A stretch of DNA of 64,000 nucleotides from Solidesulfovibrio carbinolicus. Lineage in GTDB: Bacteria; Desulfobacterota; Desulfovibrionia; Desulfovibrionales; Desulfovibrionaceae. Shown here one piece after another: positions 1-64,000 of this stretch. The notes beneath the pieces were generated by a model that was given only the letters and a program-made list of their open reading frames with translations, did no database searches and was not told where the DNA came from. The position numbers were made by a program, and so were the translations under genes. The stretch is taken from contig NZ_CP026538.1 in assembly GCF_004135975.1 (NCBI RefSeq), forward strand, positions 1,612,001-1,676,000, read 5' to 3'. Position 1 is the first letter of the stretch. Each line of letters starts with the position of its first letter.

Positions 1-340
1 CGAAGACGTAGCCGGCCGGTCCGGCAAAGGCGTTGACGGCGTTGTTGTTGATGATGCCGACGGTGAAGGGGAAGGGCTGGGGCGGCATGGCCCTGGTCAG
101 CCGGTCCACCAGGCCAGTGACGTAGTCGTTGATCTCGGTGTCCTCAATAAGCGGCATCCGGGATCGGATCATGATGTTGAATTTCTCGCCGAGTTCCCGT
201 TCGTCCTTGAGGTCAAACGACAAGAAGGAGGCCTGGACCAAGGATGGGGCGAGCAGGGAGATGATGAGCCAAATGGCGACCAGGGTCGCCGCCAGCCGCC
301 GGGGTGCGCCCGGCCGGCGATGCAAGCTTGGGGCGTCCAT
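1..340 (-). CDS. M48 family metalloprotease, N-terminal part (runs off window)
   Basis: Only the first 113 codons are present; the gene continues past position 1. An N-terminal hydrophobic stretch (LVAIWLIISLLAPSLVQA) looks like a signal peptide. It is followed by ELGEKFNIMIRSRMPLIED and then by INNNAVNAFAGPAGYVF, the segment that precedes the HExxH zinc motif in M48/BepA-like periplasmic proteases. The HExxH itself lies outside the window. Family members degrade or chaperone envelope proteins. The ATG at 338-340 directly precedes the signal peptide. It is the minus-strand gene downstream of rho, separated from it by a terminator. The family call is fairly safe; the exact subfamily is not. 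Confidence 0.7.
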   Translation of the reverse strand, partial: MDAPSLHRRPGAPRRLAATLVAIWLIISLLAPSLVQASFLSFDLKDERELGEKFNIMIRSRMPLIEDTEINDYVTGLVDRLTRAMPPQPFPFTVGIINNNAVNAFAGPAGYVF

Positions 341-431
341 GGCCGGCCTATACGCCCAACCGGCCGGGAAGGAAAGAGGCGGCGGGTTTGGGTGAACAAC
401 CCTGAAGAAAACCTGGCCGGGCCAAGGCGGC

Positions 432-467
432 AAAAAAGGCGGACCGCCTCGTAAGCGATCCGCCTTT
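432..467 (-). terminator. Rho-independent terminator after rho
   Basis: AAAGGCGGA (435-443) pairs with TCCGCCTTT (459-467). On the minus strand the hairpin runs into a T tract, 27 nt after the rho stop codon. Rho is therefore itself ended by an intrinsic terminator. Confidence 0.75.
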
Positions 468-493
468 GTCTTCGGCAGTGGGGAACCGGCGGT

Positions 494-1873
<1,380 letters not shown>

Positions 1874-2102
1874 AGAAATAGCCCGGCGCGGAAATGCGCA
1901 TATTGATAGTGTGTGAAAACCCGATGCAGCGTGAGTTCGTCACGTCCGCGCCCCTATGGAGGAGCGGGCGACTCGCTATGTTACGGGGGCCAAGGCAAGT
2001 GGAGGATAGGCCGGCAACGGCCTGGAACGATCCATATACTTTTTCGCGGGGGTGTCAAGGGCGGGTCGGCCCATGACGGCCCAAAGTCTTGGGATCGTGG
2101 TC

Positions 2103-2615
2103 CTATTCTTCGGGTTTGGGTTGCAGGACGTCGGCGAATATCTCGTTTATCACGTCCTTGATGTCCTGCTGGTCTTTGTCCAGGGCCAAGGCCAGTTCCA
2201 GGGTGAGCAGGCTGGTGGCCTGTTCGAGGAGCCGGCGCTCGCCAAAAGACAGTTCCTTGTTCTGGCCAATGAGCAACAGCTCCTTGAGCACGTAGGCCAC
2301 GTCGGCCAGATCGCCGCTTTTGAGCTTCTCGGAATACTCCCGGTAGCGGCGGTTCCAGTTCTGCCCGGTGTAGCCGGTGAAGTCGGAGCGGTCCTTGAGG
2401 GATTCGATGATGGCCGCGCCCTGTTCGGCCGTGCACAGGGGCCGCAGCCCCACGTTGGCGGCGTTTTTCACCGGCACCATCAAGGTGACATTGTTGCTTA
2501 AGATGCGCACAATGAAAAAGTCGGCCGAGGCGCCCCCGATGACCTGGGTCTCGATCCGTTCGACCCTGCCCACACCCTGGGCCGGATAAACGACTAGCTG
2601 CTCCTCGGAAAACAC
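2103..2615 (-). CDS. carD: CarD family transcriptional regulator
   Basis: A 170-residue CarD/CdnL-type protein that binds RNA polymerase beta and stabilises open complexes. The N-terminal RNAP-interaction Tudor-like domain starts at FSEEQLVVYPAQGVGRV. The C-terminal helical DNA-binding part includes WNRRYREYSEKLKSGD and ELSFGERRLLEQATSLLTLELALALD, typical of the family. I chose the GTG at 2613-2615 because GGGAGGAG lies a proper distance upstream and the conserved domain begins at once; the frame stays open to 2837 but encodes nothing family-like there. It lies between pth and rho on the same strand. Confidence 0.9.
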   Translation of the reverse strand: MFSEEQLVVYPAQGVGRVERIETQVIGGASADFFIVRILSNNVTLMVPVKNAANVGLRPLCTAEQGAAIIESLKDRSDFTGYTGQNWNRRYREYSEKLKSGDLADVAYVLKELLLIGQNKELSFGERRLLEQATSLLTLELALALDKDQQDIKDVINEIFADVLQPKPEE

Positions 2616-2948
2616 CGTGGGACTCCTCCCGGCCAGACGCATGCCAAACACTGCGCCTGTGCCGTCTTCAATGCAAAATAGCGTACTTGTCCCCTTGTGT
2701 CCATGGATTCCGCCGACGGCCGGAAAACCGCGTCCCATAAGGGTTGCAGGCCGCCAAGACGGCTGCCCCGGGCCGGGGCGTAACGAACGGGGATTTGCAA
2801 AAATGCGAGTTTTAACCGCATGTCCGGGGCAAAACATCGGACGGCCCGCCGTATTCGAGCGTGTCTTGTGGAGAACCTGCCGTCTTCATTATAGAAAAAT
2901 CACGGCTCACGCGTGCAAGGTGCGCGAAGCGTTGGGTAAGGGGGCGGG

Positions 2949-3584
2949 CTACGGCTGGGGCGGCGGCGGGGGGACGGCGTCAAAGCCGCCCACGCGGCGC
3001 TGGGCCGTTTCCAGCCCGTCCTCGTAAAAGGCCATGATCCCGTCCACGGCCGCGGCCGTGACCTTGCGCACCACGGGCGTTTCATCTGCGCGAAAAGTTT
3101 CGAGCACATACCCGGCCACATCGCGGCCCTCGGGACGGCCGATGCCCAGGCGCAGGCGTACGAACTCCGGACTGCCCAGTTCCTGGTTGATGGACTTGAG
3201 CCCATTGTGGCCGGCGTTGCCGCCGCCGCGCTTGAGGCGCATGCGCCCCAAGGGCAGATCAAGCTCGTCGTGCAGGACAAAGACATCGGTGGGGGCCAGT
3301 TTGTAGAAATCCAGGGCGGCCCGCACGGCCCGGCCGCTTAAATTCATGAACGTGAGCGGCTTGACGCAGGCGAACTGGGCAAAGGCCCCGCCAGGCAGCA
3401 CCGGCAACGAGACGGTGGCGGCTTCGAGATCCTTGCGGCCGGTCAGCGTCGCCTTGGGCGCGCCGCCAAGCTGCCGGGCGCGCTCCATGAGGGCGTCCAG
3501 GACCATGAATCCGAAATTGTGTCGGGTGGCGGCGTATCTCGGCCCGGGATTGCCCAGGCCCACGATGATGGCGGAAACGGCCAT
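2949..3584 (-). CDS. pth: Peptidyl-tRNA hydrolase
   Basis: A 211-residue enzyme that releases peptides from prematurely dropped peptidyl-tRNA in the cytoplasm. It shows IVGLGNPGPRYAATRHNFGF near the N-terminus with the catalytic histidine in RHNFGF, the conserved KPLTFMNLSG segment, DELDLPLG with the catalytic aspartate, and GGNAGHNGLKS. Length is family-normal apart from a short proline-rich tail. It is downstream of rplY with a 96-bp gap, the common pairing for ribosome-related functions in delta-proteobacteria. Start ATG at 3582-3584. Confidence 0.96.
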   Translation of the reverse strand: MAVSAIIVGLGNPGPRYAATRHNFGFMVLDALMERARQLGGAPKATLTGRKDLEAATVSLPVLPGGAFAQFACVKPLTFMNLSGRAVRAALDFYKLAPTDVFVLHDELDLPLGRMRLKRGGGNAGHNGLKSINQELGSPEFVRLRLGIGRPEGRDVAGYVLETFRADETPVVRKVTAAAVDGIMAFYEDGLETAQRRVGGFDAVPPPPPQP

Positions 3585-3680
3585 GGCAGGTGGGAAACCA
3601 AGGGGCTTTCGCGTGAAAAGAGGCGGGGCGCGCCGGAAAACGCACCCCGCCGCAGACGCGAAAACGAAACCTGGCGAAGG

Positions 3681-4271
3681 CTAGGCGCCTTCGCCGGCGG
3701 CCTCGGCCGCACTGGCCAGGACGCCGATGACGGCATAGTTGTTGTCGTAGACGGCCTTGACGCCCTCGGGCAGGACGACGTCAGCGATCTGGATGCTCTC
3801 GTTGATGTCCACATTGGCGATGTCCAGGACAACCTTGTCCGGGATGGCCAGGGGCAGGCAGATGACCTCGATGGACTCGCGGTAGATCTCCAGCAGGCCG
3901 CCTTTGACCTGGCCCTTGGACTTGCCCACCACTTCGACGGGCACGCGGACCTGGATTTCCTTGGTCAGATCCACGCCGTAGAAATCGACATGGGTAATGC
4001 GGGGCTTGGTCGGATGGTGCTCGACCTTCCAGACCAGGGCGGGCTTGGTCTCGGCGCCGGCGTCGCCTTCGATCTGGAGATCGAAGACGTGGGAGGAGGC
4101 GATCTTGGAATACAGCTTCTGCAGGGGCAGGTGCTCGACCATGACCGGAACGTTGACGCCCTGGGCGTCGTAGTAAACGCCGGGGACCATATCGTCTGCG
4201 CGCAGCTTGCGGCAGGCGCCTTTGCCGAGGCCCGCGCGGGTCTTGACGGCGAGGGACTGGGTCTGACTCAT
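3681..4271 (-). CDS. rplY: 50S ribosomal protein L25/general stress protein Ctc
   Basis: A 196-residue long-form (CTC/TL5) L25 that binds 5S rRNA. The N-terminal L25 domain shows RAGLGKGACRKLRADDMVPGVYY and is followed by VMVEHLPLQKLYSK. The C-terminal beta domain contains HVDFYGVDLTKEIQVRVPVEVVGKSKG. The Ala/Glu-rich tail is typical. It is downstream of prs with a 65-bp gap and probably co-transcribed; ATG at 4269-4271 is preceded by AAAGGAG. Confidence 0.95.
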   Translation of the reverse strand: MSQTQSLAVKTRAGLGKGACRKLRADDMVPGVYYDAQGVNVPVMVEHLPLQKLYSKIASSHVFDLQIEGDAGAETKPALVWKVEHHPTKPRITHVDFYGVDLTKEIQVRVPVEVVGKSKGQVKGGLLEIYRESIEVICLPLAIPDKVVLDIANVDINESIQIADVVLPEGVKAVYDNNYAVIGVLASAAEAAGEGA

Positions 4272-4336
4272 ATCGGGTATCTCCTTTGCGCCCTGGGGCG
4301 AAACATGGTTTTTTCGGCCGGCCGTGCGTCGCCCTG

Positions 4337-5281
4337 TTAGGTGAACAGCACGCTCACCGAGGACTCGGTGTGGATATTGTGGATGGCTTTGGCCAAAAGC
4401 CCCGCGATGGAGAGCACCTTGATCTTGGAGCAGGCCTTGGCTTTGTCGTTAAGGGGAATCGTGTTGGTGGTCACGATCTGGGTAAAGGGCGAATTTTCCA
4501 GGCGCTCGATGGCCGGGCCGGACAGCACCGGATGTGTGGCCGTGGCCATGACCTCGCGAGCCCCGTTTTCCAGCAGCACCACGCCGGCCTGGCACATGGT
4601 GCCGGCGGTGTCGATCATGTCGTCGAGCACCACGCACAGCTTGTCCTTGACGTCGCCGATGACGTGCATGGCCTGGGCCTGGTTGGGGGCGTCGCGGCGC
4701 TTGTCGATAATGGCCAGGGTCGCGCCGAGGCGTTTGGCAAAGGACCGGGCGCGTTCCACGCCGCCGGCGTCCGGGGAAACCACGCACAGGCCCGGGCCGG
4801 AGAAATCCTTGAAATATTCGGCCATGATGGGCGCGGCGAACAGGTTGTCAACGGGCAGGTTGAAAAAGCCCTGGATCTGACCGGCGTGGAGGTCGATGGT
4901 GAGCAGGCGGTTCATGCCGGCAACCGTCAGGAAATCGGCCACGAGCTTGGCGCTTATAGGCGCGCGGGGCGCGACCTTGCGGTCCTGCCTGGCGTAGCCG
5001 TAGTAGGGCACCACCGCCGTGACGCGCCGGGCGCTGGCGCGCTTTAAGGCGTCCAGCATCAGGCACAGTTCCATGAGGTTGTAATTGACCGGGTACGAGG
5101 TTGACTGGACCACGAAGATGTCCGAGCCGCGCACGTTGGCCCCGACCTCGATGCGAATTTCGCCGTCGCTGAAGGTGCCGACCTTGGCCGGCAGCAGGGT
5201 GCAGCCAAGATGGTCGCAGATGGCCTCGGCCAGCCCGGGATTGGAAGTGCCGGTGAGGATTTTCAGATCGCCTTGCGCCAT
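4337..5281 (-). CDS. prs: Ribose-phosphate pyrophosphokinase
   Basis: A 314-residue cytosolic enzyme making PRPP from ribose 5-phosphate and ATP for nucleotide, His and Trp synthesis. Diagnostic motifs are [61 protein letters not shown] (ATP/regulatory loop), [11 protein letters not shown], and the PRPP-binding loop [13 protein letters not shown] chose the ATG at 5279-5281 (MAQGDLK); the frame stays open upstream through the tRNA-Gln gene, but that part is not coding. It is the gene after tRNA-Gln and ispE in the same direction. Confidence 0.97.
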
Positions 5282-5340
5282 GTGCGAAGCCTCGGGTGCT
5301 GTGCCGGTCCGGGAGGGACCGGGTGGTGTCGGAAAAAAAC

Positions 5341-5416
5341 TGGCTGGGGCGGTAGGACTCGAACCCACGAATGCGGGGACCAAAACCCCGTGCCTTACCA
5401 ACTTGGCGACGCCCCA
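5341..5416 (-). tRNA. tRNA-Gln (TTG)
   Basis: On the minus strand the acceptor stem TGGGGCG pairs with CGCCCCA, followed by encoded CCA (TGG at 5341-5343). The anticodon arm is CGGGG-TTTTGGT-CCCCG, giving anticodon TTG, and the T loop TTCGAGT is intact. It lies between ispE and prs and is probably processed from their shared transcript. Confidence 0.95.
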
Positions 5417-5472
5417 GCATGAAAATGGTCCGTAACGGCGGACCGGCCGTGCGGCCCCGAGGGCCGTGCGCG

Positions 5473-6363
5473 TCACAGCGGCGCGAGATAGGCGCGCGGG
5501 CCGCTTCCGGTGAGCATGGCCAGGGCCAACGTGGCTGTCTGGCGCTTGCGGAAAAGCCCGAACACCGCCGACCCCGTGCCCGATAAAAGCGCGCCCGCCG
5601 CCCCCAGGGCCAGCAGGCGCTCCTTGACCCGCCCCAGTTCGGGGTGGGCCGCGAAAACGACGGTTTCAAAATCGTTCCGCATGGGCGCACCGGTGACGCA
5701 AAACGCCCTTTTATTGGCGTCAAAAGCAGTTGTCAAGAGGTTTGCCCCAGGTTTTTGCGGCAAGGCTCGGGAGGCGTCCAGGGCGGCGTAGGCCCAGGCC
5801 GTCTTGACGTGGGCCTCTGGGCACACCACCACGGCGCACCAGCCGGCCAATCCGGGATCGGCCGGGATGAGCGCCTCGCCCACGCCGGTGGCGGCGGCCG
5901 GGACGCCGAGCAGGAAAAAGGGGATGTCCGCGCCAAGGGTCAGGGCCAGGGCGGCCAGGTCCACGGGCGACAGGGCGGCCTCGCCGGCCCGGTCGTTCAA
6001 ATAGCGCAGCATGACGGCGGCGTCGGACGAGCCGCCGCCAAGGCCGGCTCCGTGGGGAATGTGCTTGGCCAGATGGACTTCCAGGCGCGGGGCGTAGCCC
6101 GTGGCCGCAGCGTAGGCCCGGTAGGCCCGAACGACCAGATTGTCGTCGGTTTCAAGCTCGGGATCGGAACACTGCAGATCAATGTCCCCGGGGCCGTCGA
6201 AGCGGCGCAGACGCAGGACGTCGGCCGGTTCGGGCAGGGGCAGGAAAAAGGTGTCGATGTCGTGGTAGCCGTTGGGCCGCCGCGCGCCCACGGCCAGGCG
6301 CAGATTAACCTTGCAGGGCACGGGCAGGAGGGTTTCCTCGATAGGGCAGGGGAAAGACGCCAT
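5473..6363 (-). CDS. ispE: 4-diphosphocytidyl-2-C-methyl-D-erythritol kinase
   Basis: A 296-residue GHMP kinase of the MEP isoprenoid pathway that phosphorylates CDP-ME. It shows the substrate-binding N-terminus [24 protein letters not shown], the glycine-rich ATP loop [16 protein letters not shown] (about 104-118), LGADIPFFL, and the C-terminal [18 protein letters not shown] motif. Start ATG at 6361-6363; a few residues before the conserved region are non-family-like and the exact start could be one codon cluster later. Upstream is a strong hairpin and degP; downstream tRNA-Gln and prs follow on the same strand. Confidence 0.95.
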
Positions 6364-6377
6364 GGGTGTTGCCTGTG

Positions 6378-6403
6378 CGCCCCCCGGCCGAAGCCGGGGG
6401 GCG
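6378..6403 (-). terminator. GC-rich hairpin with TTCG tetraloop after degP
   Basis: CGCCCCCCGGC (6378-6388) and GCCGGGGGGCG (6393-6403) form an 11-bp perfect stem. On the minus strand the loop is TTCG, an exceptionally stable tetraloop. There is no T tract, so it may be a Rho-assisted or partial terminator, or a 3'-end stabiliser, between degP and ispE. Confidence 0.5.
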
Positions 6404-6420
6404 GTGTTGTTGCGGCGGTG

Positions 6421-7881
6421 TTACTTGGCGTCGGCCAGGGGCACGGTGCGGAAGACGGTCTGGTTTTGGCGCTTAATAAGCAGCATCACCACGCCCTTCT
6501 TCTTGCCGTCCTCGCCGACGATCTTCTTGAACTCCTCGGGGGAGGTCACCGGGCGCTGGTTGACCTCAAGGATCACGTCGCCCGGGCGGACGTCGGCCTG
6601 CTCGGCCTCGGAGCCGTCGGCCACTTCCGTTATCAGCACGCCTTGGGCCTTGTCCATGCCCATGGCCTTGGCTTCCTTGGGGGCCAGAGCCCGCACGGAC
6701 AATCCCAGCGCCGAGGCCGAGGCGTCCTCGCCGGCGGCGTCGTCCTCGTCTCCCTGGCCGCGGCCGCCCTGGGCCAGCTTCTTGGCGTCGCGCTCGCCCA
6801 GGGTGACGCTGACCGTGACGGGCGACCCCTTGCGCATGACCACGAACTCGGCCGATTCGCCCGGGCGGATGGCGGCCACGCGGCGCAGCAGATCATTGGC
6901 GTTGTCGACCTTCTGGCCGCCCACGGAGGTGATGACGTCGCCGGTCTTGATGCCGGCCTTGGCCGCGGGCTGGCCTTCCATGACCGAGGAGATGAGCGCG
7001 CCCTTGGTGGAATCCAGGCCCAGGGCCTTGGCGGTGTTTTCGTCGATGTCCTGGATGGAGACGCCAAGCCAGCCGCGCTGGACCTTCTTGCCGTCGCGCA
7101 GTTGGCCGATCACGTCCTTGGCCATGTTGGAGGGGATGGCGAAGCCGATGCCCTGGCCCGAGGCCACGATGGCGGTGTTGATGCCGACGACCTTTCCGTC
7201 GAGGTCAATGAGCGGCCCGCCGGAGTTGCCGGGGTTGATGGAGGCGTCGGTCTGGATGAAGTTGTCAAAGGGGCCGGCCCCGATGATGCGGCCCTTGGCG
7301 CTGACGATACCCAGCGTCACGGTATTTTCCAGGCCAAAGGGGTTGCCGATGGCCAACACCCATTCGCCGACCTTGAGCTTGCCGGAGTCGCCGAATTCCA
7401 GATAGGGCAGGCCGGACTTGCCCTCGATCTTCAAAAGCGCCAGGTCGGTTTCGGCGTCGCGGCCGATGATCTTGGCGGGCAGGGGCTTTTCGTTGTTCTT
7501 GAACTGCACCTTCACCTCGTCCGCGCCGTCCACGACGTGGTTGTTGGTGACGATGTAGCCGTCGGCGGAGATGACAAATCCCGAACCCATGGAGCGCTGC
7601 TTCTGGCCCTTGCCGCCGCCGCGTCCCTGGGGGCCGAAGTGCTTTTCGAACTGCTCAAAGAATTCGTCCATGGGGCCGCCCTGGCCGCCGCGTCTCTGGA
7701 AGAGTTCGCGCATGCCTTCCTGGGCCTTGACGGTTTTGGTGGTGGAGATGTTGACGACGGCGGGGCCGTCCTTGTCGACGAGTTCGGTGATGTCGGGCAG
7801 GGGGACGCGGGCCTGGGCCATGGCGGTCCAGGCGAGGAGGGACAGGGTGGCGATGGTGGTGGCGAGAAGGCGTCTTGCCAT
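6421..7881 (-). CDS. degP: Periplasmic serine endoprotease, DegP/HtrA (DegQ-like)
   Basis: A 486-residue HtrA protease that removes or holds misfolded envelope proteins. A signal peptide ends near AMAQA (residue about 24). The trypsin-like domain has the triad His115 (TNNHVVDG), Asp146 (DAETDLALLK) and Ser220 (GNSGGPL). Two PDZ domains follow (about 290-370 and 400-480), with LGVSIQDI, GALISSV and VLITEV. The start is the ATG at 7879-7881, preceded by AGGAG; longer readings upstream would spoil the signal peptide. A Gly/Gln-rich Q-linker lies near residues 64-97. It appears monocistronic. Confidence 0.95.
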   Translation of the reverse strand: MARRLLATTIATLSLLAWTAMAQARVPLPDITELVDKDGPAVVNISTTKTVKAQEGMRELFQRRGGQGGPMDEFFEQFEKHFGPQGRGGGKGQKQRSMGSGFVISADGYIVTNNHVVDGADEVKVQFKNNEKPLPAKIIGRDAETDLALLKIEGKSGLPYLEFGDSGKLKVGEWVLAIGNPFGLENTVTLGIVSAKGRIIGAGPFDNFIQTDASINPGNSGGPLIDLDGKVVGINTAIVASGQGIGFAIPSNMAKDVIGQLRDGKKVQRGWLGVSIQDIDENTAKALGLDSTKGALISSVMEGQPAAKAGIKTGDVITSVGGQKVDNANDLLRRVAAIRPGESAEFVVMRKGSPVTVSVTLGERDAKKLAQGGRGQGDEDDAAGEDASASALGLSVRALAPKEAKAMGMDKAQGVLITEVADGSEAEQADVRPGDVILEVNQRPVTSPEEFKKIVGEDGKKKGVVMLLIKRQNQTVFRTVPLADAK

Positions 7882-7978
7882 GGGGAACTCCTGTGTTGCT
7901 GGGCGCCGGCGAGGGATCGCGGGGCGTCCATGGCTTTTGCCGTTGAGCTTTCTTTGCGGCGCGTAGGGAATTTGTCCC

Positions 7979-8006
7979 TGTATACGCCAGTTTCTTCCGA
8001 AGTAAA
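7979..8006 (-). promoter_or_regulatory. Possible sigma-70 promoter of degP, in a 391-bp intergenic gap
   Basis: On the minus strand TTTACT (8001-8006) and TATACA (7979-7984) are 16 bp apart, about 100 bp upstream of the degP start. The rest of the gap (7882-8272) contains no gene I can support. On the plus strand TTGACA (8079-8084), 17 bp, then TAGTAA (8102-8107) could start transcription toward tRNA-Arg; its -10 is poor. Confidence 0.35.
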
Positions 8007-8272
8007 CCGCGGCCGGCATTGCGCGCCTTTTCCCGGGAGCGGCGGCAGCGACCGGCCGTGTGGTTTGCCGAGCCTTTCTTGACAAGCGTTCGCGAGGTAA
8101 ATAGTAAAGTTTGTTCGTCGCGCGTCAATTGGCTGAATTGCCGGCAAAAGCTATGACGCGGCAATTTTGTCATCTTGAAAAAGTCAGTGAAATAAGCAAG
8201 ATGGCCTTCTGCCCCGGACGCAGTTTCGGGGCAAGCTGAAGGAAGAATGAATATCGTTTCATATGTCGAGCG

Positions 8273-8349
8273 GCTCCCGTAGCTCAGTAGGATAGAGCGA
8301 TCGCCTCCTAAGCGATAGGCCGTGCGTTCGATTCGCGCCGGGAGCACCA
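8273..8349 (+). tRNA. tRNA-Arg (CCT), island integration target
   Basis: A 77-nt tRNA with acceptor GCTCCCG...CGGGAGC plus encoded ACCA. The anticodon arm is ATCGC-CTCCTAA-GCGAT (anticodon CCT) and the T loop is TTCGATT. The gene is complete here, but everything from the anticodon stem to the 3' end recurs at 30568-30617. The tRNA is therefore the attachment site of the island to its right. A terminator follows immediately. Confidence 0.96.
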
Positions 8350-8353
8350 TAAA
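8300..8353 (+). repeat. Left attachment site (attL) of the tRNA-Arg island
   Basis: These 54 bp are identical to 30568-30621 (offset 22,268). They run from the anticodon stem through the tRNA 3' end and three bases beyond CCAT. The bases before differ (g versus a). After one mismatch, similarity continues to 8392 through the tRNA terminator with only loop changes. This is the standard footprint of a tyrosine recombinase inserting at a tRNA 3' half. Confidence 0.9.
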
Positions 8354-8357
8354 ATTC

Positions 8358-8390
8358 AAGGGGTTGGACTGATGAGGTCCAACCCCTTTT
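8358..8390 (+). terminator. tRNA-Arg terminator
   Basis: AAGGGGTTGGAC and GTCCAACCCCTT flank a six-to-seven-base loop and are followed by TTTT. The same hairpin with a different loop (TGTAAA instead of TGATGA) is found at 30626-30658 beside the right repeat. Confidence 0.85.
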
Positions 8391-8407
8391 GCTTTGGATG
8401 AAGATTT

Positions 8408-8426
8408 TGTCCCCCATGTGTCCCCC
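8408..8426 (+). promoter_or_regulatory. Left-arm integrase binding repeats (TGTCCCCC x2)
   Basis: TGTCCCCC occurs at 8408-8415 and 8419-8426, one helical turn apart, 55 bp inside the left att core. The same octamer occurs four times at 30405-30450 beside the integrase. I infer arm-type recombinase sites. Confidence 0.5.
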
Positions 8427-8535
8427 AGATGTAGAGAGTGATAGGCGGATTGGAATCAACATTTAGCCCGGGAGAGCGATTGGTCAGGCATTGTGGACCA
8501 CTGCCGCGTTGCCTTTCGCTGTGCTCTCCATCTTG

Positions 8536-8566
8536 TTGACGATAAAATTTATTTTTATATTGATAT
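8536..8566 (+). promoter_or_regulatory. Possible promoter of the cas operon
   Basis: TTGACG (8536-8541) is followed after 16 bp by TATTGA/TGATAT in a markedly AT-rich tract (8541-8570), about 100 bp upstream of cas3. The remaining sequence from 8392 to 8663 holds no other gene I can support. Confidence 0.35.
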
Positions 8567-8663
8567 TCAATCTGGTTTTGAATTACAAACATCCATGCTC
8601 ATTTTCGAAAGCCATGTGTGATCGCGTGGTCGCAGGGTTGACTTTTGATGATTTCAATAAGGC

Positions 8664-11168
8664 ATGTTTATGTGCAATTCTCAAAATATCCATGTTGCCC
8701 ATGTTCGCGGCCAGCAGGGGACTTCCTCTTTTCAAATACAGACGCTGGAGTCGCATCTGCGCGATGTGGCGGCGTTGACGGAATGCTTCGCGGCCAAGGC
8801 AGGCATGCCGCTGGCTGGACGTCTTGTGGGGTTGTTGCACGATTTCGGCAAGTATTCAGGCATGTTTCAACGATACATTCTGTCGGCTGCCGGTTGCATA
8901 AAGCCCGGTGATCCTGACTACATTGACCCGATTGCGAATAAAGGCAAGATCAATCATGCTTTTGCCGGGGGGCAGTACATTTGGCGGCGCTTGATCAATA
9001 AGTCTAAAGTACAATCTATGTCGCAAATGCTGGCTATTTGCATTATTTCACATCATTCCTGTCTCAAAGACTGCCTAGACCAAAATAAACGGGACGTCTT
9101 TGCCGACGACTATATGGCGAGGAGTGAGGAAAAGACGCATCACGATCAATGCGTTCGGGCTTGCGATCCTTCTTTGGCTGCCGAAATCGCTGGTCTGCTG
9201 TCACCCCCCCTGGCGCGGGAAGTGCTTGGGGTTTTTGGGGGACTGCATAAAAGGGTAGAGGACAAATGCCCTGTTGGTTCCGACCGCCAGGATATATTGG
9301 ATAACGAGAACAGTCGCGATTTTCAGCAGGGGCTATTGGCCAAATTCCTGTTGAGCTGTCTGCTGGACGCGGACCGAACGGACAGCGCGGAATTTGAGGA
9401 CCCGCAGCTCAAGCGGTTGCGCGAGGATTCGCCGCGCCGTCCCTGGGATGTGCTTGCGCCGCGTCTGGAAGCGGCCCTGGCGGCGAAGGAGCCGCGCCAT
9501 CCCATCGATCTTTTGCGGCGCGAGATCGCGGACCACTGCGCCCGTCGGGCTCTCGATGACCAGGGCCTTTTTACCCTGACCGTGCCCACGGGCGGCGGCA
9601 AGACCCTGGCCAGTCTGCGTTTTGCCCTGCTGCACGCGCAAAAACATAAGTTGGACCGGGTCATCTACGTCATTCCCTATACTTCCATCATCGATCAGAA
9701 CGCCGCTGTGGCCCGCCAGATACTGGAACAGGGTGAGATGCCCGGCTCTATAGTGTTGGAGCACCATTCCAACTTTCTGCCGGACGCCGACACCGATGAC
9801 GAAGGCGCGGTCAAGCGGTGGGAAAAGCTCGCGGAAAACTGGGACGCGCCGGTAGTTTTTACGACCATGGTGCAGTTTCTGGAAAGCCTGTTCGGTTCCG
9901 GCACGCGCCATGCCCGCCGTATGCACAATCTGGCCCGCAGCGTTATTGTTTTTGACGAAGTGCAGACCGTGCCGGTGCGTTGTCTGCGCCTGTTTTGTAA
10001 TGCCGTGGACTTTCTGGTGGGCCAATGTGGCGCGTCGGCCATGCTGTGCACCGCCACCCAGCCGCGCTTGGGTGATTTGCCCAGGCCGCTGCTTGGCAGT
10101 TTGAACCTCGGGCCGGAGCGGGAAATCATGCCCGACGTGTCTGGCTTGTTTCGCGAACTGCGGCGCACTGATTTTATCGATCATTGCTCCAAGCGCCTGA
10201 GCGTCGAAGCGGTGGCTGAGCTGGCCCGGGAAGAACTGGACGGGAGCGGCTCCTGCCTAGTGATCTGCAACACCAAGAAAATAGCGGAAACGCTCTACTC
10301 GCTGTGCCCTGAGGGGGAAGGCCTTCGGCGGTATTACCTCAGCACCAACCTTTGCCCGGCCCACCGCATGGCACGGCTTGAGGCCATGCGCGCGGATCTG
10401 GACGCCGGGCGGCCGGTGCTGTGCGTCAGCACACAGCTCATTGAATGTGGGGTGGACATCAGCTTCCGATCCGTGATTCGTCTGGCGGCGGGGTTGGATT
10501 CCATCCTGCAGGCAGCCGGGCGCTGCAACCGTCACGGCGAGGGCGAGCGGGGGAGGGTGCATGTGGTGCTTGTGGATGGCGACGCGGAAAACCTGGATTG
10601 TCTGCGGGACATCAAGGACGGGCGCGATGTCTTCTTGGACGCCGTGCGTTTGAACTATGCCAAAGCCCTTGAGGATTCAGATTACGACCTGACCCAGCCG
10701 CTCCTGACCGAGGGGTATTTTAAGCATTTTTATCACCGCAAGGCCCACGTCATGTCGTACGCTCTTGATAAAGGCGGCAACAACCTGTTGGATATGCTCG
10801 GCAGCAACAAATCCGTAACGGAAAAGAGCCTCGCCCCTATGTTGGGCCAGTCGTTCGCTATGGCGGCCAAACACTTCAAGGCCATCGATTCGGCGGCAAC
10901 GAGCATTCTGGTTCCTTACGGCGAAGGTAAGCAAATCATCGACGATCTTTGTTCCTCGGATATTTTGTGGCGTAAAAAGGAATTGTTGCGAAAAGCGCAA
11001 CGCTATTGCGTCAATGTTTTTCCAAATATGGAAAGAGCGCTCCATGCAGCCAATGCGCTCTATCCTGTTCAGGACAGCGGTATGTATGCGCTCAGAGAGA
11101 ACTTCTATTGCGATGCGATGGGGGTGGTGACGCAGCCGACGTCCCGTCTCGGGTTTACCGACATGTAG
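8664..11168 (+). CDS. cas3: CRISPR-associated helicase/nuclease Cas3 (type I-C)
   Basis: An 834-residue effector that is recruited by Cascade and degrades target DNA. The N-terminal HD nuclease shows H31 and LLHDFGK (about 58-63). The SF2 helicase has motif I TVPTGGGKT (about 307-315), DEVQ (about 430), CTATQP, and motif VI QAAGRCNRHGEG (about 615). The C-terminal domain runs to LGFTDM. An in-frame ATG at 8670 has a better spaced TAAGG and may be the true start. It is the first gene of the cas operon, with cas5c starting 13 bp downstream. Motifs appear intact, so it should be active. Confidence 0.95.
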   Translation: MFMCNSQNIHVAHVRGQQGTSSFQIQTLESHLRDVAALTECFAAKAGMPLAGRLVGLLHDFGKYSGMFQRYILSAAGCIKPGDPDYIDPIANKGKINHAFAGGQYIWRRLINKSKVQSMSQMLAICIISHHSCLKDCLDQNKRDVFADDYMARSEEKTHHDQCVRACDPSLAAEIAGLLSPPLAREVLGVFGGLHKRVEDKCPVGSDRQDILDNENSRDFQQGLLAKFLLSCLLDADRTDSAEFEDPQLKRLREDSPRRPWDVLAPRLEAALAAKEPRHPIDLLRREIADHCARRALDDQGLFTLTVPTGGGKTLASLRFALLHAQKHKLDRVIYVIPYTSIIDQNAAVARQILEQGEMPGSIVLEHHSNFLPDADTDDEGAVKRWEKLAENWDAPVVFTTMVQFLESLFGSGTRHARRMHNLARSVIVFDEVQTVPVRCLRLFCNAVDFLVGQCGASAMLCTATQPRLGDLPRPLLGSLNLGPEREIMPDVSGLFRELRRTDFIDHCSKRLSVEAVAELAREELDGSGSCLVICNTKKIAETLYSLCPEGEGLRRYYLSTNLCPAHRMARLEAMRADLDAGRPVLCVSTQLIECGVDISFRSVIRLAAGLDSILQAAGRCNRHGEGERGRVHVVLVDGDAENLDCLRDIKDGRDVFLDAVRLNYAKALEDSDYDLTQPLLTEGYFKHFYHRKAHVMSYALDKGGNNLLDMLGSNKSVTEKSLAPMLGQSFAMAAKHFKAIDSAATSILVPYGEGKQIIDDLCSSDILWRKKELLRKAQRYCVNVFPNMERALHAANALYPVQDSGMYALRENFYCDAMGVVTQPTSRLGFTDM

Positions 11169-11181
11169 TCAGGAGGATGGT

Positions 11182-11973
11182 GTGAAAAACGATATTTCCT
11201 TTGTCGCATCTGGGCGATACGCCCTGTTCTCCGATCCGGTCACCCGGGTGGGGGGCGAAAAATGTTCCTACCACATTCCCACCTACGAAGCCCTCAAGGG
11301 TATCGCCAAATCCGTCTATTGGAAGCCCACTTTCATCTGGATCATCGAGAAGGTGCGCGTGTTGCGGCCGTTTCGCACCCAGACAAAGGGCGTCAAACCC
11401 ATTCGGCCCACAACAGGCGGCAATGATCTGTCCATCTACACCTATCTTGCCGACGTGGAGTACCAAGTTCAGGCCCGTTTTGTCTGGAACGAGCATCGGC
11501 CGGAGCTGGCAGGAGACCGCATTGACGGCAAGCATTACGAGATCGCCCGGCGCATGGTGGCGCGCGGCGGCAGGCAGGACGTTTTTCTCGGCACGCGCGA
11601 CTGCCAGGGTTATGTTGAGCCTTGCGTGTTCGGGGAAGGGCCGGGGGCGTATGACGATCTGGACGAATTGGCCTTTGGCCTGATGTTTCACGGTTTCGAC
11701 TATCCAGACGAAACCGGTGGCGAGCGTTTCGGGGCGCGGTTTTGGAAGCCCGTCATGCGAAAGGGCGTCATCGAATTTCCCGGACCGGACGATCCGTCGC
11801 TTTTGCGCAAGGACATCCGGGCCATGACGCCCAAGGCGTTTCATCCCGAGCGCAATTTCGCGGGCTGCGACGAGGAGGAGTTGCGCCGCTTGTTGCTGGA
11901 GCCGGAGACAGCCGCCTACCCGGATGCGCGGACCCTGCTCGGAGGCGACGGACCGCAAGGGGGGACGCTGTGA
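11182..11973 (+). CDS. cas5c: Cas5c (Cas5d), pre-crRNA processing endonuclease and Cascade subunit
   Basis: A 263-residue RAMP protein. In type I-C systems it replaces Cas6, cutting repeats and staying on the crRNA 5' handle. It shows VRVLRPFRTQTKGVKPIRPTT, the TYLADVEYQVQARFVWNEHRPE segment and a C-terminal glycine-rich region (DVFLGTRDCQGYVEPC) typical of Cas5d. The GTG at 11182 has a textbook AGGAGG five bases upstream. The stop overlaps the cas8c start by 4 nt (GTGA), so translation is coupled. Confidence 0.93.
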   Translation: MKNDISFVASGRYALFSDPVTRVGGEKCSYHIPTYEALKGIAKSVYWKPTFIWIIEKVRVLRPFRTQTKGVKPIRPTTGGNDLSIYTYLADVEYQVQARFVWNEHRPELAGDRIDGKHYEIARRMVARGGRQDVFLGTRDCQGYVEPCVFGEGPGAYDDLDELAFGLMFHGFDYPDETGGERFGARFWKPVMRKGVIEFPGPDDPSLLRKDIRAMTPKAFHPERNFAGCDEEELRRLLLEPETAAYPDARTLLGGDGPQGGTL

Positions 11974-13988
11974 GCTGGATGCAGAAGCTTTTTGAGACCT
12001 ACGAGGCCTGCTCGCGTGAGATTGACTACACCGCTCCGCCCCAGGCTGAAGACGGCGGCCAGGAAGCGCCGGCACTCATGCCGGTGAGCCATACGAGCCA
12101 GCAGGCGCATATTTGCGTGACGCTGGACAGCGAAGGAAAATTCCATCGGGCGGAATTGCTGCCGCGAAAATCGCAGTTGATTATTCCTGCTACGGAAGCA
12201 TCGGCAGGAAGAGCCGGCGCAAAGGTTGCCCCGCACCCACTCATTGATAAGATTCATTATTGCGCCAAGGATTACAAAGGTAAAAAGGCGGAAACCTTCA
12301 AGGGTGGTTTCGAAGCATACTTTGATCTTTTGACAAAGTGGAGCGATTCGGAATTTACACACCCAATGGTTTTGGCTGTTAAGAAGTATATTGAAAAAGG
12401 GACACTTGTTACCGATCTTGTAACGTCAGGCATTCTTCAGGTCGATGCGTCGGGGGAACTTCTAACAAAGCCGGTAGATGAAGAGAGTGGGATTTTCAAG
12501 AGTATTCAAAAAGATCAGAAGACCAAACTTTTTGACCAGGGGGATGCTATCGTCTGCTGGAAAGTTGTTGGCGATGTCTTGGAAGACAGGACCTGGGGTA
12601 ATCAGGAGCTGCAAAAGCAGTGGATGCTCTTTGATGCGCAACAAGAGAAGGGCAACGGGCTGTGCATGGTTTCCGGGGATGTTGTGGCGTGTGCAACAAA
12701 TCATCCGCGCAATATCCGTCGGCCCGGGGACGGGGCCAAGCTCATTTCCTCCAACGACGCCGCGAATTTCACCTTCCGTGGGCGGTTTGAAGAACCGGAA
12801 CAGGCCTGCACCGTGGGCTACGAAACGAGCCACAAGGCCCATAACGCCTTGCGCTGGCTCATTGCCCGGCAGGGGTATCGCAATGGCGAGCAAGCCGTCG
12901 TGGCCTGGGCCGTGAGCGGCGCACGGGTGCCCAATCCTTGCGGAAACTTGCTTGACGGCATCAATGATGAGGACCTCATGCGCGACGATGCGCCGGCCTC
13001 GTCCGAAGCTGTGGCGGTGGAGGCGCAGCCCAAAGCTCCGCCCCCGAACATGGGACTTTTGTTTGCGCAAAGGCTGCGCAAAGCCTTGGCCGGCTATAAG
13101 GCCGACCTCAAGGACACCGATGGCGTCGCGATTATGGCGTTGGATGCCGCCAGCCCGGGCCGGCTTTCCGTGACGTTCTATCGTGAGCAGATGTTGGAAC
13201 AATATTTGGGGAATCTGGAAGCGTGGCAGGAAAATTGCGCCTGGGTGCTGCCGGTGCGGCTGCCCGACGAGGAGAAGGGGAAAGGCAAAAAGCACAAGCG
13301 TACGGTGTACGCCGCCTATGCGCCGCTGCCGGAAACCATCGCCCGGGTGGCCTACGGCCGGCGCGTTGACGATACGCTGCGCAAGGCGACGGTGGAACGG
13401 CTGCTGCCGTGCATAGTGGATGGCGCGCACTTGCCGCGCGATCTTGTGGAAGGGTGCGTGCGCCGGGCCTGCAACCGCGCGGCGCTGGAAGACTGGGAAT
13501 GGCCCGAGGTGTTGGGCGTGGCCTGCGCCATGTATAAAGGTTACCGCGCCATTAATTTTCACGAAAAGAGGTTCGACATGGCCCTGGACGAAAGTATCGA
13601 CTCTCGTGACTATCTTTACGGACGGTTGCTTGCGGTGGCGGAGTACATCGAGCGTACGGCGCTGCAGCAGGCCGGCGAAAAGCGCGCCACCAACGCGGAA
13701 CGCCTCATCCAGCGTTTTGCCGACCATCCCTATGCAACATGGCGACAGTTGGAGTTGTCGCTTGCGCCCTATATGCAGCGGCTGCAAAATAGTTCCTCTG
13801 CGGGGCTTCTTGGGCGCGCCAAGAAGATTCTGCGGGAGATTTGCGACAAGTTTTCGCCGGAGGCGTTCGAGTCGCCGGCCAAGCTCAGCGGGGAATTTTT
13901 GCTGGGCTACCACTGCCAGATGTCGGCTTTTTACACCAAGTCCGAGAAAGACGCCGCACCCGAAGAACATACTCAGGAAGGAGCGTAA
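11970..13988 (+). CDS. cas8c: Cas8c (Csd1), large Cascade subunit
   Basis: A 672-residue Csd1-family protein, the PAM-reading large subunit. The N-terminus SWMQKLFETYEACSREIDY is family-typical, as are the FRGRFEEPEQACTVGYETSHKAHNALRWLIARQGYRNGEQAVVAW block and the helical C-terminus. I chose the GTG at 11970, which overlaps the cas5c stop. Many Csd1 proteins are near 600 residues, so this one is somewhat long, with extra sequence around residues 65-180. The last 136 codons probably also direct separate synthesis of Cas11c. Confidence 0.92.
   Translation: MSWMQKLFETYEACSREIDYTAPPQAEDGGQEAPALMPVSHTSQQAHICVTLDSEGKFHRAELLPRKSQLIIPATEASAGRAGAKVAPHPLIDKIHYCAKDYKGKKAETFKGGFEAYFDLLTKWSDSEFTHPMVLAVKKYIEKGTLVTDLVTSGILQVDASGELLTKPVDEESGIFKSIQKDQKTKLFDQGDAIVCWKVVGDVLEDRTWGNQELQKQWMLFDAQQEKGNGLCMVSGDVVACATNHPRNIRRPGDGAKLISSNDAANFTFRGRFEEPEQACTVGYETSHKAHNALRWLIARQGYRNGEQAVVAWAVSGARVPNPCGNLLDGINDEDLMRDDAPASSEAVAVEAQPKAPPPNMGLLFAQRLRKALAGYKADLKDTDGVAIMALDAASPGRLSVTFYREQMLEQYLGNLEAWQENCAWVLPVRLPDEEKGKGKKHKRTVYAAYAPLPETIARVAYGRRVDDTLRKATVERLLPCIVDGAHLPRDLVEGCVRRACNRAALEDWEWPEVLGVACAMYKGYRAINFHEKRFDMALDESIDSRDYLYGRLLAVAEYIERTALQQAGEKRATNAERLIQRFADHPYATWRQLELSLAPYMQRLQNSSSAGLLGRAKKILREICDKFSPEAFESPAKLSGEFLLGYHCQMSAFYTKSEKDAAPEEHTQEGA
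13578..13988 (+). CDS. cas11c: Cas11c small subunit from an internal cas8c start (predicted)
   Basis: In-frame ATG at 13578 (MALDESIDSRDYLYGRLL) inside cas8c is preceded by AAAGAGG with 6-nt spacing, a good ribosome site within coding sequence. It would give a 136-residue helical protein ending with Cas8c. Work on type I-C Cascade (including Desulfovibrio vulgaris) has shown that the small subunit Cas11c arises from exactly this kind of internal initiation. Here the site is seen directly; expression is inferred. Confidence 0.65.
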   Translation: MALDESIDSRDYLYGRLLAVAEYIERTALQQAGEKRATNAERLIQRFADHPYATWRQLELSLAPYMQRLQNSSSAGLLGRAKKILREICDKFSPEAFESPAKLSGEFLLGYHCQMSAFYTKSEKDAAPEEHTQEGA

Positions 13989-13989
13989 C

Positions 13990-14844
13990 ATGAGCCTGCA
14001 ACACAAGATCGACTTCGCCGTCATCCTCACCGTGAACCGTGCCAATCCCAACGGCGATCCGCTCAACGGCAACCGACCCCGCACGGACTATGACGGCTAC
14101 GGCGAAATCAGCGATGTTTGCCTCAAACGCAAGATTCGTGATCGGCTCATGGAGATGGGGGAGGGACAGCGCGTGTTCGTGCAGTCCGACGACCGCAAGC
14201 TCGACGGCATGGTCTCGCTCAAGGAACGGGCGGAATCCGCCGAGCACGGCCTTGGCAAGGACGCCTTCAACCCCAAGAAGTGCAGCAAGGAAGAGACCGC
14301 CAAGAAAGCCTGCGCCAAGTGGTTCGACGTGCGTGCCTTTGGGCAGCTTTTCGCCTTTGGCAAGGATGGCGATGCCGCCGGTGTGTCCATTGCCGTGCGC
14401 GGCCCGGTGAGCCTCCACGCCGCCTTTAGCGTGGAGCCGGTCAGCGTGGCCAGCATCCAGATCACCAAGAGCGTCAGCAGCGAGGGCGACGGCACCAAAC
14501 GCGGCTCGGACACCATGGGCATGAAGCACCGCGTCGATAAAGGCGTGTACGTGTTTTACGGCAGCATCAACCCCCAGTTGGCCGAGCGCACGGGCTTCAG
14601 CGACGAGGACGCGGCGGTCCTCAAGGCCATCTTGCCCCGACTTTTTGAGAACGACGCCTCCTCGGCCCGCCCGGAAGGCAGCATGGCCGTCAATCATGTC
14701 CTGTGGTGGCAGCACGCCAGCAAATCTGGGCAGTATTCGTCGGCCCGGGTGCACAGGAGCCTCACGGTCAACCCCGACGGCAGCTACGTGCTTGACGGCG
14801 AGGCCACGCCGGGGCTGAAGGCGGATGTATTGGAAGGTTTTTAG
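13990..14844 (+). CDS. cas7c: Cas7c (Csd2), Cascade backbone subunit
   Basis: A 284-residue RAMP protein that coats the crRNA spacer. Family hallmarks are the N-terminus KIDFAVILTVNRANPNGDPLNG, DVCLKRKIRDRL, WFDVRAFGQLFAF, IQITKSVSSEGDG, MGMKHRVDKGVYVFYGSINPQLAE and the C-terminal LWWQHASKSGQYSSARVHRSL. ATG at 13990 follows the cas8c stop by one base with AGGAGC upstream. A 461-bp non-coding gap separates it from cas4, unusual for this otherwise tight operon. Confidence 0.95.
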   Translation: MSLQHKIDFAVILTVNRANPNGDPLNGNRPRTDYDGYGEISDVCLKRKIRDRLMEMGEGQRVFVQSDDRKLDGMVSLKERAESAEHGLGKDAFNPKKCSKEETAKKACAKWFDVRAFGQLFAFGKDGDAAGVSIAVRGPVSLHAAFSVEPVSVASIQITKSVSSEGDGTKRGSDTMGMKHRVDKGVYVFYGSINPQLAERTGFSDEDAAVLKAILPRLFENDASSARPEGSMAVNHVLWWQHASKSGQYSSARVHRSLTVNPDGSYVLDGEATPGLKADVLEGF

Positions 14845-15010
14845 TCCAATAGGCCTCCTCTGTTAGGTCTGTGGGTTTTCCTTCTGACATCTCCTTACAC
14901 TGAAGTCTTGACGGGGTTCGGAGAAACCCATACATGTTGTTCACGGGTACCGCCAAAAGGCGGCCCGGAAAGTCTGGCTCAGGAGGCTGAAAAGATGCAT
15001 GTCATAATAA

Positions 15011-15057
15011 ATTAAGGCGAACAATCCATAGCAGGGAATGGAATTGTTCGCCTTAAT
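15011..15057. other. Perfect 15-bp inverted repeat in the cas7c-cas4 gap
   Basis: ATTAAGGCGAACAAT (15011-15025) and ATTGTTCGCCTTAAT (15043-15057) are perfect complements. The stem continues with CCAT/ATGG after a one-base bulge. No T tract follows in either direction, so it is not a simple terminator; it could be a dyad operator or an RNA-stability element. The surrounding gap 14845-15305 has no protein-coding gene I can support, but holds this repeat, a second GC hairpin and a lone CRISPR-like repeat. Confidence 0.7.
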
Positions 15058-15146
15058 CGCCTGGGTAGCCTGAGGAGTCTTCGGGGCAATCTTGACGGGG
15101 TGCACCGGAAGAATTTCCTTAGTTCCCTGTTTTAATAATATGTTAT

Positions 15147-15178
15147 GCCTGCCCCGTTTGTCAACGGACGGGGCAGGC
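15147..15178 (+). terminator. GC-rich hairpin upstream of the lone repeat
   Basis: GCCTGCCCCGT (15147-15157) pairs with ACGGGGCAGGC (15168-15178) around a 10-base loop; CCCTTTG follows. Possibly ends transcripts from cas7c, separating them from the mini-CRISPR and cas4. Confidence 0.5.
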
Positions 15179-15198
15179 CCTTTGATCTCTCGGTTTTT

Positions 15199-15283
15199 GT
15201 CGCTCCTCCTGGGGCGTGGATTGAAGCGTGTATGGAGATGTCAGCGTGATGTTGGGGAGGCCCCCTTCTTAGGGAGGGGGCCT
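15199..15283 (+). ncRNA. Degenerate single CRISPR repeat with pseudo-spacer and terminator-like hairpin (candidate regulatory crRNA)
   Basis: 15199-15227 is a shortened array repeat. It keeps GTCGC at the 5' end and GGGGCGTGGATTGAAGC at the 3' end, but the stem-loop is compacted to CGCTCC-TCCT-GGGGCG. The 3' handle GTGGATTGAAGC is unchanged, so Cas5c could still cut it. It is followed by 30 nt of unique sequence (15228-15257, starting GTGTATGGAGATG), then a 9-bp hairpin AGGCCCCCT/AGGGGGCCT (15258-15283). No second repeat follows. Layout and position inside the cas operon match degenerate mini-CRISPRs (CreR/CreA type) described in other type I systems. No target could be recognised by eye. Confidence 0.55.
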
Positions 15284-15305
15284 ATATCTCTTTGGAGAAA
15301 CCGCC

Positions 15306-15947
15306 ATGCATCACCATCCCCCAACCGACCCCATCCCCATCTCGGCGTTGCAGCACTATCTGTACTGCCCCCGGCAGTGCGCGCTCATCCATCTGGAACA
15401 GCTCTGGACGGAGAACGTCTACACTGCCGAGGGCCGGCAACTGCACGAAAAAGCCCACGACGCCGCGACCGAAAGCCGGGGCGACCGCAAAATCGTCACT
15501 GGACTCCTGCTGCACTCCCTTCGCTTCGGCCTGACAGGGCAGGCCGATGTGGTGGAGTTTCACCGCCGCGACGGGAACTGGCAGCCGTATCCCGTGGAAT
15601 ACAAGCGCGGCCGCCCCAAAAGCCACGCCGCCGACCGCATACAGCTTTGCGCCCAGGCGCTTTGCCTGGAAGAAATGCTGCATGTCGCCATCCCCGAAGG
15701 CGCACTTTTCTACGGCAAAACTCGCAGGCGTCAGGTTGTTGCGCTGGACGAGGCGCTGCGGGAGGAAACCCGCCGCACCGTCGAGGCCGTACACGACCTC
15801 ATGCGCCAGGGTAAAACGCCGCCTCCGCCTGCGCTGGAAATCGCCAACGCCATCTGCCCGGCCTGCTCGTTGCAGGATGAGTGCCTGCCGCTTGTGCCGC
15901 GAAAATCCGCCGCCCGCTATCTGCAATCCGTGCTGGAGGGCGCATGA
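15306..15947 (+). CDS. cas4: Cas4, RecB-like nuclease of spacer acquisition
   Basis: A 213-residue Fe-S exonuclease that trims prespacers and selects PAMs with Cas1-Cas2. The N-terminal cysteine is in YLYCPRQC. The RecB-type core shows GQADVVEFH, then PVEYKRG (D/ExK) and IQLCAQALCLEEM. The C-terminal iron-sulfur cysteines are CPACSLQDEC. The gene starts 23 bp after the mini-CRISPR hairpin, and its stop overlaps the cas1 start (ATGA). Confidence 0.95.
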   Translation: MHHHPPTDPIPISALQHYLYCPRQCALIHLEQLWTENVYTAEGRQLHEKAHDAATESRGDRKIVTGLLLHSLRFGLTGQADVVEFHRRDGNWQPYPVEYKRGRPKSHAADRIQLCAQALCLEEMLHVAIPEGALFYGKTRRRQVVALDEALREETRRTVEAVHDLMRQGKTPPPPALEIANAICPACSLQDECLPLVPRKSAARYLQSVLEGA

Positions 15948-16963
15948 AGCCGCTGCTCAACACCCTGTTCGTCACCACCCAGGAAAGCTACCTCGCCAAG
16001 GACGGCGAATGCGTGGCCGTGCATCAAGGCGACGTCCTCAAGGGCAAGGTGCCCATCCATACCCTGGGCGGACTGGTGCTGTTCGGCCAGATTTCCTGTA
16101 GTCCGTTTCTGCTGGGGCACTGCGCCAAAAACGGCGTCACGGTGTCGTGGCTGACCCAAAACGGGCGATTCCTCGCGGCCATGCACGGCCCGGTCAGCGG
16201 CAATGTGCTGCTGCGGCGCGAGCAGTATCGCCGGGCTGACAATGAGGACGCAAGTGCGTCCATCGCCGCGTCCATGGTGATCGGGAAAATCGCCAACTGC
16301 CGCACCGTGTTGCTGCGCACTGCTCGTGAGCGACCGAGCCGGGAACTCGACGGGGCAGCGGATCGGCTGGTCCAGTGTCTGCGGCGGCTGCGCGAACCGC
16401 TGCCGCTCAACGTGGTGCGCGGCATTGAGGGCGAGGCCGGACAGGCCTACTTCGGCGTCTTCGACAAGCTCATTCGCAACGCCGATCCGGCTTTCCGCTT
16501 CGCCGGGCGCAACCGGCGTCCGCCGCTGGACGCCGTGAACTGTCTGCTTTCCTTTCTGTATACGCTGCTGGTCCATGATGTGCGCGGGGCGCTGGAAAGC
16601 TGTGGGCTTGATCCGGCGGTGGGTTTCCTGCACCGCGACCGGCCGGGCCGGCCGAGTCTTGCCCTGGACCTCATGGAGGAGTTTCGCCCCTATCTGGCGG
16701 ATCGTCTGGCCTGCACCCTCATCAATAGAGGGCAGGTGAAGGCCAAGGGTTTCAAACACACGGAATCCGGGGCCGTCATCATGGACGACGCCACTCGCAA
16801 GGAGGTGCTGACCGCGTGGCAGGAGCGCAAGCAGGAGACCGTCGAGCATCCCTTTTTGCAGGAAAAAATGGCGACGGGGTTGCTCTATCACTGCCAGGCG
16901 CGCTTGCTGGCCCGCTATCTGCGCGGCGATCTGGACGCCTATCCGCCTTTTGTGATCCGGTGA
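15944..16963 (+). CDS. cas1: Cas1, CRISPR integrase (type I-C)
   Basis: A 339-residue spacer integrase. It shows the N-terminal beta domain (LLNTLFVTTQESYLAKDGECVAVHQGD, HTLGGLVLFGQISCSP), NCLLSFLYTLLVHDVRGALESCGLDPAVGFLHRDRPGRPSLALDLMEEFRP with the metal-binding His and Glu, and the C-terminal HCQARLLARYLRGDLDAYPPFVIR. All expected acidic and histidine residues are visible. ATG at 15944 overlaps the cas4 stop by 4 nt; cas2 starts 4 bp after its stop. Confidence 0.96.
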   Translation: MKPLLNTLFVTTQESYLAKDGECVAVHQGDVLKGKVPIHTLGGLVLFGQISCSPFLLGHCAKNGVTVSWLTQNGRFLAAMHGPVSGNVLLRREQYRRADNEDASASIAASMVIGKIANCRTVLLRTARERPSRELDGAADRLVQCLRRLREPLPLNVVRGIEGEAGQAYFGVFDKLIRNADPAFRFAGRNRRPPLDAVNCLLSFLYTLLVHDVRGALESCGLDPAVGFLHRDRPGRPSLALDLMEEFRPYLADRLACTLINRGQVKAKGFKHTESGAVIMDDATRKEVLTAWQERKQETVEHPFLQEKMATGLLYHCQARLLARYLRGDLDAYPPFVIR

Positions 16964-16967
16964 AGCC

Positions 16968-17258
16968 ATGCTGGTTTTAGTCAGCTATGACGTGAACACG
17001 CAGGACGCGGCCGGTCGCCGCCGGCTGCGCAAGATCGCGCGGCACTGCGAGAACTGGGGGCAGCGGGTGCAGTATTCGGTTTTCGAGTGCGTGGTGGACC
17101 CGGCCCAGTGGGTGGCGCTGCGGGGGAATCTGGTGGCGTGCATGGACCCGGGGAAAGACAGTCTTCGGTTCTATTTTCTGGGAGCCAATTGGAAGAATCG
17201 CGTTGAGCATGTGGGGGCCAAGCCCGGCTATGATCCGCAGGGGCCATTGATTTTGTGA
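16968..17258 (+). CDS. cas2: Cas2, acquisition complex subunit
   Basis: A 96-residue ferredoxin-fold protein that bridges two Cas1 dimers. MLVLVSYDVNTQDAAGRRRLRKIARHCENWGQRVQYSVFEC is the standard I-C Cas2 N-terminus with the conserved Asp in SYDV. LRFYFLGANWKNRVEHVGAKPGYDPQGPLIL closes the protein. It is the last cas gene, directly before the leader. Confidence 0.97.
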   Translation: MLVLVSYDVNTQDAAGRRRLRKIARHCENWGQRVQYSVFECVVDPAQWVALRGNLVACMDPGKDSLRFYFLGANWKNRVEHVGAKPGYDPQGPLIL

Positions 17259-17541
17259 ACTGTTGGTCCGGGGTGGCAAGTGGGCAGTCCGTGTCCGGCA
17301 AAGTTCCATGCGCGTCAAGGATCGTTGATGTCGCGGGTATGTCGGTGCCGCCCGTTTGTTCGTTTTCGAGGACCCGGAGCGCACAGTGTTTTCCGGGGAG
17401 GTGCTCGATTTAGTAACATAATGATAACATATGTTAAAATTTACTTGTTTGAATGAGGCCGAGTGTTGTTTGTTGGTTTTGTCGCCATCCTCGAAACGCG
17501 GCTGGCCAACTGAGCAATAGCGGGGTATTCTCGGCCCTACA
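17259..17541 (+). promoter_or_regulatory. CRISPR leader
   Basis: 283 bp between cas2 and the first repeat. The middle (17405-17460) is AT-rich and includes the dyad TAACATATGTTA. No gene is visible. By position it should hold the array promoter and acquisition sites; I do not see a clear -35/-10 pair. Confidence 0.7.
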
Positions 17542-20500
17542 GTCGCCCCCTGCACGGGGGCGTGGATTGAAGCCCATGGCCATCACCCTGGACGCCTTGT
17601 GGTGCTCGGTCGCCCCCTGCACGGGGGCGTGGATTGAAGCCCTTTCACTTGCCCCTTGGCGTTGAGAAATCGGCCGTCGCCCCCTGCACGGGGGCGTGGA
17701 TTGAAGCCCTTCACGGACAACTCCCACGGCAAGGCCGACGATGTCGCCCCCTGCACGGGGGCGTGGATTGAAGCTCCGCATCATTTGTGAAGTCGCCGCC
17801 GGTCATGAGTCGCCCCCTGCACGGGGGCGTGGATTGAAGCGCGCCTACAACGGCGGACCTGGCAACCGGCATAACGTCGCCCCCTGCACGGGGGCGTGGA
17901 TTGAAGCCAGCTGTCCCAGGGGCTGCAGGGGCTGGACCGTTGTCGCCCCCTGCACGGGGGCGTGGATTGAAGCTCATGGCGGCCAACCCCCGACACCGCG
18001 ACCTCGTGTCGCCCCCTGCACGGGGGCGTGGATTGAAGCGCGCAAGAGGCGAGCGACCTCTGCACCAGACAAAGGTCGCCCCCTGCACGGGGGCGTGGAT
18101 TGAAGCACCTTGCGCGAGGGGGTGGTGTTGTGAGTCTCGGTCGCCCCCTGCACGGGGGCGTGGATTGAAGCTTGTACCAACCGCAGAAGCGTCCGCTGCG
18201 GGCCGGTCGCCCCCTGCACGGGGGCGTGGATTGAAGCCCGGGCTATCCGGTCGCCCTGGTCGGCGACGGCGAGTCGCCCCCTGCACGGGGGCGTGGATTG
18301 AAGCTCGCGGCGGCACTCTTTGGCCGCCGGCATGTAATGTCGCCCCCTGCACGGGGGCGTGGATTGAAGCATCTGGGGCGCGCCTGGGCTTGGCAAGAGC
18401 GCGGTCGCCCCCTGCACGGGGGCGTGGATTGAAGCGGTCTCGGTCTGGCGGTTCTCGACCTGGGCGTAGGTCGCCCCCTGCACGGGGGCGTGGATTGAAG
18501 CCACATCCCGTGCCCGCATTGTGAGCATATGCAGGTGTCGCCCCCTGCACGGGGGCGTGGATTGAAGCCGGGGGCGCAGATGACCACCGACTTCGAGCGC
18601 CGCGTCGCCCCCTGCACGGGGGCGTGGATTGAAGCAAGGCCAGGGCCGTCACGGCTCCGACAACACCAGGTCGCCCCCTGCACGGGGGCGTGGATTGAAG
18701 CGCGTCCGAAAACGGCATGTACTGGCGCGCCGCGTGTCGCCCCCTGCACGGGGGCGTGGATTGAAGCAAGTCTAACATTGACACGATCTTTCAAAATTTG
18801 GGGTCGCCCCCTGCACGGGGGCGTGGATTGAAGCCGCAGTAACCAGTCTGGACAAGGGGCAGGAACGGTCGCCCCCTGCACGGGGGCGTGGATTGAAGCT
18901 ACCCATAGTTTACCCCACGACGCCACGGCAGGCCGTCGCCCCCTGCACGGGGGCGTGGATTGAAGCAACGTCCAACTGCCGGCCGAGGAAGCGTAGCCCA
19001 GTCGCCCCCTGCACGGGGGCGTGGATTGAAGCGTCACGGGAATGGGGCTACGAGCAGCCCAGCTTGAGTCGCCCCCTGCACGGGGGCGTGGATTGAAGCC
19101 CCACCCATTCGTAACCCACGCGAAACGGCGTCAGGTCGCCCCCTGCACGGGGGCGTGGATTGAAGCAAATCGCAGTCGCTCGACGGGCTACCTGATCCGC
19201 AAGTCGCCCCCTGCACGGGGGCGTGGATTGAAGCATCCAAGGCATCGACGACGCTGGAAAGGCTGGAGTCGCCCCCTGCACGGGGGCGTGGATTGAAGCC
19301 CACCAAGCTGGCCCGGGAAAAGGACCGCCGCGGTCGCCCCCTGCACGGGGGCGTGGATTGAAGCCCTTGCCCAGGTCCGTAGCCCCATGGAGCAGTCGTG
19401 TCGCCCCCTGCACGGGGGCGTGGATTGAAGCAGGCTGCTGCGCCAGCTTTCGCCCGAGCTGGGCGAGTCGCCCCCTGCACGGGGGCGTGGATTGAAGCAG
19501 CGACTTGATGGTGTCTTCGATGGACTCGGCCGGTCGCCCCCTGCACGGGGGCGTGGATTGAAGCAAATTGACCGTGGACGATCTCCAGAAGATCATGGTC
19601 GCCCCCTGCACGGGGGCGTGGATTGAAGCAAAAGCTCTTGGTTGCCGGACTGCGAAGCCGCGCGGGTCGCCCCCTGCACGGGGGCGTGGATTGAAGCAAT
19701 CTCTCTGTGACGAGATCGACCATCTGCGCGGGTCGCCCCCTGCACGGGGGCGTGGATTGAAGCTGTTCCCCCACCTCTTACGAAGCCAGTGGCGTATGTC
19801 GCCCCCTGCACGGGGGCGTGGATTGAAGCTCTGTAACGAAAACAGCGAAAGCAAAGTGGGTCGGTCGCCCCCTGCACGGGGGCGTGGATTGAAGCTCCGT
19901 CTGACGGGGCGGCTTTTGCATCGCGCGCCTGTCGCCCCCTGCACGGGGGCGTGGATTGAAGCGCTTAATTGGTCCATCGCAAAACCTCTTTGTTGTGTCG
20001 CCCCCTGCACGGGGGCGTGGATTGAAGCACCATGCCGGCCATGAATATCACGGACGATCAGGGTCGCCCCCTGCACGGGGGCGTGGATTGAAGCCAGGCG
20101 CTGCAAACGGCACAATGGGCCGAGCTTATGTCGCCCCCTGCACGGGGGCGTGGATTGAAGCGTCCATCTCCCGACCGGCTGAACAATAGCCAAACGTCGC
20201 CCCCTGCACGGGGGCGTGGATTGAAGCACCGTCTCCGCGACCGACTAGGCGGGCCCCATGCGTCGCCCCCTGCACGGGGGCGTGGATTGAAGCTTGAGCT
20301 CGTCCAGTAGTTCGCCCATCTCGTCGGTCGCCCCCTGCACGGGGGCGTGGATTGAAGCTGTGCCGCCTCGGTATAGGCGGCCAAAGCCGGGAGTCGCCCC
20401 CTGCACGGGGGCGTGGATTGAAGCTCCCCATTGCCACATTGCCCCACAACAGTCCTCGCGTCGCCCCCTGCACGGGGGCGTGGATTGAAGCGGCCTCAGC

Positions 20501-23413
20501 GAATCCCAGATCAGACGGATTTTGGGTCGCCCCCTGCACGGGGGCGTGGATTGAAGCGAGCACCATGACGGCCATGGTCAGGGTCTTGGACTGTCGCCCC
20601 CTGCACGGGGGCGTGGATTGAAGCTGCGTTGCGTGTTGTGAAACCGGCCCCTCGCGGGAGTCGCCCCCTGCACGGGGGCGTGGATTGAAGCACTGTTCGC
20701 AACGACAACTCCGTCCGCCGGGCATGTCGCCCCCTGCACGGGGGCGTGGATTGAAGCTTGAACCGCGACACAACAGGGCCGCCAGCAGACAGTCGCCCCC
20801 TGCACGGGGGCGTGGATTGAAGCGTCTATGCGCCCCGGCGCGTTGGCGAGAAGATCAAGTCGCCCCCTGCACGGGGGCGTGGATTGAAGCTTGAACCGCG
20901 ACACAACAGGGCCGCCAGCAGACAGTCGCCCCCTGCACGGGGGCGTGGATTGAAGCGTCTATGCGCCCCGGCGCGTTGGCGAGAAGATCAAGTCGCCCCC
21001 TGCACGGGGGCGTGGATTGAAGCCTTGGCCTACACGCCCGACGCCGAGCATGAGGTTTGTCGCCCCCTGCACGGGGGCGTGGATTGAAGCCGGTCCTTGT
21101 TGGCAGCGTTGCCGCTTCTGGCCTGTCGCCCCCTGCACGGGGGCGTGGATTGAAGCTCACAAGGTCACGAAGCAATGACGCACGACACGGTCGCCCCCTG
21201 CACGGGGGCGTGGATTGAAGCGAGCTGTCCGGCCACGTTGACCGGATCGACGCCACGTCGCCCCCTGCACGGGGGCGTGGATTGAAGCCCAACACCGCCG
21301 GCGCGCTCAACGTCATCGCCCTGTCGCCCCCTGCACGGGGGCGTGGATTGAAGCCGAGAGGGAAATGCGCCTGCGATGGCAGTATGTGAGTCGCCCCCTG
21401 CACGGGGGCGTGGATTGAAGCCGCTTATGTTAAACGGAACGGCTAGTACCGTGACGTCGCCCCCTGCACGGGGGCGTGGATTGAAGCACGTCCCCAAGGG
21501 CCGGCCCGAAGTCGGCCATCCGTCGCCCCCTGCACGGGGGCGTGGATTGAAGCGATTTTGCAAGGCACTGCGTCAGCCGCTCGACCTCGGTCGCCCCCTG
21601 CACGGGGGCGTGGATTGAAGCTTGCTCGAATCGCGTCAATTTGCGCTCAAACGCCAGTCGCCCCCTGCACGGGGGCGTGGATTGAAGCGTTGGCATCTTG
21701 GGCGCTAAAGTATTCAACGCCGCGTCGCCCCCTGCACGGGGGCGTGGATTGAAGCCCACCGTCAGAAACGGCGTCGTCATTAACGCCGTCGTCGCCCCCT
21801 GCACGGGGGCGTGGATTGAAGCAGCAACGACTATTCCGGCTCGTCCTACTCCTCGGCGTCGCCCCCTGCACGGGGGCGTGGATTGAAGCTGGACAATACC
21901 CCAGCCGGTCACAACGCGCCCCGGGTCGCCCCCTGCACGGGGGCGTGGATTGAAGCCTCGCCATAACCTCCCCCTTGTATCGCGCCGCCAGTCGCCCCCT
22001 GCACGGGGGCGTGGATTGAAGCCCTGACAGCGTTACGGAATTGTATGAAGTGCTGCGTCGCCCCCTGCACGGGGGCGTGGATTGAAGCCTGTCCCGGTCG
22101 CCGGCAAAGCACCGGTGGGACCGTCGCCCCCTGCACGGGGGCGTGGATTGAAGCTTTTTCGCCCGGGCCAGACCCAGGCCCAACAGGGTCGCCCCCTGCA
22201 CGGGGGCGTGGATTGAAGCGCCGCGCGCCACGGCGTATCCATCGGAGCCGCCAGTCGCCCCCTGCACGGGGGCGTGGATTGAAGCGTGCGCAACGTGCGC
22301 AGCGGCCAGGTGTGGGCCGTGTCGCCCCCTGCACGGGGGCGTGGATTGAAGCATTCGTCCTTCAAATGATCGACTCAATAACTCACAGTCGCCCCCTGCA
22401 CGGGGGCGTGGATTGAAGCAAGAAAAGATAAAGTCGGGCAAGCTCTCCCAGGAAGTCGCCCCCTGCACGGGGGCGTGGATTGAAGCGAGACGGAGGCGAA
22501 AAAGATGCGGCCGTCGATCAGTCGCCCCCTGCACGGGGGCGTGGATTGAAGCGACACCATCGGCGCATACGCCGAGAACTTGACCTGTCGCCCCCTGCAC
22601 GGGGGCGTGGATTGAAGCTTGCGGATCAGGCCCATGATCCAGGTCGTGGTCTGTCGCCCCCTGCACGGGGGCGTGGATTGAAGCAAATTCCGCTCAGGCC
22701 TAAGGCGAAACCGCCGTTGGTCGCCCCCTGCACGGGGGCGTGGATTGAAGCGAGGACTACCGGTGCTCGGAAAACGGCTGGGAAGAGTCGCCCCCTGCAC
22801 GGGGGCGTGGATTGAAGCGACAAAATTTTTGCGGACATCCGCCGCAATCTGAGTCGCCCCCTGCACGGGGGCGTGGATTGAAGCACGGCCCTGAACGATC
22901 ATGCCGAAGTCGACATGGGTCGCCCCCTGCACGGGGGCGTGGATTGAAGCACTTCGTCCAGCGAACGGTCGGAAAGCACTTTCCGTCGCCCCCTGCACGG
23001 GGGCGTGGATTGAAGCGGCATGTGGGACTTGTACGAAGACCCGAACGCCGGTCGCCCCCTGCACGGGGGCGTGGATTGAAGCCCGACGTGTTGCGGCCTG
23101 TACGGCCATTACCTCAGTCGCCCCCTGCACGGGGGCGTGGATTGAAGCAACAGCAAGTACGTCTACGTCCACAACGCGCTGGACGTCGCCCCCTGCACGG
23201 GGGCGTGGATTGAAGCAAGGCTGATTTCGGCGATGTCGCCCACGGCGTAGGTCGCCCCCTGCACGGGGGCGTGGATTGAAGCTGGCCGACCAGGCCACCG
23301 ACCTCGCCATGGTCGGTCGCCCCCTGCACGGGGGCGTGGATTGAAGCATAGTCGATATGGAAGACGCCGATCCGGCGCGCCGTCGCCCCCTGCACGGGGG
23401 CGTGGATTGAAGT
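17542..23413 (+). CRISPR. Type I-C CRISPR array, 89 repeats and 88 spacers
   Basis: I counted 89 copies of a 32-bp repeat, the first at 17542 and the last at 23382-23413. The mean period is 66.4 bp, so spacers average about 34 bp. The repeat forms a 7-bp stem CGCCCCC/GGGGGCG with loop TGCAC and ends in GTGGATTGAAGC, the type I-C consensus. All internal copies I inspected are alike; the last ends in T instead of C, which marks the leader-distal end. Two adjacent spacers are present twice (20726-20858 and 20859-20991). Many spacers read as protein-coding DNA in one frame, consistent with phage origin. Confidence 0.98.
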
Positions 23414-23776
23414 GGACTCTGGCCCCTCTGCCCAAACGGGCTGGCGGAGTGCGTATGTCTAGATGATTGCTGCACCCAACTCTGGGGCTACCCTCAAAAT
23501 GTGACTGGTTCGAAGATGCCCGACATGTCACGACAGTGGGTTTGGGGGAGAGAAAGAGCGGCCAAAAGGTGAAGCACGGGTTAAGATTTACCGAAAATAA
23601 TGAATTTTATTAAATAGTAGAGTACAGCATTGGAGATGGAGGGCGAAATGCGGTCAATCCGGGGTGAAGGTTTGGCAGGTTCTTGAGGTTTTGTCCCAGC
23701 CCTCAAGACTATCTTATCTTCCTCACTGTTCTTTTTTGTCAGCTCCTTAAGAAAGAACCGTCAAAACCTCAGAAAC
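23414..23776. other. Non-coding gap after the array
   Basis: 363 bp between the last repeat and the primase stop. 23585-23640 is AT-rich (ATTTTATTAAATAGTAG). I see no gene, no further repeat and no clear terminator. Confidence 0.6.
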
Positions 23777-26368
23777 CTATGCTTCGCCTGCTTTGACTTG
23801 GACGACCTGCCAACTGGCCATATTCGGGCCGGGGACTTGGACGAGCCGCAACCCATCGACGACACGGCCTTTATGCCGTTTTAGCCAGTGGCCCAGGCGG
23901 CGCGCGTTGACCCCAGGGCCATTCCTCTCGCCGGCGATGTCGTCAAGGACTTCAAAAAGCCCAGAATCGTTTGAGTGGCAGCGTTCTATGAGGTGCTTGA
24001 TTTTTATGGCGCTTTTTCCAAACTCCTGCCACCAAAGGGTGAGGAGCGTGCGCAGTTGCCCCTGTTCCGGGTCCTCATCCATGATGGCGTTGCGGCTGGC
24101 GCAAGGGTCTGGTTCGCCGACCCACATGAGCGCGCTACGCACCAGGGCAGACCACTGGCCGAAGCCGCCGAAAGGGGTTCCACCCATGTCTGCCCGACCG
24201 GCGACGATGTATGCCCGCAAAATGGTCAAACAGGCGCTGACATACTCGGTGCGGTTTTCGAGTACGCGCTCGAGAGGATCAAAGGAGAACTGGCGTTCCT
24301 CCGGGCGTTCGCATCCTGGGTCAAGCCGGCAAAGCAAGGAGCGGCGAGGTAAATCGCCGGCCAATACCAGATTGTTGCCGTTGGCCGACCAAAGTGTCGT
24401 GCTGGGTATTTCAACGCTTGGCGAAATGCCAAGCGGTCGGACTTTGACCGTGCTGGCAGTGAGGGCTTGACATAGTAGGTCAGATTGCAATGTTCCATTG
24501 TAGTTGTCCAAGCTCACGAGTGGATCTCCAGATAGAAGGCTGCCTGATAGACGCTTTTCAAGCTCTACGCTGTCGGTCGTCGCTGCAAGGACTGCAGTCC
24601 TTCTACCTGTTGCTATTATAGCTGCAATGTCCATCAAATATGATTTTCCACTGCCGCGCACCGGTGCCGTGATTGCGAAAAGAGGCATGTGGTCGAGGAT
24701 GGGGCGTACCATGGTGCTGAGAATAAGAGCCAAGGCAACGCTGCAATCCACGGGTTCAACAAAACTGAATCCTGACAGGAGATCTTTGATAAATTCAAGT
24801 TTATTTGTAGCTTCCGAGCGTGTCGGCTGGCTAGAGATTTTGACGTTGAGGCGGTGGGCGAAATAGTATTGGCTTTGGGGATCATATCCAGGCGTGAGCA
24901 GTAGGGTGCCGTCCGGTCGTAAAGTTGGACAAGTCAAAATGCCTCGTAAGGGCGGCATGGGCCATAGGCCGGCGCGTCCCATGATGGTGTCAGCGACATC
25001 TTTGGGTGGATCGGCGGCGCGAATCTCACCACTTCGGCGATCCAACTTTACAAATCTGCCATAACGCCCCAGCACATCCAGAATGAACGACTTTTGGGCC
25101 TCCATTATAACAAGTTTCTCTTGGGAACATGCAGTAGGGAAACTTTGTGAAGGTGTCGGCAGCGTTCCTAGGCGGACCAGTTGACTGCCGCGTTGATATA
25201 TTTTGAACTCGTTTGGTAAATCGCATTTGGCAAGAACTGCCTCGCAGGCATCCACAAGTTCGCCAGATGCCCCTTTTTCTATACGAATGACTGGCGAATA
25301 ATTGTTATTTTTTGTGTGGTCATGGTGCGCATTGGTGCTATTGATTTCATATTGATCTCTAGCAATGTCTTTAAAGTCGGGTAATGCCAAGGCGTACTGT
25401 TTAATATGCTGCATGACATGTGCGCTATCCCAGTCGTCTGCCTCAGCATCAGCCAAGTCCCAGCCGGATTTAACGCTCGCTGGCGGCAAGACAATGTGGG
25501 CAGCCGTGCCCATTGATGCAAGGGCTTCTGCCACGCCTATTGCCGCCTCATAGCCGCACCTGTCTGCATCAGGCCAGATAACGACCGGCTTTCCTGCCAG
25601 TGGCCTGAAGTCGGCCTTATGAACAGCCCTCGAGCCTCCTGGCCAGGAGACGGCTACGGCATCTGTAAGAAGGCGTTGGGCTGCGTCCGCTGTTTTCTCG
25701 CCTTCGCAGACAAGAACGAAGTCATCCGTGGTCGAGGCAGATAAGCGGTCAAGGCCATACAGGGGGCGAGGGACAGGAAAGCTCTTCCATTGCCATCGAG
25801 GCTTGCCGTTGGCCTCGCCGTAGACCTGGGGGAGAACTTCTTTGCTTCCGTCAGGCAGATTGAAGCGGCAGGCATAGCCCAGGATCTGTCCTTGCTCATT
25901 TCGATAGGCCCAGCGGGCAGCGACGGTCCGTGTGTCCCAGGAGCCGGCGACTTGGCGTCTGATGATGTCTGGCGGCGCGGGGGCGTGCGATGGCACAGGC
26001 ATGATGATTTGTCCTGATGAGTTAGCGGCCGTTCCCCTTGGCTTGTCCGCTTTGTTCGAAAGGCGGTAGCGAGTCTGGTCTGAATAAACTCCCAAGTTTT
26101 CAGCGAGTTGTTGTGCTGCATCGCTTTGCCGCAAGTCATGGATAGCCGCGAACAGGGAGACCAGATCGCCTCCCTTGGCGTCAGTGGCAAAATCGGCCCA
26201 CATGCCGGTGGCAAGGTTGACTTTGCACGATCGCCCTTGTCCACCGTCAAGGCTGGCACAGACGTATTCCTGTCCTTCTTGGCGTCCCCCAGGCAGCCAG
26301 GTGGTGAGTAGCTCGGTTATCCGTCCAAGTGCAGAGGCGTTGACGCGCCTGAAAGAGTCAGGAGACAT
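23777..26368 (-). CDS. Island primase/helicase (TOPRIM plus P-loop ATPase)
   Basis: About 863 residues. The N-terminal part has a primase-like WADFATDAKGGDLVSLFAAIHDL motif. A TOPRIM domain follows (VLVCEGEKTADAAQRLL, later VIWPDADRCGYEAA, about 210-290). A C-terminal ATPase has Walker A APVRGSGKSYLMD (about 567). This plan is common to replication proteins of P4-like satellites and integrative islands. I chose the ATG at 26368 because GGAG lies 9 nt upstream and it begins just after the alpA-like stop; starts at 26383 or 26419 would overlap that gene. It probably replicates or maintains the excised island. Confidence 0.75.
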   Translation of the reverse strand: MSPDSFRRVNASALGRITELLTTWLPGGRQEGQEYVCASLDGGQGRSCKVNLATGMWADFATDAKGGDLVSLFAAIHDLRQSDAAQQLAENLGVYSDQTRYRLSNKADKPRGTAANSSGQIIMPVPSHAPAPPDIIRRQVAGSWDTRTVAARWAYRNEQGQILGYACRFNLPDGSKEVLPQVYGEANGKPRWQWKSFPVPRPLYGLDRLSASTTDDFVLVCEGEKTADAAQRLLTDAVAVSWPGGSRAVHKADFRPLAGKPVVIWPDADRCGYEAAIGVAEALASMGTAAHIVLPPASVKSGWDLADAEADDWDSAHVMQHIKQYALALPDFKDIARDQYEINSTNAHHDHTKNNNYSPVIRIEKGASGELVDACEAVLAKCDLPNEFKIYQRGSQLVRLGTLPTPSQSFPTACSQEKLVIMEAQKSFILDVLGRYGRFVKLDRRSGEIRAADPPKDVADTIMGRAGLWPMPPLRGILTCPTLRPDGTLLLTPGYDPQSQYYFAHRLNVKISSQPTRSEATNKLEFIKDLLSGFSFVEPVDCSVALALILSTMVRPILDHMPLFAITAPVRGSGKSYLMDIAAIIATGRRTAVLAATTDSVELEKRLSGSLLSGDPLVSLDNYNGTLQSDLLCQALTASTVKVRPLGISPSVEIPSTTLWSANGNNLVLAGDLPRRSLLCRLDPGCERPEERQFSFDPLERVLENRTEYVSACLTILRAYIVAGRADMGGTPFGGFGQWSALVRSALMWVGEPDPCASRNAIMDEDPEQGQLRTLLTLWWQEFGKSAIKIKHLIERCHSNDSGLFEVLDDIAGERNGPGVNARRLGHWLKRHKGRVVDGLRLVQVPGPNMASWQVVQVKAGEA

Positions 26369-26372
26369 CTGC

Positions 26373-26648
26373 TTATGCTCCATGGTCAGCCCGTTGCTTG
26401 TCGTAGCCAGGGCGCTCACGCAGGGTGGTTCGCCACCAAGCTAAGAAGGTGTCGCGGCGGACAAGGACTTTGCGGCCCGAGTAAATGAAGCACTCGCGAG
26501 GAATGTCGATGTCGGGATTGCTCCTGGCATTCTGGATGGTTCGCCAGTTGATGGCCCCGCCAGTCAGTTCGTCCAGGGCGAGCCCGGCAAAAACCGGAGG
26601 CAGGGCTGACTGTAGGGTTGAGACGGTTTCATCAAGGATGTTGGACAT
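26373..26648 (-). CDS. AlpA-like DNA-binding protein (excisionase/activator candidate)
   Basis: A 91-residue protein with a winged-helix-like core: LTGGAINWRTIQNARSNPDIDIPRECFIYSGRKVLVRRDTFLAWW. The form 'choose helix, then IYSGRKVLVRRDTFLAWW' is typical of AlpA/MerR-type excisionases on islands. It ends five bases before the chosen primase start and is probably co-transcribed with it. In P4-like elements such proteins switch on integrase or direct excision; that role here is inferred. Confidence 0.55.
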   Translation of the reverse strand: MSNILDETVSTLQSALPPVFAGLALDELTGGAINWRTIQNARSNPDIDIPRECFIYSGRKVLVRRDTFLAWWRTTLRERPGYDKQRADHGA

Positions 26649-26738
26649 GAAGCCTCCCGTGAGGGTTGTCTTTCACGGGAAGCTAGCGAAATGGTAAGGC
26701 GGAAGGGATGGACAAAATGCGGGACAAACAGGGATATT

Positions 26739-27596
26739 TTATTTTGCTTTTTTCTTCTTTGATTTCAGTATTCTGGATGCTCGTTTGATGCATGCGTCCT
26801 TGCTTGTGCCTCCCTGTTTGAAATTCATGAGCTGCCCGATCCTCTCTCTTGTCAGCCCCCGGGCTTGTAGTTCGTTGGCAATGAGTGTGTGATCGCGGCA
26901 GAGGGTTTCGAGTATCATGACGATGTTCTCTATTGTTATGTCCTGGAGCGAGAAGTTTGTGTGTTGGATTCCGTTATCTTCAGAGTTGATAAAGTTTTGC
27001 TTTTCTTGCTCTATTTGTTTTAATAAATCTCTTTTTGTGGCGAATTCCGTGACGCTTGTTGGTTTTAGTTTGCGAAGTGTCGCGATTTGTTCATTAAATT
27101 CGTGTGACTCGAATGCTGCTCTGTATGCCTTTCTATAACTGCTTGTGCTAATCTCCGCATATACTTTTGAATTGTTCGGGCTTTTTTCAAATATAGTGTA
27201 GGGCAATGGGCGTTGTTTGGACTCAAGAAATATTTTCAGTTCTTTTTTATTTATATGGATTTGTAAAAAATTGTCGACTATAAAAGAAAAGTCTAGCGAG
27301 TTGTCGGAATTATCGTAGAGTTTCCCTTCGATTTTTATGTGTAGTCCTTCAAAGATAAACACAATAACCGTAAGTTGTAATAGGGTTGCAATGTTTTCTG
27401 TGGTAATGTTGCCGTCATAGTGGATGTCCATTGTGTTTCTAAAGGAGTCTTGTAGCCATAAACTTGTATTGTCTTTGTTGTGTCTGATGTAGTGTTCAAT
27501 TATGTAGTTAATTCTACTGATATCGGTGTAGTATGGGTCTTTGCTTTCTATGAGAGCAGTTATTAATTCTGTTGTTGAGAAAATAGATTTCTTCAT
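26739..27596 (-). CDS. Hypothetical AT-rich island protein
   Basis: 285 residues; I do not recognise the family. It is clearly lower in GC than its neighbours. The central region is rich in Ile/Asn/Asp; residues 180-230 are charged and probably coiled (KRDLLKQIEQEKQNF). The C-terminus contains a helix-turn-helix-like stretch (HTLIANELQARGLTRERIGQLMNFKQGG) and a basic tail RILKSKKKKAK. This suggests a nucleic-acid-binding cargo protein. It stands alone, with its own upstream gap. Its function is unknown; a defence or regulatory role is only a guess from location. Confidence 0.6.
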   Translation of the reverse strand: MKKSIFSTTELITALIESKDPYYTDISRINYIIEHYIRHNKDNTSLWLQDSFRNTMDIHYDGNITTENIATLLQLTVIVFIFEGLHIKIEGKLYDNSDNSLDFSFIVDNFLQIHINKKELKIFLESKQRPLPYTIFEKSPNNSKVYAEISTSSYRKAYRAAFESHEFNEQIATLRKLKPTSVTEFATKRDLLKQIEQEKQNFINSEDNGIQHTNFSLQDITIENIVMILETLCRDHTLIANELQARGLTRERIGQLMNFKQGGTSKDACIKRASRILKSKKKKAK

Positions 27597-27932
27597 TGTA
27601 GCACTCGTGCTGTGATAAAGTTTAGTGTTTTTGTCTGGTGTGCCATTAAGGCGTTTGAATGGTCTTGTCTTTGTTTAAAGTCATGGGTTGTTTAACCCCG
27701 ATGATTTTTGCTGTCAGGCTCTGGTAGGTCGGCTTTCATTCTGTCGTCCAGCTTGGCGGTAATAGATGATGCGCAGAAGGTCGTATTGGTCCATGGTGAT
27801 CCCGCCGGGCTACACTGCAAATAAGCGCTTAGGGTCGACCTTGAAGAACCTGGACAGTGTGGCGCGGGCATATCGTCTTCCCGAGATCCGGCGGCACGAT
27901 GGTTACTCGCGGCCTAGGCCGGGAAAATGGCG
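27597..27932. other. Intergenic gap, 336 bp
   Basis: No supported gene. A 26-codon minus-strand frame (MDQYDLLRIIYYRQAG...) starts at about 27796 after a GGCGGGA, too short to call. The AT-rich part next to 27597 probably holds the promoter of the hypothetical gene. Confidence 0.4.
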
Positions 27933-28391
27933 TTATCGTGCTTCTCGTCGGAACCCGCACTGAGTGCAAAACACCTTGTCCTCTGCTTTCCAGGAAGGTT
28001 TCCCGCAGGCTGGACAACGCGGTCCATGCACGGCTCCACAGTCTGGACACTTCAGGACGTAGGCATCTTGCGGTATGGTCAACCGTTGTCGCTTATCCGG
28101 TTCATGTCCGCAGGAGGGATGAGGCCAACTTTCTTTTTGTTGTGCCGCATCAAGCCAAACTTGGAACCATTCAGCTTCGAGCATCAAGTACGGCTCTTCC
28201 GCACCGCATTGGCGGCACACGGCCACGCTTTGGCGGATGACATTCTCTGAGCCGCAGATGCCACAGCAACCCCTGTCTCGCCGTTTGTCCTTGCAAGCCG
28301 TTTCGTGACGATCACGGCGAACCTTGCGGGTGTCGGGGCCATCTATTTCACAGGCTTCCCGCAGGAGGTCGTGTTTTAGCTTGGAGTCCAT
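27933..28391 (-). CDS. Zinc-ribbon protein, unknown role
   Basis: 152 residues from the ATG at 28391 (MDSKLKHDLLREACEIDG). At least three CxxC pairs are visible: CGICGSENVIRQSVAVCRQCG, CPDCGAVHGPRCPACG and FCTQCGF, so two or three zinc ribbons are likely. N-terminal residues are highly charged (TRKVRRDRHETACKDKRRDRG). Zinc-ribbon proteins of this type bind nucleic acid or act as adaptors. It is encoded between hicB and the gap on the same strand as the integrase. No better family assignment could be made. Confidence 0.6.
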   Translation of the reverse strand: MDSKLKHDLLREACEIDGPDTRKVRRDRHETACKDKRRDRGCCGICGSENVIRQSVAVCRQCGAEEPYLMLEAEWFQVWLDAAQQKESWPHPSCGHEPDKRQRLTIPQDAYVLKCPDCGAVHGPRCPACGKPSWKAEDKVFCTQCGFRREAR

Positions 28392-28422
28392 AAGGCCCTC
28401 GTTGAAGGCTTTGGGGTTACAT

Positions 28423-28899
28423 CTATCCCCAAACGCGCTCCTTGCCCCGGTCGCCGAAGAAGCCGGGATAGATCGGGGACGGCTCGACGCGCACCTGGAC
28501 GCGGTAGCCGAGGGCTTCAAGCGCCATTTCCAGATGGTCCCACTTGCTGCGGTGGTAGAGGTCCAGCAGGCGGCGCACGGACTTGGCGTCGGTGTGCAGC
28601 CGGACGGCCATCTTGAGTTGTGAGACGCCTTGATCCTTCATGCCCTGGTAGACGGCCAGCTTGACCACGGCCATGGGCGGTAGTTCTATGCAGCTTTGTC
28701 CTGCCGTGGGTTCGCTCGGGCTGGGGATGTCCTCGCCGTCGTCCATCATGGCGGAAAGCATGGTCAGGGCTGCGTCAAGCGCCATGTCCAGGGCCTCGGC
28801 TTCGTCCTGCCCGAAAGTGATGGTCCCGGGGATGTCGGGCACTTCGGCAATAACGGTTCCGTTTTCGTCCGGGGTCAGCACCACGGGGAAGCGCAGCAT
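28423..28899 (-). CDS. hicB: HicB family antitoxin
   Basis: 158 residues from MLRFPVVLTPDENGTVIAEVPDIPGTITFGQDEAEAL, the partially degraded RNase-H-like HicB fold, followed by DMALDAALTMLSAMMDDGEDIPSPS. The C-terminal half (MAVVKLAVYQGMKDQGVSQLKMAVRLHTDAKSVRRLLDL) is an HTH DNA-binding domain for autoregulation. It follows hicA by one base on the same strand. The pair probably stabilises the island against loss. Confidence 0.88.
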   Translation of the reverse strand: MLRFPVVLTPDENGTVIAEVPDIPGTITFGQDEAEALDMALDAALTMLSAMMDDGEDIPSPSEPTAGQSCIELPPMAVVKLAVYQGMKDQGVSQLKMAVRLHTDAKSVRRLLDLYHRSKWDHLEMALEALGYRVQVRVEPSPIYPGFFGDRGKERVWG

Positions 28900-28900
28900 A

Positions 28901-29098
28901 TTAAAGCTCCTTGGGGTCAATGCCCAACTGCTTGCACAGCATCTTGATGAAGACGGGGCTAATGTCTGCGTCACCGTGGACAGGCAGCGGGGCCTTGTTG
29001 CCGCCATGGCGAAGCAGGCAATGGCCGCCTTTTCCCCGGGCCGGCTCGACCACCACGCCGAGGGCGGCCAGCCGCCGCAAGAGTTCGCGCCCCTTCAT
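28901..29098 (-). CDS. hicA: HicA family mRNA interferase toxin
   Basis: 65 residues from MKGRELLRRLAALGVVVEPARGKGGHCLLRHGG, with the double-stranded-RNA-binding fold and the catalytic histidine in GGHCLLRH. It continues PVHGDADISPVFIKMLCKQLGID, the standard HicA C-terminus. The frame is open further upstream (to 29239) but the extra part is not family-like. It is upstream of and nearly contiguous with hicB, the canonical toxin-first order. Confidence 0.87.
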   Translation of the reverse strand: MKGRELLRRLAALGVVVEPARGKGGHCLLRHGGNKAPLPVHGDADISPVFIKMLCKQLGIDPKEL

Positions 29099-29177
29099 GG
29101 CAAACAGGTAGGGCAGAAATGCCCGATGGTCAATGGCATGAGCTATTCCTTGCGCCCTTCCGGCAGGATCATGGTGC

Positions 29178-30401
29178 TTAATTCTCACCGATCTTAACGA
29201 CCTTGCCCCGGGCCTTGGCCGCGTCCATGCCGGCTTCAAAGGTCTTGACCGCCCGGCGCAGCTTGTCCGGGGAAAGGTGGCTGTAACGCTCGGTCATTGC
29301 CAGCGTGCCGTGGCCCATGAGTTCCTTGACCGAATACAGGTCCACGCCTTGCTCAACCAGCCAAGACGCGAAGGTGTGCCTCAAGGTGTGGAAAACGACT
29401 TTCTGACGCGGATCGGTGACGCCCTTGTTGAAGCCGAGAGCGGCGACCACGCGGTTAAACGTCTCGGAAATCTGCACGATGCGCCCGCCATTGGCGGACA
29501 GGAAGACCAGATCGTTATGGCCTCGGCGTTCCATGGCCCCAAGCATCGCCGCCACGGCCTCGGTCATGTAGGCCGCCCGGGTCTTGCCGCTTTTGGTGTC
29601 GCGCAGGATGAGGACGCCGCGCTCCATGTCCACGTCGCCCCAAGTCAGGGAAAAGATTTCTCCGGCCCTCAATCCGCAGTGCAGGGCGAACAAGGCCATG
29701 TCATGGACGTTGGACTCCCTTTCGGCCAGGGCGGCAAGCAGGCGGTCGGCTTCATCATGGGTCAGGAAGCGCAGCCGGCGGGCATCGGCAGAGGGCTTTT
29801 TGACCAGGGAAACCGGGTTGTCGCCGGCATAGAGGCCATGGCGCTTGGCGAAGTTGAAGACTTGCCGCAGGGCGGCCAGGACGTGCCGAATCGTTTGGGC
29901 GGATCGACCGGCCTCGGCCATGGTCTTCTTGATGCGCTCCAGGTGGATCGGCTTAATGTCCTTGAGCGGCTTGTCGGCCAGGGTAGGGGAGAGCCACAGG
30001 CGATAGGCGGCTTCCTCGGCGTAGGCGGTATGGGCGGCCTTGTTGGCCTGGGCAACGGGCAGATACTTTTCCCAGGCCTGGGCGAGGGTGATGTTTTCGC
30101 GTTCCTCGACGGCACGGGCCTCGGCCTCGGCTTTGCGCTTGTCCTCGGCCAGTTTACGCTTTTCGGCCAGGGAGGTCGCGCCCTCGCCGGTCCTGGCCGC
30201 CTCTTGGAGCTTGGCCAGGGTCTGCGCTGCCTTGGCCGCCGTCCAGCCCTGGGACGCCCAACCGAGGGCCTCCTCGCGGCGTGATCCGGCCACCCGGAAG
30301 CGGATGGCGAAATACTGGTCAGGCTTCACGCCGTGCTTACGGGTCGGGTGCTCCCGATACCGGACGCCTTCGTGCTTGGTCTGCTTCCAGGTGTAGCCCA
30401 T
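29178..30401 (-). CDS. int: Tyrosine recombinase, island integrase
   Basis: 407 residues from MGYTWKQTKHEGVRYREHPTRKHG, with GGGGGA just upstream. An N-terminal arm-binding domain is followed by a core-binding SAM-like domain (about 120-210) and the catalytic domain: Arg in HCGLRAGEIFSLTWGDV, Lys in TKSGKTRAAYM, HxxR in FHTLRHTFASWL, His in ELMGHGTLAMT and the nucleophile Tyr in ERYSHLS. All catalytic residues are present. It lies between hicA and the right att copy, as in tRNA-targeted islands. Arm-type repeats overlap its promoter, so it may control its own expression. Confidence 0.92.
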   Translation of the reverse strand: MGYTWKQTKHEGVRYREHPTRKHGVKPDQYFAIRFRVAGSRREEALGWASQGWTAAKAAQTLAKLQEAARTGEGATSLAEKRKLAEDKRKAEAEARAVEERENITLAQAWEKYLPVAQANKAAHTAYAEEAAYRLWLSPTLADKPLKDIKPIHLERIKKTMAEAGRSAQTIRHVLAALRQVFNFAKRHGLYAGDNPVSLVKKPSADARRLRFLTHDEADRLLAALAERESNVHDMALFALHCGLRAGEIFSLTWGDVDMERGVLILRDTKSGKTRAAYMTEAVAAMLGAMERRGHNDLVFLSANGGRIVQISETFNRVVAALGFNKGVTDPRQKVVFHTLRHTFASWLVEQGVDLYSVKELMGHGTLAMTERYSHLSPDKLRRAVKTFEAGMDAAKARGKVVKIGEN

Positions 30402-30404
30402 CGC

Positions 30405-30450
30405 TGTCCCCCGGCTTGTCCCCCAAAATTTTGTCCCCCACCTGTCCCCC
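30405..30450 (-). promoter_or_regulatory. Right-arm integrase binding repeats (TGTCCCCC x4)
   Basis: TGTCCCCC occurs at 30405-30412, 30417-30424, 30432-30439 and 30443-30450, with starts 12, 15 and 11 bp apart, immediately upstream of int. The octamer matches the two copies inside the left end. I infer right-arm sites overlapping the int promoter. Confidence 0.5.
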
Positions 30451-30567
30451 AAAATTCGAGGAAACAGGGTGAAAATGGGTGAAAGCCTATGAGTGGGAAG
30501 TATGGCTTAACATCTTAATAGTCAACGCTTTTATGTGATCCTGTGAAGTTTAGTGAAGGTCTAAATA

Positions 30568-30621
30568 ATCGCCTCCTAAGCGATAGGCCGTGCGTTCGAT
30601 TCGCGCCGGGAGCACCATAAA
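30568..30621 (+). repeat. Right attachment site (attR), truncated tRNA-Arg copy
   Basis: Identical to 8300-8353. It begins in the anticodon stem and contains only the 3' part of tRNA-Arg, so it is not a functional tRNA. The tRNA terminator follows (30626-30658) with four differences from the left copy, all at or near the loop. The next bases resemble the left arm of another element. Confidence 0.9.
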
Positions 30622-30713
30622 TTTCAAGGGGTTGGACTGTAAAGGTCCAACCCCTTTTGCGTTGGGGGTGATTTTGTCCATCCCCTGTCCATCCTTTGGG
30701 GAAAGAGGATATT

Positions 30714-30760
30714 TGTACGGCGGCGCGCGATTTGGCACTGATTAGCGCTATGTTTGGCAC
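30714..30760 (+). mobile_element. Candidate right end of the Mu-like prophage
   Basis: From TG at 30714 the sequence TGTACGGCGGCGCGCGA resembles the Mu right end (TG, then a CGGCGC-rich block). TTTGGCAC is repeated at 30731 and 30753, exactly 22 bp apart, the spacing of MuA R1/R2 sites. The methyltransferase stop at 30779 is the last phage gene, so the end must be near. The matching left end and 5-bp target duplication would be outside the window. Confidence 0.4.
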
Positions 30761-30778
30761 GCCGCCTGTTTTCTCCCT

Positions 30779-31519
30779 TTAGTTTTTTAACGCCTCTTCG
30801 GCGGCGCGGATTCGCGCGGCTGCGAGGGCGGCATATTCGGTTGATAATTCCACTCCGATAAAGTGCCTTCCTGTCTCCAGGCAGGCCATGGCCGTGGTGC
30901 CGCCGCCGAGGAAGGGGTCCAGGACCGTGGCCCCTTCGGGCGACACGGCCAGCAGGTCCTTGACGAGTCGCACCGGCTTGGCCGTGAGGTGAACCTTTTG
31001 CCTTGGGTCCACGGCATACGTGAAAACGCCCGGCAGGCATTGGCGGCTATGGGTTTGCATCCTGTCCTTGACGCCGTGGATGACGAACTCGGCGTCATGA
31101 CGGAACGAACCAAGGCTTGGCCGGGCGTTGGGCTTGTGCCAGACGATAATCCCCTTCCATGCCCAGCCGGCGGCCTGGATCGCGTCGGTGAGGGCCGGGA
31201 GCTGCCGCCAGTCGCTAAAGACCAGGCAGGACGCGCCAGCCCTGGCCAGTCGCCAACACTCCCCGAGCCACAGCGACGCCCACATGACGAAAGAGCGCTG
31301 GTCCTTGAGGTCGCCGAGCATGGGAGGATACACCTTCCTGGTGCTGGCAATCTGGTACTTTGCCGCCGGGTTGACCTGGCGCGCCGACAAGTTCAAGCCG
31401 CCGCTGGAATACGGCGGATCGGTGAGCACCAGGTCCACGGCATCGCCGGGAAGTTCCCGAAGGATCGAAAGGGCGTCGCCTTGGTAAAGCGTGCCGTTGT
31501 CAAAGAGCTGTTGGGCCAC
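30779..31519 (-). CDS. DNA adenine/cytosine-N4 methyltransferase (beta-type), phage modification
   Basis: 246 residues. Motif IV TDPPYSSGG (about 33-41) precedes the SAM-binding motif I region LDPFLGGGTTAMACLETGRHFIGVEL near the C-terminus, the order of beta-class N4/N6 methyltransferases. It starts at GTG 31517-31519, inside the end of the com-like gene in another frame. This is the position where Mu carries mom under Com control, so this enzyme probably protects phage DNA from host restriction. Target sequence cannot be told. Confidence 0.88.
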   Translation of the reverse strand: MAQQLFDNGTLYQGDALSILRELPGDAVDLVLTDPPYSSGGLNLSARQVNPAAKYQIASTRKVYPPMLGDLKDQRSFVMWASLWLGECWRLARAGASCLVFSDWRQLPALTDAIQAAGWAWKGIIVWHKPNARPSLGSFRHDAEFVIHGVKDRMQTHSRQCLPGVFTYAVDPRQKVHLTAKPVRLVKDLLAVSPEGATVLDPFLGGGTTAMACLETGRHFIGVELSTEYAALAAARIRAAEEALKN

Positions 31520-31667
31520 GCGAGCATTCCTTGTCTGCCCTTTCGGGACTGTCCTTGGGGCTCGCGGCCCTCACGTGATTGATGGTGCGGCAGCGGGGGC
31601 ATTTGATTTCGATGGTCCCGGTGCCTTTGGCCAGTAAACGTCCGCATTGTCCGCAACGTATCTCCAT
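31500..31667 (-). CDS. com: Com-like zinc-finger translational regulator
   Basis: A 55-residue protein, MEIRCGQCGRLLAKG then TIEIKCPRCRTINHVRA, with two CxxC pairs at residues 5/8 and 23/26 as in Mu Com and its relatives. ATG at 31665-31667. Its end overlaps the start of the methyltransferase by 20 nt in a different frame, fitting Com-type translational activation of the downstream modification gene. It was too short for routine ORF lists. Confidence 0.85.
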   Translation of the reverse strand: MEIRCGQCGRLLAKGTGTIEIKCPRCRTINHVRAASPKDSPERADKECSRGPTAL

Positions 31668-31811
31668 GCTTGCCTTTACAGGTTGGGCCGGAAGCGGTAG
31701 CCCTCTAACGCCCGCGCGGGCTGGAGCGCGGCTTCGGCCGTGGCGCGATGTTAGCGCATCGCGTCGGTGGGGCGGTGGCTGCCGCCCTGCCGCTCCTCTT
31801 CTTATTCTTTC

Positions 31812-32051
31812 CTAATACCTCGCTACCCGTTCTCCCCCTTCGTCTGGTTCGATGGAGCGGCGGCAATGGCCGGCTCCGAAGACGGCATCCAGGCCCATCT
31901 CCAGCAGACGGCCGAGGCGGCTGCCGGCAGCGGCGGCCTTGCCGGCCCGGCTCGAAACCGTTTCATCGGGATCGCCGCCGGTGAGGACGGAAAGGAACTG
32001 GTCCAGGCCGAGCAGGATGTTCCAGCCATAACGCGCAAGCCTGTTGCTCAT
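31812..32051 (-). CDS. Small conserved phage protein, unknown role
   Basis: 79 residues, MSNRLARYGWNILLGLDQFLSVLTGGDPDETVSSRAGKAAA then GHCRRSIEPDEGGERVARY. The pattern 'GDPDET.SSRAGKAA....HC.RSI..DEG' is familiar from small proteins near the fibre genes of temperate phages, but no function is known to me. ATG at 32049-32051 overlaps the stop of the previous gene. The 144 bp between it and com (31668-31811) hold only a 7-bp hairpin (31744-31763). Confidence 0.7.
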   Translation of the reverse strand: MSNRLARYGWNILLGLDQFLSVLTGGDPDETVSSRAGKAAAAGSRLGRLLEMGLDAVFGAGHCRRSIEPDEGGERVARY

Positions 32052-32575
32052 AATTGAAAGACTCCGTCCTGGATTTGCTGCAAACGCTCGCCGGTGGCGA
32101 TGTAGCCTTTCTGGCGCAGCATCAATAACGAGTTTTGGGTGAGGGGATCGGCCATATCGACATAGCCGACGGCGCGGATGAACGCCCACATGCGGCGCAC
32201 GTCGGTGTCCGTGGCCTCGGCCAAGAGCACGGCGTCCAGTTCCTCTTGCGTCAGCAGGCGCATGAAGTCCGCCGGGGAATACCGGGATGCGGTTTGGCTG
32301 CCGTTGGTCGGCGGATTGGCTGCCCAGGCGGCAACTTCATTCCAGGAAGTCGGGAAAGCCAGTTGGTCTTGGACGCCATCGCGTTCCACAAGCGCCAGCG
32401 GATAGCCCGGGAAGGCCGGACAGCGCGCCACGCAAGCGTCATGGCCGGAGACGATGCGCACCGTGTCAGAGCCGATAGTTACGGTGACGTCATCGCCCTC
32501 GGGGATCGTGACGCCGAGAGTGGCCAGGAAATTTCTGGACGCGGCGGACAAGGGGTCGTGCAATATCGTGGTCAT
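32048..32575 (-). CDS. Phage protein of the tail-fibre region, unknown
   Basis: 175 residues from MTTILHDPLSAASRNFLATLGVTIPEGD. The C-terminal half (YSPADFMRLLTQEELDAVLLAEATDTDVRRMWAFIRAVGYVDM) is helical. No family recognised. The ATG at 32575 overlaps the stop of the glycine-rich protein (TGATG); an alternative start lies four codons upstream. Location suggests a virion accessory protein or fibre partner. Confidence 0.65.
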   Translation of the reverse strand: MTTILHDPLSAASRNFLATLGVTIPEGDDVTVTIGSDTVRIVSGHDACVARCPAFPGYPLALVERDGVQDQLAFPTSWNEVAAWAANPPTNGSQTASRYSPADFMRLLTQEELDAVLLAEATDTDVRRMWAFIRAVGYVDMADPLTQNSLLMLRQKGYIATGERLQQIQDGVFQL

Positions 32576-33672
32576 CAGGCGGCCCATCCCATGGTTGCAA
32601 AAGACTTTGACTGCGTAGAACCTGATCCGCCAGCACCGCCATAGTTCACGGCAGTGCCGCCTGGTGCTGAAATAGTGCCACTATTAGATAGCGTCCCGAG
32701 AAAAAACAGCGCAACACTCCCACCGCCACTAGAACCGCCGTTGTATAACGAGACATACGGGCACGAAACGCCCCCGGAGACCAACGATCCTCCCGTGTTA
32801 ATAGTTGCATTTCCACGACAAATGACGATCAAAACGCCGCCTGTTCCAGACGCCGTGCCATTCCCGGCCGGATTGCCGGCACCAGGAGAATAGGCGTGCC
32901 CGCCGATTCCGCCATAGATGTCGGCATCCACTGTCGGCGGAGTGTTTTCGTAGCAGCCACAAGCATCGACACCGCCGCCCCACGGTCGGCCAGGACCGGA
33001 CCGGCCAAAGTGCATACCCGCGCCGCCGCCACTGTATAAGTAGCTTCCCTGTCCACCTCCGCCGGTCCCTCCACCACTTCCAGCGTTACCGGTGTTTCCG
33101 ACATAGTACGTGCCACTACCGCCCAGGCCACCCCTTGCCGGTTGCGCCGCACCACACCCGGCCGCCGAAATGATGGTGCTGCCATAGGGCGTCCACGTCG
33201 CCCAATCGCATTGCACATCACCCATTCCAGGGGGCGGACAGGCGTAGAGGGACGGATCAAAAATGCAGTAACCCGTGGTGCGAATCCACTTCAGAAAATC
33301 GGCGTAGCTGGTGTTTTTCCCGGTGAACGTGATGGACTGCGGGACGAAAGTATCTTTGTCCACAGCCCAATTTTTAGTCCCTGCCGCGCCTCGGGCCGTC
33401 ATCGAAATAGAACCAGCAGCACCAACATTCAGTGCGTCACATATGGGCATAAAGCCACGGCATCGTTGCGCCGCCGTCATTGGCGCATTAACCGTCAGCG
33501 CTCCGTACCGCACGACTTGAATGGGGCCATCCAACGTCGTCGGTATGGACGTGGCCACGCTGATCGTCACGTCCCCCTTGGAGTCGTAGAGGTTGTAGAA
33601 ATTGACGAGATTGACGCCCGGCGTCCAAACGGCCGTCCACGGTTGCTTGGCGGAAAGTTTCGAGACAGCCAT
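32575..33672 (-). CDS. Glycine-rich virion tip/adhesin-like protein
   Basis: 365 residues. After an N-terminal domain (about 1-130) comes a segment with several cysteines (YCIFDPSLYACPPPGMGDVQC), then a long Gly/Ser-rich half with GGxG runs such as SGGGTGGGGQGSYLYSGGGAG. It ends in a beta-like GTAVNYGGAGGSGSTQSKSF. Such glycine-rich domains form polyglycine-helix tips on tail fibres and bind host surface molecules. A role as host-binding tip is inferred from composition and location. Confidence 0.65.
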   Translation of the reverse strand: MAVSKLSAKQPWTAVWTPGVNLVNFYNLYDSKGDVTISVATSIPTTLDGPIQVVRYGALTVNAPMTAAQRCRGFMPICDALNVGAAGSISMTARGAAGTKNWAVDKDTFVPQSITFTGKNTSYADFLKWIRTTGYCIFDPSLYACPPPGMGDVQCDWATWTPYGSTIISAAGCGAAQPARGGLGGSGTYYVGNTGNAGSGGGTGGGGQGSYLYSGGGAGMHFGRSGPGRPWGGGVDACGCYENTPPTVDADIYGGIGGHAYSPGAGNPAGNGTASGTGGVLIVICRGNATINTGGSLVSGGVSCPYVSLYNGGSSGGGSVALFFLGTLSNSGTISAPGGTAVNYGGAGGSGSTQSKSFATMGWAA

Positions 33673-33675
33673 GGT

Positions 33676-33999
33676 CTACCCCTCGTCTCCCGACGCCAGA
33701 AACGACACAGCCGCCAGCGTCGAAAGCGCCCGCAGCTTGTCCGGGGTGGCGCTGGCGGCGATGCAGACTTTGGTATCCATATGCACCTGCTCGCCCGGGC
33801 CAAGTGACGCCTTGAGGACGGTGGATTTGATCACGCCGGCGGCGGTGGTGAGGGTCACCGTGACGTCGGCGGAATCCACCGTACTGGTGTTGCAGACAAT
33901 CAAACCGATGATGGCCACTTCGAGGGTGGCCGTCGGGACGACGAAGTCGGTGACGGTGTTGGCCGTCACGCTCGGCAAGGCCCAGGGTTTTAATGCCAT
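33676..33999 (-). CDS. Small beta-rich virion protein, unknown
   Basis: 107 residues (MALKPWALPSVTANTVTDFVVP...) rich in Val/Thr/Ala, predicted all-beta with no charged clusters. It is three bases from the glycine-rich protein and ten from the collagen-like protein, so all three are probably one tail-tip module. No family recognised. Confidence 0.6.
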   Translation of the reverse strand: MALKPWALPSVTANTVTDFVVPTATLEVAIIGLIVCNTSTVDSADVTVTLTTAAGVIKSTVLKASLGPGEQVHMDTKVCIAASATPDKLRALSTLAAVSFLASGDEG

Positions 34000-34008
34000 G
34001 ACGCGCTC

Positions 34009-34545
34009 CTAGCCAAAGATGATGGCCAGCCGCCTGGCCTTGGACATGTCGCAGGGCGGGCCTTGCTCGCCCCGGTCGCCTTTGAGGCCGGTGTCGCCCT
34101 TGTCGCCTTTGACGCCTTGAACCCCTTGCAATCCTTGCAGGCCGCGCTCCCCCTGGTCGCCCTTGTCCCCTTTGTCGCCTTTGTCTCCCTTTTCACCTTT
34201 CTGGCCGGTGAGACCCTGGGGGCCGGTGACGGCAGTGGTCACGTGCGCCCCCAGCTCCACGTTGCAGGGGGAATTGGGGATGGCCACAAAGCGCACGAAG
34301 GTGCCGCCGTAGGGATCGACGAGGCTTAGGGCGTATGAGCTGCCTTCGCTGCCCAGCTCATTGGGGAAAAGCGCCAGCACGGCTTCGCCCTGGGCATCGG
34401 TCAGGCCTGCCGCCTGGGCCGGGACGTCCAGGCCCTGGTAGCGCTCCTGGCAGGTGAGCGCCGCCTTGACCGTCGCGCCGGGGATGCCTTGGCCTTGGGT
34501 GTCCACAAAGCGGATCGTCACCGGGACGGTAGGGATGGCGCTCAC
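34009..34545 (-). CDS. Collagen-like phage fibre protein
   Basis: 178 residues. An N-terminal beta domain ([27 protein letters not shown], like a carboxypeptidase-regulatory or Ig-like fold, about 1-100) is followed by about 18 Gly-X-Y triplets ([32 protein letters not shown], about 108-163). This is a trimeric collagen-helix fibre shaft. Its ATG overlaps the preceding gene stop by 4 nt. Collagen repeats are common in phage tail fibres. Confidence 0.8.
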
Positions 34546-35264
34546 GCCGTCGGCTCCTCGGGCCAGACGATGCCGGCCAGCACAGCTTCGACCGCTTCGG
34601 GCGTCGGGGCTTGGCGCACCTGTTTCTTGGCGGCCAGGCGCACGGCCTCGATGGCCCCGCCCATGGCGTGCCAGGCCTTGGCCATGGTCAGGATGGTTTC
34701 GGCCACGGCCTTGGCCGTGTCGGCGGTGATGCCCACCTCGCCGGCAATGAGCGGATAGTCGGCCGGCTCGGGGGCGGCCGCCTCCAGGAATTGCCGGGCT
34801 TGCGCCTCCTTGGCCATGTAGGTCATGGCCCGGCCGGGCGTCAGACTGATGTAGGGCGCAAGCCGCGCGTCGGCCTGGTCGTCTATGACGGCCTCGGCGT
34901 CGGCGCGGATCGCGGCCATGTCCGGCTGCCAGGTGTTCGTGGCCGCATCCCAGGAGTAGCGCCGCCCCGGCGGCGGCGTCAGGGTCAGGCCTTCGGGCAG
35001 CGGCCCAAACGCCTGGATGATGACAGGCTTGCCGTCGGCGGTGGCGTAGGCGACCTGGCCCCGGTGGTCCTCCTCCACGCGCCAGGCCTCGCCGTCAAAG
35101 ACCGCAACCTGGCCGGCGGCCGTCAACGGCGGCTGGATGGGCGTGGCGTTGGCCGGCAGCAAGTAATTGGGGCTGCCGTCCGGGTTGTGCGGCCGGGCCG
35201 GGGACAGACGGGCCTCTTGTCGGCCGATGCAAGCGCCCTGGGCGTCGTATAAATAGAGCTGCAT
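34542..35264 (-). CDS. Tail fibre-associated protein
   Basis: 240 residues: N-terminal [46 protein letters not shown] resembles the small domain seen in tail-fibre assembly proteins. The middle ([59 protein letters not shown]) is a helical segment common in the same genes. A direct assembly-chaperone role is likely but unproven. It lies three bases after the collar-domain fibre gene. Confidence 0.6.
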
Positions 35265-35267
35265 GGC

Positions 35268-35972
35268 CTACCTCCAACGGATGATGAACATGACGGAAAC
35301 GTTTTTCATGCGGGTCTCCGCAGCCATGGGAACAGTGGAAAAAGCCCCGGCCTGGATGCCGTCCGACGACACAAGAAAATCCTTGGTGTAATAGTTGTAG
35401 GAGCCATTGTTCCAGGCCTGGGCATCGGGCACGCCGGTGCCGCCGCCGGCCGTGCCGACCACGCCGCCCATGGGGTGGTTGTGGCGCTTGATGGCGTCGT
35501 CCTGGCTGGAGCCGACGTGGTCGCCGCCGGTGCGCAGGGCCGCGTCGGGGTCTTTGCCGCGTCCGTGGTCCCAGCCGCGCGGCACCACGCCGCGCAGGTC
35601 CGGCAACCGGAAATAGCCGGCCGGAGCCGCGCCCCAGGTGGTGCCCAGCACGGCATGAAGGGCCGGGTAATCGACGATGAGCAGGGACGCGCCGTCGTAC
35701 TCCAGCCAGTCGCCGCTGGCCGGCAGGGTCTCGTGCATCCACAGCCGGCCCTCGCCCACCATGCCCGCGCCGGAGAGCAGGCCAATGGCCTGGCGCAGCT
35801 GGTCATAGTCGCCCTTGACCGGCGTGATGCCGGCGGCTTCGATGGCGCGGGTAATGTTCTCCTGCACGTCGTTGAGCCAGGCGGCGGAAACCACCGTGGC
35901 CATCTGCGGGACCGTCGGGTCGCCTTCGGTAAAAAGACTGTTCACGGCTCCGGGGCCGTCGATGCGGTGCAT
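35268..35972 (-). CDS. Phage tail fibre protein with tail-collar domain
   Basis: 234 residues. N-terminus MHRIDGPGAVNSLFTEGDPTVPQMATVVSAAWLNDVQENI is the segment that begins many phage tail fibres. It is followed by a phage-collar-type domain: WLEYDGASLLIVDYPALHAVLGTTWG, FRLPDLRGVVPRGWDHGRGKDPD, HNHPMGG and the C-terminal SVMFIIRWR. Role: host recognition or fibre attachment to the baseplate. Next gene upstream is the gp48-like protein, three bases away. Confidence 0.85.
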   Translation of the reverse strand: MHRIDGPGAVNSLFTEGDPTVPQMATVVSAAWLNDVQENITRAIEAAGITPVKGDYDQLRQAIGLLSGAGMVGEGRLWMHETLPASGDWLEYDGASLLIVDYPALHAVLGTTWGAAPAGYFRLPDLRGVVPRGWDHGRGKDPDAALRTGGDHVGSSQDDAIKRHNHPMGGVVGTAGGGTGVPDAQAWNNGSYNYYTKDFLVSSDGIQAGAFSTVPMAAETRMKNVSVMFIIRWR

Positions 35973-35975
35973 GGG

Positions 35976-36596
35976 CTATCCTCCGTAGGCAAAGTGGACC
36001 AGGGTGTGGGCCGGGGCGGCGGCGCGGATGGCGCATTCCAAAAGCTGGTTGCTCCAGCTGGCCAGCGGTTCGCCCGCGCCGCTGACGCCGGCGCGAAACA
36101 GCGTCGTGGGTTCGCCCGAGGCATGGACCAGCCAGACGTATTGCCAGGGCGCGCCCTGGGCCAGGGACCAGCCGGCGCGCCAGCCGGCCGAGAAAAGGGC
36201 CTCGTAATTGGTGATGCGCTCGCCCGCCCGGGCAAAGCCGGCCCTAAACTGGCCGAACTCTTCGATGGTGATGGCGTAGCCGAGCTGGGCGGCCAGCCAG
36301 ATGAAATAGGCCCGGTTGATGGCGGCGCGCTCGGCCAGGGCGATGGCCAGCAAGGCCAGGCGCTCCTGAAGCAGCAACCCGGGCTGGCGGCAGTCGCCGG
36401 GCAGGCCATAGACGCGCTCGTAATCCTCCAGCCATTCCAAGGCGGCCAGGGGGGTGAGGCCGCGCAACGGATCAAGGCTCACGGCCAGGGCCGTGTCCAG
36501 GGCCGCGCCGTCGGCGGCCAGCTCTTCCACGATCTGGCCGGTGGGCGCGTAGCTTAGGGGCAGCAAGGCTTGCAGCAAGGCGGCATGGCCGGCCAT
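35976..36596 (-). CDS. Mu gp48-like baseplate protein (DUF2313/YmfQ)
   Basis: 206 residues from MAGHAALLQALLPLSYAPTG. Family features are LDPLRGLTPLAALEWLEDYERVYGLPG, RLALLAIALAE, AYFIWLAAQLGYAITIEEF and a C-terminal FRAGVSGAGEPL. Connects the baseplate wedge to the fibres. ATG at 36594-36596 overlaps the stop of the baseplate-J gene (TGATG), and the wider open frame upstream (to 36635) is not needed. Confidence 0.85.
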   Translation of the reverse strand: MAGHAALLQALLPLSYAPTGQIVEELAADGAALDTALAVSLDPLRGLTPLAALEWLEDYERVYGLPGDCRQPGLLLQERLALLAIALAERAAINRAYFIWLAAQLGYAITIEEFGQFRAGFARAGERITNYEALFSAGWRAGWSLAQGAPWQYVWLVHASGEPTTLFRAGVSGAGEPLASWSNQLLECAIRAAAPAHTLVHFAYGG

Positions 36597-37660
36597 CACA
36601 GCGCCTCCGCCTGCACCAGGCCCAGGCGCGGCCATTCCAGGCGCTGGGCGTCCACCACGGCCACGAAATTGCTTTGCGGCACGCGCACCTGCCGATCAAT
36701 CACGCCCGGCAGGCTGGAGGCCACGGCCTCGATCTTGGAACGGTAGACCACGCCGCCGGGCGGCAGGTCGGCCAGGGCCGCGCCCAAGGCCTCCTGGAGC
36801 TGGGCCGTAAACAGCGCCAAAGTGGTCACCGTGGCATCCAGGCGCACCGCCACCTTGACCGCGACATTGACCGGCGTGGGCGACAGCACCCAAGCGTCCA
36901 TGCAGGCAGCCGGCCGCTTCTCATCCACCACGGCCTGAGCGGCGGCCAGCACCGACGGCGGGCACGGCCCGTCCGGCCCCAGCACGGCCACGTCCACCGC
37001 CCCCAATCCCCGGCGATGCGGATAGGTCCAGGCCCGGGACACGCCGGCCACGGACAGCGCCCAATGCTTGTAATCATAGGCATTGCCGCCTCCGGGCGGG
37101 TGCTGCATGTAGTCCAGCAGTCGGGCCAACAGCTCGGCATCGGTCTCGGCGGCCACGCCGCCGGACAGGGTCAGGCCGGCCTGGGACAGCACGCCTTCCG
37201 GGGCCTGGACAAACAGCACCGGCTCGCCGGTGAAGACAGGCATGACGCCGCCCCGGGCGGCCGCCACCGGCACGACAGCCCGGCCGTCCGCGTCCACGAT
37301 GCCCTGGGCGGTGGTGGCAAAGAGCAGCCCCGTGGCCACGTGGCGCACGGTTTCGCCGGCCGGGACGACCGCGCCGGGCGTGCCCTGGATGACCAGGTCG
37401 CCGCTGGCCGCCATGGCCGGTTTGCGGCTGATGCCGCGCAAGGCGGCATGGCGCTCCAGATATTCCGGGTCTGACGTATCGGGCAGCACCTGCCGGGCAA
37501 TCCACAGCTGATGCTGATACAAGCCCTCCGCGGCAGCGGCCACGGCCGTGGCGCGGATGTAATGATCGCTGTCCGCGTCCGTTGCGGCATCGGGCAGCAG
37601 GTTTTTCACGTCGCGCAGGTAAGCGGCGCGGATGGCTTCAAAAGTCGGGATCGTATACAT
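36596..37660 (-). CDS. Baseplate J-like protein (Mu gp47)
   Basis: 354 residues from MYTIPTFEAIRAAYLRDVKNLLPDAATDADSDHYIRA. Baseplate-J features: LYQHQLWIARQVLPDTSDPEYLERHAALRGI, GTPGAVVPAGETVRH, TEAELL-like TDAELLARLLDYMQHPPGGGNAYDYKHWAL and GVSRAWTYPH. A contractile-tail wedge protein. One base separates it from the gp46-like gene upstream. Confidence 0.92.
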   Translation of the reverse strand: MYTIPTFEAIRAAYLRDVKNLLPDAATDADSDHYIRATAVAAAAEGLYQHQLWIARQVLPDTSDPEYLERHAALRGISRKPAMAASGDLVIQGTPGAVVPAGETVRHVATGLLFATTAQGIVDADGRAVVPVAAARGGVMPVFTGEPVLFVQAPEGVLSQAGLTLSGGVAAETDAELLARLLDYMQHPPGGGNAYDYKHWALSVAGVSRAWTYPHRRGLGAVDVAVLGPDGPCPPSVLAAAQAVVDEKRPAACMDAWVLSPTPVNVAVKVAVRLDATVTTLALFTAQLQEALGAALADLPPGGVVYRSKIEAVASSLPGVIDRQVRVPQSNFVAVVDAQRLEWPRLGLVQAEAL

Positions 37661-37661
37661 G

Positions 37662-38027
37662 CTAGGCCACCTGCACCGGATGCTGAAAGGTGGCCACGCG
37701 GCCCAGGGCGTCCACAACGGTGATAAGGAGCAGGCAACGGCCGTCGTGGGGCTGTTCGGAAGCCACGCCGATGGAGCGCGCCCGGCCGTCGTCAATGAGC
37801 GGTTGCAGCGCGGCGGCGGCATACTGCCGAGCCAGCTTGCCGATGCGGGGCAGGTCCTTGGAGCGGGCCAGCTCATGCAGGCGGGAGCCGATAGAGGTGT
37901 CCGCCCACCACGAGCCGAGCGGCGTGGCGAGACGGATGTAGACGGCGTTGCCCAGGTGGTTTATGCGGGAAGGCAAATATTCGCCGGTATATGGATCAAT
38001 GCCCTTGTCGATGCCCATGCCCGCCAC
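37662..38027 (-). CDS. GPW/gp25-like baseplate protein (Mu gp46)
   Basis: 121 residues; INHLGNAVYIRLATPLGSWWADTSIGSRLHEL and QYAAAALQPLIDDGRARSIGV identify the gp25/gp46 family of baseplate wedge proteins. It reads from GTG at 38025-38027 or, more likely, from the ATG three codons on (MGIDKGIDPYTGEYLPSR). The GTG lies in one arm of the conserved inverted repeat. It is the first gene of the baseplate/fibre operon. Confidence 0.82.
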   Translation of the reverse strand: MAGMGIDKGIDPYTGEYLPSRINHLGNAVYIRLATPLGSWWADTSIGSRLHELARSKDLPRIGKLARQYAAAALQPLIDDGRARSIGVASEQPHDGRCLLLITVVDALGRVATFQHPVQVA

Positions 38028-38072
38028 CTTAGTGGCGGTTAGGGGTGGGGGATAGGTGAAGGGGTTCAGGGG
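38021..38072 (-). promoter_or_regulatory. Conserved module A: predicted late promoter upstream of baseplate/fibre operon
   Basis: Inverted repeat CCGCCAC-CTTA-GTGGCGG (38021-38038), 12 nt of G-rich sequence, then GATAGGTGAAGGGGTTCAG (38051-38069). The same arrangement occurs at 50329-50378 and 60889-60941. Read on the minus strand, TGAA-CCCC-TTCA is a small dyad followed by CTATC. I infer an activator site (Mor/C-like) with a weak -10 for late transcription. Confidence 0.6.
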
Positions 38073-38076
38073 ATAG

Positions 38077-39162
38077 ATGCATGAGTATCGAATTTGTTTG
38101 CCGCGCTATGGCGATGTACAACCAAAAAAAAGCAAATTATTAACTGTAGATGATGGTTATGGATACAGAGGGAAAGGCAGAGTGAAAACATATCTTCAAG
38201 GAGCCATTGAAATTTTGGAGAATTTTTTCGACACGAACCTTGGGGCGAGTGGGCTTCGAGATTTTCTTGAAAGACACGATTGCATTGAAGATTGGATACT
38301 GGCAAGCGATTACAGCCTGACAGACAAGAATAAACCGAACAAGATCATGTGTATATCAATAATGCCATACACAAAATCTTTTTCGAGCATCAAAGACGAG
38401 GTAGACACACACGCGCCAAAAGATATAAAGAACGTTAAATACCTAAACAAAGAATTTGTCTCGTACTTAGGGAGTGATTCTGTATTTCACATTTGTTTTG
38501 TTATTACAGGTGTTGCAGCACTCGGAGAAACAAAAGAAGATGTTGGCGAGATTGCTAGGAATTTCCTAAAGCTATATGAAGGCTTAATTAAAAAAAGCCC
38601 ATCCAAGAAAGATCACTACAGTAAAGCAATGACTGGAATAAAAAAACTGATAGACGACACGCAAAGGAAACATTGTAGCTTTGAAATTTTTCAAAACATG
38701 CATTTTTTGAGTATCATTGTTGCATTTTTGTATTATTACATCAATAAATCAACATGTGCTAGCAAGATTGCTTGGTTTTCAGACAGAGATCCAATGACGA
38801 CAAAGTATAAGAATTTACCATTTGAATTTCTAGTGACCTATTACGACTTAATCTCTGGGCTTAAAAAAAATAATAAAGAACGGGTTGAAATTTTTATTGG
38901 CTCTCCAGAGGCAAGCGGACCCATGTGGTATGACGCGATTACTAGGATTCCAGACTACATTGCTGGTTCTTTTGCTGACTGGAAAATCGATAAAAACGAA
39001 TGCAAGAACAAATTCTCTCAGATAATTGAGAAGGTCGGGGCTAACAAAAAAACTTTAATTTTATTACGAATTGGCTTCCACAAAGAAAACATTGAATTTA
39101 TACACCATAACATAAGAAATGTTCCCCACTTTAATGATAACGTTGCGACAGATGATTCGTAG
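38077..39162 (+). CDS. AT-rich cargo protein A, unknown
   Basis: 361 residues on the strand opposite to all phage late genes, and far lower in GC. The ATG at 38077 uses AGGGG from the end of the conserved module as its likely ribosome site. No signal peptide; one hydrophobic stretch (LSIIVAFLYYYI, about 210-222). Two motifs stand out: KIAWFSDRDPMT (about 230-240) and ITRIPDYIAGSFADW (about 288-302), which looks like the C-terminal acidic 'aD.iAG' segment of DUF3800-type RNase-H folds. That resemblance is weak. It is a moron gene by context; a defence role is inference only. Confidence 0.6.
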   Translation: MHEYRICLPRYGDVQPKKSKLLTVDDGYGYRGKGRVKTYLQGAIEILENFFDTNLGASGLRDFLERHDCIEDWILASDYSLTDKNKPNKIMCISIMPYTKSFSSIKDEVDTHAPKDIKNVKYLNKEFVSYLGSDSVFHICFVITGVAALGETKEDVGEIARNFLKLYEGLIKKSPSKKDHYSKAMTGIKKLIDDTQRKHCSFEIFQNMHFLSIIVAFLYYYINKSTCASKIAWFSDRDPMTTKYKNLPFEFLVTYYDLISGLKKNNKERVEIFIGSPEASGPMWYDAITRIPDYIAGSFADWKIDKNECKNKFSQIIEKVGANKKTLILLRIGFHKENIEFIHHNIRNVPHFNDNVATDDS

Positions 39163-39180
39163 TTTTTAATATTTATTGCC

Positions 39181-39831
39181 CTATTTGCGTTTGGGCGGGT
39201 CCGTCGGCCCACCCCCATCATTCTCACGGTGGACGTGATGCACCAACGAAACCCCACCGCTGACATGGTCCACGTCCGCCCTCGACGTCCCGGTGATATG
39301 CTGATTGCCGCGCCACACGCCTTCGCACTCGCCGCCGTCTTCGTCGCCGCCCATTTCCCATTCCGGGGCGTATAGCCCCATCCATTCGCTGGCCACGGCG
39401 CGGATGCGCTTGGCCTTCATGTCGATGTCATCCTCGACGTCGAACACCAACCGCTTGCATTCGACGGTGACCAGCTTGTCTTCCTTCAGGGTGATCTTGG
39501 CCCCGGATTGGTTGTAGACGCAGACTTCGCCGCTTTTAAGCGCGGCAACCCGGTAGCTGCCGTGTTCGGTGGCCACGATGACGCCGTGGGAGCTTTTGCC
39601 GCCAAGCGGCAGCACGATGCACTGCGTCCCAGCCGGCGGGGCCGAGGTGAAGCCGAAGTGCTGGAAGACCTCGGCGGCTTGCAACTGTTCGCCGGACAGG
39701 CCGTCGGCTTGCAGCAGCTGCACGCTGGGCGAAGTGTCCAAGGCGGTGAGCACGGCCCGAAAGCCCAGGCGCACCCGGGACAGGGCGCGGGCGATCTTGG
39801 TGTCCATGCGGCGCAGGAAGTCGTTGCTCAT
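39181..39831 (-). CDS. Baseplate spike/assembly protein (Mu gp45, gpV-like)
   Basis: 216 residues. An OB-fold N-terminal part (SVQLLQADGLSGEQLQAAEVFQHFGFTSAPPAGTQCIVLPLGGKSSHGVIVATEHGSYRV) is followed by beta-helical repeats (GEVCVYNQSGAKITLKEDKLVTVECKRLVFDVEDDIDMKAKRI). These are features of the membrane-piercing spike of contractile tails. The C-terminus has several His residues (VSGGVSLVHHVHREN), possibly metal ligands at the tip. It overlaps the gpP-like gene by 4 nt. Confidence 0.88.
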   Translation of the reverse strand: MSNDFLRRMDTKIARALSRVRLGFRAVLTALDTSPSVQLLQADGLSGEQLQAAEVFQHFGFTSAPPAGTQCIVLPLGGKSSHGVIVATEHGSYRVAALKSGEVCVYNQSGAKITLKEDKLVTVECKRLVFDVEDDIDMKAKRIRAVASEWMGLYAPEWEMGGDEDGGECEGVWRGNQHITGTSRADVDHVSGGVSLVHHVHRENDGGGPTDPPKRK

Positions 39832-40928
39832 GACAGCTCCACCACCTTGCCGGCGCTTGCCGCCTTGCCCTTGCCCTTGCCGCCGCTGATCTTGGCCAGC
39901 TCGGGCAGCCAGACGCCGTCCTCTTTAAGCGTCAGCTCGGTGATGCTGCCCTTGTCGCGGCCGCCGAGAAACGTGCGGGCCATGAGAAAATAGGTGGCGT
40001 CCAGGCCGTGGGGTTCGCTGACCACTTGGATGCGCTGGCCGGGCGTCCAGGGTTTGCCGCTTTCGCTTACGCGGTGGCCGCGCACCCGGGCGGTGATGGT
40101 GAAGCCTTCCAGGCGCGAATCCATGAGCGTCTTTTGCGCCCGGCGCTTGGCTTCGGCCGCGCCGTCGCAGTCGCCGGCCACCAGGATCAGCGGCCGATAG
40201 CCCGGCACGTCCGCGTCGGTCTCCTGGTGCTTGATGTTGTGCTGGCCGTCGGTCGTCTCGGTGCCGTGGGCTTGGCCCAAGACCGTCACCTCGCTGTAGC
40301 GGCCGGAAACGTCTTCGGTGACGGCCAGCGACAGGACGTTGTTGCCCTGGCCGGACTGCCGCATGACCAGGGTGGCCACGGGCGCGGCAGTATAATCCGG
40401 GCCGCCGACCACCAGCGTGCCGTCCGGTTCGAACCAGGCCCAGCAGCCGTTGGCTTCGCAGGCTTGGGCCAGGGCGTCCCAGGCGGTCATGCCCGGTTCG
40501 ATCTCCACCTTTTCCTTGGCTCCCGTGGCCTCCACCCGCACCTGCGACACGCCAAGGGGCCGCACAGCCAGGTCCACCACTTCGGTCAACGTGGCCTTGC
40601 GCCGCGTAAAAATGGGAGCCGAGCAATCCACCATCACGGCCGCCCCGTCCCGGCCGGAAATGGCCAGGGCGTTTGTGCCCTTGGCCACCTCGCGCTCGAT
40701 GCGGTCAATGCGGCCGGTCAGCACCACGTCTTGCCCCAGGCAGACGTCCACGGCGGCCCAGGGTTTGACCGTGTCGGGCAAGGCGTCGGCCGGGATGCCC
40801 AGCGTCACCTGCCAGGCGTCGGCCGGGGTGATGAGGTGCGAGTCGATGCGGTAGGTGGTCCAGTCCCGGTGCTCCCGGCCGGCCAGGCGCACGGTGATGC
40901 GGTCGGTGTCGTCAGTTTGCGAAGCCAT
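39828..40928 (-). CDS. Baseplate hub protein (Mu gpP-like)
   Basis: 366 residues from MASQTDDTDRITVRLAGREHRDWTTYRIDSHLITPADAWQVTLGIP. VDVCLGQDVVLTGRIDRIEREVAKGTNALAISGRDGAAVMVDC and a C-terminal SGKPWTPGQRIQVVSEPHGLDATYFLMARTFLGG identify the gpD/gpP hub family, which forms the central ring between tube and spike. It overlaps the end of the circularisation-domain gene by 17 nt. Confidence 0.88.
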   Translation of the reverse strand: MASQTDDTDRITVRLAGREHRDWTTYRIDSHLITPADAWQVTLGIPADALPDTVKPWAAVDVCLGQDVVLTGRIDRIEREVAKGTNALAISGRDGAAVMVDCSAPIFTRRKATLTEVVDLAVRPLGVSQVRVEATGAKEKVEIEPGMTAWDALAQACEANGCWAWFEPDGTLVVGGPDYTAAPVATLVMRQSGQGNNVLSLAVTEDVSGRYSEVTVLGQAHGTETTDGQHNIKHQETDADVPGYRPLILVAGDCDGAAEAKRRAQKTLMDSRLEGFTITARVRGHRVSESGKPWTPGQRIQVVSEPHGLDATYFLMARTFLGGRDKGSITELTLKEDGVWLPELAKISGGKGKGKAASAGKVVELS

Positions 40929-42267
40929 GGATGACCTGGCCCTGGGCCACGAAGTTGGGGTTGCGAAGGCCGGGATTGAGGCGCGCCAGCTCGGCCGCCC
41001 GGGTGTGGTCGCGGTAGAGCCAATGGGCCAGCAAGCGCAGGTTGCACTGGCCCGGGGCGGCGTGGCTGACCAGGGGCGGATGCAGATGAATGACGGTCGC
41101 CCCCAGCTCCTGGATGGCCAGGGCGGCCCCGCGCACCTGTTCGATGACCGGGTAGGCCTGGTGGGTGGGCAGCACCAGCCGGTGTTCTTCAATGCAGTCC
41201 CGCAGCCGCTCCCGCGTGCTGCCGACGACGGTTTCCACCTCGGCCGGGGTCAGGCTCGGGGCGGCGGCTTCGGCGGCCAGCACCTCCCCGGCGGCGTTGG
41301 CCATGGCCGTGGCCCGCTCCAGGTTGCACACGGCGGCGGCGATGGCCCGGGCCTGGCCCGGGGAACTGGAGAGGTCCGGGGAAGAGGCGGCCGCAGCCGT
41401 GCCCGTGGCCGGCAGGGTCAGGCTCGGCCGGGGCGCGGCCGCGCCGGTCAAGGGGCCGGTGGCCACGCCGCCGGCATAGGCGGCCGTTTGCAAACGGTAC
41501 GGCGTGGCGGTCCCCCCCTTGGCCTGGGGCAGGCGCGGCAGCTTGTCGGATATGGCGGCCAGGGTGGCGAAACGGCCGAACTGGCCGGGCAGCCCGGCCA
41601 GGCCGACCACCTGGCCGGCCACGGCCCGGGCTTCGCTGACGAGCGCCTGGGGGATGGCCAGGACGTCGGCGGCCACCACCTGGGGCAGGCCGGCCAGGGT
41701 CCGGGCCGCGCCGGTCACGGACCGGATCGCGCCCAAGACCTCGCCCCGGACATAGGCCGATACGCGCCCGGGCAGCGAGGCGGCAAAGGCCACGTAGCCG
41801 GCAAGGGAAGCCAGCCCGGCCAGGGACAGGCAGCTTTCCAGCTCTCCGGCCAGCTCGGCGGCCTGGCTGGTCGCCGAGGCCGCCTTGGCGAAAAAGGGAA
41901 TGTCCGGGCTGGCCTCGGTAAAGACCAGCTCCATCTCGGCATAGTCCGGGCTGTCCTCGTGGTGGTCCACCCGGTAGCTGCGGCAAACCATGTCCAGGGA
42001 GCCGAACACGGGATGGATCAGCTCGCCTTTGCCGGGCGTGTCCAGGGCTTCGATGAGGGCGGTGACGTCCTCTTCATAGTCGTCGCCCCAAAAGACGGCC
42101 CGCAAGGTGACCAGCCGGGGCCGCCGGCCCATGTCCTCGACTTCCGCGCCGTCGCGGTACGGGTATTCGTGCTGGACAATGGCCCGCTCGGTGTCGTCGC
42201 GGCTGGAAATGACGTCGAAAAGGATGTCCCGAAAGGAGGCGGGCAACAGCGTATCGCGCCAGGCCAT
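40912..42267 (-). CDS. DNA-circularisation-domain tail protein (Mu gpN)
   Basis: 451 residues from MAWRDTLLPASFRDILFDVISSRDDTERAIVQHEYPYRDGAEVEDMGRRPR. The N-terminal domain (about 1-100, with FWGDDYEEDVTALIEALDTPGKGELIHPVFG) is the family also labelled DNA circularisation. The rest is Ala/Leu-rich helix, ending in a short LysM-like HWLYRDHTRAAELARLNPGLRNPNFVAQGQVI, which fits a tail hub that contacts peptidoglycan. Located between tape measure and hub. Confidence 0.88.
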   Translation of the reverse strand: MAWRDTLLPASFRDILFDVISSRDDTERAIVQHEYPYRDGAEVEDMGRRPRLVTLRAVFWGDDYEEDVTALIEALDTPGKGELIHPVFGSLDMVCRSYRVDHHEDSPDYAEMELVFTEASPDIPFFAKAASATSQAAELAGELESCLSLAGLASLAGYVAFAASLPGRVSAYVRGEVLGAIRSVTGAARTLAGLPQVVAADVLAIPQALVSEARAVAGQVVGLAGLPGQFGRFATLAAISDKLPRLPQAKGGTATPYRLQTAAYAGGVATGPLTGAAAPRPSLTLPATGTAAAASSPDLSSSPGQARAIAAAVCNLERATAMANAAGEVLAAEAAAPSLTPAEVETVVGSTRERLRDCIEEHRLVLPTHQAYPVIEQVRGAALAIQELGATVIHLHPPLVSHAAPGQCNLRLLAHWLYRDHTRAAELARLNPGLRNPNFVAQGQVIHGFAN

Positions 42268-42269
42268 GG

Positions 42270-44375
42270 CTACTCCCGCTTGGCTTCGGCCGTGTTGTAG
42301 GTGTTGACGGCCCGGGCCACCTCGCGGCCGTCCAAGTGGAGCACGGACTCCACGTGCAAGGTGCTCTTGTCTTCGACCACGACCTTTTGGGCGTCGGTCA
42401 CGGCCTGGCCGGACGGTCCCCACAGCTGTTCGCCGGCAAAGCGGCCGGCCCGGCTGCCGCTCCACCAGCCCATGGCCCCGCCGGCCAGCCCGCCCACGAT
42501 GCCGCCGATGCCCGTGCCAAGGCCCGGCACCACGGACCCCAGGCCCGCGCCGGCCATGGCCCCGAGCTTCATGCCGGCGATGGCCGCCGCCAGGCCGCCG
42601 GCATTGGCGGTGTGTTGGGTGTTTTTCTGGGCGCGGGTCAGGGCGTCGTTGCTTTCGGTGGCGTAGATGTCCCAGGCGGCCAGCCCGGCCGTGGCCAGGA
42701 TGCCGCCCTTGCCGCCCAACATGCCGGCCAACCCGCCGCCTCCGGCAGCGGCAGCGGCGGCAGCCCCGCCGGCTCCGCCGGTGAAAAGGCGCATGGCCCC
42801 GAAGGCGGCGGCCGCCGCGCCCATGACGCCGATGGAGGTGGCCGCCTCGGCAGCCACCGTGGCCAGGGTCGGGAAGCGCTGGGCCAGCTCGGCGGCGGTA
42901 TCGGCGGCCGCCTTGAGGGGACCGGACACGTCGCCCAGCATCCCCTGGCGGGCGATCTCGGCTTCGTTGCCGGCACGCTCCACGGATGCGGCCGTGGTGG
43001 ATTGGTAAACCTGATAGGCGGTTTCGCCAGCGCCTTGGGCGTGTTGCATCTTGCCCTGGACGTCGGCGATGTAGTCTTTCTGGTTGGTGGCGGCGATGAG
43101 TGCCAAAAGCGCCTGCCGGTCCTGCTCCACCTTGCCCACGGCCGAGGCTTCGGCCAGGTCGGCCATGTCGGACAGGATTTGCTGGCGCTCGCTGCCCTGG
43201 GCCTTGCCCAGGCGCGCCTTGAGGCCGGCATAGCGCTTGTCCTTGCCCACCACCTGTTCGTCCACCAGCTGGGCAAAGGCTTCCAGCGGCAGCTTGCCCT
43301 TGTCCCGTGCCCTGGCCAGGGTGCCGGTCAGGTCTATGCCGAGCTTGGCGAAATCCTTTTGCGTGTCCTGGCTGTTGAGCTTTTGCAGCAGGTTGACCAG
43401 GTTGTTGCCGGCCTCATCCTTGCTGCCGGCGGTGATGGCCGAAGCCTGGGAATAGGCCAGAATCTGTTCGAAACCGCTCATGGACTTCATGCCGCTGCCC
43501 AGGGCCATCATCTTGGGCAGCCACTTGGCCATGTCTTTCAGTTCAAACCCGGCGGCCATGGCCTTGTCCAGGGCTTCGCCGGCTTGCCCTTCGCTGAAAA
43601 ACTTTTGCTGGATGCCCCGGATGACGATCTCGGCGATCTCGCCCGAGCCGGCCCCGGAGGCCGAGGCGAATTTCTGTATGGTGGGCAAAAGACGCTGGGC
43701 GCTGTCCGCCTTGACGGCTCCCGAGGCCAGCATGGCGTCCAGGGCTTCGGCGGCCTGGTCGCGGCTGCCGCCGCCCTGGCGCACGGCCGTGTTGATGGCC
43801 CCTTCCAGCTCCTTTTTGCCGGCGATGCGGCCGGCTGCGTCCCGGTCGGCGTAAGCGGTGTTGGCCATAAGCGCCAGGCGCTTTTCAAAGGCGATGGGCT
43901 GGCGCAGGGAGGCGGCCGCAACGCCGGCCCCGGCGACCAGGCCCGCCCCAGCCTGGCCCACGCCCTTGACCAGGCCCAGGGCGGCCTGGCCGGCCGTGCC
44001 CATGCCGCGCAGGGCGTCGCGCAGGCGGTTGCCGGACCGGGCCGCCTGGTCCAGGCCGCGCAAGGCCTCATGGGCTTGCGTGCCCACGGACTTGACCGCC
44101 CCGGCAGCCTGGCCCACGGCGGCGACGTCCCGGGACGCCTTCTGGGCGGTGCGCCCCAGGCCGCCCATGAGCTTGTCCGTGGCGGCGGCCGCGATGCTGA
44201 CCGACCGCACCCCCTGCCCGGAGTGGTCCAGACGGCCCAGCTCCCGGGCGGCGGCCCCGACTCCCTGGCCCACGCCCCGGGCGGCCCGGGTGAGCGTGTC
44301 CAGGGCCTTGGCCGCCTGGCCGCCCATCTGGTCGCGCAGCCGCAGGACCACGGCGATTTCAGCGCTCTTGCTCAT
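42270..44375 (-). CDS. Tail tape measure protein
   Basis: 701 residues. Long Ala/Gln/Arg-rich helices are interrupted by glycine-rich hydrophobic runs such as ALGLVKGVGQAGAGLVAGAGVAAA and a C-terminal tract (GLAAAIAGMKLGAMAGAGLGSVVPGLGTGIGGIVGGLAGGAMG) typical of tape measures. The conserved TMP block (GSRDQAAEALDAMLASGAVKADSAQRLLPTIQKFA, IVIRGIQQKFFSEGQAGEALDKAMAAGFELKDMAKWLPKM) lies at about 200-290. Sits directly after the frameshifted chaperone pair, as in most long-tailed phages. Confidence 0.9.
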   Translation of the reverse strand: MSKSAEIAVVLRLRDQMGGQAAKALDTLTRAARGVGQGVGAAARELGRLDHSGQGVRSVSIAAAATDKLMGGLGRTAQKASRDVAAVGQAAGAVKSVGTQAHEALRGLDQAARSGNRLRDALRGMGTAGQAALGLVKGVGQAGAGLVAGAGVAAASLRQPIAFEKRLALMANTAYADRDAAGRIAGKKELEGAINTAVRQGGGSRDQAAEALDAMLASGAVKADSAQRLLPTIQKFASASGAGSGEIAEIVIRGIQQKFFSEGQAGEALDKAMAAGFELKDMAKWLPKMMALGSGMKSMSGFEQILAYSQASAITAGSKDEAGNNLVNLLQKLNSQDTQKDFAKLGIDLTGTLARARDKGKLPLEAFAQLVDEQVVGKDKRYAGLKARLGKAQGSERQQILSDMADLAEASAVGKVEQDRQALLALIAATNQKDYIADVQGKMQHAQGAGETAYQVYQSTTAASVERAGNEAEIARQGMLGDVSGPLKAAADTAAELAQRFPTLATVAAEAATSIGVMGAAAAAFGAMRLFTGGAGGAAAAAAAGGGGLAGMLGGKGGILATAGLAAWDIYATESNDALTRAQKNTQHTANAGGLAAAIAGMKLGAMAGAGLGSVVPGLGTGIGGIVGGLAGGAMGWWSGSRAGRFAGEQLWGPSGQAVTDAQKVVVEDKSTLHVESVLHLDGREVARAVNTYNTAEAKRE

Positions 44376-44857
44376 CTATTTTGCCTTGTTGATCCGCCGA
44401 CGCGGGATGATGCGCCGGCCGTTTCCGGTCCCGGCGCGGCCGGTCAGGATGGCCAGATAGCTTTCCGCCTGGGGCATGGTCATGGATTGGATCTCGCTAA
44501 GGGTGAACGTCTTGCCCGCCAGCGCTATTTCGAGGAGCCGGAAGTCTCGGAGCCGGCGCTCGCGGGCATGAGCTTTCCCCGCAAGGCCTCTTCGGCCTCG
44601 GTCAGGGGCGAATAGTCGCTGTAGTGCAGGCCGCCCAACAGCTCCGGGGTGATGGCCTCGGCCGGAAGCCGGCCCAGGCGAGTGAGCGAGCGCGACCAGA
44701 CATAGCGCGACAACCGGGCCGAACAAGCCCCTTCCGGGGCGTTTTCCACGGCCCATTCCATGTCTTCGATGGTGGGCACCCGCATTTCGAAGTCCTGGTG
44801 CAGGTCGCCGGCCGCGTCGCGGTAGCCGATGAGCAATTTTCCGGTGATGGTGGTCAT
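44376..44857 (-). CDS. Tail assembly chaperone, -1 frameshift product (gpGT-like)
   Basis: Translation from 44857 shifts -1 at GGGAAAG (44573-44579, zero frame G-GGA-AAG), giving about 160 residues: 95 from the upstream frame, then AHARERRLRDFRLLEIALAGKTFTLSEIQSM to RRIIPRRRINKAK, stopping at 44376. GGGAAAG is the same heptamer used by lambda for gpG-gpGT. The second frame has no good independent start and ends one base before the tape measure gene. The frameshift is predicted, not shown. Confidence 0.75.
44525..44857 (-). CDS. Tail assembly chaperone, unshifted product (Mu gp41-like)
   Basis: 110 residues, MTTITGKLLIGYRDAAGDLHQDFEMRVPTIEDMEWAVENAPEG to ASAGSETSGSSK. Acts as a chaperone on the tape measure during tail assembly; not part of the virion. 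It shares its first 95 residues with the frameshifted form. It starts three bases after the tail-tube stop. Confidence 0.82.
   Translation of the reverse strand: MTTITGKLLIGYRDAAGDLHQDFEMRVPTIEDMEWAVENAPEGACSARLSRYVWSRSLTRLGRLPAEAITPELLGGLHYSDYSPLTEAEEALRGKLMPASAGSETSGSSK
44573..44579 (-). other. Programmed -1 frameshift slippery site
   Basis: On the minus strand the heptamer reads GGGAAAG in the zero frame G-GGA-AAG. Slippage lets both tRNAs re-pair with GGG and AAA. It lies 15 codons before the zero-frame stop, in a GC-rich stretch that could fold downstream. Confidence 0.75.
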
Positions 44858-44860
44858 GGG

Positions 44861-45235
44861 CTATTCCTCCACTTTGTTGAGCGCCAGCAGCTTGGCGTCG
44901 ATGCGCGCTTCGTTGTCCACGGTGTATTTGCCGCCCACGCTGACCACGGCGCAGTCGTGGTAGCTCTCCCGCTTGCCGCCTTCGGTGACCGGGTAAATGG
45001 TCAGCTTGGCCCCTTCCACCGAAGCCCAATCCAAGGCGTCATCCTTGGGGATGGCGGCGGTGATGGACAGCTCCCAGGTTTTGACGCCTTGGTGGTAGCC
45101 CATGGCCCGGCCGGTGCGGTTCATGGTTTTGACCACCTTGCGGCCGGTCTCGTGCTGTTCGTTGAAGTCCACGACCTCGTATTCCTGGCCGTCGATTTCC
45201 AGGATAACGGCCCCGAGGTATTCTTTTAACGCCAT
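44861..45235 (-). CDS. Tail tube protein (Mu gpM)
   Basis: 124 residues, MALKEYLGAVILEIDGQEYEVVDFNEQHETGRKVVKTMNRTGRAMGYHQGVKTWELSITAAIPKDD. Family-typical beta-barrel unit of the inner tube of contractile tails; length matches Mu gpM. It lies 12 bp after the sheath gene, the standard sheath-tube order. Confidence 0.88.
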   Translation of the reverse strand: MALKEYLGAVILEIDGQEYEVVDFNEQHETGRKVVKTMNRTGRAMGYHQGVKTWELSITAAIPKDDALDWASVEGAKLTIYPVTEGGKRESYHDCAVVSVGGKYTVDNEARIDAKLLALNKVEE

Positions 45236-45247
45236 GATGATCCTCCG

Positions 45248-46669
45248 TTAGAGCAGCAGGTCGATGCGGCCGGCGAACACGTGCAGGCCGTTGACCACGT
45301 CGGCCGGGATTTTGGCGTCCAGCCGGTTGGGGTCTTGCAGGTCGCGCTCGACGAGCAGGCCCGGCAGGTTGGCCTTGACCTCTTCCACGATCTCCAGCTC
45401 TTCCAGCTTGTAGAGCACGTCGATGAGTTCGCTGCGCACCTTGGCCGACGTGCGGTTGGTCAGCTTTTCGCGCGGGAAGCGCAGGCTGATGCGCTCGCGG
45501 CAGGCCTTGCGGATGTAATCCAGCGTCCGAATGGTGGTGAGGTCCAAAAGCGCGATGTCTTCCACGCCCTGGGGGTCGCGGGTGTAGGTGGTGATGGCGC
45601 GCACGATTTGCACCTTTTCGCCCGGCCCGACCTCCAGCGGCGTGCAGCCGTTATACAAGGCCGACTCCTGCTCCATGCGCCCCAGGCGCTTGGCCACGGG
45701 CGGCACGGCCACCGGCGACAGGGCCAGGGTATTGAGCGGCCGGGCCGGGTCTTCCTCGCTGGCGATGACGGAGGCATAGGCGGCGGCCAGCTCCCAGGCC
45801 GGCGAGGTGGTGCCGGGCAACAGCGCGCAGGTGATGCGGCCGGAATTGATCAGTTCGGCCAGGGTGGTGCCCTGGGCCAGGGTGCCGGTGTGGGCATAGA
45901 CGCCGATGGCGCCGCGCTGTTCCAGGGCGTGGCTGACGGCGTCGAGGTGGGAACGCAAGGCGGTCAGCTGGGCTTGCGCCGTGTACGGCACGGCGATGAT
46001 GTGGTGGCCGTCGGCAAAGACGGCGGCCAGCGCCGGGGCGATGTCCGGGTCCACCATGCCGCCGGCCATGGGCGTGACCACGGCGGCCAGGCCGTCCACG
46101 GCCAGGGAGCAAGCCAGGCTGACGCCGTTTCCGGCCGCGCCCTTGTTGCGGGCGGTCAGCGTCACGTCGCCGCCCACGGCCGCCGCTTTCACGGGCAGGG
46201 TGCGGTGGGCGTTTACCTTCTCGGCCAGGCTGGCGGCCACGGCGGCGGCCGTGTCGGCCAGGGCCGCCGAGACTTGCACGAGCTGTGCGCCGATGGTCAG
46301 GCTGACCACGCCGACGCCGGCCGAGGTGCCGGTCAGGGCGACTTTGCCGGTGGCGGCGATGCCGGCCGCGTCGTCGGCCACGGTGATGACCGACAGGCGC
46401 AGGTAGGGGTTGGCGGTGATGGCCGCGCGCACCATGAGGTGGGCTAGGGAGCCGGTGCCAAAGAGCGCGCGCGCCTCTTCGTCGGAAAAGACTTCCACGG
46501 GCGTGAGCGCCGGCTGCGTGCCCTCGGCCGTGCCTTGGGCCACGATGAGCACCCGCTGCACGTTGGCCGGCAGGGTGCGCACGGCCAGCTTGGTATTGAA
46601 CTCGAAATACTTGCCGGGCTTGCGGATGGAGGCCGGCAAGGTGTCGAAGCTGATGTTGGGGCTGGCCAT
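45248..46669 (-). CDS. Contractile tail sheath protein (Mu gpL)
   Basis: 473 residues from MASPNISFDTLPASIRKPGKYFEFNTKLAVRTLPANVQRVLIVAQ. The subtilisin-like sheath family shows GTGSLAHLMVRAAITANPYLRLSVITVADDAAG, HIIAVPYTAQAQLTALRSHLDAVSHALEQRGAIGVYAHTG, and a C-terminal NGLHVFAGRIDLLL. A sheath proves the tail is contractile (myovirus). The ATG at 46667-46669 overlaps the stop of the DUF2635 gene. Confidence 0.93.
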   Translation of the reverse strand: MASPNISFDTLPASIRKPGKYFEFNTKLAVRTLPANVQRVLIVAQGTAEGTQPALTPVEVFSDEEARALFGTGSLAHLMVRAAITANPYLRLSVITVADDAAGIAATGKVALTGTSAGVGVVSLTIGAQLVQVSAALADTAAAVAASLAEKVNAHRTLPVKAAAVGGDVTLTARNKGAAGNGVSLACSLAVDGLAAVVTPMAGGMVDPDIAPALAAVFADGHHIIAVPYTAQAQLTALRSHLDAVSHALEQRGAIGVYAHTGTLAQGTTLAELINSGRITCALLPGTTSPAWELAAAYASVIASEEDPARPLNTLALSPVAVPPVAKRLGRMEQESALYNGCTPLEVGPGEKVQIVRAITTYTRDPQGVEDIALLDLTTIRTLDYIRKACRERISLRFPREKLTNRTSAKVRSELIDVLYKLEELEIVEEVKANLPGLLVERDLQDPNRLDAKIPADVVNGLHVFAGRIDLLL

Positions 46670-46905
46670 CACGCCTCCTTGGGCTTTTGCGGCGCGGCTT
46701 CGGGCGCGGCAACGGCTTTGGCCTCGGCGGGGGCTTCGGCCTCGGCGATGGCCTTGGCGTCCACCAGCACCAGGTCGCCGTCCGCGATGCGGCGGCGGTA
46801 GTAGGCGGCGTCCGGCACGGCCACGGGCTTGGCGTCGGTGATGTGGCGGCGGGGCATCCCTTCCATGGGGACGCGCACGCCGGAGACGGCCTTGACGGTG
46901 ATCAC
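46669..46905 (-). CDS. DUF2635 protein (Mu gp38-like)
   Basis: 78 residues: MITVKAVSGVRVPMEGMPRRHITDAKPVAVPDAAYYRRRIADGDLV is the DUF2635 pattern, followed by an Ala/Glu/Lys/Pro tail. Invariably located just before the sheath in Mu-like phages; role in tail assembly not known. Overlaps neighbouring genes by 4 nt on one side and a few bases on the other. Confidence 0.85.
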   Translation of the reverse strand: MITVKAVSGVRVPMEGMPRRHITDAKPVAVPDAAYYRRRIADGDLVLVDAKAIAEAEAPAEAKAVAAPEAAPQKPKEA

Positions 46906-47486
46906 GGGGTGTCTCCTTTGGGTTTGCAGGTAACCAGGTCAACGGCGTCGGGAACGCCGTCGTCGGGCTGCAAGTGATAGTTGAGGCCCACCCGCTCCAG
47001 CAGGGGCGGTTCGGGCGTTTCCAGCTCGCCCAGGCGCAAGGGATAAATGGTGTGCCATTCCAGGGCGTAGGCGGACACGGCCTGGCCCTTGAGGCTGGAA
47101 CTCACCAACGTGCGGGCGCGGCCAGGAACGAAGGGGTCTATCTCCAGGCCCAGGTCCTGGCCGGTCAGCAGCCGGCGCACGTCCGCGATCATGCGGTAGG
47201 TGCCGACCTGCTTGGCGTCGCCCTGGCGGGTGGCGGCCTCGGAGCGCAGATTTTTGGCCCCCACCATGACCACGAAGGTGGCCGGGATGTGCCACACGGT
47301 CTTGGCGGTATTGGCCGGCTTGCCCGGGCCGTCGTGGGCAAAGACCACCCACAGGGCCGGGAAGCGGCGCACGACTTCGGGCAACCCCTCGTCGAACTCG
47401 CCGCCGTAGGTGGCGATGCCGGGCTTGTACGGCAGGGCCGCCTCGGCGAGCCGGCGCTTTATGGCCTCCTCAATGACGGCGATCAC
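46902..47486 (-). CDS. Tail completion protein, DUF1834 (Mu gp37)
   Basis: 194 residues: MIAVIEEAIKRRLAEAALPYKPGIATYGGEFDEGLPEVVRRFPALWVVF is the DUF1834 N-terminus; TYRMIADVRRLLTGQDLGLEIDPFVPGRARTLVSSSLKGQAVSAYALEW follows. Forms the tail terminator ring in Mu-like virions (by homology). Overlaps the DUF1320 gene by 4 nt. Confidence 0.86.
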   Translation of the reverse strand: MIAVIEEAIKRRLAEAALPYKPGIATYGGEFDEGLPEVVRRFPALWVVFAHDGPGKPANTAKTVWHIPATFVVMVGAKNLRSEAATRQGDAKQVGTYRMIADVRRLLTGQDLGLEIDPFVPGRARTLVSSSLKGQAVSAYALEWHTIYPLRLGELETPEPPLLERVGLNYHLQPDDGVPDAVDLVTCKPKGDTP

Positions 47487-47911
47487 GCCTCATCCTCCAC
47501 GACCGGCCGCCGGTCGAACACCCGGCGGCCGGTGGAAAAGGCCACCCCGGCCGTGCTGCCCTGGCCGGGCAAGCTCTGCCCGGGCAAGTCGGCCTTGCCG
47601 TCGGCCACCCGCTCAAGCCATTTGATGGCCTGCCGGTAGCGCTCCAGGATCGGGTCCGTCTCGCTGGCCGGGCCGCCGGTCAGGCGGTAGCGGGCGATGT
47701 CGCACACGGCCGCCACGAGCACCGGCGGTACGGGCGAGGCGATGGGCACCGGGTAGCGCCTGGCCAGGTAGCTGTCCGCCTCGGAGGATGCCCGGAGCAA
47801 AGCCGCATCAACCAGGGGGACATCCACCGCGTCGGCGTGGTCCCGGTCGGTGATGGCCACCAGCTCATCCAGGCCGAAGGCGGCCGTCATGTCGTCCAGG
47901 GTGGCGTACAT
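47483..47911 (-). CDS. Head-tail connector, DUF1320 (Mu gp36)
   Basis: 142 residues: MYATLDDMTAAFGLDELVAITDRD, then SSEADSYLARRYPVPIASPVPPVLVAAVCDIARYRLTGGPASETDPILERYRQAIKWLERVADGKADLPGQ, the DUF1320/gp36 signature. It is a connector completion protein. Stop overlaps the DUF1834 start; starts at 47911 one base before the gp35-like stop. Confidence 0.88.
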   Translation of the reverse strand: MYATLDDMTAAFGLDELVAITDRDHADAVDVPLVDAALLRASSEADSYLARRYPVPIASPVPPVLVAAVCDIARYRLTGGPASETDPILERYRQAIKWLERVADGKADLPGQSLPGQGSTAGVAFSTGRRVFDRRPVVEDEA

Positions 47912-48256
47912 TTACCTGCCCTCGGCCCCGGAGGCCTGGGCCGGATCGTCGTCAAAGCCGAAGTCTTCGTCGCCGGCATCGCCTTCGGCGGCCTCGGCGG
48001 CCTCGGCCGGACCGGGGGCAGGCGCGCCGGTTCCCTCGGCGGCCGGGGCCGGCTTTTTCTTGCGCGGCTGGGGCGGCTCCTGGGGCGGGTCGATGATTTC
48101 CACTTCCAGGTCCGGGTCCGCCCTCAAGACGGCCAGCTGGTCCTCGGTGAGGGAGCCCGGCGGGATGTCGCCGGGTTCGGCCCCATGTTTGAGGCCGGCC
48201 CGGTAATGGCCGCCGCGCAGGCTGCGGGTGCGCACGATAACGGGAATGACGACCAT
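47912..48256 (-). CDS. Mu gp35/HI1506-like protein
   Basis: 114 residues: MVVIPVIVRTRSLRGGHYRAGLKHGAEPGDIPPGSLTEDQLAVLRADPDLEVEIIDPP contains the 'FluMu N-terminal' fold found in gp35-like proteins between head and connector genes. The second half is a Pro/Ala/Glu-rich acidic tail. Role unknown. It lies nine bases after the major head gene. Confidence 0.78.
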   Translation of the reverse strand: MVVIPVIVRTRSLRGGHYRAGLKHGAEPGDIPPGSLTEDQLAVLRADPDLEVEIIDPPQEPPQPRKKKPAPAAEGTGAPAPGPAEAAEAAEGDAGDEDFGFDDDPAQASGAEGR

Positions 48257-48265
48257 GGCGGCCTC

Positions 48266-49171
48266 CTAGTTGAGCCAGGGCGTGACCAGCACGTCCACGA
48301 TGCCCGCGTTGGGGTTGTCCGAGCCGTCGGTGCGCCGGGCCACCTGCACCACCTCGGCGGCGGCGGTGCGCAGATTGGTGGGCACCACCAGCAAGGTGGG
48401 CTTGATGCCCAGCGGCCGGCCGCCGTCGGCCTTGAAAGCGGTCATGGCGTCATAGGCGGCGTTGAAGTTGTCGTCGGTCAACGGCTTTTTCGAGCAGTAG
48501 GCCGTCTGCCAGAAGCCGAAGCCGGAGTTACAGCGGTAGCGGATGCCGAAGCGGTATTCGTCGGTCATGAAGACCGCCTCGTCATCGGCGCGGGTCATGC
48601 TGGTCAGCTCGGGCTTGGTGCGCTCCTGGAAGAGCACGGGCTTGAGCACGCGCGAGGTGTCGAGCAGAAACCAGGGAATGTCCGTGCCGTCGGCGATGTT
48701 GGCGATGGTCGCGGCCGCGCCGGTGCCGTCCACGTTGGGATAGACCGGGTGGTCGGTGTCGAAGAAGTACTGGCCGTCGAAGCACAGGGTGGACAGCCCC
48801 AGGCGCAGCAAGCCGTAAACCAGCTCGTCCGGGAAGCTCTTGGCCGCCCGGCCCATCTCGCCGAAAAGCGGCTTGTAGATGCCGACCTCGTCGTCCTCGA
48901 TGTCGGTGCGTTTGACCCCCACCGTGGATTCAAAGAGCTTGTTGGTGATGCTGTAGCCATGGGCCGCCATGTCCTTGAGCACGCGAGGCCCCACCCATTC
49001 GACGAGCTGGGGGAACTGGCCCAGCCAGCCGTAGGTGTTGGACTTGGAGGTGGACGGCATAAGCGTGGCCACCTTGTCCCAATGCGAGGGCGTCTCGCCG
49101 TAGACGCGCTGGAACTCGGCCCGAAAGCCGGTGAACAGGGCGCTGACCAGCGCCGGGGTGATGATCGCCAT
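48266..49171 (-). CDS. Major capsid protein (Mu gpT)
   Basis: 301 residues: MAIITPALVSALFTGFRAEFQRVYGETPSHWDKVATLMPSTSKSNTYGWLGQFPQLVEWVGPRVLKDM is the gpT family N-terminus, and FDTDHPVYPNVDGTG, GIRYRCNSGFGFWQTAYCSKK and KPTLLVVPTNLRTAA follow. Forms the icosahedral shell around the scaffold. It starts one base before the protease stop. Confidence 0.94.
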   Translation of the reverse strand: MAIITPALVSALFTGFRAEFQRVYGETPSHWDKVATLMPSTSKSNTYGWLGQFPQLVEWVGPRVLKDMAAHGYSITNKLFESTVGVKRTDIEDDEVGIYKPLFGEMGRAAKSFPDELVYGLLRLGLSTLCFDGQYFFDTDHPVYPNVDGTGAAATIANIADGTDIPWFLLDTSRVLKPVLFQERTKPELTSMTRADDEAVFMTDEYRFGIRYRCNSGFGFWQTAYCSKKPLTDDNFNAAYDAMTAFKADGGRPLGIKPTLLVVPTNLRTAAAEVVQVARRTDGSDNPNAGIVDVLVTPWLN

Positions 49172-49753
49172 TTACTTGGCCTCCTTGCCGGTGGCGTAGA
49201 CGTCTTCGGGGATGCCGAGCAGCTTGGCCGCTTCCTTTTCCTCGGCCGTGAGCGCGGCCGTGCCGGCCCCGGCCGGCGGCGTGACGGTGGAAGTTTGCAT
49301 GGCGGTCAGCGCGGCCACGGGCGCGGCCTTGGCCAGGTAGTCCCGGGCAGCGTCCGGGGCCTTGGCCGCCAGGTCGGCCAGCCAGCCTTCCAAGGACTTA
49401 TGCACCCGGCCATCGGCCACGGCGGCCTTGATCTCGGCCGACAAGGCAGCCGCGCCGTTTTGGGTCGCGGCAGCGGCCAGCCTGGCCTTGAGGTCGGTGT
49501 TTTCCGCCGTCAGCGCGGACAGCGCTTCGACCGGCGCAAACCGGGCCGGGTCGGGCGTAGCCGCCTTGGCGGTCAGGTCGGCGATGGCCGCGTCCTTGCC
49601 GGCCAGGATGGCGAGCAGGTCCACGCTGGCGGCCGTCTCGGCCCCGGTCGTGACCTGGGTCTTCAAGGCGTCGAGGCGCGCCGTCACGTCCTCGGCGGTG
49701 GCGGCCACCGGCAGGTTGAGCAGAAAGCGCAGGCGCTTGAGCAGTTCGTCCAT
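49172..49753 (-). CDS. Head scaffold (Mu gpZ-like) from an internal start
   Basis: In-frame ATG at 49753 (MDELLKRLRFLLNLP) inside the protease gene follows GGAGG with 5-nt spacing, a full Shine-Dalgarno site. It would give a 193-residue scaffold, half the length of the full protein. Mu makes Z in the same way from I. Sequence support is direct; expression is inferred. Confidence 0.7.
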   Translation of the reverse strand: MDELLKRLRFLLNLPVAATAEDVTARLDALKTQVTTGAETAASVDLLAILAGKDAAIADLTAKAATPDPARFAPVEALSALTAENTDLKARLAAAATQNGAAALSAEIKAAVADGRVHKSLEGWLADLAAKAPDAARDYLAKAAPVAALTAMQTSTVTPPAGAGTAALTAEEKEAAKLLGIPEDVYATGKEAK

Positions 49754-50335
49754 GCAGTCCTCCGGTTGGGGTTGATCGGTTTGGGAAGCGGCGACCTGCC
49801 GCACGGCAGCCACGGCGGCCATGCCGTCCAGGGCCGGGCTGTTGGTGAGCGCGGCGTTGACAAGGGACAGCACAGCCCCGGATTCGGGATCGAAGGTGAA
49901 AAGCGGCGAGATATAGCGGTATTCGTCGGCCCGAATGTGGGCGCGGGCGGCGTCGGTCCAGGCCACGCGCGCAAAAAGCCCCCGGCCGGGAACGTAGGCA
50001 AGGGCCTCGATCCAGCCGGCGGCCACGGCCTTGTGGCCGGCGTCCTTGGCGGTCAGGGTATGATGCTCGTAGTCGATGAAAAGCGGCGTTTCGCGGGTGT
50101 TGGTGCGAGCGATGAGCGCGGCGGCGATGTCGGCGTCGAACCGCCAAGCCTTGGTGGTACAGCCCTTGAGGCTGCCCGGCCGCCCGTCTCGGGCGTCGAA
50201 GTCGCCGTCCGGGAAGAGCTGGACGTTCATGCCGTCGGGCAAGGAAGCGGCGTCGGCCGTCGGAGCCAGCGCCACGGCCAGGGCGGCCGTGGCGTGTGTT
50301 ATCGGGGAGTGGGTCGCGTTGCGCATGTCCGCCAC
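49172..50335 (-). CDS. Prohead protease with C-terminal scaffold (Mu gpI)
   Basis: 387 residues from GTG at 50333-50335, or 384 from the ATG at 50326 (MRNATHSPITHATAALAVAL). The N-terminal protease domain shows LFPDGDFDARDGRPGSLKGC, TPLFIDYEHHTLTAKDAGHKAVAAGWIEAL and EYRYISPLFTFDP. The Ala/Asp/Lys-rich C-terminal half is a scaffold domain. As in Mu, the gene appears to make a second product from an internal start. It is the first gene of the head operon, next to conserved module B. Confidence 0.9.
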   Translation of the reverse strand: MADMRNATHSPITHATAALAVALAPTADAASLPDGMNVQLFPDGDFDARDGRPGSLKGCTTKAWRFDADIAAALIARTNTRETPLFIDYEHHTLTAKDAGHKAVAAGWIEALAYVPGRGLFARVAWTDAARAHIRADEYRYISPLFTFDPESGAVLSLVNAALTNSPALDGMAAVAAVRQVAASQTDQPQPEDCMDELLKRLRFLLNLPVAATAEDVTARLDALKTQVTTGAETAASVDLLAILAGKDAAIADLTAKAATPDPARFAPVEALSALTAENTDLKARLAAAATQNGAAALSAEIKAAVADGRVHKSLEGWLADLAAKAPDAARDYLAKAAPVAALTAMQTSTVTPPAGAGTAALTAEEKEAAKLLGIPEDVYATGKEAK

Positions 50336-50378
50336 GCTAGTGGCGGAGGGGGGATGCGCGATAGGTGAAGGGGTTCAG
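50329..50378 (-). promoter_or_regulatory. Conserved module B: predicted late promoter upstream of head operon
   Basis: Inverted repeat CCGCCAC-GCTA-GTGGCGG (50329-50346), 13 nt, then GATAGGTGAAGGGGTTCAG (50360-50378), identical in its last part to modules A and C. In phage orientation it lies just upstream of the protease gene, the position of Mu PI. From here to 50604 (about 225 bp) I see only AT-rich sequence leading to cargo gene B. Confidence 0.6.
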
Positions 50379-50604
50379 GGGAAACTTTGGATCGTTAAGT
50401 GACAAAATTTTATTTGTAAATTTGGAGGTATATCATCTTCCCTCCAAATTTGTCTGCTTGTAATCATACAGAATATTGCTTCAAAATATCGACACCCATG
50501 CAATGTGTGGTCGCATTACTTGTTGTTATTATAGGAGTTGACATTTTCAGTCGTTCGCGGCAACATGCCGGAAATTCTGATCAAGACATCTCTTGGAGCG
50601 TAGT

Positions 50605-53010
50605 ATGGGTGGTCCAGACAACTTAAGAGGCATGGATTATCAAGTTTCCGTTTCATTGTTTCTAGTTCTTAAGATCATTACTGGAGAAGGCCTAAATGTT
50701 CATTCTATACAATTCGACAGTCTTGATGACGAGGAAGAGGATTTAAATGTTTATTTAGAATCAGGCCACGTTATTTATTGTCAAATAAAAAAGAAGAATG
50801 AGTCCTATCATTGGACGCCAAGCACTGTTAAGCCGATATTTGAGAAGTTTTCACAAAAGCACACTGATTATGCGACATATCACTTTGTAACAAATGCAGC
50901 GGGAAATTCTGATGTTGTTAACTTAAAAAATGAAATAAAATCTGGATCTATATCTCAAAAAACTATTGATAGCTTCTGCCCTGAATCTGTTGATGTAGGT
51001 GTTTTTTTGGACATTGTCCGGAGATGCCAAATTGACACAAGATTTTTTTCCTCTAATGACGACGGAAATCCAGCACTTGTTGTTCAAGATAAAATCAAAG
51101 ATATTATTTGCAGGTACCCGTTTTTATCAAAGAAGCCGATTGATGACATGTTCACTTCCCTTTGGAAGCACATATATGATTTGTCAAAAGATAGTCGCCG
51201 GATTTCACTTGAAGATATAAAAAATGATTTTGATTCATTAGGATTATCTTTGCAGCCACCTTTGTGGCAACTTATACCCGAGACAATAGATTTAGTCCCT
51301 AGATATTTAGAACTACAGCAAGCTGAAGTGAGTTTGGAAAAGCATGGGATTATAGTCCTTTCTGGAATTAGTGGAGTTGGGAAAACCAGCATAGCAGCGC
51401 ATCTTGCGACGAGCATTTTGGCAGCCAAAAGAAATGTATTCTGGTACAGTCTTAATAAGTTCAATTCACTAGATGAATTTTGTCAATTACTCTCATCTTT
51501 TGCAGAGAGCCTGGGGCATAGTCATTTGAGTTCCACGCTAAAGAAGGCAGACCGCTTTCAGATTTATAGAATTATTGCTGAGCTAATTTCCAGCATTGAT
51601 GCTTGCTTTATACTTGATGGATTTGAACTGTGCGATGACAATCTAAAACCCATCCTTGTTGAAGCAATTAGCCATATAGACTTCAATAAGTCGACATGCA
51701 AATTGATAGTAACATCAAAAAGCAACTCAATACACACAGAGAAAACCAGATTGTTGCTGGACGATGAAAGCATAATACCAGTGGGGAGCTTAAGCGAGGA
51801 TGAAGTAAATGGTCTTTTGAGGTCAAGTGATATCACCTTGACAGATGAAAATATTGCAATTTTAATGCAGGCAACGGGAGGATATCCACTCGCAGTTAAA
51901 TTGTTTTGCCAATTATATCATGTTAATGGTGAGAAAAAAACTTTATCAACTTTAGCGCATGAGACTGGTGAATCAGCTCAAGACTTCTTGTTGAGTAACG
52001 TGATTAATACTCTTTCAGAAAATGAAAAGAAAATAGTTTATCAACTTTCACTGACAGAGTATGAATTTACACATGATGACATGCATTGGTTGGGAGACGG
52101 TGCCAATCCAGTGAAAGTTTTGTTGAAATCACTACACTCAAAGTGCCTTTTGCAGTACAACAAATTGTTCTATTCTGTTCACGATACAATAAAATTATTT
52201 TGTAGTAGAATGATGACCTGTAAAGAAAAAGAAAAAATACATGAAGTTTTTGCTCATGGATGGCGAGATAATATAATTTCGACACAAACAAGAGAAGGAA
52301 ATTCAGCTATATATTATTCTATGGGGTTTAAATGGGCATTTCACATTGAAAATGCACCGTACTCTTCAGAATCTTCTGGCATTATTCAGAAATTGTTGAA
52401 ATTATCAAATGCCGACCTTGCTGCTCTATGGGCCGTCGAGCGCTTTGGATATCCATTTGACTTTATTACAGCAGACTTAAGTTATGCAAAAGAAAGATTG
52501 AGGTCTTTGTCTGGAGACTCGTTGATTAAAAAAGTCAAGGCCAATAAATCGGACGGCGACCAAAGACGTTATAAGTTAATCGGCTTCTCTAGCGATTTTT
52601 TTGACAGCGTATTTCTTACTTATCTCTGCATTACACGAGGAATATCTAATCACCTGGGGTATATCGATATACATCGTTTTAATTATGCACTTAAAATGCA
52701 ATGCAATATCATGTGTCCATGGGAGCATTGTATTGAGTTATACCCACTTCCTCAGTCTAGTCGCGAAGAACAAGAAGCGCATATTGAATTCATAAAGAAG
52801 CAATTCGCAGACGGAGCCTATGACGACAAATCGCCTGAAGACATTGCTTTTTTAAAAAGCATTATAGAAAATGGCGTTCAGGACGATTTACCTGAAGAGG
52901 AACAGATTAAGCGCATAAAATTAAGATGTCCTATCTTCGGACATTGTTGTCCAGGAGGAGAAGAACAAGCTGCTCTTTGTGTATCTATGAATTCTGAAAG
53001 TGCTCCTTAA
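50605..53010 (+). CDS. Predicted anti-phage protein: N-terminal nuclease-like domain plus STAND/NB-ARC NTPase
   Basis: 801 residues, AT-rich, opposite to the phage genes. The ATG at 50605 has GGAG upstream. The N-terminal about 200 residues start GGPDNLRGMDYQVSVSLFLVLKII and contain an acidic cluster (DDEEEDLNVYLESGHVIYCQIKKK, about 41-64). This fits a DUF4297/Cap4-like PD-(D/E)xK nuclease. A P-loop GISGVGKTS lies at about 254-262, with Walker B-like FILDGFELCDD (about 335) and a GYPLAVKLF motif of STAND NTPases. The C-terminal half is a sensor-like helical region ending with CPIFGHCCPGG. The architecture matches Avs-like defence proteins; domain calls are by eye. Confidence 0.75.
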   Translation: MGGPDNLRGMDYQVSVSLFLVLKIITGEGLNVHSIQFDSLDDEEEDLNVYLESGHVIYCQIKKKNESYHWTPSTVKPIFEKFSQKHTDYATYHFVTNAAGNSDVVNLKNEIKSGSISQKTIDSFCPESVDVGVFLDIVRRCQIDTRFFSSNDDGNPALVVQDKIKDIICRYPFLSKKPIDDMFTSLWKHIYDLSKDSRRISLEDIKNDFDSLGLSLQPPLWQLIPETIDLVPRYLELQQAEVSLEKHGIIVLSGISGVGKTSIAAHLATSILAAKRNVFWYSLNKFNSLDEFCQLLSSFAESLGHSHLSSTLKKADRFQIYRIIAELISSIDACFILDGFELCDDNLKPILVEAISHIDFNKSTCKLIVTSKSNSIHTEKTRLLLDDESIIPVGSLSEDEVNGLLRSSDITLTDENIAILMQATGGYPLAVKLFCQLYHVNGEKKTLSTLAHETGESAQDFLLSNVINTLSENEKKIVYQLSLTEYEFTHDDMHWLGDGANPVKVLLKSLHSKCLLQYNKLFYSVHDTIKLFCSRMMTCKEKEKIHEVFAHGWRDNIISTQTREGNSAIYYSMGFKWAFHIENAPYSSESSGIIQKLLKLSNADLAALWAVERFGYPFDFITADLSYAKERLRSLSGDSLIKKVKANKSDGDQRRYKLIGFSSDFFDSVFLTYLCITRGISNHLGYIDIHRFNYALKMQCNIMCPWEHCIELYPLPQSSREEQEAHIEFIKKQFADGAYDDKSPEDIAFLKSIIENGVQDDLPEEEQIKRIKLRCPIFGHCCPGGEEQAALCVSMNSESAP

Positions 53011-53086
53011 CAGCCAGAATTCCAAATATTTCTAAGTGTTGTTGTCCCGTTAACCCCCCGTTAAAATCCTTCCTACCCCCTTCCCC

Positions 53087-53569
53087 CTAACCTCGCCCCG
53101 CGAGCACCCTTAGCAGCGATTCTAACGCCACCTCCTCAATTTCCGCCTCGTCCGCCGGCCCGATCCCGAAAAACCGCCTCGCCGGGATGTCACCCCAAGG
53201 AATTGGCGTCCCCCTCCGAGTGGTGCCGTACTGCCCTTTCTTGGCTCCGAACTGGTGGGTGGCGGCCTTGACGTCGGCGGTGCTGGCGCGGGCGAAGTCC
53301 GGGCCGTGCTCGCTATGGATGGAGCCGGCCAGGATGCCGCTCACCTGCAAGATGGGCTGGGCGCTGCCGCGTCTGGCGACGGTCGCCGGGGAGAGCGCCG
53401 CCCAAGGCGCGCCCGTGGCCGGGTCGGCTTGGCCCGCGAAAGCCCGCTCCGGGATGTCGGCCAGCACGCCGGCCAGGGCGCGGGTGATGGGCGTCATGTT
53501 GCGGCCGGTGGCGACGATGTTGGCCAGAAGCGCTTGCGCCTGGTCGGTGTGGACTTCAATTTCGATCAT
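53087..53569 (-). CDS. Phage virion morphogenesis protein (Mu gpG)
   Basis: 160 residues from MIEIEVHTDQAQALLANIVATGRNMTPITRALAGVLADIPERAF, with the family block DPATGAPWAALSPATVARRG, PILQVSGILAGSIHSEHGPDFARASTADVKAATHQFGAKKG and IPARRFFGIGPADE. Required for tail/head completion in Mu. The frame is open to 53695 but the true start fits 53569. The 135-bp gap above it holds a hairpin. It ends 76 bp from the convergent cargo gene B. Confidence 0.87.
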   Translation of the reverse strand: MIEIEVHTDQAQALLANIVATGRNMTPITRALAGVLADIPERAFAGQADPATGAPWAALSPATVARRGSAQPILQVSGILAGSIHSEHGPDFARASTADVKAATHQFGAKKGQYGTTRRGTPIPWGDIPARRFFGIGPADEAEIEEVALESLLRVLAGRG

Positions 53570-53693
53570 GGCTATTTTCTCCCCGTGGATGCGACACGGT
53601 GACATTCTCCCTGCCGTAGCACGGGCTTTTGGCCCGGAGCGCCATGCGAGGTTTCCGCGAAAGCGGGTGGGAGGCCTCGCCATCCACGGCCCC

Positions 53694-53720
53694 AAGCGCC
53701 CCGTTTACTGCGGGGCGCTT
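53694..53720 (-). terminator. GC hairpin overlapping the stop of the head-morphogenesis gene
   Basis: AAGCGCCCCG (53694-53703) pairs with CGGGGCGCTT (53711-53720) with loop TTTACTG, which contains the TAA stop of the gene on the minus strand. No T tract follows on that strand. It could slow or end packaging-operon transcription before gpG. Confidence 0.45.
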
Positions 53721-54946
53721 CGCTTTTTGAGCCGCCGCACCTCGCGTTCCCGCTTGGCGTCGTCGCCGCTTAACCGGACAAGGCTTTGCACGAAAAGTTC
53801 GTCCCCTTCGGCCGTGGCCTTGACCACGACCAGCACGCCACCGGGTTGATCCAGCACATAATCCAGCTTGCGCGCGCTTTCCTGGACCCGTTCGCCAGTG
53901 TCCACCGCCTCCTGGGCCAATCGGTAGTCGTCGGGGCCAAGCTCCGGGTGTTTGAGCGCCTGCTTGCCGGCGGTCTGCGGCGAGAGCCGGGCCACTTGGC
54001 AGCGCGCGCCGATCAACCCGGCATCCTCGGCCGGCAGCACGGCCAAGGGAAAATTGCCCGCCGGCTTGGCCAGCCATTCCCCCAGCACCGGCCCGCGCGT
54101 CATCTCGCCCACGGCCGCCCGGGCCAGGTCCGGCGGCGCGGCGTCGAGCTTGCGGGTCAGCTCGTCCAGCGCCCCGCCCAGCCAGGACGCGCCAGGGTTG
54201 GCGGAAAAGCCGGCGTCGGTGAAGGCCACGTACTTGGATTCCGGCACCCGGTAGCCCGTGACCGACCGCGTGAACCGTTGGCCGTCGGCGGCGGGTACGG
54301 TCACTTCCTCTGTGACCATGTTGCCCACGCCGGACTCCGGGGTGACCTTTTCCGCCTCCATCCGGGACTCCGAAAGCGCCCGGACGCGACAGCGGCAGTT
54401 GAAGCCGTTGGGCGGATAGTGCGAACTCCAAAAGGGGTCGTCGAAGCGGAAGGTCCGGCCACCGAGCACCTTGTGGGACGGCCGGGTCTTGCCGTCCAGC
54501 ACGGCCACGTATTGCCACCAGGGCCGGGCGTCGGCGTTCTCCAGCATGGCCTTGTAGCGGCCGGCCATGAAGGCGGTTTGCAGGTTCTGGCGATAGATGA
54601 GCCGCAACCTGGCCGGGCTGCCGAGCTGGACGCGCCGCTCCTCGCCGGTGCGGGGATCGGCCATCTTTTTCTTGCCCCACCAGCCCTTGGCCCGCAGCTT
54701 GGGTTCCAGGTCTTTGCGAAACCAGGCTTCGGTTTTGCCCTCGGCCAGGGCCGTCTTGAGCGCGGCGCGGATGTCGGCCAGCACGTCGAGGCTGGCCGCC
54801 TTGGCCACGGTAAAGGCCTGGGCATGGGCGGCCTGGTCCAGCTCGTGCCAGTTGAACGTGACCTTGTAGCCCTTGGACTCGAAGTAGGCCACGGCGTCGG
54901 CCGGCGGCAGCCCCAGGGCGAAGGCAAGGGAGACGGGCTTGGGCAT
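53705..54946 (-). CDS. Head morphogenesis protein (Mu gpF/SPP1 gp7 family)
   Basis: 413 residues. MPKPVSLAFALGLPPADAVAYFESKGYKVTFNWHELDQAAHAQAFTVAKAASLDVLADIRAALKTAL and the Mu F-like core LRLIYRQNLQTAFMAGRYKAMLENADARPWWQYVAVLDGKTRPSHKVLGGRTFRFDDPFWSSHYPPNGFNCRCRVRAL are diagnostic. A minor head protein at the portal. Its start lies three bases after the portal stop. Confidence 0.93.
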   Translation of the reverse strand: MPKPVSLAFALGLPPADAVAYFESKGYKVTFNWHELDQAAHAQAFTVAKAASLDVLADIRAALKTALAEGKTEAWFRKDLEPKLRAKGWWGKKKMADPRTGEERRVQLGSPARLRLIYRQNLQTAFMAGRYKAMLENADARPWWQYVAVLDGKTRPSHKVLGGRTFRFDDPFWSSHYPPNGFNCRCRVRALSESRMEAEKVTPESGVGNMVTEEVTVPAADGQRFTRSVTGYRVPESKYVAFTDAGFSANPGASWLGGALDELTRKLDAAPPDLARAAVGEMTRGPVLGEWLAKPAGNFPLAVLPAEDAGLIGARCQVARLSPQTAGKQALKHPELGPDDYRLAQEAVDTGERVQESARKLDYVLDQPGGVLVVVKATAEGDELFVQSLVRLSGDDAKREREVRRLKKRSAPQ

Positions 54947-54949
54947 GGG

Positions 54950-56575
54950 CTATTCGGCCCCGGCCGTGGGTACGGCTTCGGCTTGGGCGCTCAAGCGCCC
55001 CCACAGTTCGCCCACGAACAGCACCCGGGCCGTCAGCTCCTCCAGGGCCGTGGTGTCCATCTTCGGGTACAGCTCGGCCAGCTTGCCCAGGAACACCTCC
55101 GGGGCGACGCCGGCTTCGACCTCGGCCAGGATCGGGGCCAGCATGTCCCTGGCCAGGGCGGTCAGGACGGCGTCGGGCACCGTGGCCGCGTCCACGGCGT
55201 CCTGGTCCGGGAAGCGCGGATCGTCGCCGGCCTCGGCGGCCAGCGCCGCCGTGGCTTCGGCCGGGTCGCCCTGGTCGGGCGCGGCCGGGTCATTTTTCGT
55301 GACGCCATCCTTGCGGGCCAGCACCGCCTCGCCTTCCTCGGGCATGGGGATGCCGGCGCGCTCATGCGCCCAGCGGGTCGGGATGTCCATGACCAGGGCC
55401 AGCTCGGGCAGCGACTTGGCCAGCTTTTCCAGGTCTTCGGGCCGCGAGGGATCGAAGACGAAGCGCGGCAGCAAAGCCGGATCGGTGACGGCCTCATTGA
55501 GATAGGCCAGCGGGGCCAGTAGCTGGCGGGTCAGGCTGCCGGCAAGTTGCCGGGCATCGCTGGCCAGGATGTCCAGGCGCACCTCGTTGTGGATTTCCCC
55601 CAGCGCCTGGCTGCCCACGCCCTTGGTGTCGGTGGTCAAGGTGCTGCCCAAAATCGCCTTGGACTGCCCGGTCTCGCACAGGTCGTGCATGGCCATGAAC
55701 GGCTTTTCACTGCCCCGGGCCGCTTCCTTGAATTCGATCTCCATGCCTTCCGGGATGATGCCGGCGGCGTCGCTGCCGAGCATCCGCAGGGCATTGAGCA
55801 GGGTCTTTTGCTCCTCGTCGCTGGCCGAGGAAGGATATTTGCCCAGGCGCATGGGCAGGCCGTGGATTTCCAGGAACTGCGAGAAGTCGCCCCGGCAATA
55901 CTGCTTGAGCAGGTAGGTCCAGCACAGGACGCGGAATAGCCCGGCCCGGGCAAAGATGCCGGCTTTGCTGCGGTGCTTGTGGACGATCCAGCCCAGGCCC
56001 CACAGCTCTTGGCCCTCGGGGGTGTTGTCGCGCAGGCGAAGCGTCCCGGCCCGGCCGTCCCGGGCGTGAAGCGGCAGCATGAACCAGTTCTGCGGCCGAT
56101 GGTGCAGCCCGGCCGGCAGATGCCGGGAACCGTCATGGCTCCATTCGATTTCCAAGCAGGCAAACCCGTGGCCGATGGCGTCGGCCATATCCAGGATGAC
56201 GTCTTCGAAGTCCGGGATGGCTTCCACCTGTTCGCGCACGGCCATGGCCACGGCCTCGGCCCGCTTGCCGCTGGCCTTGCCCGGTTCGATGCGCCAGGGG
56301 ATGGACAGCAGCGCCCGGCGACGCTTGGACAGCTCGGCATGGATATGCTCGTCGCGGTCTTCGATCTCGGCGAAAAGGGTATGCTGGCCCACGATGTCGC
56401 CTTCGTCGGCCGCGCGCAGGAGCGCTTCCAGCCGCTTGGGGGTCAGGCCCCCGGTCAGGCTGGCGATGTAGTCGTTGTGCAGCGCGACCAGGTCGGCCGT
56501 CTGCATCCCCTCTTGCGCGCCGCCCCGAAAGGCGGAAAAGGCGGCCTTCAGGCGATCAATCATCGTCGTCGTCAT
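54950..56575 (-). CDS. Portal protein, DUF935 (Mu gp29)
   Basis: 541 residues. DUF935 features: ALLRAADEGDIVGQHTLFAEIEDRDEHIHAELSKRRRALLSIPWRIEPG, HGFACLEIEWSHDG, NWFMLPLHARDGRAG, LFRVLCWTYLLKQYCRGDFSQFLEIHGLPMRLGKYPSSASDEEQKTLLNALRMLGSDAAGIIPEGM. A dodecameric portal ring for DNA entry and exit. It overlaps the terminase gene end by 20 nt. Confidence 0.95.
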   Translation of the reverse strand: MTTTMIDRLKAAFSAFRGGAQEGMQTADLVALHNDYIASLTGGLTPKRLEALLRAADEGDIVGQHTLFAEIEDRDEHIHAELSKRRRALLSIPWRIEPGKASGKRAEAVAMAVREQVEAIPDFEDVILDMADAIGHGFACLEIEWSHDGSRHLPAGLHHRPQNWFMLPLHARDGRAGTLRLRDNTPEGQELWGLGWIVHKHRSKAGIFARAGLFRVLCWTYLLKQYCRGDFSQFLEIHGLPMRLGKYPSSASDEEQKTLLNALRMLGSDAAGIIPEGMEIEFKEAARGSEKPFMAMHDLCETGQSKAILGSTLTTDTKGVGSQALGEIHNEVRLDILASDARQLAGSLTRQLLAPLAYLNEAVTDPALLPRFVFDPSRPEDLEKLAKSLPELALVMDIPTRWAHERAGIPMPEEGEAVLARKDGVTKNDPAAPDQGDPAEATAALAAEAGDDPRFPDQDAVDAATVPDAVLTALARDMLAPILAEVEAGVAPEVFLGKLAELYPKMDTTALEELTARVLFVGELWGRLSAQAEAVPTAGAE

Positions 56576-58199
56576 GGTCGTGGCGTCCTTTGCCTATCAG
56601 GTTGCGACCGCCGGCCTTGGGCACGCGGGTGAAGGCCATGGCGGCGAAACCGCGCGTGGCGGCCTGCCACAGCATTTCCAGAGCGTCGGGGCCGTCGTCA
56701 TGGTCGGCTTTGGGGAAGTGCTTGAGCTGTTCAATGAGCGTGCGCTGGGAAGGATGCAGGCGGATGCGGCCTTGGGCGAAATAGGGTTGCAGGGCTTCGA
56801 TGCGAAGCGCCTTGTCGGTGATGGGCGTCACGGCCCGGGCCGGGATGGCAAGGCCCCGCAGCATGGCCCGGCGGATGAGTTCGGTGCGCAGGAACTCCTG
56901 GAACTGCACCGCCTCCACCACCCACAGCAGGCATCGGTAGCACTCGTGAAAGCTGATGACGTCTTCGATGATGCGGTCCGGCACGCGCTTGCGGATGGAC
57001 GCTTCGACCACGTCGAGCACGCCGCGCTCCCGGGAATAGCCGCCGATGAGGATGGCCGAAGGGTCGCGGCCGGCCCCGGCCTTGCCCAGGCTCGGGTCCA
57101 GCGAGCCGAAGTAGAGCCAATCGTCGCGGCGCTCCACCCAAAAGGTGAGGCAGGCGGCAAAGGGCGCATCCTCGCCGGAAAGCGGGTCGTTTTGCTGTTC
57201 GCTGTCAAAGGCGGCGTGGCCGTCCCGGGCGCGCTTGAGCATGAGCTTGTAGAGCGGCCGGGCGCTTGGCCAGGAAACCACCGCGCCCTTTTCCATGGCC
57301 TTGCCGGCCTTGGCGTAAAAGACCTGGGCCGCCTCCTCCCCCAGGGCGAGGAGGATCTCTTCCCAGCGGTCCCACAGGTCCATGCGGTCGGGCCACTGGA
57401 TGACCGCCTGAAATTTGCGCGAGCGCCACAGCCGGTTGCCCAGCAGCCGGGCCAGCACAGAATCGTAATGCAGCACCGTGCCGACCAGGATCACGTCCAT
57501 GGTGTCGCCGGCTTCGCCGAGGGAAAGAACGGTCTTTTGTAGCCAACTTTGCAGCTTGTCGCGCTGCTCCGGGCTTTTGACGTTTTCATCGTTTTCCAGG
57601 TCGTCGCAGATGACCAGGTCCGGCCGGTGCGGCCCATGGCGCAGGCCGCGCATCCGTTTGCCGCTGCCGAAGGCTTGCAGCTTGACGCCGCCGGCCGTGA
57701 TGGCCACGCCCACGTTCCACACGCGCCCCAGCCCCACGGCCTCGGGCCAGTCCATGGCCAGGCGCGGGTTGGCCTCCAGCTCCACCTTGACCGCCTCCAG
57801 CAAGGCGGCGGCCTGCTCAAAGGCGTCGGCGACAAGGATCACGTAGCGCTTGCGGCCGGTCAGCAGGCACCACAAGACGAAAATCATGGCCACAATGGTG
57901 GACTTGGCTTCGCCACGCGGTGCGGCGCAGGCCAGCCGCTGGCCGTCCGGGTGGTCCACCAGGGCCGGCAGGGTTTTGTCCAGCCAGGCGTGGAGCACGG
58001 AATCGCCGTACCGGCTGTAATGGGGAAAATAGGTGTGGCGGAAAAAGGCGAAGTCGGCCTTCACGCGCTGCCGGCGCTCCTGGGCGGCGGCCGGGTCCGA
58101 AGCGAAGCCGTCGCACTCGGCTTCGATGGTACGGCGCATACTTTCGGCCAAGCGGGACAGCTCGGCCAGGAAGTCTTTCGGCTTGAGCTTGAGCGCCAT
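56556..58199 (-). CDS. Terminase large subunit (Mu gp28-like)
   Basis: 547 residues. Packaging ATPase/nuclease: the Walker A-like APRGEAKSTIVAMIFVLWCLLTG, then DLVICDDLENDENVKSPEQRDKLQSW (Walker B with acidic pair) and the nuclease region YFGSLDPSLGKAGAGRDPSAILIGGY with Asp in SLDPS. The C-terminal KADHDDGPDALEMLWQAA has the last catalytic acidic pair. Motifs intact. Starts three bases after the DUF1804 stop. Confidence 0.95.
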   Translation of the reverse strand: MALKLKPKDFLAELSRLAESMRRTIEAECDGFASDPAAAQERRQRVKADFAFFRHTYFPHYSRYGDSVLHAWLDKTLPALVDHPDGQRLACAAPRGEAKSTIVAMIFVLWCLLTGRKRYVILVADAFEQAAALLEAVKVELEANPRLAMDWPEAVGLGRVWNVGVAITAGGVKLQAFGSGKRMRGLRHGPHRPDLVICDDLENDENVKSPEQRDKLQSWLQKTVLSLGEAGDTMDVILVGTVLHYDSVLARLLGNRLWRSRKFQAVIQWPDRMDLWDRWEEILLALGEEAAQVFYAKAGKAMEKGAVVSWPSARPLYKLMLKRARDGHAAFDSEQQNDPLSGEDAPFAACLTFWVERRDDWLYFGSLDPSLGKAGAGRDPSAILIGGYSRERGVLDVVEASIRKRVPDRIIEDVISFHECYRCLLWVVEAVQFQEFLRTELIRRAMLRGLAIPARAVTPITDKALRIEALQPYFAQGRIRLHPSQRTLIEQLKHFPKADHDDGPDALEMLWQAATRGFAAMAFTRVPKAGGRNLIGKGRHDHDDDDD

Positions 58200-58202
58200 G
58201 GC

Positions 58203-58700
58203 CTACCCGAACACCCGCGCGACTTCCGCGCCAAACGGCTCCAACACCTCCAGGAAGGCCGGGCCGTGCTGGGGGTAGCGGTCGCGGATGAACACGCCGA
58301 GCTTGTCCAGCACCGAAAGCGCCGTGGCCAGCTCGGACGTCTCGGGCAAGACCCTTTTGGAGGCGGCCACGGTCTTGTTGAAGCTGTCGGCCAGGCTGGC
58401 CAACATATCGACCTTGGCTGCCGCCGGCATGTCGCCCGTGGAAATGGCGTCCATCAGGGTTTTGTGCTGCACCACGTAGTCGGCCAGCATCTGCCGGGCC
58501 ACGGCCTCCACGCCGTCGCCGGCCAGCAGACACGCCGCCCGCAGCTTGTCCCAATCCTCGCCGGCCTCCTTGGCCTTGCGCTTCCAGCGGGTGGCCGTGC
58601 CCGGGGCCACGCCGGCCCGGGCGGCGGCGATCTCCAGGGGCAGGCGCTCGTGGACATAGGCCGCCCGCACGGCCGCAACCTTTTCGGAGCCATGGGCCAT
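58203..58700 (-). CDS. DUF1804 protein, small-terminase-like (Mu gp27)
   Basis: 165 residues. An N-terminal helix-turn-helix (EKVAAVRAAYVHERLPLEIAAARAGVAPGTATRWKRKAKEAGEDWDKLRAACLL) binds DNA; this DUF1804 organisation precedes terminase in Mu-like phages and probably recognises the packaging site. It lies three bases after a small membrane-protein gene. Confidence 0.88.
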   Translation of the reverse strand: MAHGSEKVAAVRAAYVHERLPLEIAAARAGVAPGTATRWKRKAKEAGEDWDKLRAACLLAGDGVEAVARQMLADYVVQHKTLMDAISTGDMPAAAKVDMLASLADSFNKTVAASKRVLPETSELATALSVLDKLGVFIRDRYPQHGPAFLEVLEPFGAEVARVFG

Positions 58701-58703
58701 GGC

Positions 58704-58898
58704 CTACCACCCCATCTTGGCCCGGATATAGGCGATGCCCAGGGAGACCACGCCGCCGGCCAGCGCGCCGCCGCCGGCTCCGGCCACCATGGCCCGCCGT
58801 TCCACGGCGTCGAGACGATCCACCACCGTGTCCACTTTGCCGTCGATGCGGCGCAGGAGCGCCACCTCCGTGGTTTCTCCCGCTTCATTCCCGCTCAT
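58704..58898 (-). CDS. Small membrane protein of the lysis/packaging operon
   Basis: 64 residues: charged N-terminus (EVALLRRIDGKVDTVVDRLDAVERRAMV, helical) and a glycine-rich transmembrane stretch (AGAGGGALAGGVVSLGIAYI). Overlaps the DUF2730-like gene by 4 nt. Could be a second holin-type protein; unproven. Confidence 0.65.
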   Translation of the reverse strand: MSGNEAGETTEVALLRRIDGKVDTVVDRLDAVERRAMVAGAGGGALAGGVVSLGIAYIRAKMGW

Positions 58899-59149
58899 GA
58901 TTTGCCCCCTCCGATGAGACGATCCAGTTTGTCTTCGATGGCCTTGAGGCGCTCCAACATCTCGGTCCGCATCAGCAAATAGTCGTCACGGCGCACGCAG
59001 CCTTCGGCTACCTTTTCCCGCAGGGCCGCCACCTCGGCGTCAACGCGCTTTTGCGCCTCCTTGAGGCCGTTGACCCACAGGCCACCGAAAAAGGCGACCA
59101 AACCCAAAAGCCCGTTGACGCCCAGCGATACCCAGGTGGCGGTATCCAT
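58895..59149 (-). CDS. DUF2730-like membrane-anchored coiled-coil protein (Mu gp25-like)
   Basis: 84 residues: N-terminal membrane segment (WVSLGVNGLLGLVAFFGGLWVNGL) followed by a coiled coil (KRVDAEVAALREKVAEGC, LLMRTEMLERLKAIEDKLDRLIG). Same design as DUF2730 proteins between lysis and packaging genes of Mu-like phages. ATG overlaps the stop of the Rz-like gene (TGATG). Confidence 0.7.
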   Translation of the reverse strand: MDTATWVSLGVNGLLGLVAFFGGLWVNGLKEAQKRVDAEVAALREKVAEGCVRRDDYLLMRTEMLERLKAIEDKLDRLIGGGKS

Positions 59150-59757
59150 CAGCGGCCCCCAGGCTCCGACGCGAAGTCGATCAAGGCGTTGACCTGGGCT
59201 TCCAGGGCCTGGCTACGTGCGCCGAAGTCGCGGACATGGGCCAGGATGTCGGCCGGGGTCACGGCTCGGACAGGTCGTAGTCCGGGACCAACGGCCGGGG
59301 CGGCGTCGGGCGCTCCAGCAACTGGGGCGGGATCGCCGGTTTGGGGCACGGCACCGTCACCGGAATGACCGGCGGCACCGACGGCTTCGTTGTACAACCG
59401 CACAAAATCAGGGCCGAAAGAACAGTTAAGGCCAGCCGTCGCACGGGGTATCCTCCTGGTGATGGTGTTGGTTTTGGCCGCGCTTTCCCGCTTGGCCCGG
59501 TCCAGCCGGGCGGCCAGAGCATTGACCCGGCCGGTCGCCGCTTCCAGTTCTTCGCGGGCCTTGCGTTCCGCCTCGGCCCAGGCCTTGGCCTGCTCGGCCT
59601 TCCAAGTCTCGGCCTGGGCGTTCAGCTCGGCCACCTCGGCCCGGCGGGCGACGTCGGCCTTCTCGAAGCCGGTCCGGTAGCCGGTCCCAAAGGCCAGTGC
59701 GCAAGCGACAAGCGCCGCCAGGGCGGCCCACAGCCACTTATTGAGCAGCAGCGACAT
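59149..59757 (-). CDS. Rz-like inner-membrane spanin
   Basis: 202 residues from MSLLLNKWLWAALAALVACALAFGTG, a single N-terminal membrane anchor, then a long periplasmic coiled coil (RRAEVAELNAQAETWKAEQAKAWAEAERKAREELEAATGRVNALAARL). It links to the outer-membrane partner to fuse membranes at lysis. It overlaps the transglycosylase end by 20 nt and contains the rz1 gene in another frame. Confidence 0.82.
   Translation of the reverse strand: MSLLLNKWLWAALAALVACALAFGTGYRTGFEKADVARRAEVAELNAQAETWKAEQAKAWAEAERKAREELEAATGRVNALAARLDRAKRESAAKTNTITRRIPRATAGLNCSFGPDFVRLYNEAVGAAGHSGDGAVPQTGDPAPVAGAPDAAPAVGPGLRPVRAVTPADILAHVRDFGARSQALEAQVNALIDFASEPGGR
59259..59444 (-). CDS. Rz1-like outer-membrane lipoprotein spanin, nested inside Rz
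   Basis: 61 residues in a different frame entirely inside the Rz gene. GTG at 59442-59444 has AGGAGG seven bases upstream, an excellent site within coding DNA. Signal LALTVLSALILCGC gives a lipobox (L-C-G-C), then a proline-rich mature part (VPPVIPVTVPCPKPAIPPQLLERPTPPRPLVP), typical of Rz1. This is the lambda-type nested spanin arrangement. Confidence 0.85.
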   Translation of the reverse strand: MRRLALTVLSALILCGCTTKPSVPPVIPVTVPCPKPAIPPQLLERPTPPRPLVPDYDLSEP

Positions 59758-60478
59758 GGCAAACCCCCTGGCCCCAGCCGGCCCGGATGTAGAGCGGTTC
59801 AAGCGTCCCCAGGATGCGGCGGGGATAGCCCCGGTTCTCGCGGAGGGCGGCTTCGGTGCGGCCGGCGTTAAAGCGCTCGACCTGGCCGAACCAGACTAAC
59901 GGGTCCGCGCCTTGCTGCTTGGCGAGTCCTTTGTCGCGCTGCACCCAGCCCAGGCCGCCGTTGTAGCTGGCCAGGGTCATGGCCATGCGCTGGCAATCGT
60001 CCCGGGCCGCCACCCGGTCCCACAGCCATTTGTCGTAGGTGGCCAGGCCGCGAAGCGCCCAACCGGGATTGAAAGGCGCGTTGTCGGCCAGCTCGGGCAC
60101 CATGCCGGCGATCCAGGCCGAGGTGGCGGGCATGAACTGCGCCAGGCCACGCGCGCCCACCGGCGAGACGGCGTTTTCGCGCCACCGGCTTTCCTGGTGG
60201 ACCTGGGCCGCCAGCGTGGCCACCGGAGCGGAAAGGCCGAAGGCGTACCGGGCGCACCGGGTCAGCTCGGCCCGATGGCGCAGGGCATTGGCCGGGATGG
60301 ATTCGGCCCGGGCCAGGGAAGCCAGCCCCACAAGCACCAGGCAAACCCCCAGGCCGAACCCCAGGCCCCAGGCGAACCCGACCCAAAACTGTTTGCGGAA
60401 GGCCTCGCAAGCGTCATCGGCCCAATCCAGCCAGGCGTCGGGGATACACCGCAGCATGGCGGCCAGAACGCGGCGCAT
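59738..60478 (-). CDS. Lytic transglycosylase (phage endolysin, SLT type)
   Basis: 246 residues from MRRVLAAMLRCIPDAW. A membrane segment (FAWGLGFGLGVCLVLVGLASLARA) precedes an SLT domain with the catalytic Glu in QVHQESRWRENAVSPVGARGLAQFMPATSAWI, and the MTLASYNGGLGWVQRDKG motif. It cleaves peptidoglycan at lysis; the membrane anchor suggests a signal-arrest-release type. It starts two bases after the holin-like stop. Confidence 0.9.
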   Translation of the reverse strand: MRRVLAAMLRCIPDAWLDWADDACEAFRKQFWVGFAWGLGFGLGVCLVLVGLASLARAESIPANALRHRAELTRCARYAFGLSAPVATLAAQVHQESRWRENAVSPVGARGLAQFMPATSAWIAGMVPELADNAPFNPGWALRGLATYDKWLWDRVAARDDCQRMAMTLASYNGGLGWVQRDKGLAKQQGADPLVWFGQVERFNAGRTEAALRENRGYPRRILGTLEPLYIRAGWGQGVCHVAAAQ

Positions 60479-60480
60479 GG

Positions 60481-60837
60481 CTACAGGCCCAGGCAAACGG
60501 CCAACATGCAGCCGGTGACGATGAGGGCGCGGCGCAAGAGCGCGCTGGCAAAGGTGAGCTGATAGCCCGGCACCACGGCATGGTCCGCCTGGTCGTCGGG
60601 ATAGACGGCGTCATGGGCGCGCCACTCCCGGGCCAGGTAGCCGTCCGGCCGCGCATATGGGAAAAGCCAGCGGTCGATCCAGTAGCCGGCGTAGGCGGAC
60701 AGCAGCAGCTGCACGAACTTGTAAAGCAGCACGGGCAGCTGCACCGGCGAAACCACCGCCAGCGCGGCCAACAGCACGGCTGCCGCCACGGAACAGACAA
60801 TCAGACGCGGGGGATGAAACTGGAACTTGTCGAGCAC
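60481..60837 (-). CDS. Putative holin
   Basis: 118 residues with three hydrophobic segments: about 11-30 (IVCSVAAAVLLAALAVVSPV), about 33-48 (LPVLLYKFVQLLLSAY) and the C-terminus (ALLRRALIVTGCMLAVCLGL). It is followed at once by the transglycosylase and spanins, so a holin role is likely by context. Start ATG at 60835-60837. First gene of the lysis/packaging operon below module C. Confidence 0.72.
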   Translation of the reverse strand: MLDKFQFHPPRLIVCSVAAAVLLAALAVVSPVQLPVLLYKFVQLLLSAYAGYWIDRWLFPYARPDGYLAREWRAHDAVYPDDQADHAVVPGYQLTFASALLRRALIVTGCMLAVCLGL

Positions 60838-60888
60838 AAACGCCTCCTTGCATTGCGGTTTGGAGGCGGAAAAGAAACCGCCCCCGGA

Positions 60889-60941
60889 CGCCGCCTATGC
60901 TAGGCGGCGCGACGGGGGCGGGGATAGGTGAAGGGGTTCAG
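60889..60941 (-). promoter_or_regulatory. Conserved module C: predicted late promoter upstream of lysis operon
   Basis: Inverted repeat CGCCGCCTA-TGC-TAGGCGGCG (60889-60909), 13 nt, then GATAGGTGAAGGGGTTCAG (60923-60941), as in modules A and B. It lies 52 bp upstream of the holin start in phage orientation, the position of Mu Plys. The stop codon of cargo gene C falls inside it. Confidence 0.6.
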
Positions 60942-61954
60942 AACTTTAGTTCGTCCTCAAAGCTTTGCACATGCGTATAAATCTTGGAAAATGAGTGTGT
61001 ATTATTTTCGAAGTTCTCTTTGTATACAAACATTTCGCGAAACCTATTCTCGTTGTAGCTACAAATTATACTTGACATGTATTTTAAGTCTGCCTCGTCG
61101 TTATGGTCTCTGTCGCATATATTGAAAGCTGTATTTCCAGCCGTTGTAATCATGATCCCAGGAATTACTATTTTTTTTGCACTGTCTACGGCAAAATAAA
61201 GGTCATCCTTTTTGATAACCTTATACTCAAATCCATTGATGGACTTTGATTTGTCTGAAAATCCTCTAAGGTCGCTTTCAATATTGTTGATGAGCCCTGT
61301 GTAAAGAAGAGTCACGATGTCTTTTAATAGTATCCCAGGTGGAAAAATTTCATTTTTCGGATTGCATATCAAAACACCAGGCGAAACTATGTAGCGAGAT
61401 ATTTTTTGAAAAGTTCTTGCTTCATTTTGAGAGATATTTCTCAATACATCGAGCGATCTCAAGGGAATCGTTCCAGGGTCTTGTATTTCCTGAGCTAGCA
61501 ATCTACCCCATAATCTTTGCAGCTCTTCATTGCCAATAGCCTTTGCCTCGCGTCTCCATCTCGCAAAAAAATCATCATCAACTTCTTTATCGGAAATTTC
61601 GTCATCTGGAATATCTTTTAATGCTTCTACAGCCATTCTTACATTTCCTGCAAGCTTTTCAACCTCTTGTTTTTTTTCAATCTGCAAAGGATTAATGGAC
61701 TCATTTTGCGTAAAACGTGGAGATGGAATGATCTTGCCGTTCTCATAGGAGTATTCTCCGGACAATATCATTTGATATTCAACTTGAGTTTTGGCAGCCA
61801 TCAACAGCACATCTCTCCGGATTGCTGCCTCACGCTTTCCAAACAAACAAGAGTACACCCTGTCCACCCCTTTTGGGGCAGCTTGAAGCAGAGGAGCAAA
61901 GTCTGCATTAATTTTAGCACTGATGTCGATATTCATAGAATTATCTGGTGCCAT
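60938..61954 (-). CDS. DUF2806 domain protein, AT-rich cargo C
   Basis: 338 residues with much lower GC than the phage. The DUF2806-type core is VDDDFFARWRREAKAIGNEELQRLWGRLLAQEIQDPGTIPLRSLDVLRNISQNEARTFQKISRYI (about 128-192). It is followed by a part with VLICNPKNEIFPPGILLKDIVTLLYTGLI. DUF2806 proteins are scattered in mobile DNA; some authors treat them as possible stress or defence proteins. No catalytic motif is seen. It sits between mor and the lysis operon on the phage strand, and its stop lies in conserved module C. Confidence 0.75.
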   Translation of the reverse strand: MAPDNSMNIDISAKINADFAPLLQAAPKGVDRVYSCLFGKREAAIRRDVLLMAAKTQVEYQMILSGEYSYENGKIIPSPRFTQNESINPLQIEKKQEVEKLAGNVRMAVEALKDIPDDEISDKEVDDDFFARWRREAKAIGNEELQRLWGRLLAQEIQDPGTIPLRSLDVLRNISQNEARTFQKISRYIVSPGVLICNPKNEIFPPGILLKDIVTLLYTGLINNIESDLRGFSDKSKSINGFEYKVIKKDDLYFAVDSAKKIVIPGIMITTAGNTAFNICDRDHNDEADLKYMSSIICSYNENRFREMFVYKENFENNTHSFSKIYTHVQSFEDELKF

Positions 61955-61956
61955 AG

Positions 61957-62391
61957 TTATGCCCTTATCTTTTCAAAAAGTGAAAACTGCGCATCCGTTC
62001 TCGGAAGCGTCTTCAGAATATTCCACACCCGCCTATCTGACAGCTTATACCGCATAGCCAAGCAAAAAACAACCTCCGCCGAAGACCTCCCGTTCCTGGT
62101 TTCGGCGACAAAATAGGCATTGATCTCCGCATCCCTGGCCGCCTGCAAGGCCGCCGCGCACCTCGGCACGTACAGCTCGCCGCCGCCGAAATGCTTGACC
62201 AGCGCGTCCGCCGCGTCCAGGCCGACCACGTCGGCCAGCATGTTGTAACGCAGCTCGCCCAGCTTGGTTTGCCGCTTGGGCACGGGAAAGGTGGTGCCGC
62301 CAAGGCTGCGCACCAGCTTCATGGCCTTGTCCAGGCCGATCAAATCCACCAGCTCGGCCACCGAGGCCGGAAGATTCTGCTTGCCGCTCAT
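61957..62391 (-). CDS. mor: Mor/C family transcriptional activator
   Basis: 144 residues from MSGKQNLPASVAELVDLIGLDKAMKLVRSLGGTTFPVPKR. The C-terminal HTH is SAEVVFCLAMRYKLSDRRVWNILKT, as in Mor and C of Mu. Middle activators bind short dyads and recruit RNA polymerase to weak promoters. It may act on modules A, B and C. It overlaps the GemA-like gene by 4 nt; only one Mor/C gene is seen in the window. Confidence 0.9.
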   Translation of the reverse strand: MSGKQNLPASVAELVDLIGLDKAMKLVRSLGGTTFPVPKRQTKLGELRYNMLADVVGLDAADALVKHFGGGELYVPRCAAALQAARDAEINAYFVAETRNGRSSAEVVFCLAMRYKLSDRRVWNILKTLPRTDAQFSLFEKIRA

Positions 62392-62801
62392 GCCGTCCTC
62401 CCGTGGCGCTTGGCGTCGCGGATGAGCGCCGCCATGACGCCCCGTACCTGCTCGGGCGTCAGCCATTCGAGCTTTTCCACGCCAAACATGCGCTTGGCGA
62501 TGCCGCCGGCATAGCTCCACGGCCGCTTGGCCTCGGCCAGCAAGGCCTCGATCTTGTCGAGGTAGCCGGCGGCATCTGGCACCGCCGGCTTGCGGTGGGT
62601 GGGTTTCTTGGCCGGCTCCTGCCAGCCAAGGGTACGCAGGTAGGCGACCACCCGCACTAGTTGTTGCGCCGAACAAGCGGTGCAACTGCTTTCGCCGGTC
62701 TGCCGCTCCAGGATGGCGCGGTAGGTTCCGTCGTCGAGCGCCAAGTCTTTCTTGGCGATATGGACTTTGGCCAGAAGGCTTTTCCGCGATTCAGGGCGCA
62801 T
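62388..62801 (-). CDS. gemA: GemA/gp16-like protein (DUF1018)
   Basis: 137 residues from MRPESRKSLLAKVHIAKKDLALDDGTYRAILERQTGESSCTACSAQQLVRVVAYLRTLGWQEP, the GemA/Mu gp16 family signature. The C-terminal half (YLDKIEALLAEAKRPWSYAGGIAKRMFGVEKLEWLTPEQVRGVMAALIRDAKR) also fits. In Mu it modulates host gene expression. It sits just upstream of mor. Confidence 0.9.
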   Translation of the reverse strand: MRPESRKSLLAKVHIAKKDLALDDGTYRAILERQTGESSCTACSAQQLVRVVAYLRTLGWQEPAKKPTHRKPAVPDAAGYLDKIEALLAEAKRPWSYAGGIAKRMFGVEKLEWLTPEQVRGVMAALIRDAKRHGRTA

Positions 62802-62874
62802 GATGCTTCTCGTTGGCTGCTCATCAGGCCCGGGCCGCCACGCCCGGACGACCGCCCACGCGGGGCGGTTTCGC

Positions 62875-63159
62875 TTAGGCCCCTCCGGCCATGATACGCC
62901 GGGCCTCGCCCGCGTAGGGCGCGCCAAGGTGCCCGTTGGCGATAGCCTTATTCACCACCCGGGACAGGCCTTCGGCCCGTTTCTTCCAGGCCAGGGCCTG
63001 GCCCTCGGCGGCCCGCAACACCCGCATGGGCACCGGACGGTCCGCGCCCGTACCGCAAGGGACCAGGCTCCGACTGCCGCAGTTGCCGCACAGCGTTTCG
63101 CCGCCTAACTCCATGGGCTGGCCGATGTGGCCACACTCCATGCAACTGGAGCGTTCCAT
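62875..63159 (-). CDS. Phage zinc-ribbon protein, unknown
   Basis: 94 residues from MERSSCMECGHIGQPMELGGETLCGNCGSRSLVPCG, with two CxxC pairs. I chose the ATG at 63159 because AGGAGG precedes it by seven bases; ATG at 63195 overlaps the DUF3164 stop and is also possible. Middle-region protein of unknown function. Confidence 0.72.
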   Translation of the reverse strand: MERSSCMECGHIGQPMELGGETLCGNCGSRSLVPCGTGADRPVPMRVLRAAEGQALAWKKRAEGLSRVVNKAIANGHLGAPYAGEARRIMAGGA

Positions 63160-63194
63160 GTCGCTGCCTCCTTTCGGGATGCTCAACGCGTCCA

Positions 63195-63815
63195 TCACAG
63201 CGCCGCCAGGTCCAGCGGAATCGGGGCATAGCTGCCGTCTTCCTGGCGCTCGTAGACCCGCAGGAGCTTCTTGCTGCCCACCACCTGCAAGCTGTCGGCA
63301 ATGGCTTCCATGGCCTCGCGCCAGCGCGGGTCCGGGATGTCGAGGCGGCGCAGGCCCAGGATCGCGCCGGTATTGAGCCGGCCTTCCTTGTCCACGGCGA
63401 AGGCCTGGTTGATGATGGCCTTGATTTCGTCGGGGCTGCCTTGGGTCCATTCGGTCAGACATTCGTCAATGAGCGCCTTGGCCGCCTGCAACTCCACGCC
63501 AAAGGTCAGGTGTTCGCTAATTTGCACCTGCACCTTGTAGCGGCCGTCAAAGCTTAAGAGCGTGGTGTTGCCCTTGAGACCGCCGAGCTTGGCCCCGTAC
63601 TTCTCGGCCGAAAGGTCGATAAAGGCCTGGATGTCGCCCAAGGTCTCGGCGCGAAACGCCTTCATGTCCCCTTGCAGCTGCTTGGCCCTGGCCACCACGC
63701 CGCGCGTCAGTTCGTCGCGCAAACGGTCTTGCGGCTTGACCTTGGCCTCGGGAATCAGATGCCCCTTGGCGTCTTCCAGGTAGCCGGGCGGGATGGGGGT
63801 TGCCGTCGTGGTCAT
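63195..63815 (-). CDS. DUF3164 protein (Mu-like middle gene)
   Basis: 206 residues from MTTTATPIPPGYLEDAKGHLIPEAKVKPQDRLRDELTRGVVARAKQLQGDMKAFRAETLGDIQAFIDLSAEKYGAKLGGLKGNTTLLSFDGRYKVQVQ. This is the DUF3164 pattern found in transposable phages between mom-type/early genes and GemA. Function unknown. It overlaps the upstream partial gene by 4 nt. Confidence 0.9.
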   Translation of the reverse strand: MTTTATPIPPGYLEDAKGHLIPEAKVKPQDRLRDELTRGVVARAKQLQGDMKAFRAETLGDIQAFIDLSAEKYGAKLGGLKGNTTLLSFDGRYKVQVQISEHLTFGVELQAAKALIDECLTEWTQGSPDEIKAIINQAFAVDKEGRLNTGAILGLRRLDIPDPRWREAMEAIADSLQVVGSKKLLRVYERQEDGSYAPIPLDLAAL

Positions 63816-64000
63816 GCTGTCTGCTCCTTTCCGGCCGCCTCGGGCCGGGGCTTGGTGTGGGAGTGGACGCCCGGCTTGTGCGGGCAGGTCTGGCAGGCCC
63901 GCCACAGGCGCAGGGCCGCCGGGCTGGACGTGGGCATTTCGCCGCTGTTGGCCGCGCACTCGGCCGCCGTCACCGTGCGGCCCAGGTACGGACACGTCGC
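63812..64000 (-). CDS. Phage cysteine-rich protein, C-terminal part (runs off window)
   Basis: About 62 visible codons reading ATCPYLGRTVTAAECAANSGEMP, then WRACQTCPHKPGVHSHTKP and ending GKEQTA. Cysteines are spaced like a zinc-binding CxxC...CxxC site. The stop overlaps the DUF3164 start (ATGA). The start lies outside the window. Confidence 0.6.
   Translation of the reverse strand, partial: ATCPYLGRTVTAAECAANSGEMPTSSPAALRLWRACQTCPHKPGVHSHTKPRPEAAGKEQTA

Follow-up and report, generated by a model that had tools for sequence, protein, structure and literature searches.

A 22,268-bp segment of the sulfate-reducing bacterium Solidesulfovibrio carbinolicus, bounded by two perfect 54-bp copies of the 3′ part of tRNA-Arg(CCT), is very probably a site-specific integrative element at that tRNA gene, in which backbone genes at the right end form the vehicle and a slot for defense load holds a full type I-C CRISPR-Cas locus. 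Coordinates refer to the window, i.e., the whole stretch of 64,000 nucleotides that was analyzed.

We propose the following mechanism. From what is known of the enzyme family, the tyrosine integrase would recombine the att sequence of the element with the 3′ end of tRNA-Arg(CCT). On integration the tRNA gene would be restored on the left, with a 54-bp copy remaining on the right; the boundaries and the empty site are both observed. The vehicle would comprise the right-end backbone, i.e., the integrase, the toxin-antitoxin pair, and the zinc-ribbon-like, small DNA-binding-like and primase-like proteins, and the stretch from the tRNA to the primase would be the load slot for defense genes, occupied here by the complete I-C locus. 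This locus would defend its host from phages of the genus, as the protospacers and their PAM suggest. It would also be replaceable by other load; different loads and a scar are seen, and the route of replacement is one that we infer. HicAB may stabilize the element.

The segment is bounded by att copies and is missing from sister genomes

The target tRNA-Arg(CCT) gene (8273-8349, forward strand) is intact. Its 3′ part forms the left att copy (8300-8353, forward), which matches the right copy (30568-30621, forward) perfectly over 54 bp; the similarity extends to 98 bp at 95% when the next hairpin-like stretch is counted. Comparison of positions 8200-8700 with their own genome listed six matches, and the four besides the att copies were only 73-78% identical. 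The features of a tRNA-targeting integrative element are thus present: an integrase at one end, direct att repeats containing the tRNA 3′ end, and an intact tRNA.

The site was compared in 14 genomes of the genus, counting that of the window (G000). Among the assemblies G010 is 69% and G007 89% complete, and G002 and G012 are 8% and 5% contaminated. The nucleotide comparison of empty sites and boundaries kept matches outside the array that were longer than 40 bp, and one further nucleotide comparison kept those of at least 150 bp. Two sister genomes, G005 and G007, have an empty site with a single att copy. In G005 the 300 bases to the left of att are 92.3% identical to window positions 8000-8299 and the 1250 bases to the right are 95.2% identical to 30618-31867, in contrast to 44-51% for the ends of the island. 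The corresponding flank identities in G007 are 92.0% and 79.2%.

Among the matches listed, 7 of the 14 genomes have a second att copy with an adjoining integrase that shares about 82% identity or more with that of the window; the search lists best matches, and neighborhood counts are confined to the genus. Both att copies lie on one contig in four genomes, with spacings of 22,268 (G000), 13,825 (G008), 19,943 (G009) and 22,279 bp (G011). The elements of G002, G006 and G013 were assembled from three, two and two contigs, respectively. The preliminary description had proposed a 22-kb island at tRNA-Arg, framed by a perfect 54-bp direct repeat, and had called for comparison with relatives lacking it. 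The empty sites and the recurrent integrase bear this out, and since G005 and G007 retain both flanks, the 54-bp match is not a separate tRNA fragment with unrelated flanks.

The segment holds a type I-C system

Seven cas genes lie on the forward strand between 8664 and 17258 in the order cas3-cas5-cas8c-cas7-cas4-cas1-cas2, adjoined by the array. These are cas3 (8664-11168; HD and helicase), cas5c (11182-11973; TIGR01876), cas8c (11970-13988, with a proposed GTG start at 11970; TIGR01863, matched at model positions 1-587 of 588), cas7 (Csd2; 13990-14844; TIGR02589), cas4 (15306-15947; TIGR00372), cas1 of the I-C type (15941-16963; TIGR03640) and cas2 (16968-17258; TIGR01573). Cas5c, Cas8c, Cas7 and Cas1c exceed NCBIfam cut-offs specific to I-C; Cas4 and Cas2 pass general NCBIfam cut-offs, and Cas3 those of both its domains. 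Repeat analysis places the array at 17542-23413 (forward), with 89 repeats of 32 nt, 88 of them identical and the last with one base changed, and 88 spacers of 33-36 nt, including one duplication of two spacers. The genome contains no second match to the array at E 0.01. Judged by its gene content, the locus is a complete type I-C CRISPR-Cas system, and the full cas set and 88-spacer array described earlier are both confirmed. A CRISPR-associated Tn7-like transposon was also considered. No Tn7 gene (TnsABC/TniQ) was found among the 14 island proteins scanned, and cas1, cas2 and cas3 are all present, unlike the reduced Cas set of such transposons.

The backbone genes lie at the right end

Homology to the elements of G013, G008 and G002 starts at approximately 23542-23566, which we take as the boundary between load and shared backbone. 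The backbone genes to its right are all on the reverse strand. The tyrosine integrase (29178-30452, with an alternative in-frame start at 30401) matches PF00589 with E 6.5e-34, and corresponds to the recombinase that had been reported beside the right att copy. The adjacent genes hicA (toxin, 28901-29098; PF07927) and hicB (antitoxin, 28423-28899; PF15919) both encode domains above Pfam cut-offs, and are predicted to form the HicAB toxin-antitoxin pair previously placed on the island. What occupies the toxin-antitoxin place varies: HicAB is found in G000, G006, G008 and G009, HigBA in G002, and in G013 a Gp49-type gene with a Pfam score just below cut-off.

The zinc-ribbon-like protein (27933-28391) has Pfam matches below cut-off and a relative in five of the seven elements. 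A 285-aa protein with no assigned function (26739-27596) has a relative in G013; its predicted structure, with pLDDT 43, is too low in confidence for use. Two assignments of the preliminary description held in part. The primase-like protein (23777-26419) has PHROG primase/helicase matches, but its Toprim matches are below cut-off, and a profile of four sequences gave no match to solved structures at E 0.01. For the small protein called AlpA-like (26373-26648) neither Pfam nor PHROG gave a match, and its name has no HMM support; a weak model (pLDDT 56, from three sequences) contains helices and a hairpin, which would suit a winged helix. On this model the name is only plausible.

Related elements carry other loads

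The content of the slot differs among the elements, comprising two distinct I-C systems, restriction-modification systems, nSTAND/WD40 proteins, or an orphan array. G009 carries a type III and G013 a type I restriction-modification system, and G006 carries nSTAND-TPR and WD40 proteins. The G006 load is flanked on the left by the first bases of cas3 and on the right by the terminal degenerate CRISPR repeat, remnants that look like the scar of a replaced I-C locus. In G002 there is a second, distinct I-C system, with CRISPR repeats that adjoin the backbone primase on one contig. G013 has an I-C locus outside its element, to the right of the att copy. G010 and G012 have an I-C locus at the same tRNA, on contigs that both end inside the array; these may represent the same cas locus at this place without a second att copy, the arrangement named in the preliminary description as contrary to its reading. 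Direct repeats around the I-C locus of G005 were considered as att sites, and proved to be two copies of a transposase-like gene (read from the sequence, not by HMM).

The preliminary description took the immune system to be mobile as one unit. The site-specific island stands, but the CRISPR-Cas locus does not look tied to the vehicle: the load differs in related elements, and in one of them I-C survives only as traces. The immune system thus looks like an exchangeable load rather than a fixed unit.

Divergence and the origin of the arrangement

Divergence was measured at fourfold sites, and core values come from six reading frames to the left of the tRNA, some with mechanically set starts. 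Towards G008 the values are 4.8% for hicB, 8.6% for hicA and 13.2% for the zinc-ribbon gene, against 31.5% for the core; towards G009 they are 3.6%, 8.6% and 8.8%, against 28.5%. The hicAB genes are far closer to those of G008 and G009 than are the core genes, which argues that the hicAB part moved recently. The AlpA-like gene diverges by 10.4% from that of G013, against 26.5% for the core. The integrase, by contrast, diverges by 22.9-29.6% towards G008, G009, G002 and G013 (42.7% towards G011) and the primase-like gene by 28.6-29.5% towards G013 and G008, near the core values of 26.5-33.4%. Among the genes compared, recent transfer is plain for hicAB and the zinc-ribbon gene (G008, G009) and for the AlpA-like gene (G013), and for no others. 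Most element genes of G006 diverge by 11.8-16.8% (AlpA-like gene 42.4%) against a core value of 10.5%, a closeness consistent with vertical inheritance. In G010 the divergence of the cas genes is 16-28% (cas8 50%) against 29.8%, making a long residence of I-C at this site possible in that genome.

This last comparison bears on a different history: I-C would have been established near the tRNA-Arg long before the integrase-bearing element arrived, and the cas genes, rather than traveling as load, would have been enclosed by recombination. The close I-C locus of G010 with its nearly core-like divergence speaks for this history, as do another I-C locus at this tRNA in G012, where no close integrase is found among the matches listed, and the I-C locus to the right of the att copy in G013. 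Yet integration at a tRNA 3′ end puts an element between the tRNA and the former downstream DNA, as seen in G013, whereas the cas genes of the window lie inside, between tRNA and backbone. Moreover, no cas locus occupies this tRNA-Arg site in the closest sisters, G005 and G007, and the repeats of G002 are joined to the backbone primase. We consider such a history improbable. A more radical view denies that the region is a unit and takes the right att copy for a tRNA fragment present by chance or for a piece of the neighboring prophage. It can appeal to the prophage genes that begin right after this copy, but it is already contradicted by the two sisters, in which both flanks surround a single copy at an empty site, and by the recurrence of the integrase-att pair in half of the genomes among the matches listed, and we give it hardly any credence. 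An integrative element with an exchangeable load is the reading that we prefer.

Candidate modes of mobility

How the element would move between cells was addressed from its gene content. No relaxase or mating apparatus, as would be expected of an ICE, was found among the 14 island proteins scanned. The relaxase of an integrative mobilizable element, which would depend for its transfer on the machinery of a conjugative element in the same cell, was likewise missing from these proteins in the window, although the G011 element, whose integrase is 82% identical, encodes a MobA/MobL relaxase (PF03389, E 2.5e-31); such a mode is possible, though we think it rather doubtful. Unlikely, in our estimation, is a P4- or PICI-like satellite packaged by a helper, with the CRISPR system serving satellite and helper against competing phages. 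Of the gene set of a satellite, the integrase and primase-like protein are present, together with the winged-helix-like protein whose AlpA name is noted above; no structural gene was seen among the scanned island proteins, there is a defense slot as in P4-like satellites (PMC9122126), and immediately to the right there is a prophage that encodes terminase, portal and tail proteins. Against this, the seven right-end proteins scanned include no packaging, capsid-redirecting or terminase gene, the island at 22 kb exceeds the 7-20 kb stated for satellites in PMC13376191, and it has no known helper.

Spacers match phage genes within the genus

Comparison of the array with nine whole genomes of the genus gave six spacer matches with per-genome E values of 1e-9 to 1.4e-4, and a seventh at 0.004. 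A full-length scan of the spacers against selected loci gave eight protospacers with seven or fewer mismatches; five matches with eight mismatches were set aside as noise. TTC, the consensus PAM of type I-C (PMC7913775), lies 5′ of four of the eight protospacers, TTT of one, and other triplets of three, among them the exact match. A tape measure gene contains two of the protospacers, and genes for a tail protein and a major head protein contain one each; that of spacer s27 is in a gene not phage-like in appearance. In G007, which has an empty site, four spacers match one contig within 7.5 kb and a fifth matches a second contig exactly. Reversed decoys gave no match for any of the 88 spacers with up to eight mismatches on the scanned loci, a lenient control in that the loci were partly picked because the array matched them and the decoys were run on these loci only. 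Independent support comes from the whole-genome E values, the PAM and the gene content.

Nine of 50,697 phage records matched the array, none over most of the query. One unannotated record matched 28% of it at 71.8%; the others were short and weak, for example 32 bp at 90.6% in a terminase gene. In the whole-genome comparison the arrays of G003 and G005 were matched only at 68-69% over long stretches, i.e., through the repeats. The full-length scan found no spacers shared with the arrays of G008, G010, G011, G012 and G013. Rival elements that share this tRNA were also considered as targets of the array and were rejected for the loci scanned, in which no spacer matched such an element with seven or fewer mismatches.

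Relation to known systems

Vehicles inserted at tRNA genes and carrying CRISPR immunity are already known; here, traces of exchange are visible. Type I-C systems have been described on the pKLC102-like conjugative islands of Pseudomonas aeruginosa (Leon et al., 2021, PMC7913775). As far as that account goes, the likeness lies in a complete I-C system as the load of an integrating element, a TTC PAM and spacers against phages. The difference is that those islands are conjugative, whereas the 22-kb element has a primase-like gene and no relaxase was found, and that related vehicles here carry other defense loads. CRISPR-Cas also occurs on Vibrio islands inserted at tRNA loci (McDonald et al., 2019, PMC6360697), again with an integrase and in a region missing from relatives; in the sections of that paper considered here, the systems on these islands are of types I-F, II-B and III-A, and no scar of load replacement is described. 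The hotspots of P4-like satellites and P2-like phages (PMC9122126) likewise combine a fixed backbone with a slot of defense turnover, of about 1-5 kb as given there compared to about 15 kb with a whole CRISPR-Cas system here; a satellite nature is only a candidate reading of the present element. Among the papers listed on CRISPR, islands, satellites, hotspots, Desulfovibrio and Solidesulfovibrio, no title or opening of an abstract describes this island, which is no proof that it is unpublished, and the term "genomic island" does not occur in the available text of a paper on the Desulfovibrionaceae mobilome (PMC11434368).

In these genomes a single site on the chromosome is found in a natural series of states: empty, I-C, another I-C, restriction systems, and the scar of a lost I-C. 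This series allows one to ask whether adaptive immunity spreads as the load of integrating elements and how fast it is replaced, and also how useful a carried spacer memory is in a recipient, for which the empty site and matched contigs of G007 offer a comparison. We suggest, tentatively and with more doubt than belief, a genus-wide mobile chassis of the Desulfovibrionaceae, possibly a satellite, that trades adaptive immune systems with memory against innate ones (restriction, STAND) at one tRNA-Arg slot. If so, a recipient would gain a ready spacer library against phages of its own genus, such as those whose genes are found in the empty-site sister.

Type I-C loci near integrases are also present in G218 and G028.

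The Site and Ends of the Island

The preliminary description noted a perfect 54 bp direct repeat of the 3′ part of a tRNA-Arg gene at both ends of the island. Comparison of the sequences bears this out: within the window (G000:C1:1612001-1676000; contig C1 is 4,524,866 bp in length), the tRNA-Arg(CCT) gene and its repeat 22,268 bp rightward match exactly (att copies at 8300-8353 and 30568-30621), and similarity around the repeat extends to 98 bp at 95%. The type I-C cas genes (seven) and the 88-spacer array (89 repeats) that had been placed inside the island were likewise found between the att copies. On the opposite strand lie the primase-like, small, unknown and zinc-ribbon-like genes, hicB, hicA and the integrase. 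Without the array the island has a G+C content of 57.1%, compared with 64.1% in the left flank and 63.3% in the right. Two adjacent spacers of the array are tandemly duplicated (window 20726-21023).

The tRNA-Arg region was matched in all 14 Solidesulfovibrio genomes searched (the window genome G000 and G001-G013). The comparison with relatives lacking the island, called for in the preliminary description, was made, and revealed empty sites with a single att in G005 and G007. In G005 the two flanks of the island are joined by the att alone, with identities to the window of 92.3% on the left and 95.2% on the right; the island ends are 44-51% identical to this genome. The flanks of the empty G007 site are 92.0% and 79.2% identical. 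Together these sites support insertion with the ends described. A single att copy was also seen in the stretches examined from G001, G003 and G004; their right flanks differ or end, and these genomes were left out as empty sites.

A Constant Integrase and a Variable Backbone

An integrase with at least ~82% identity to the one in the window adjoins a second att copy in 7 of the 14 genomes (G000, G002, G006, G008, G009, G011 and G013). Both att copies lie on one contig in four genomes, with a spacing of 13.8 to 22.3 kb; the elements of G006 and G013 are spread over two contigs each, and that of G002 over three. The primase-like protein is present at 80% identity or more in five genomes (G000, G002, G006, G008 and G013), its place being taken by a PrimPol-type protein in G009 and by a MobA/MobL relaxase-helicase in G011. 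Thus the integrase and the site are constant, and the other parts of the backbone vary around them. No packaging gene and no relaxase turned up in the scan of island proteins from the window, and the vehicle could be read either as a satellite or as a mobilizable element. The primase-like gene has a second copy in the window genome, broken, at G000:C1:3833668-3835032 (94% across its C-terminal part), close to a 45% identical integrase at C1:3831181; the two appear to be the remains of a related element.

The Load at the tRNA

In the window, the slot between the tRNA and the primase-like gene is filled by the I-C locus as far as a boundary at about 23,542-23,566, beyond which the sequence shows homology with the G013, G008 and G002 backbones. 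The same slot holds a type I restriction-modification system in G013 and a type III one in G009, the methyltransferase of the latter matching at E = 1.5e-259 and its restriction subunit being recognized through weaker matches. The G008 slot contains a TPR protein, an unknown protein and an orphan array of nine repeats (L066:16626-17134), Cas1 not being found in that genome; the repeat resembles the I-F type. In G006 the slot holds an nSTAND-TPR protein and a WD40 protein whose N terminus reads like a TIR domain, with a weak library match. The G006 contig leading from the tRNA continues with a protein having a FliG_C match, so not all of the load is recognizable as defense. One protein of the G011 load was scanned against the defense library, giving PDC-S02; the others were taken as reading frames, except for two that were identified.

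G002 contains a second I-C system, 34.5% (Cas3), 33.5% (Cas7) and 65.6% (Cas1) identical to that of the window. Its Cas5, Cas8c, Cas7 and Cas1 pass the I-C models, and on contig C47 two CRISPR repeats are joined to the backbone primase. On the G002 integrase contig, reading frames to the right of the att copy (L077:2842-11428) resemble a type I restriction system, suggesting that loads may be stacked at this tRNA-Arg.

The G006 element retains the left end of the island to ~35 bp into cas3 and, on its right side, the terminal CRISPR repeat with its changed last base. Yet there is no I-C system, and neither Cas1 nor Cas8c was found in that genome. The simplest reading is that the element formerly held the I-C locus and later had its interior replaced. 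Its left and right ends fall on separate contigs, and this interior was therefore not seen whole.

Cas8c was found in 8 of the 14 genomes. The loci of G000, G002, G010 and G012 lie directly at tRNA-Arg; that of G013 is to the right of its second att, that of G011 ~44 kb away from the integrase, and those of G003 and G005 are elsewhere in the genome. The G010 and G012 contigs stop inside the array, and the repeat searched for is absent from their other contigs. The G005 locus is flanked by two transposase-like gene copies ~13 kb apart (L114:5769-19130), and an integrase of 30% identity adjoins its cas3.

Transfer and Descent

Divergence from the window genome was measured at fourfold sites, with six core genes on the left side of the tRNA as the reference. 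The core values are 31.5% for G008 and 28.5% for G009, compared with 4.8% and 3.6% for hicB, 8.6% in both for hicA, and 13.2% and 8.8% for the zinc-ribbon gene; the small AlpA-like gene diverges by 10.4% from that of G013, where the core gives 26.5%. Divergence so far below that of the core indicates that these four genes moved between species after the species had separated. The integrase (22.9% G008, 27.5% G009, 28.5% G013, 29.6% G002 and 42.7% G011) and the primase (29.5% G008, 28.6% G013) give no transfer signal, the core values of the genomes compared being 26.5 to 33.4%. The element genes of G006, at 11.8-16.8%, stay close to the core value of that genome (10.5%), its AlpA-like gene being at 42.4%.

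The I-C locus of G010 is at the same tRNA and close to that of the window. Here cas4, cas1, cas2 and cas5 diverge by 16-22%, cas3 and cas7 by 26-28% and cas8 by 50%, against 29.8% for the core, values with which long residence at this tRNA would be compatible. The G010 Cas8 (L070:5876-7762) is only ~60-63% identical to its counterpart in the window, with Cas1 and Cas5 at ~95%, which might reflect pressure on Cas8 or its exchange.

Targets of the Spacers

Searching the array against nine whole genomes of the genus gave six spacer matches with single-genome E-values of 1e-9 to 1.4e-4 and one more at 0.004, along with matches to other arrays and repeats. A full-length scan of chosen loci gave eight spacer matches with up to 7 mismatches; with up to 8 allowed, the 88 reversed spacers matched nowhere in these loci, part of which had been chosen because the real array matched them. 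TTC precedes four of the eight (binomial chance of at least four at 1/64, 4e-6) and TTT one; the remaining three, including the sole exact match (spacer s87, GTC) and that of spacer s27, have neither. A tape measure gene contains two of the matches; a tail protein gene, a major head protein gene and a gene whose PHROG has no known function contain one each, and two more fall in genes without a PHROG match; s27, outside the PHROG scan, matches a gene not phage-like in appearance. Four of the eight lie within 7.5 kb in G007, one of the sister genomes whose site is empty. Searched against its own genome, the array gave no second match at E 0.01. No spacer matched the remainder of the window, including the prophage, with up to 8 mismatches, and the sister elements scanned were likewise without hits. 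A published account of the P. aeruginosa I-C system likewise calls its immunity domesticated (PMC7913775).

Relation to Known Elements

CRISPR-Cas as the load of integrating elements has been described in P. aeruginosa (PMC7913775) and in Vibrio, there also at tRNA genes (PMC6360697), and the island is a further member of this kind. Defense slots in small elements are known from P4-like satellites (PMC9122126); the slot is shared here, whereas the satellite nature of our element is only a candidate reading. The merit of the present case lies in the series at one site and in the scar in G006.

The Adjoining Prophage

A contractile-tail prophage lies directly to the right of the right att, from 30779 to about 69000 in window coordinates, with tape measure (42273-44375), sheath (45251-46942), portal (54953-56575) and terminase (56559-58199) genes. 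Parts of it occur at the same place in G004 and G011. Within its late region are two large + strand genes (window 47837-53010), in a stretch missing from the G004 version; one encodes 843 aa and has no match, the other encodes 805 aa and matches nSTAND3/NACHT, and the two are possibly a prophage-borne defense pair.
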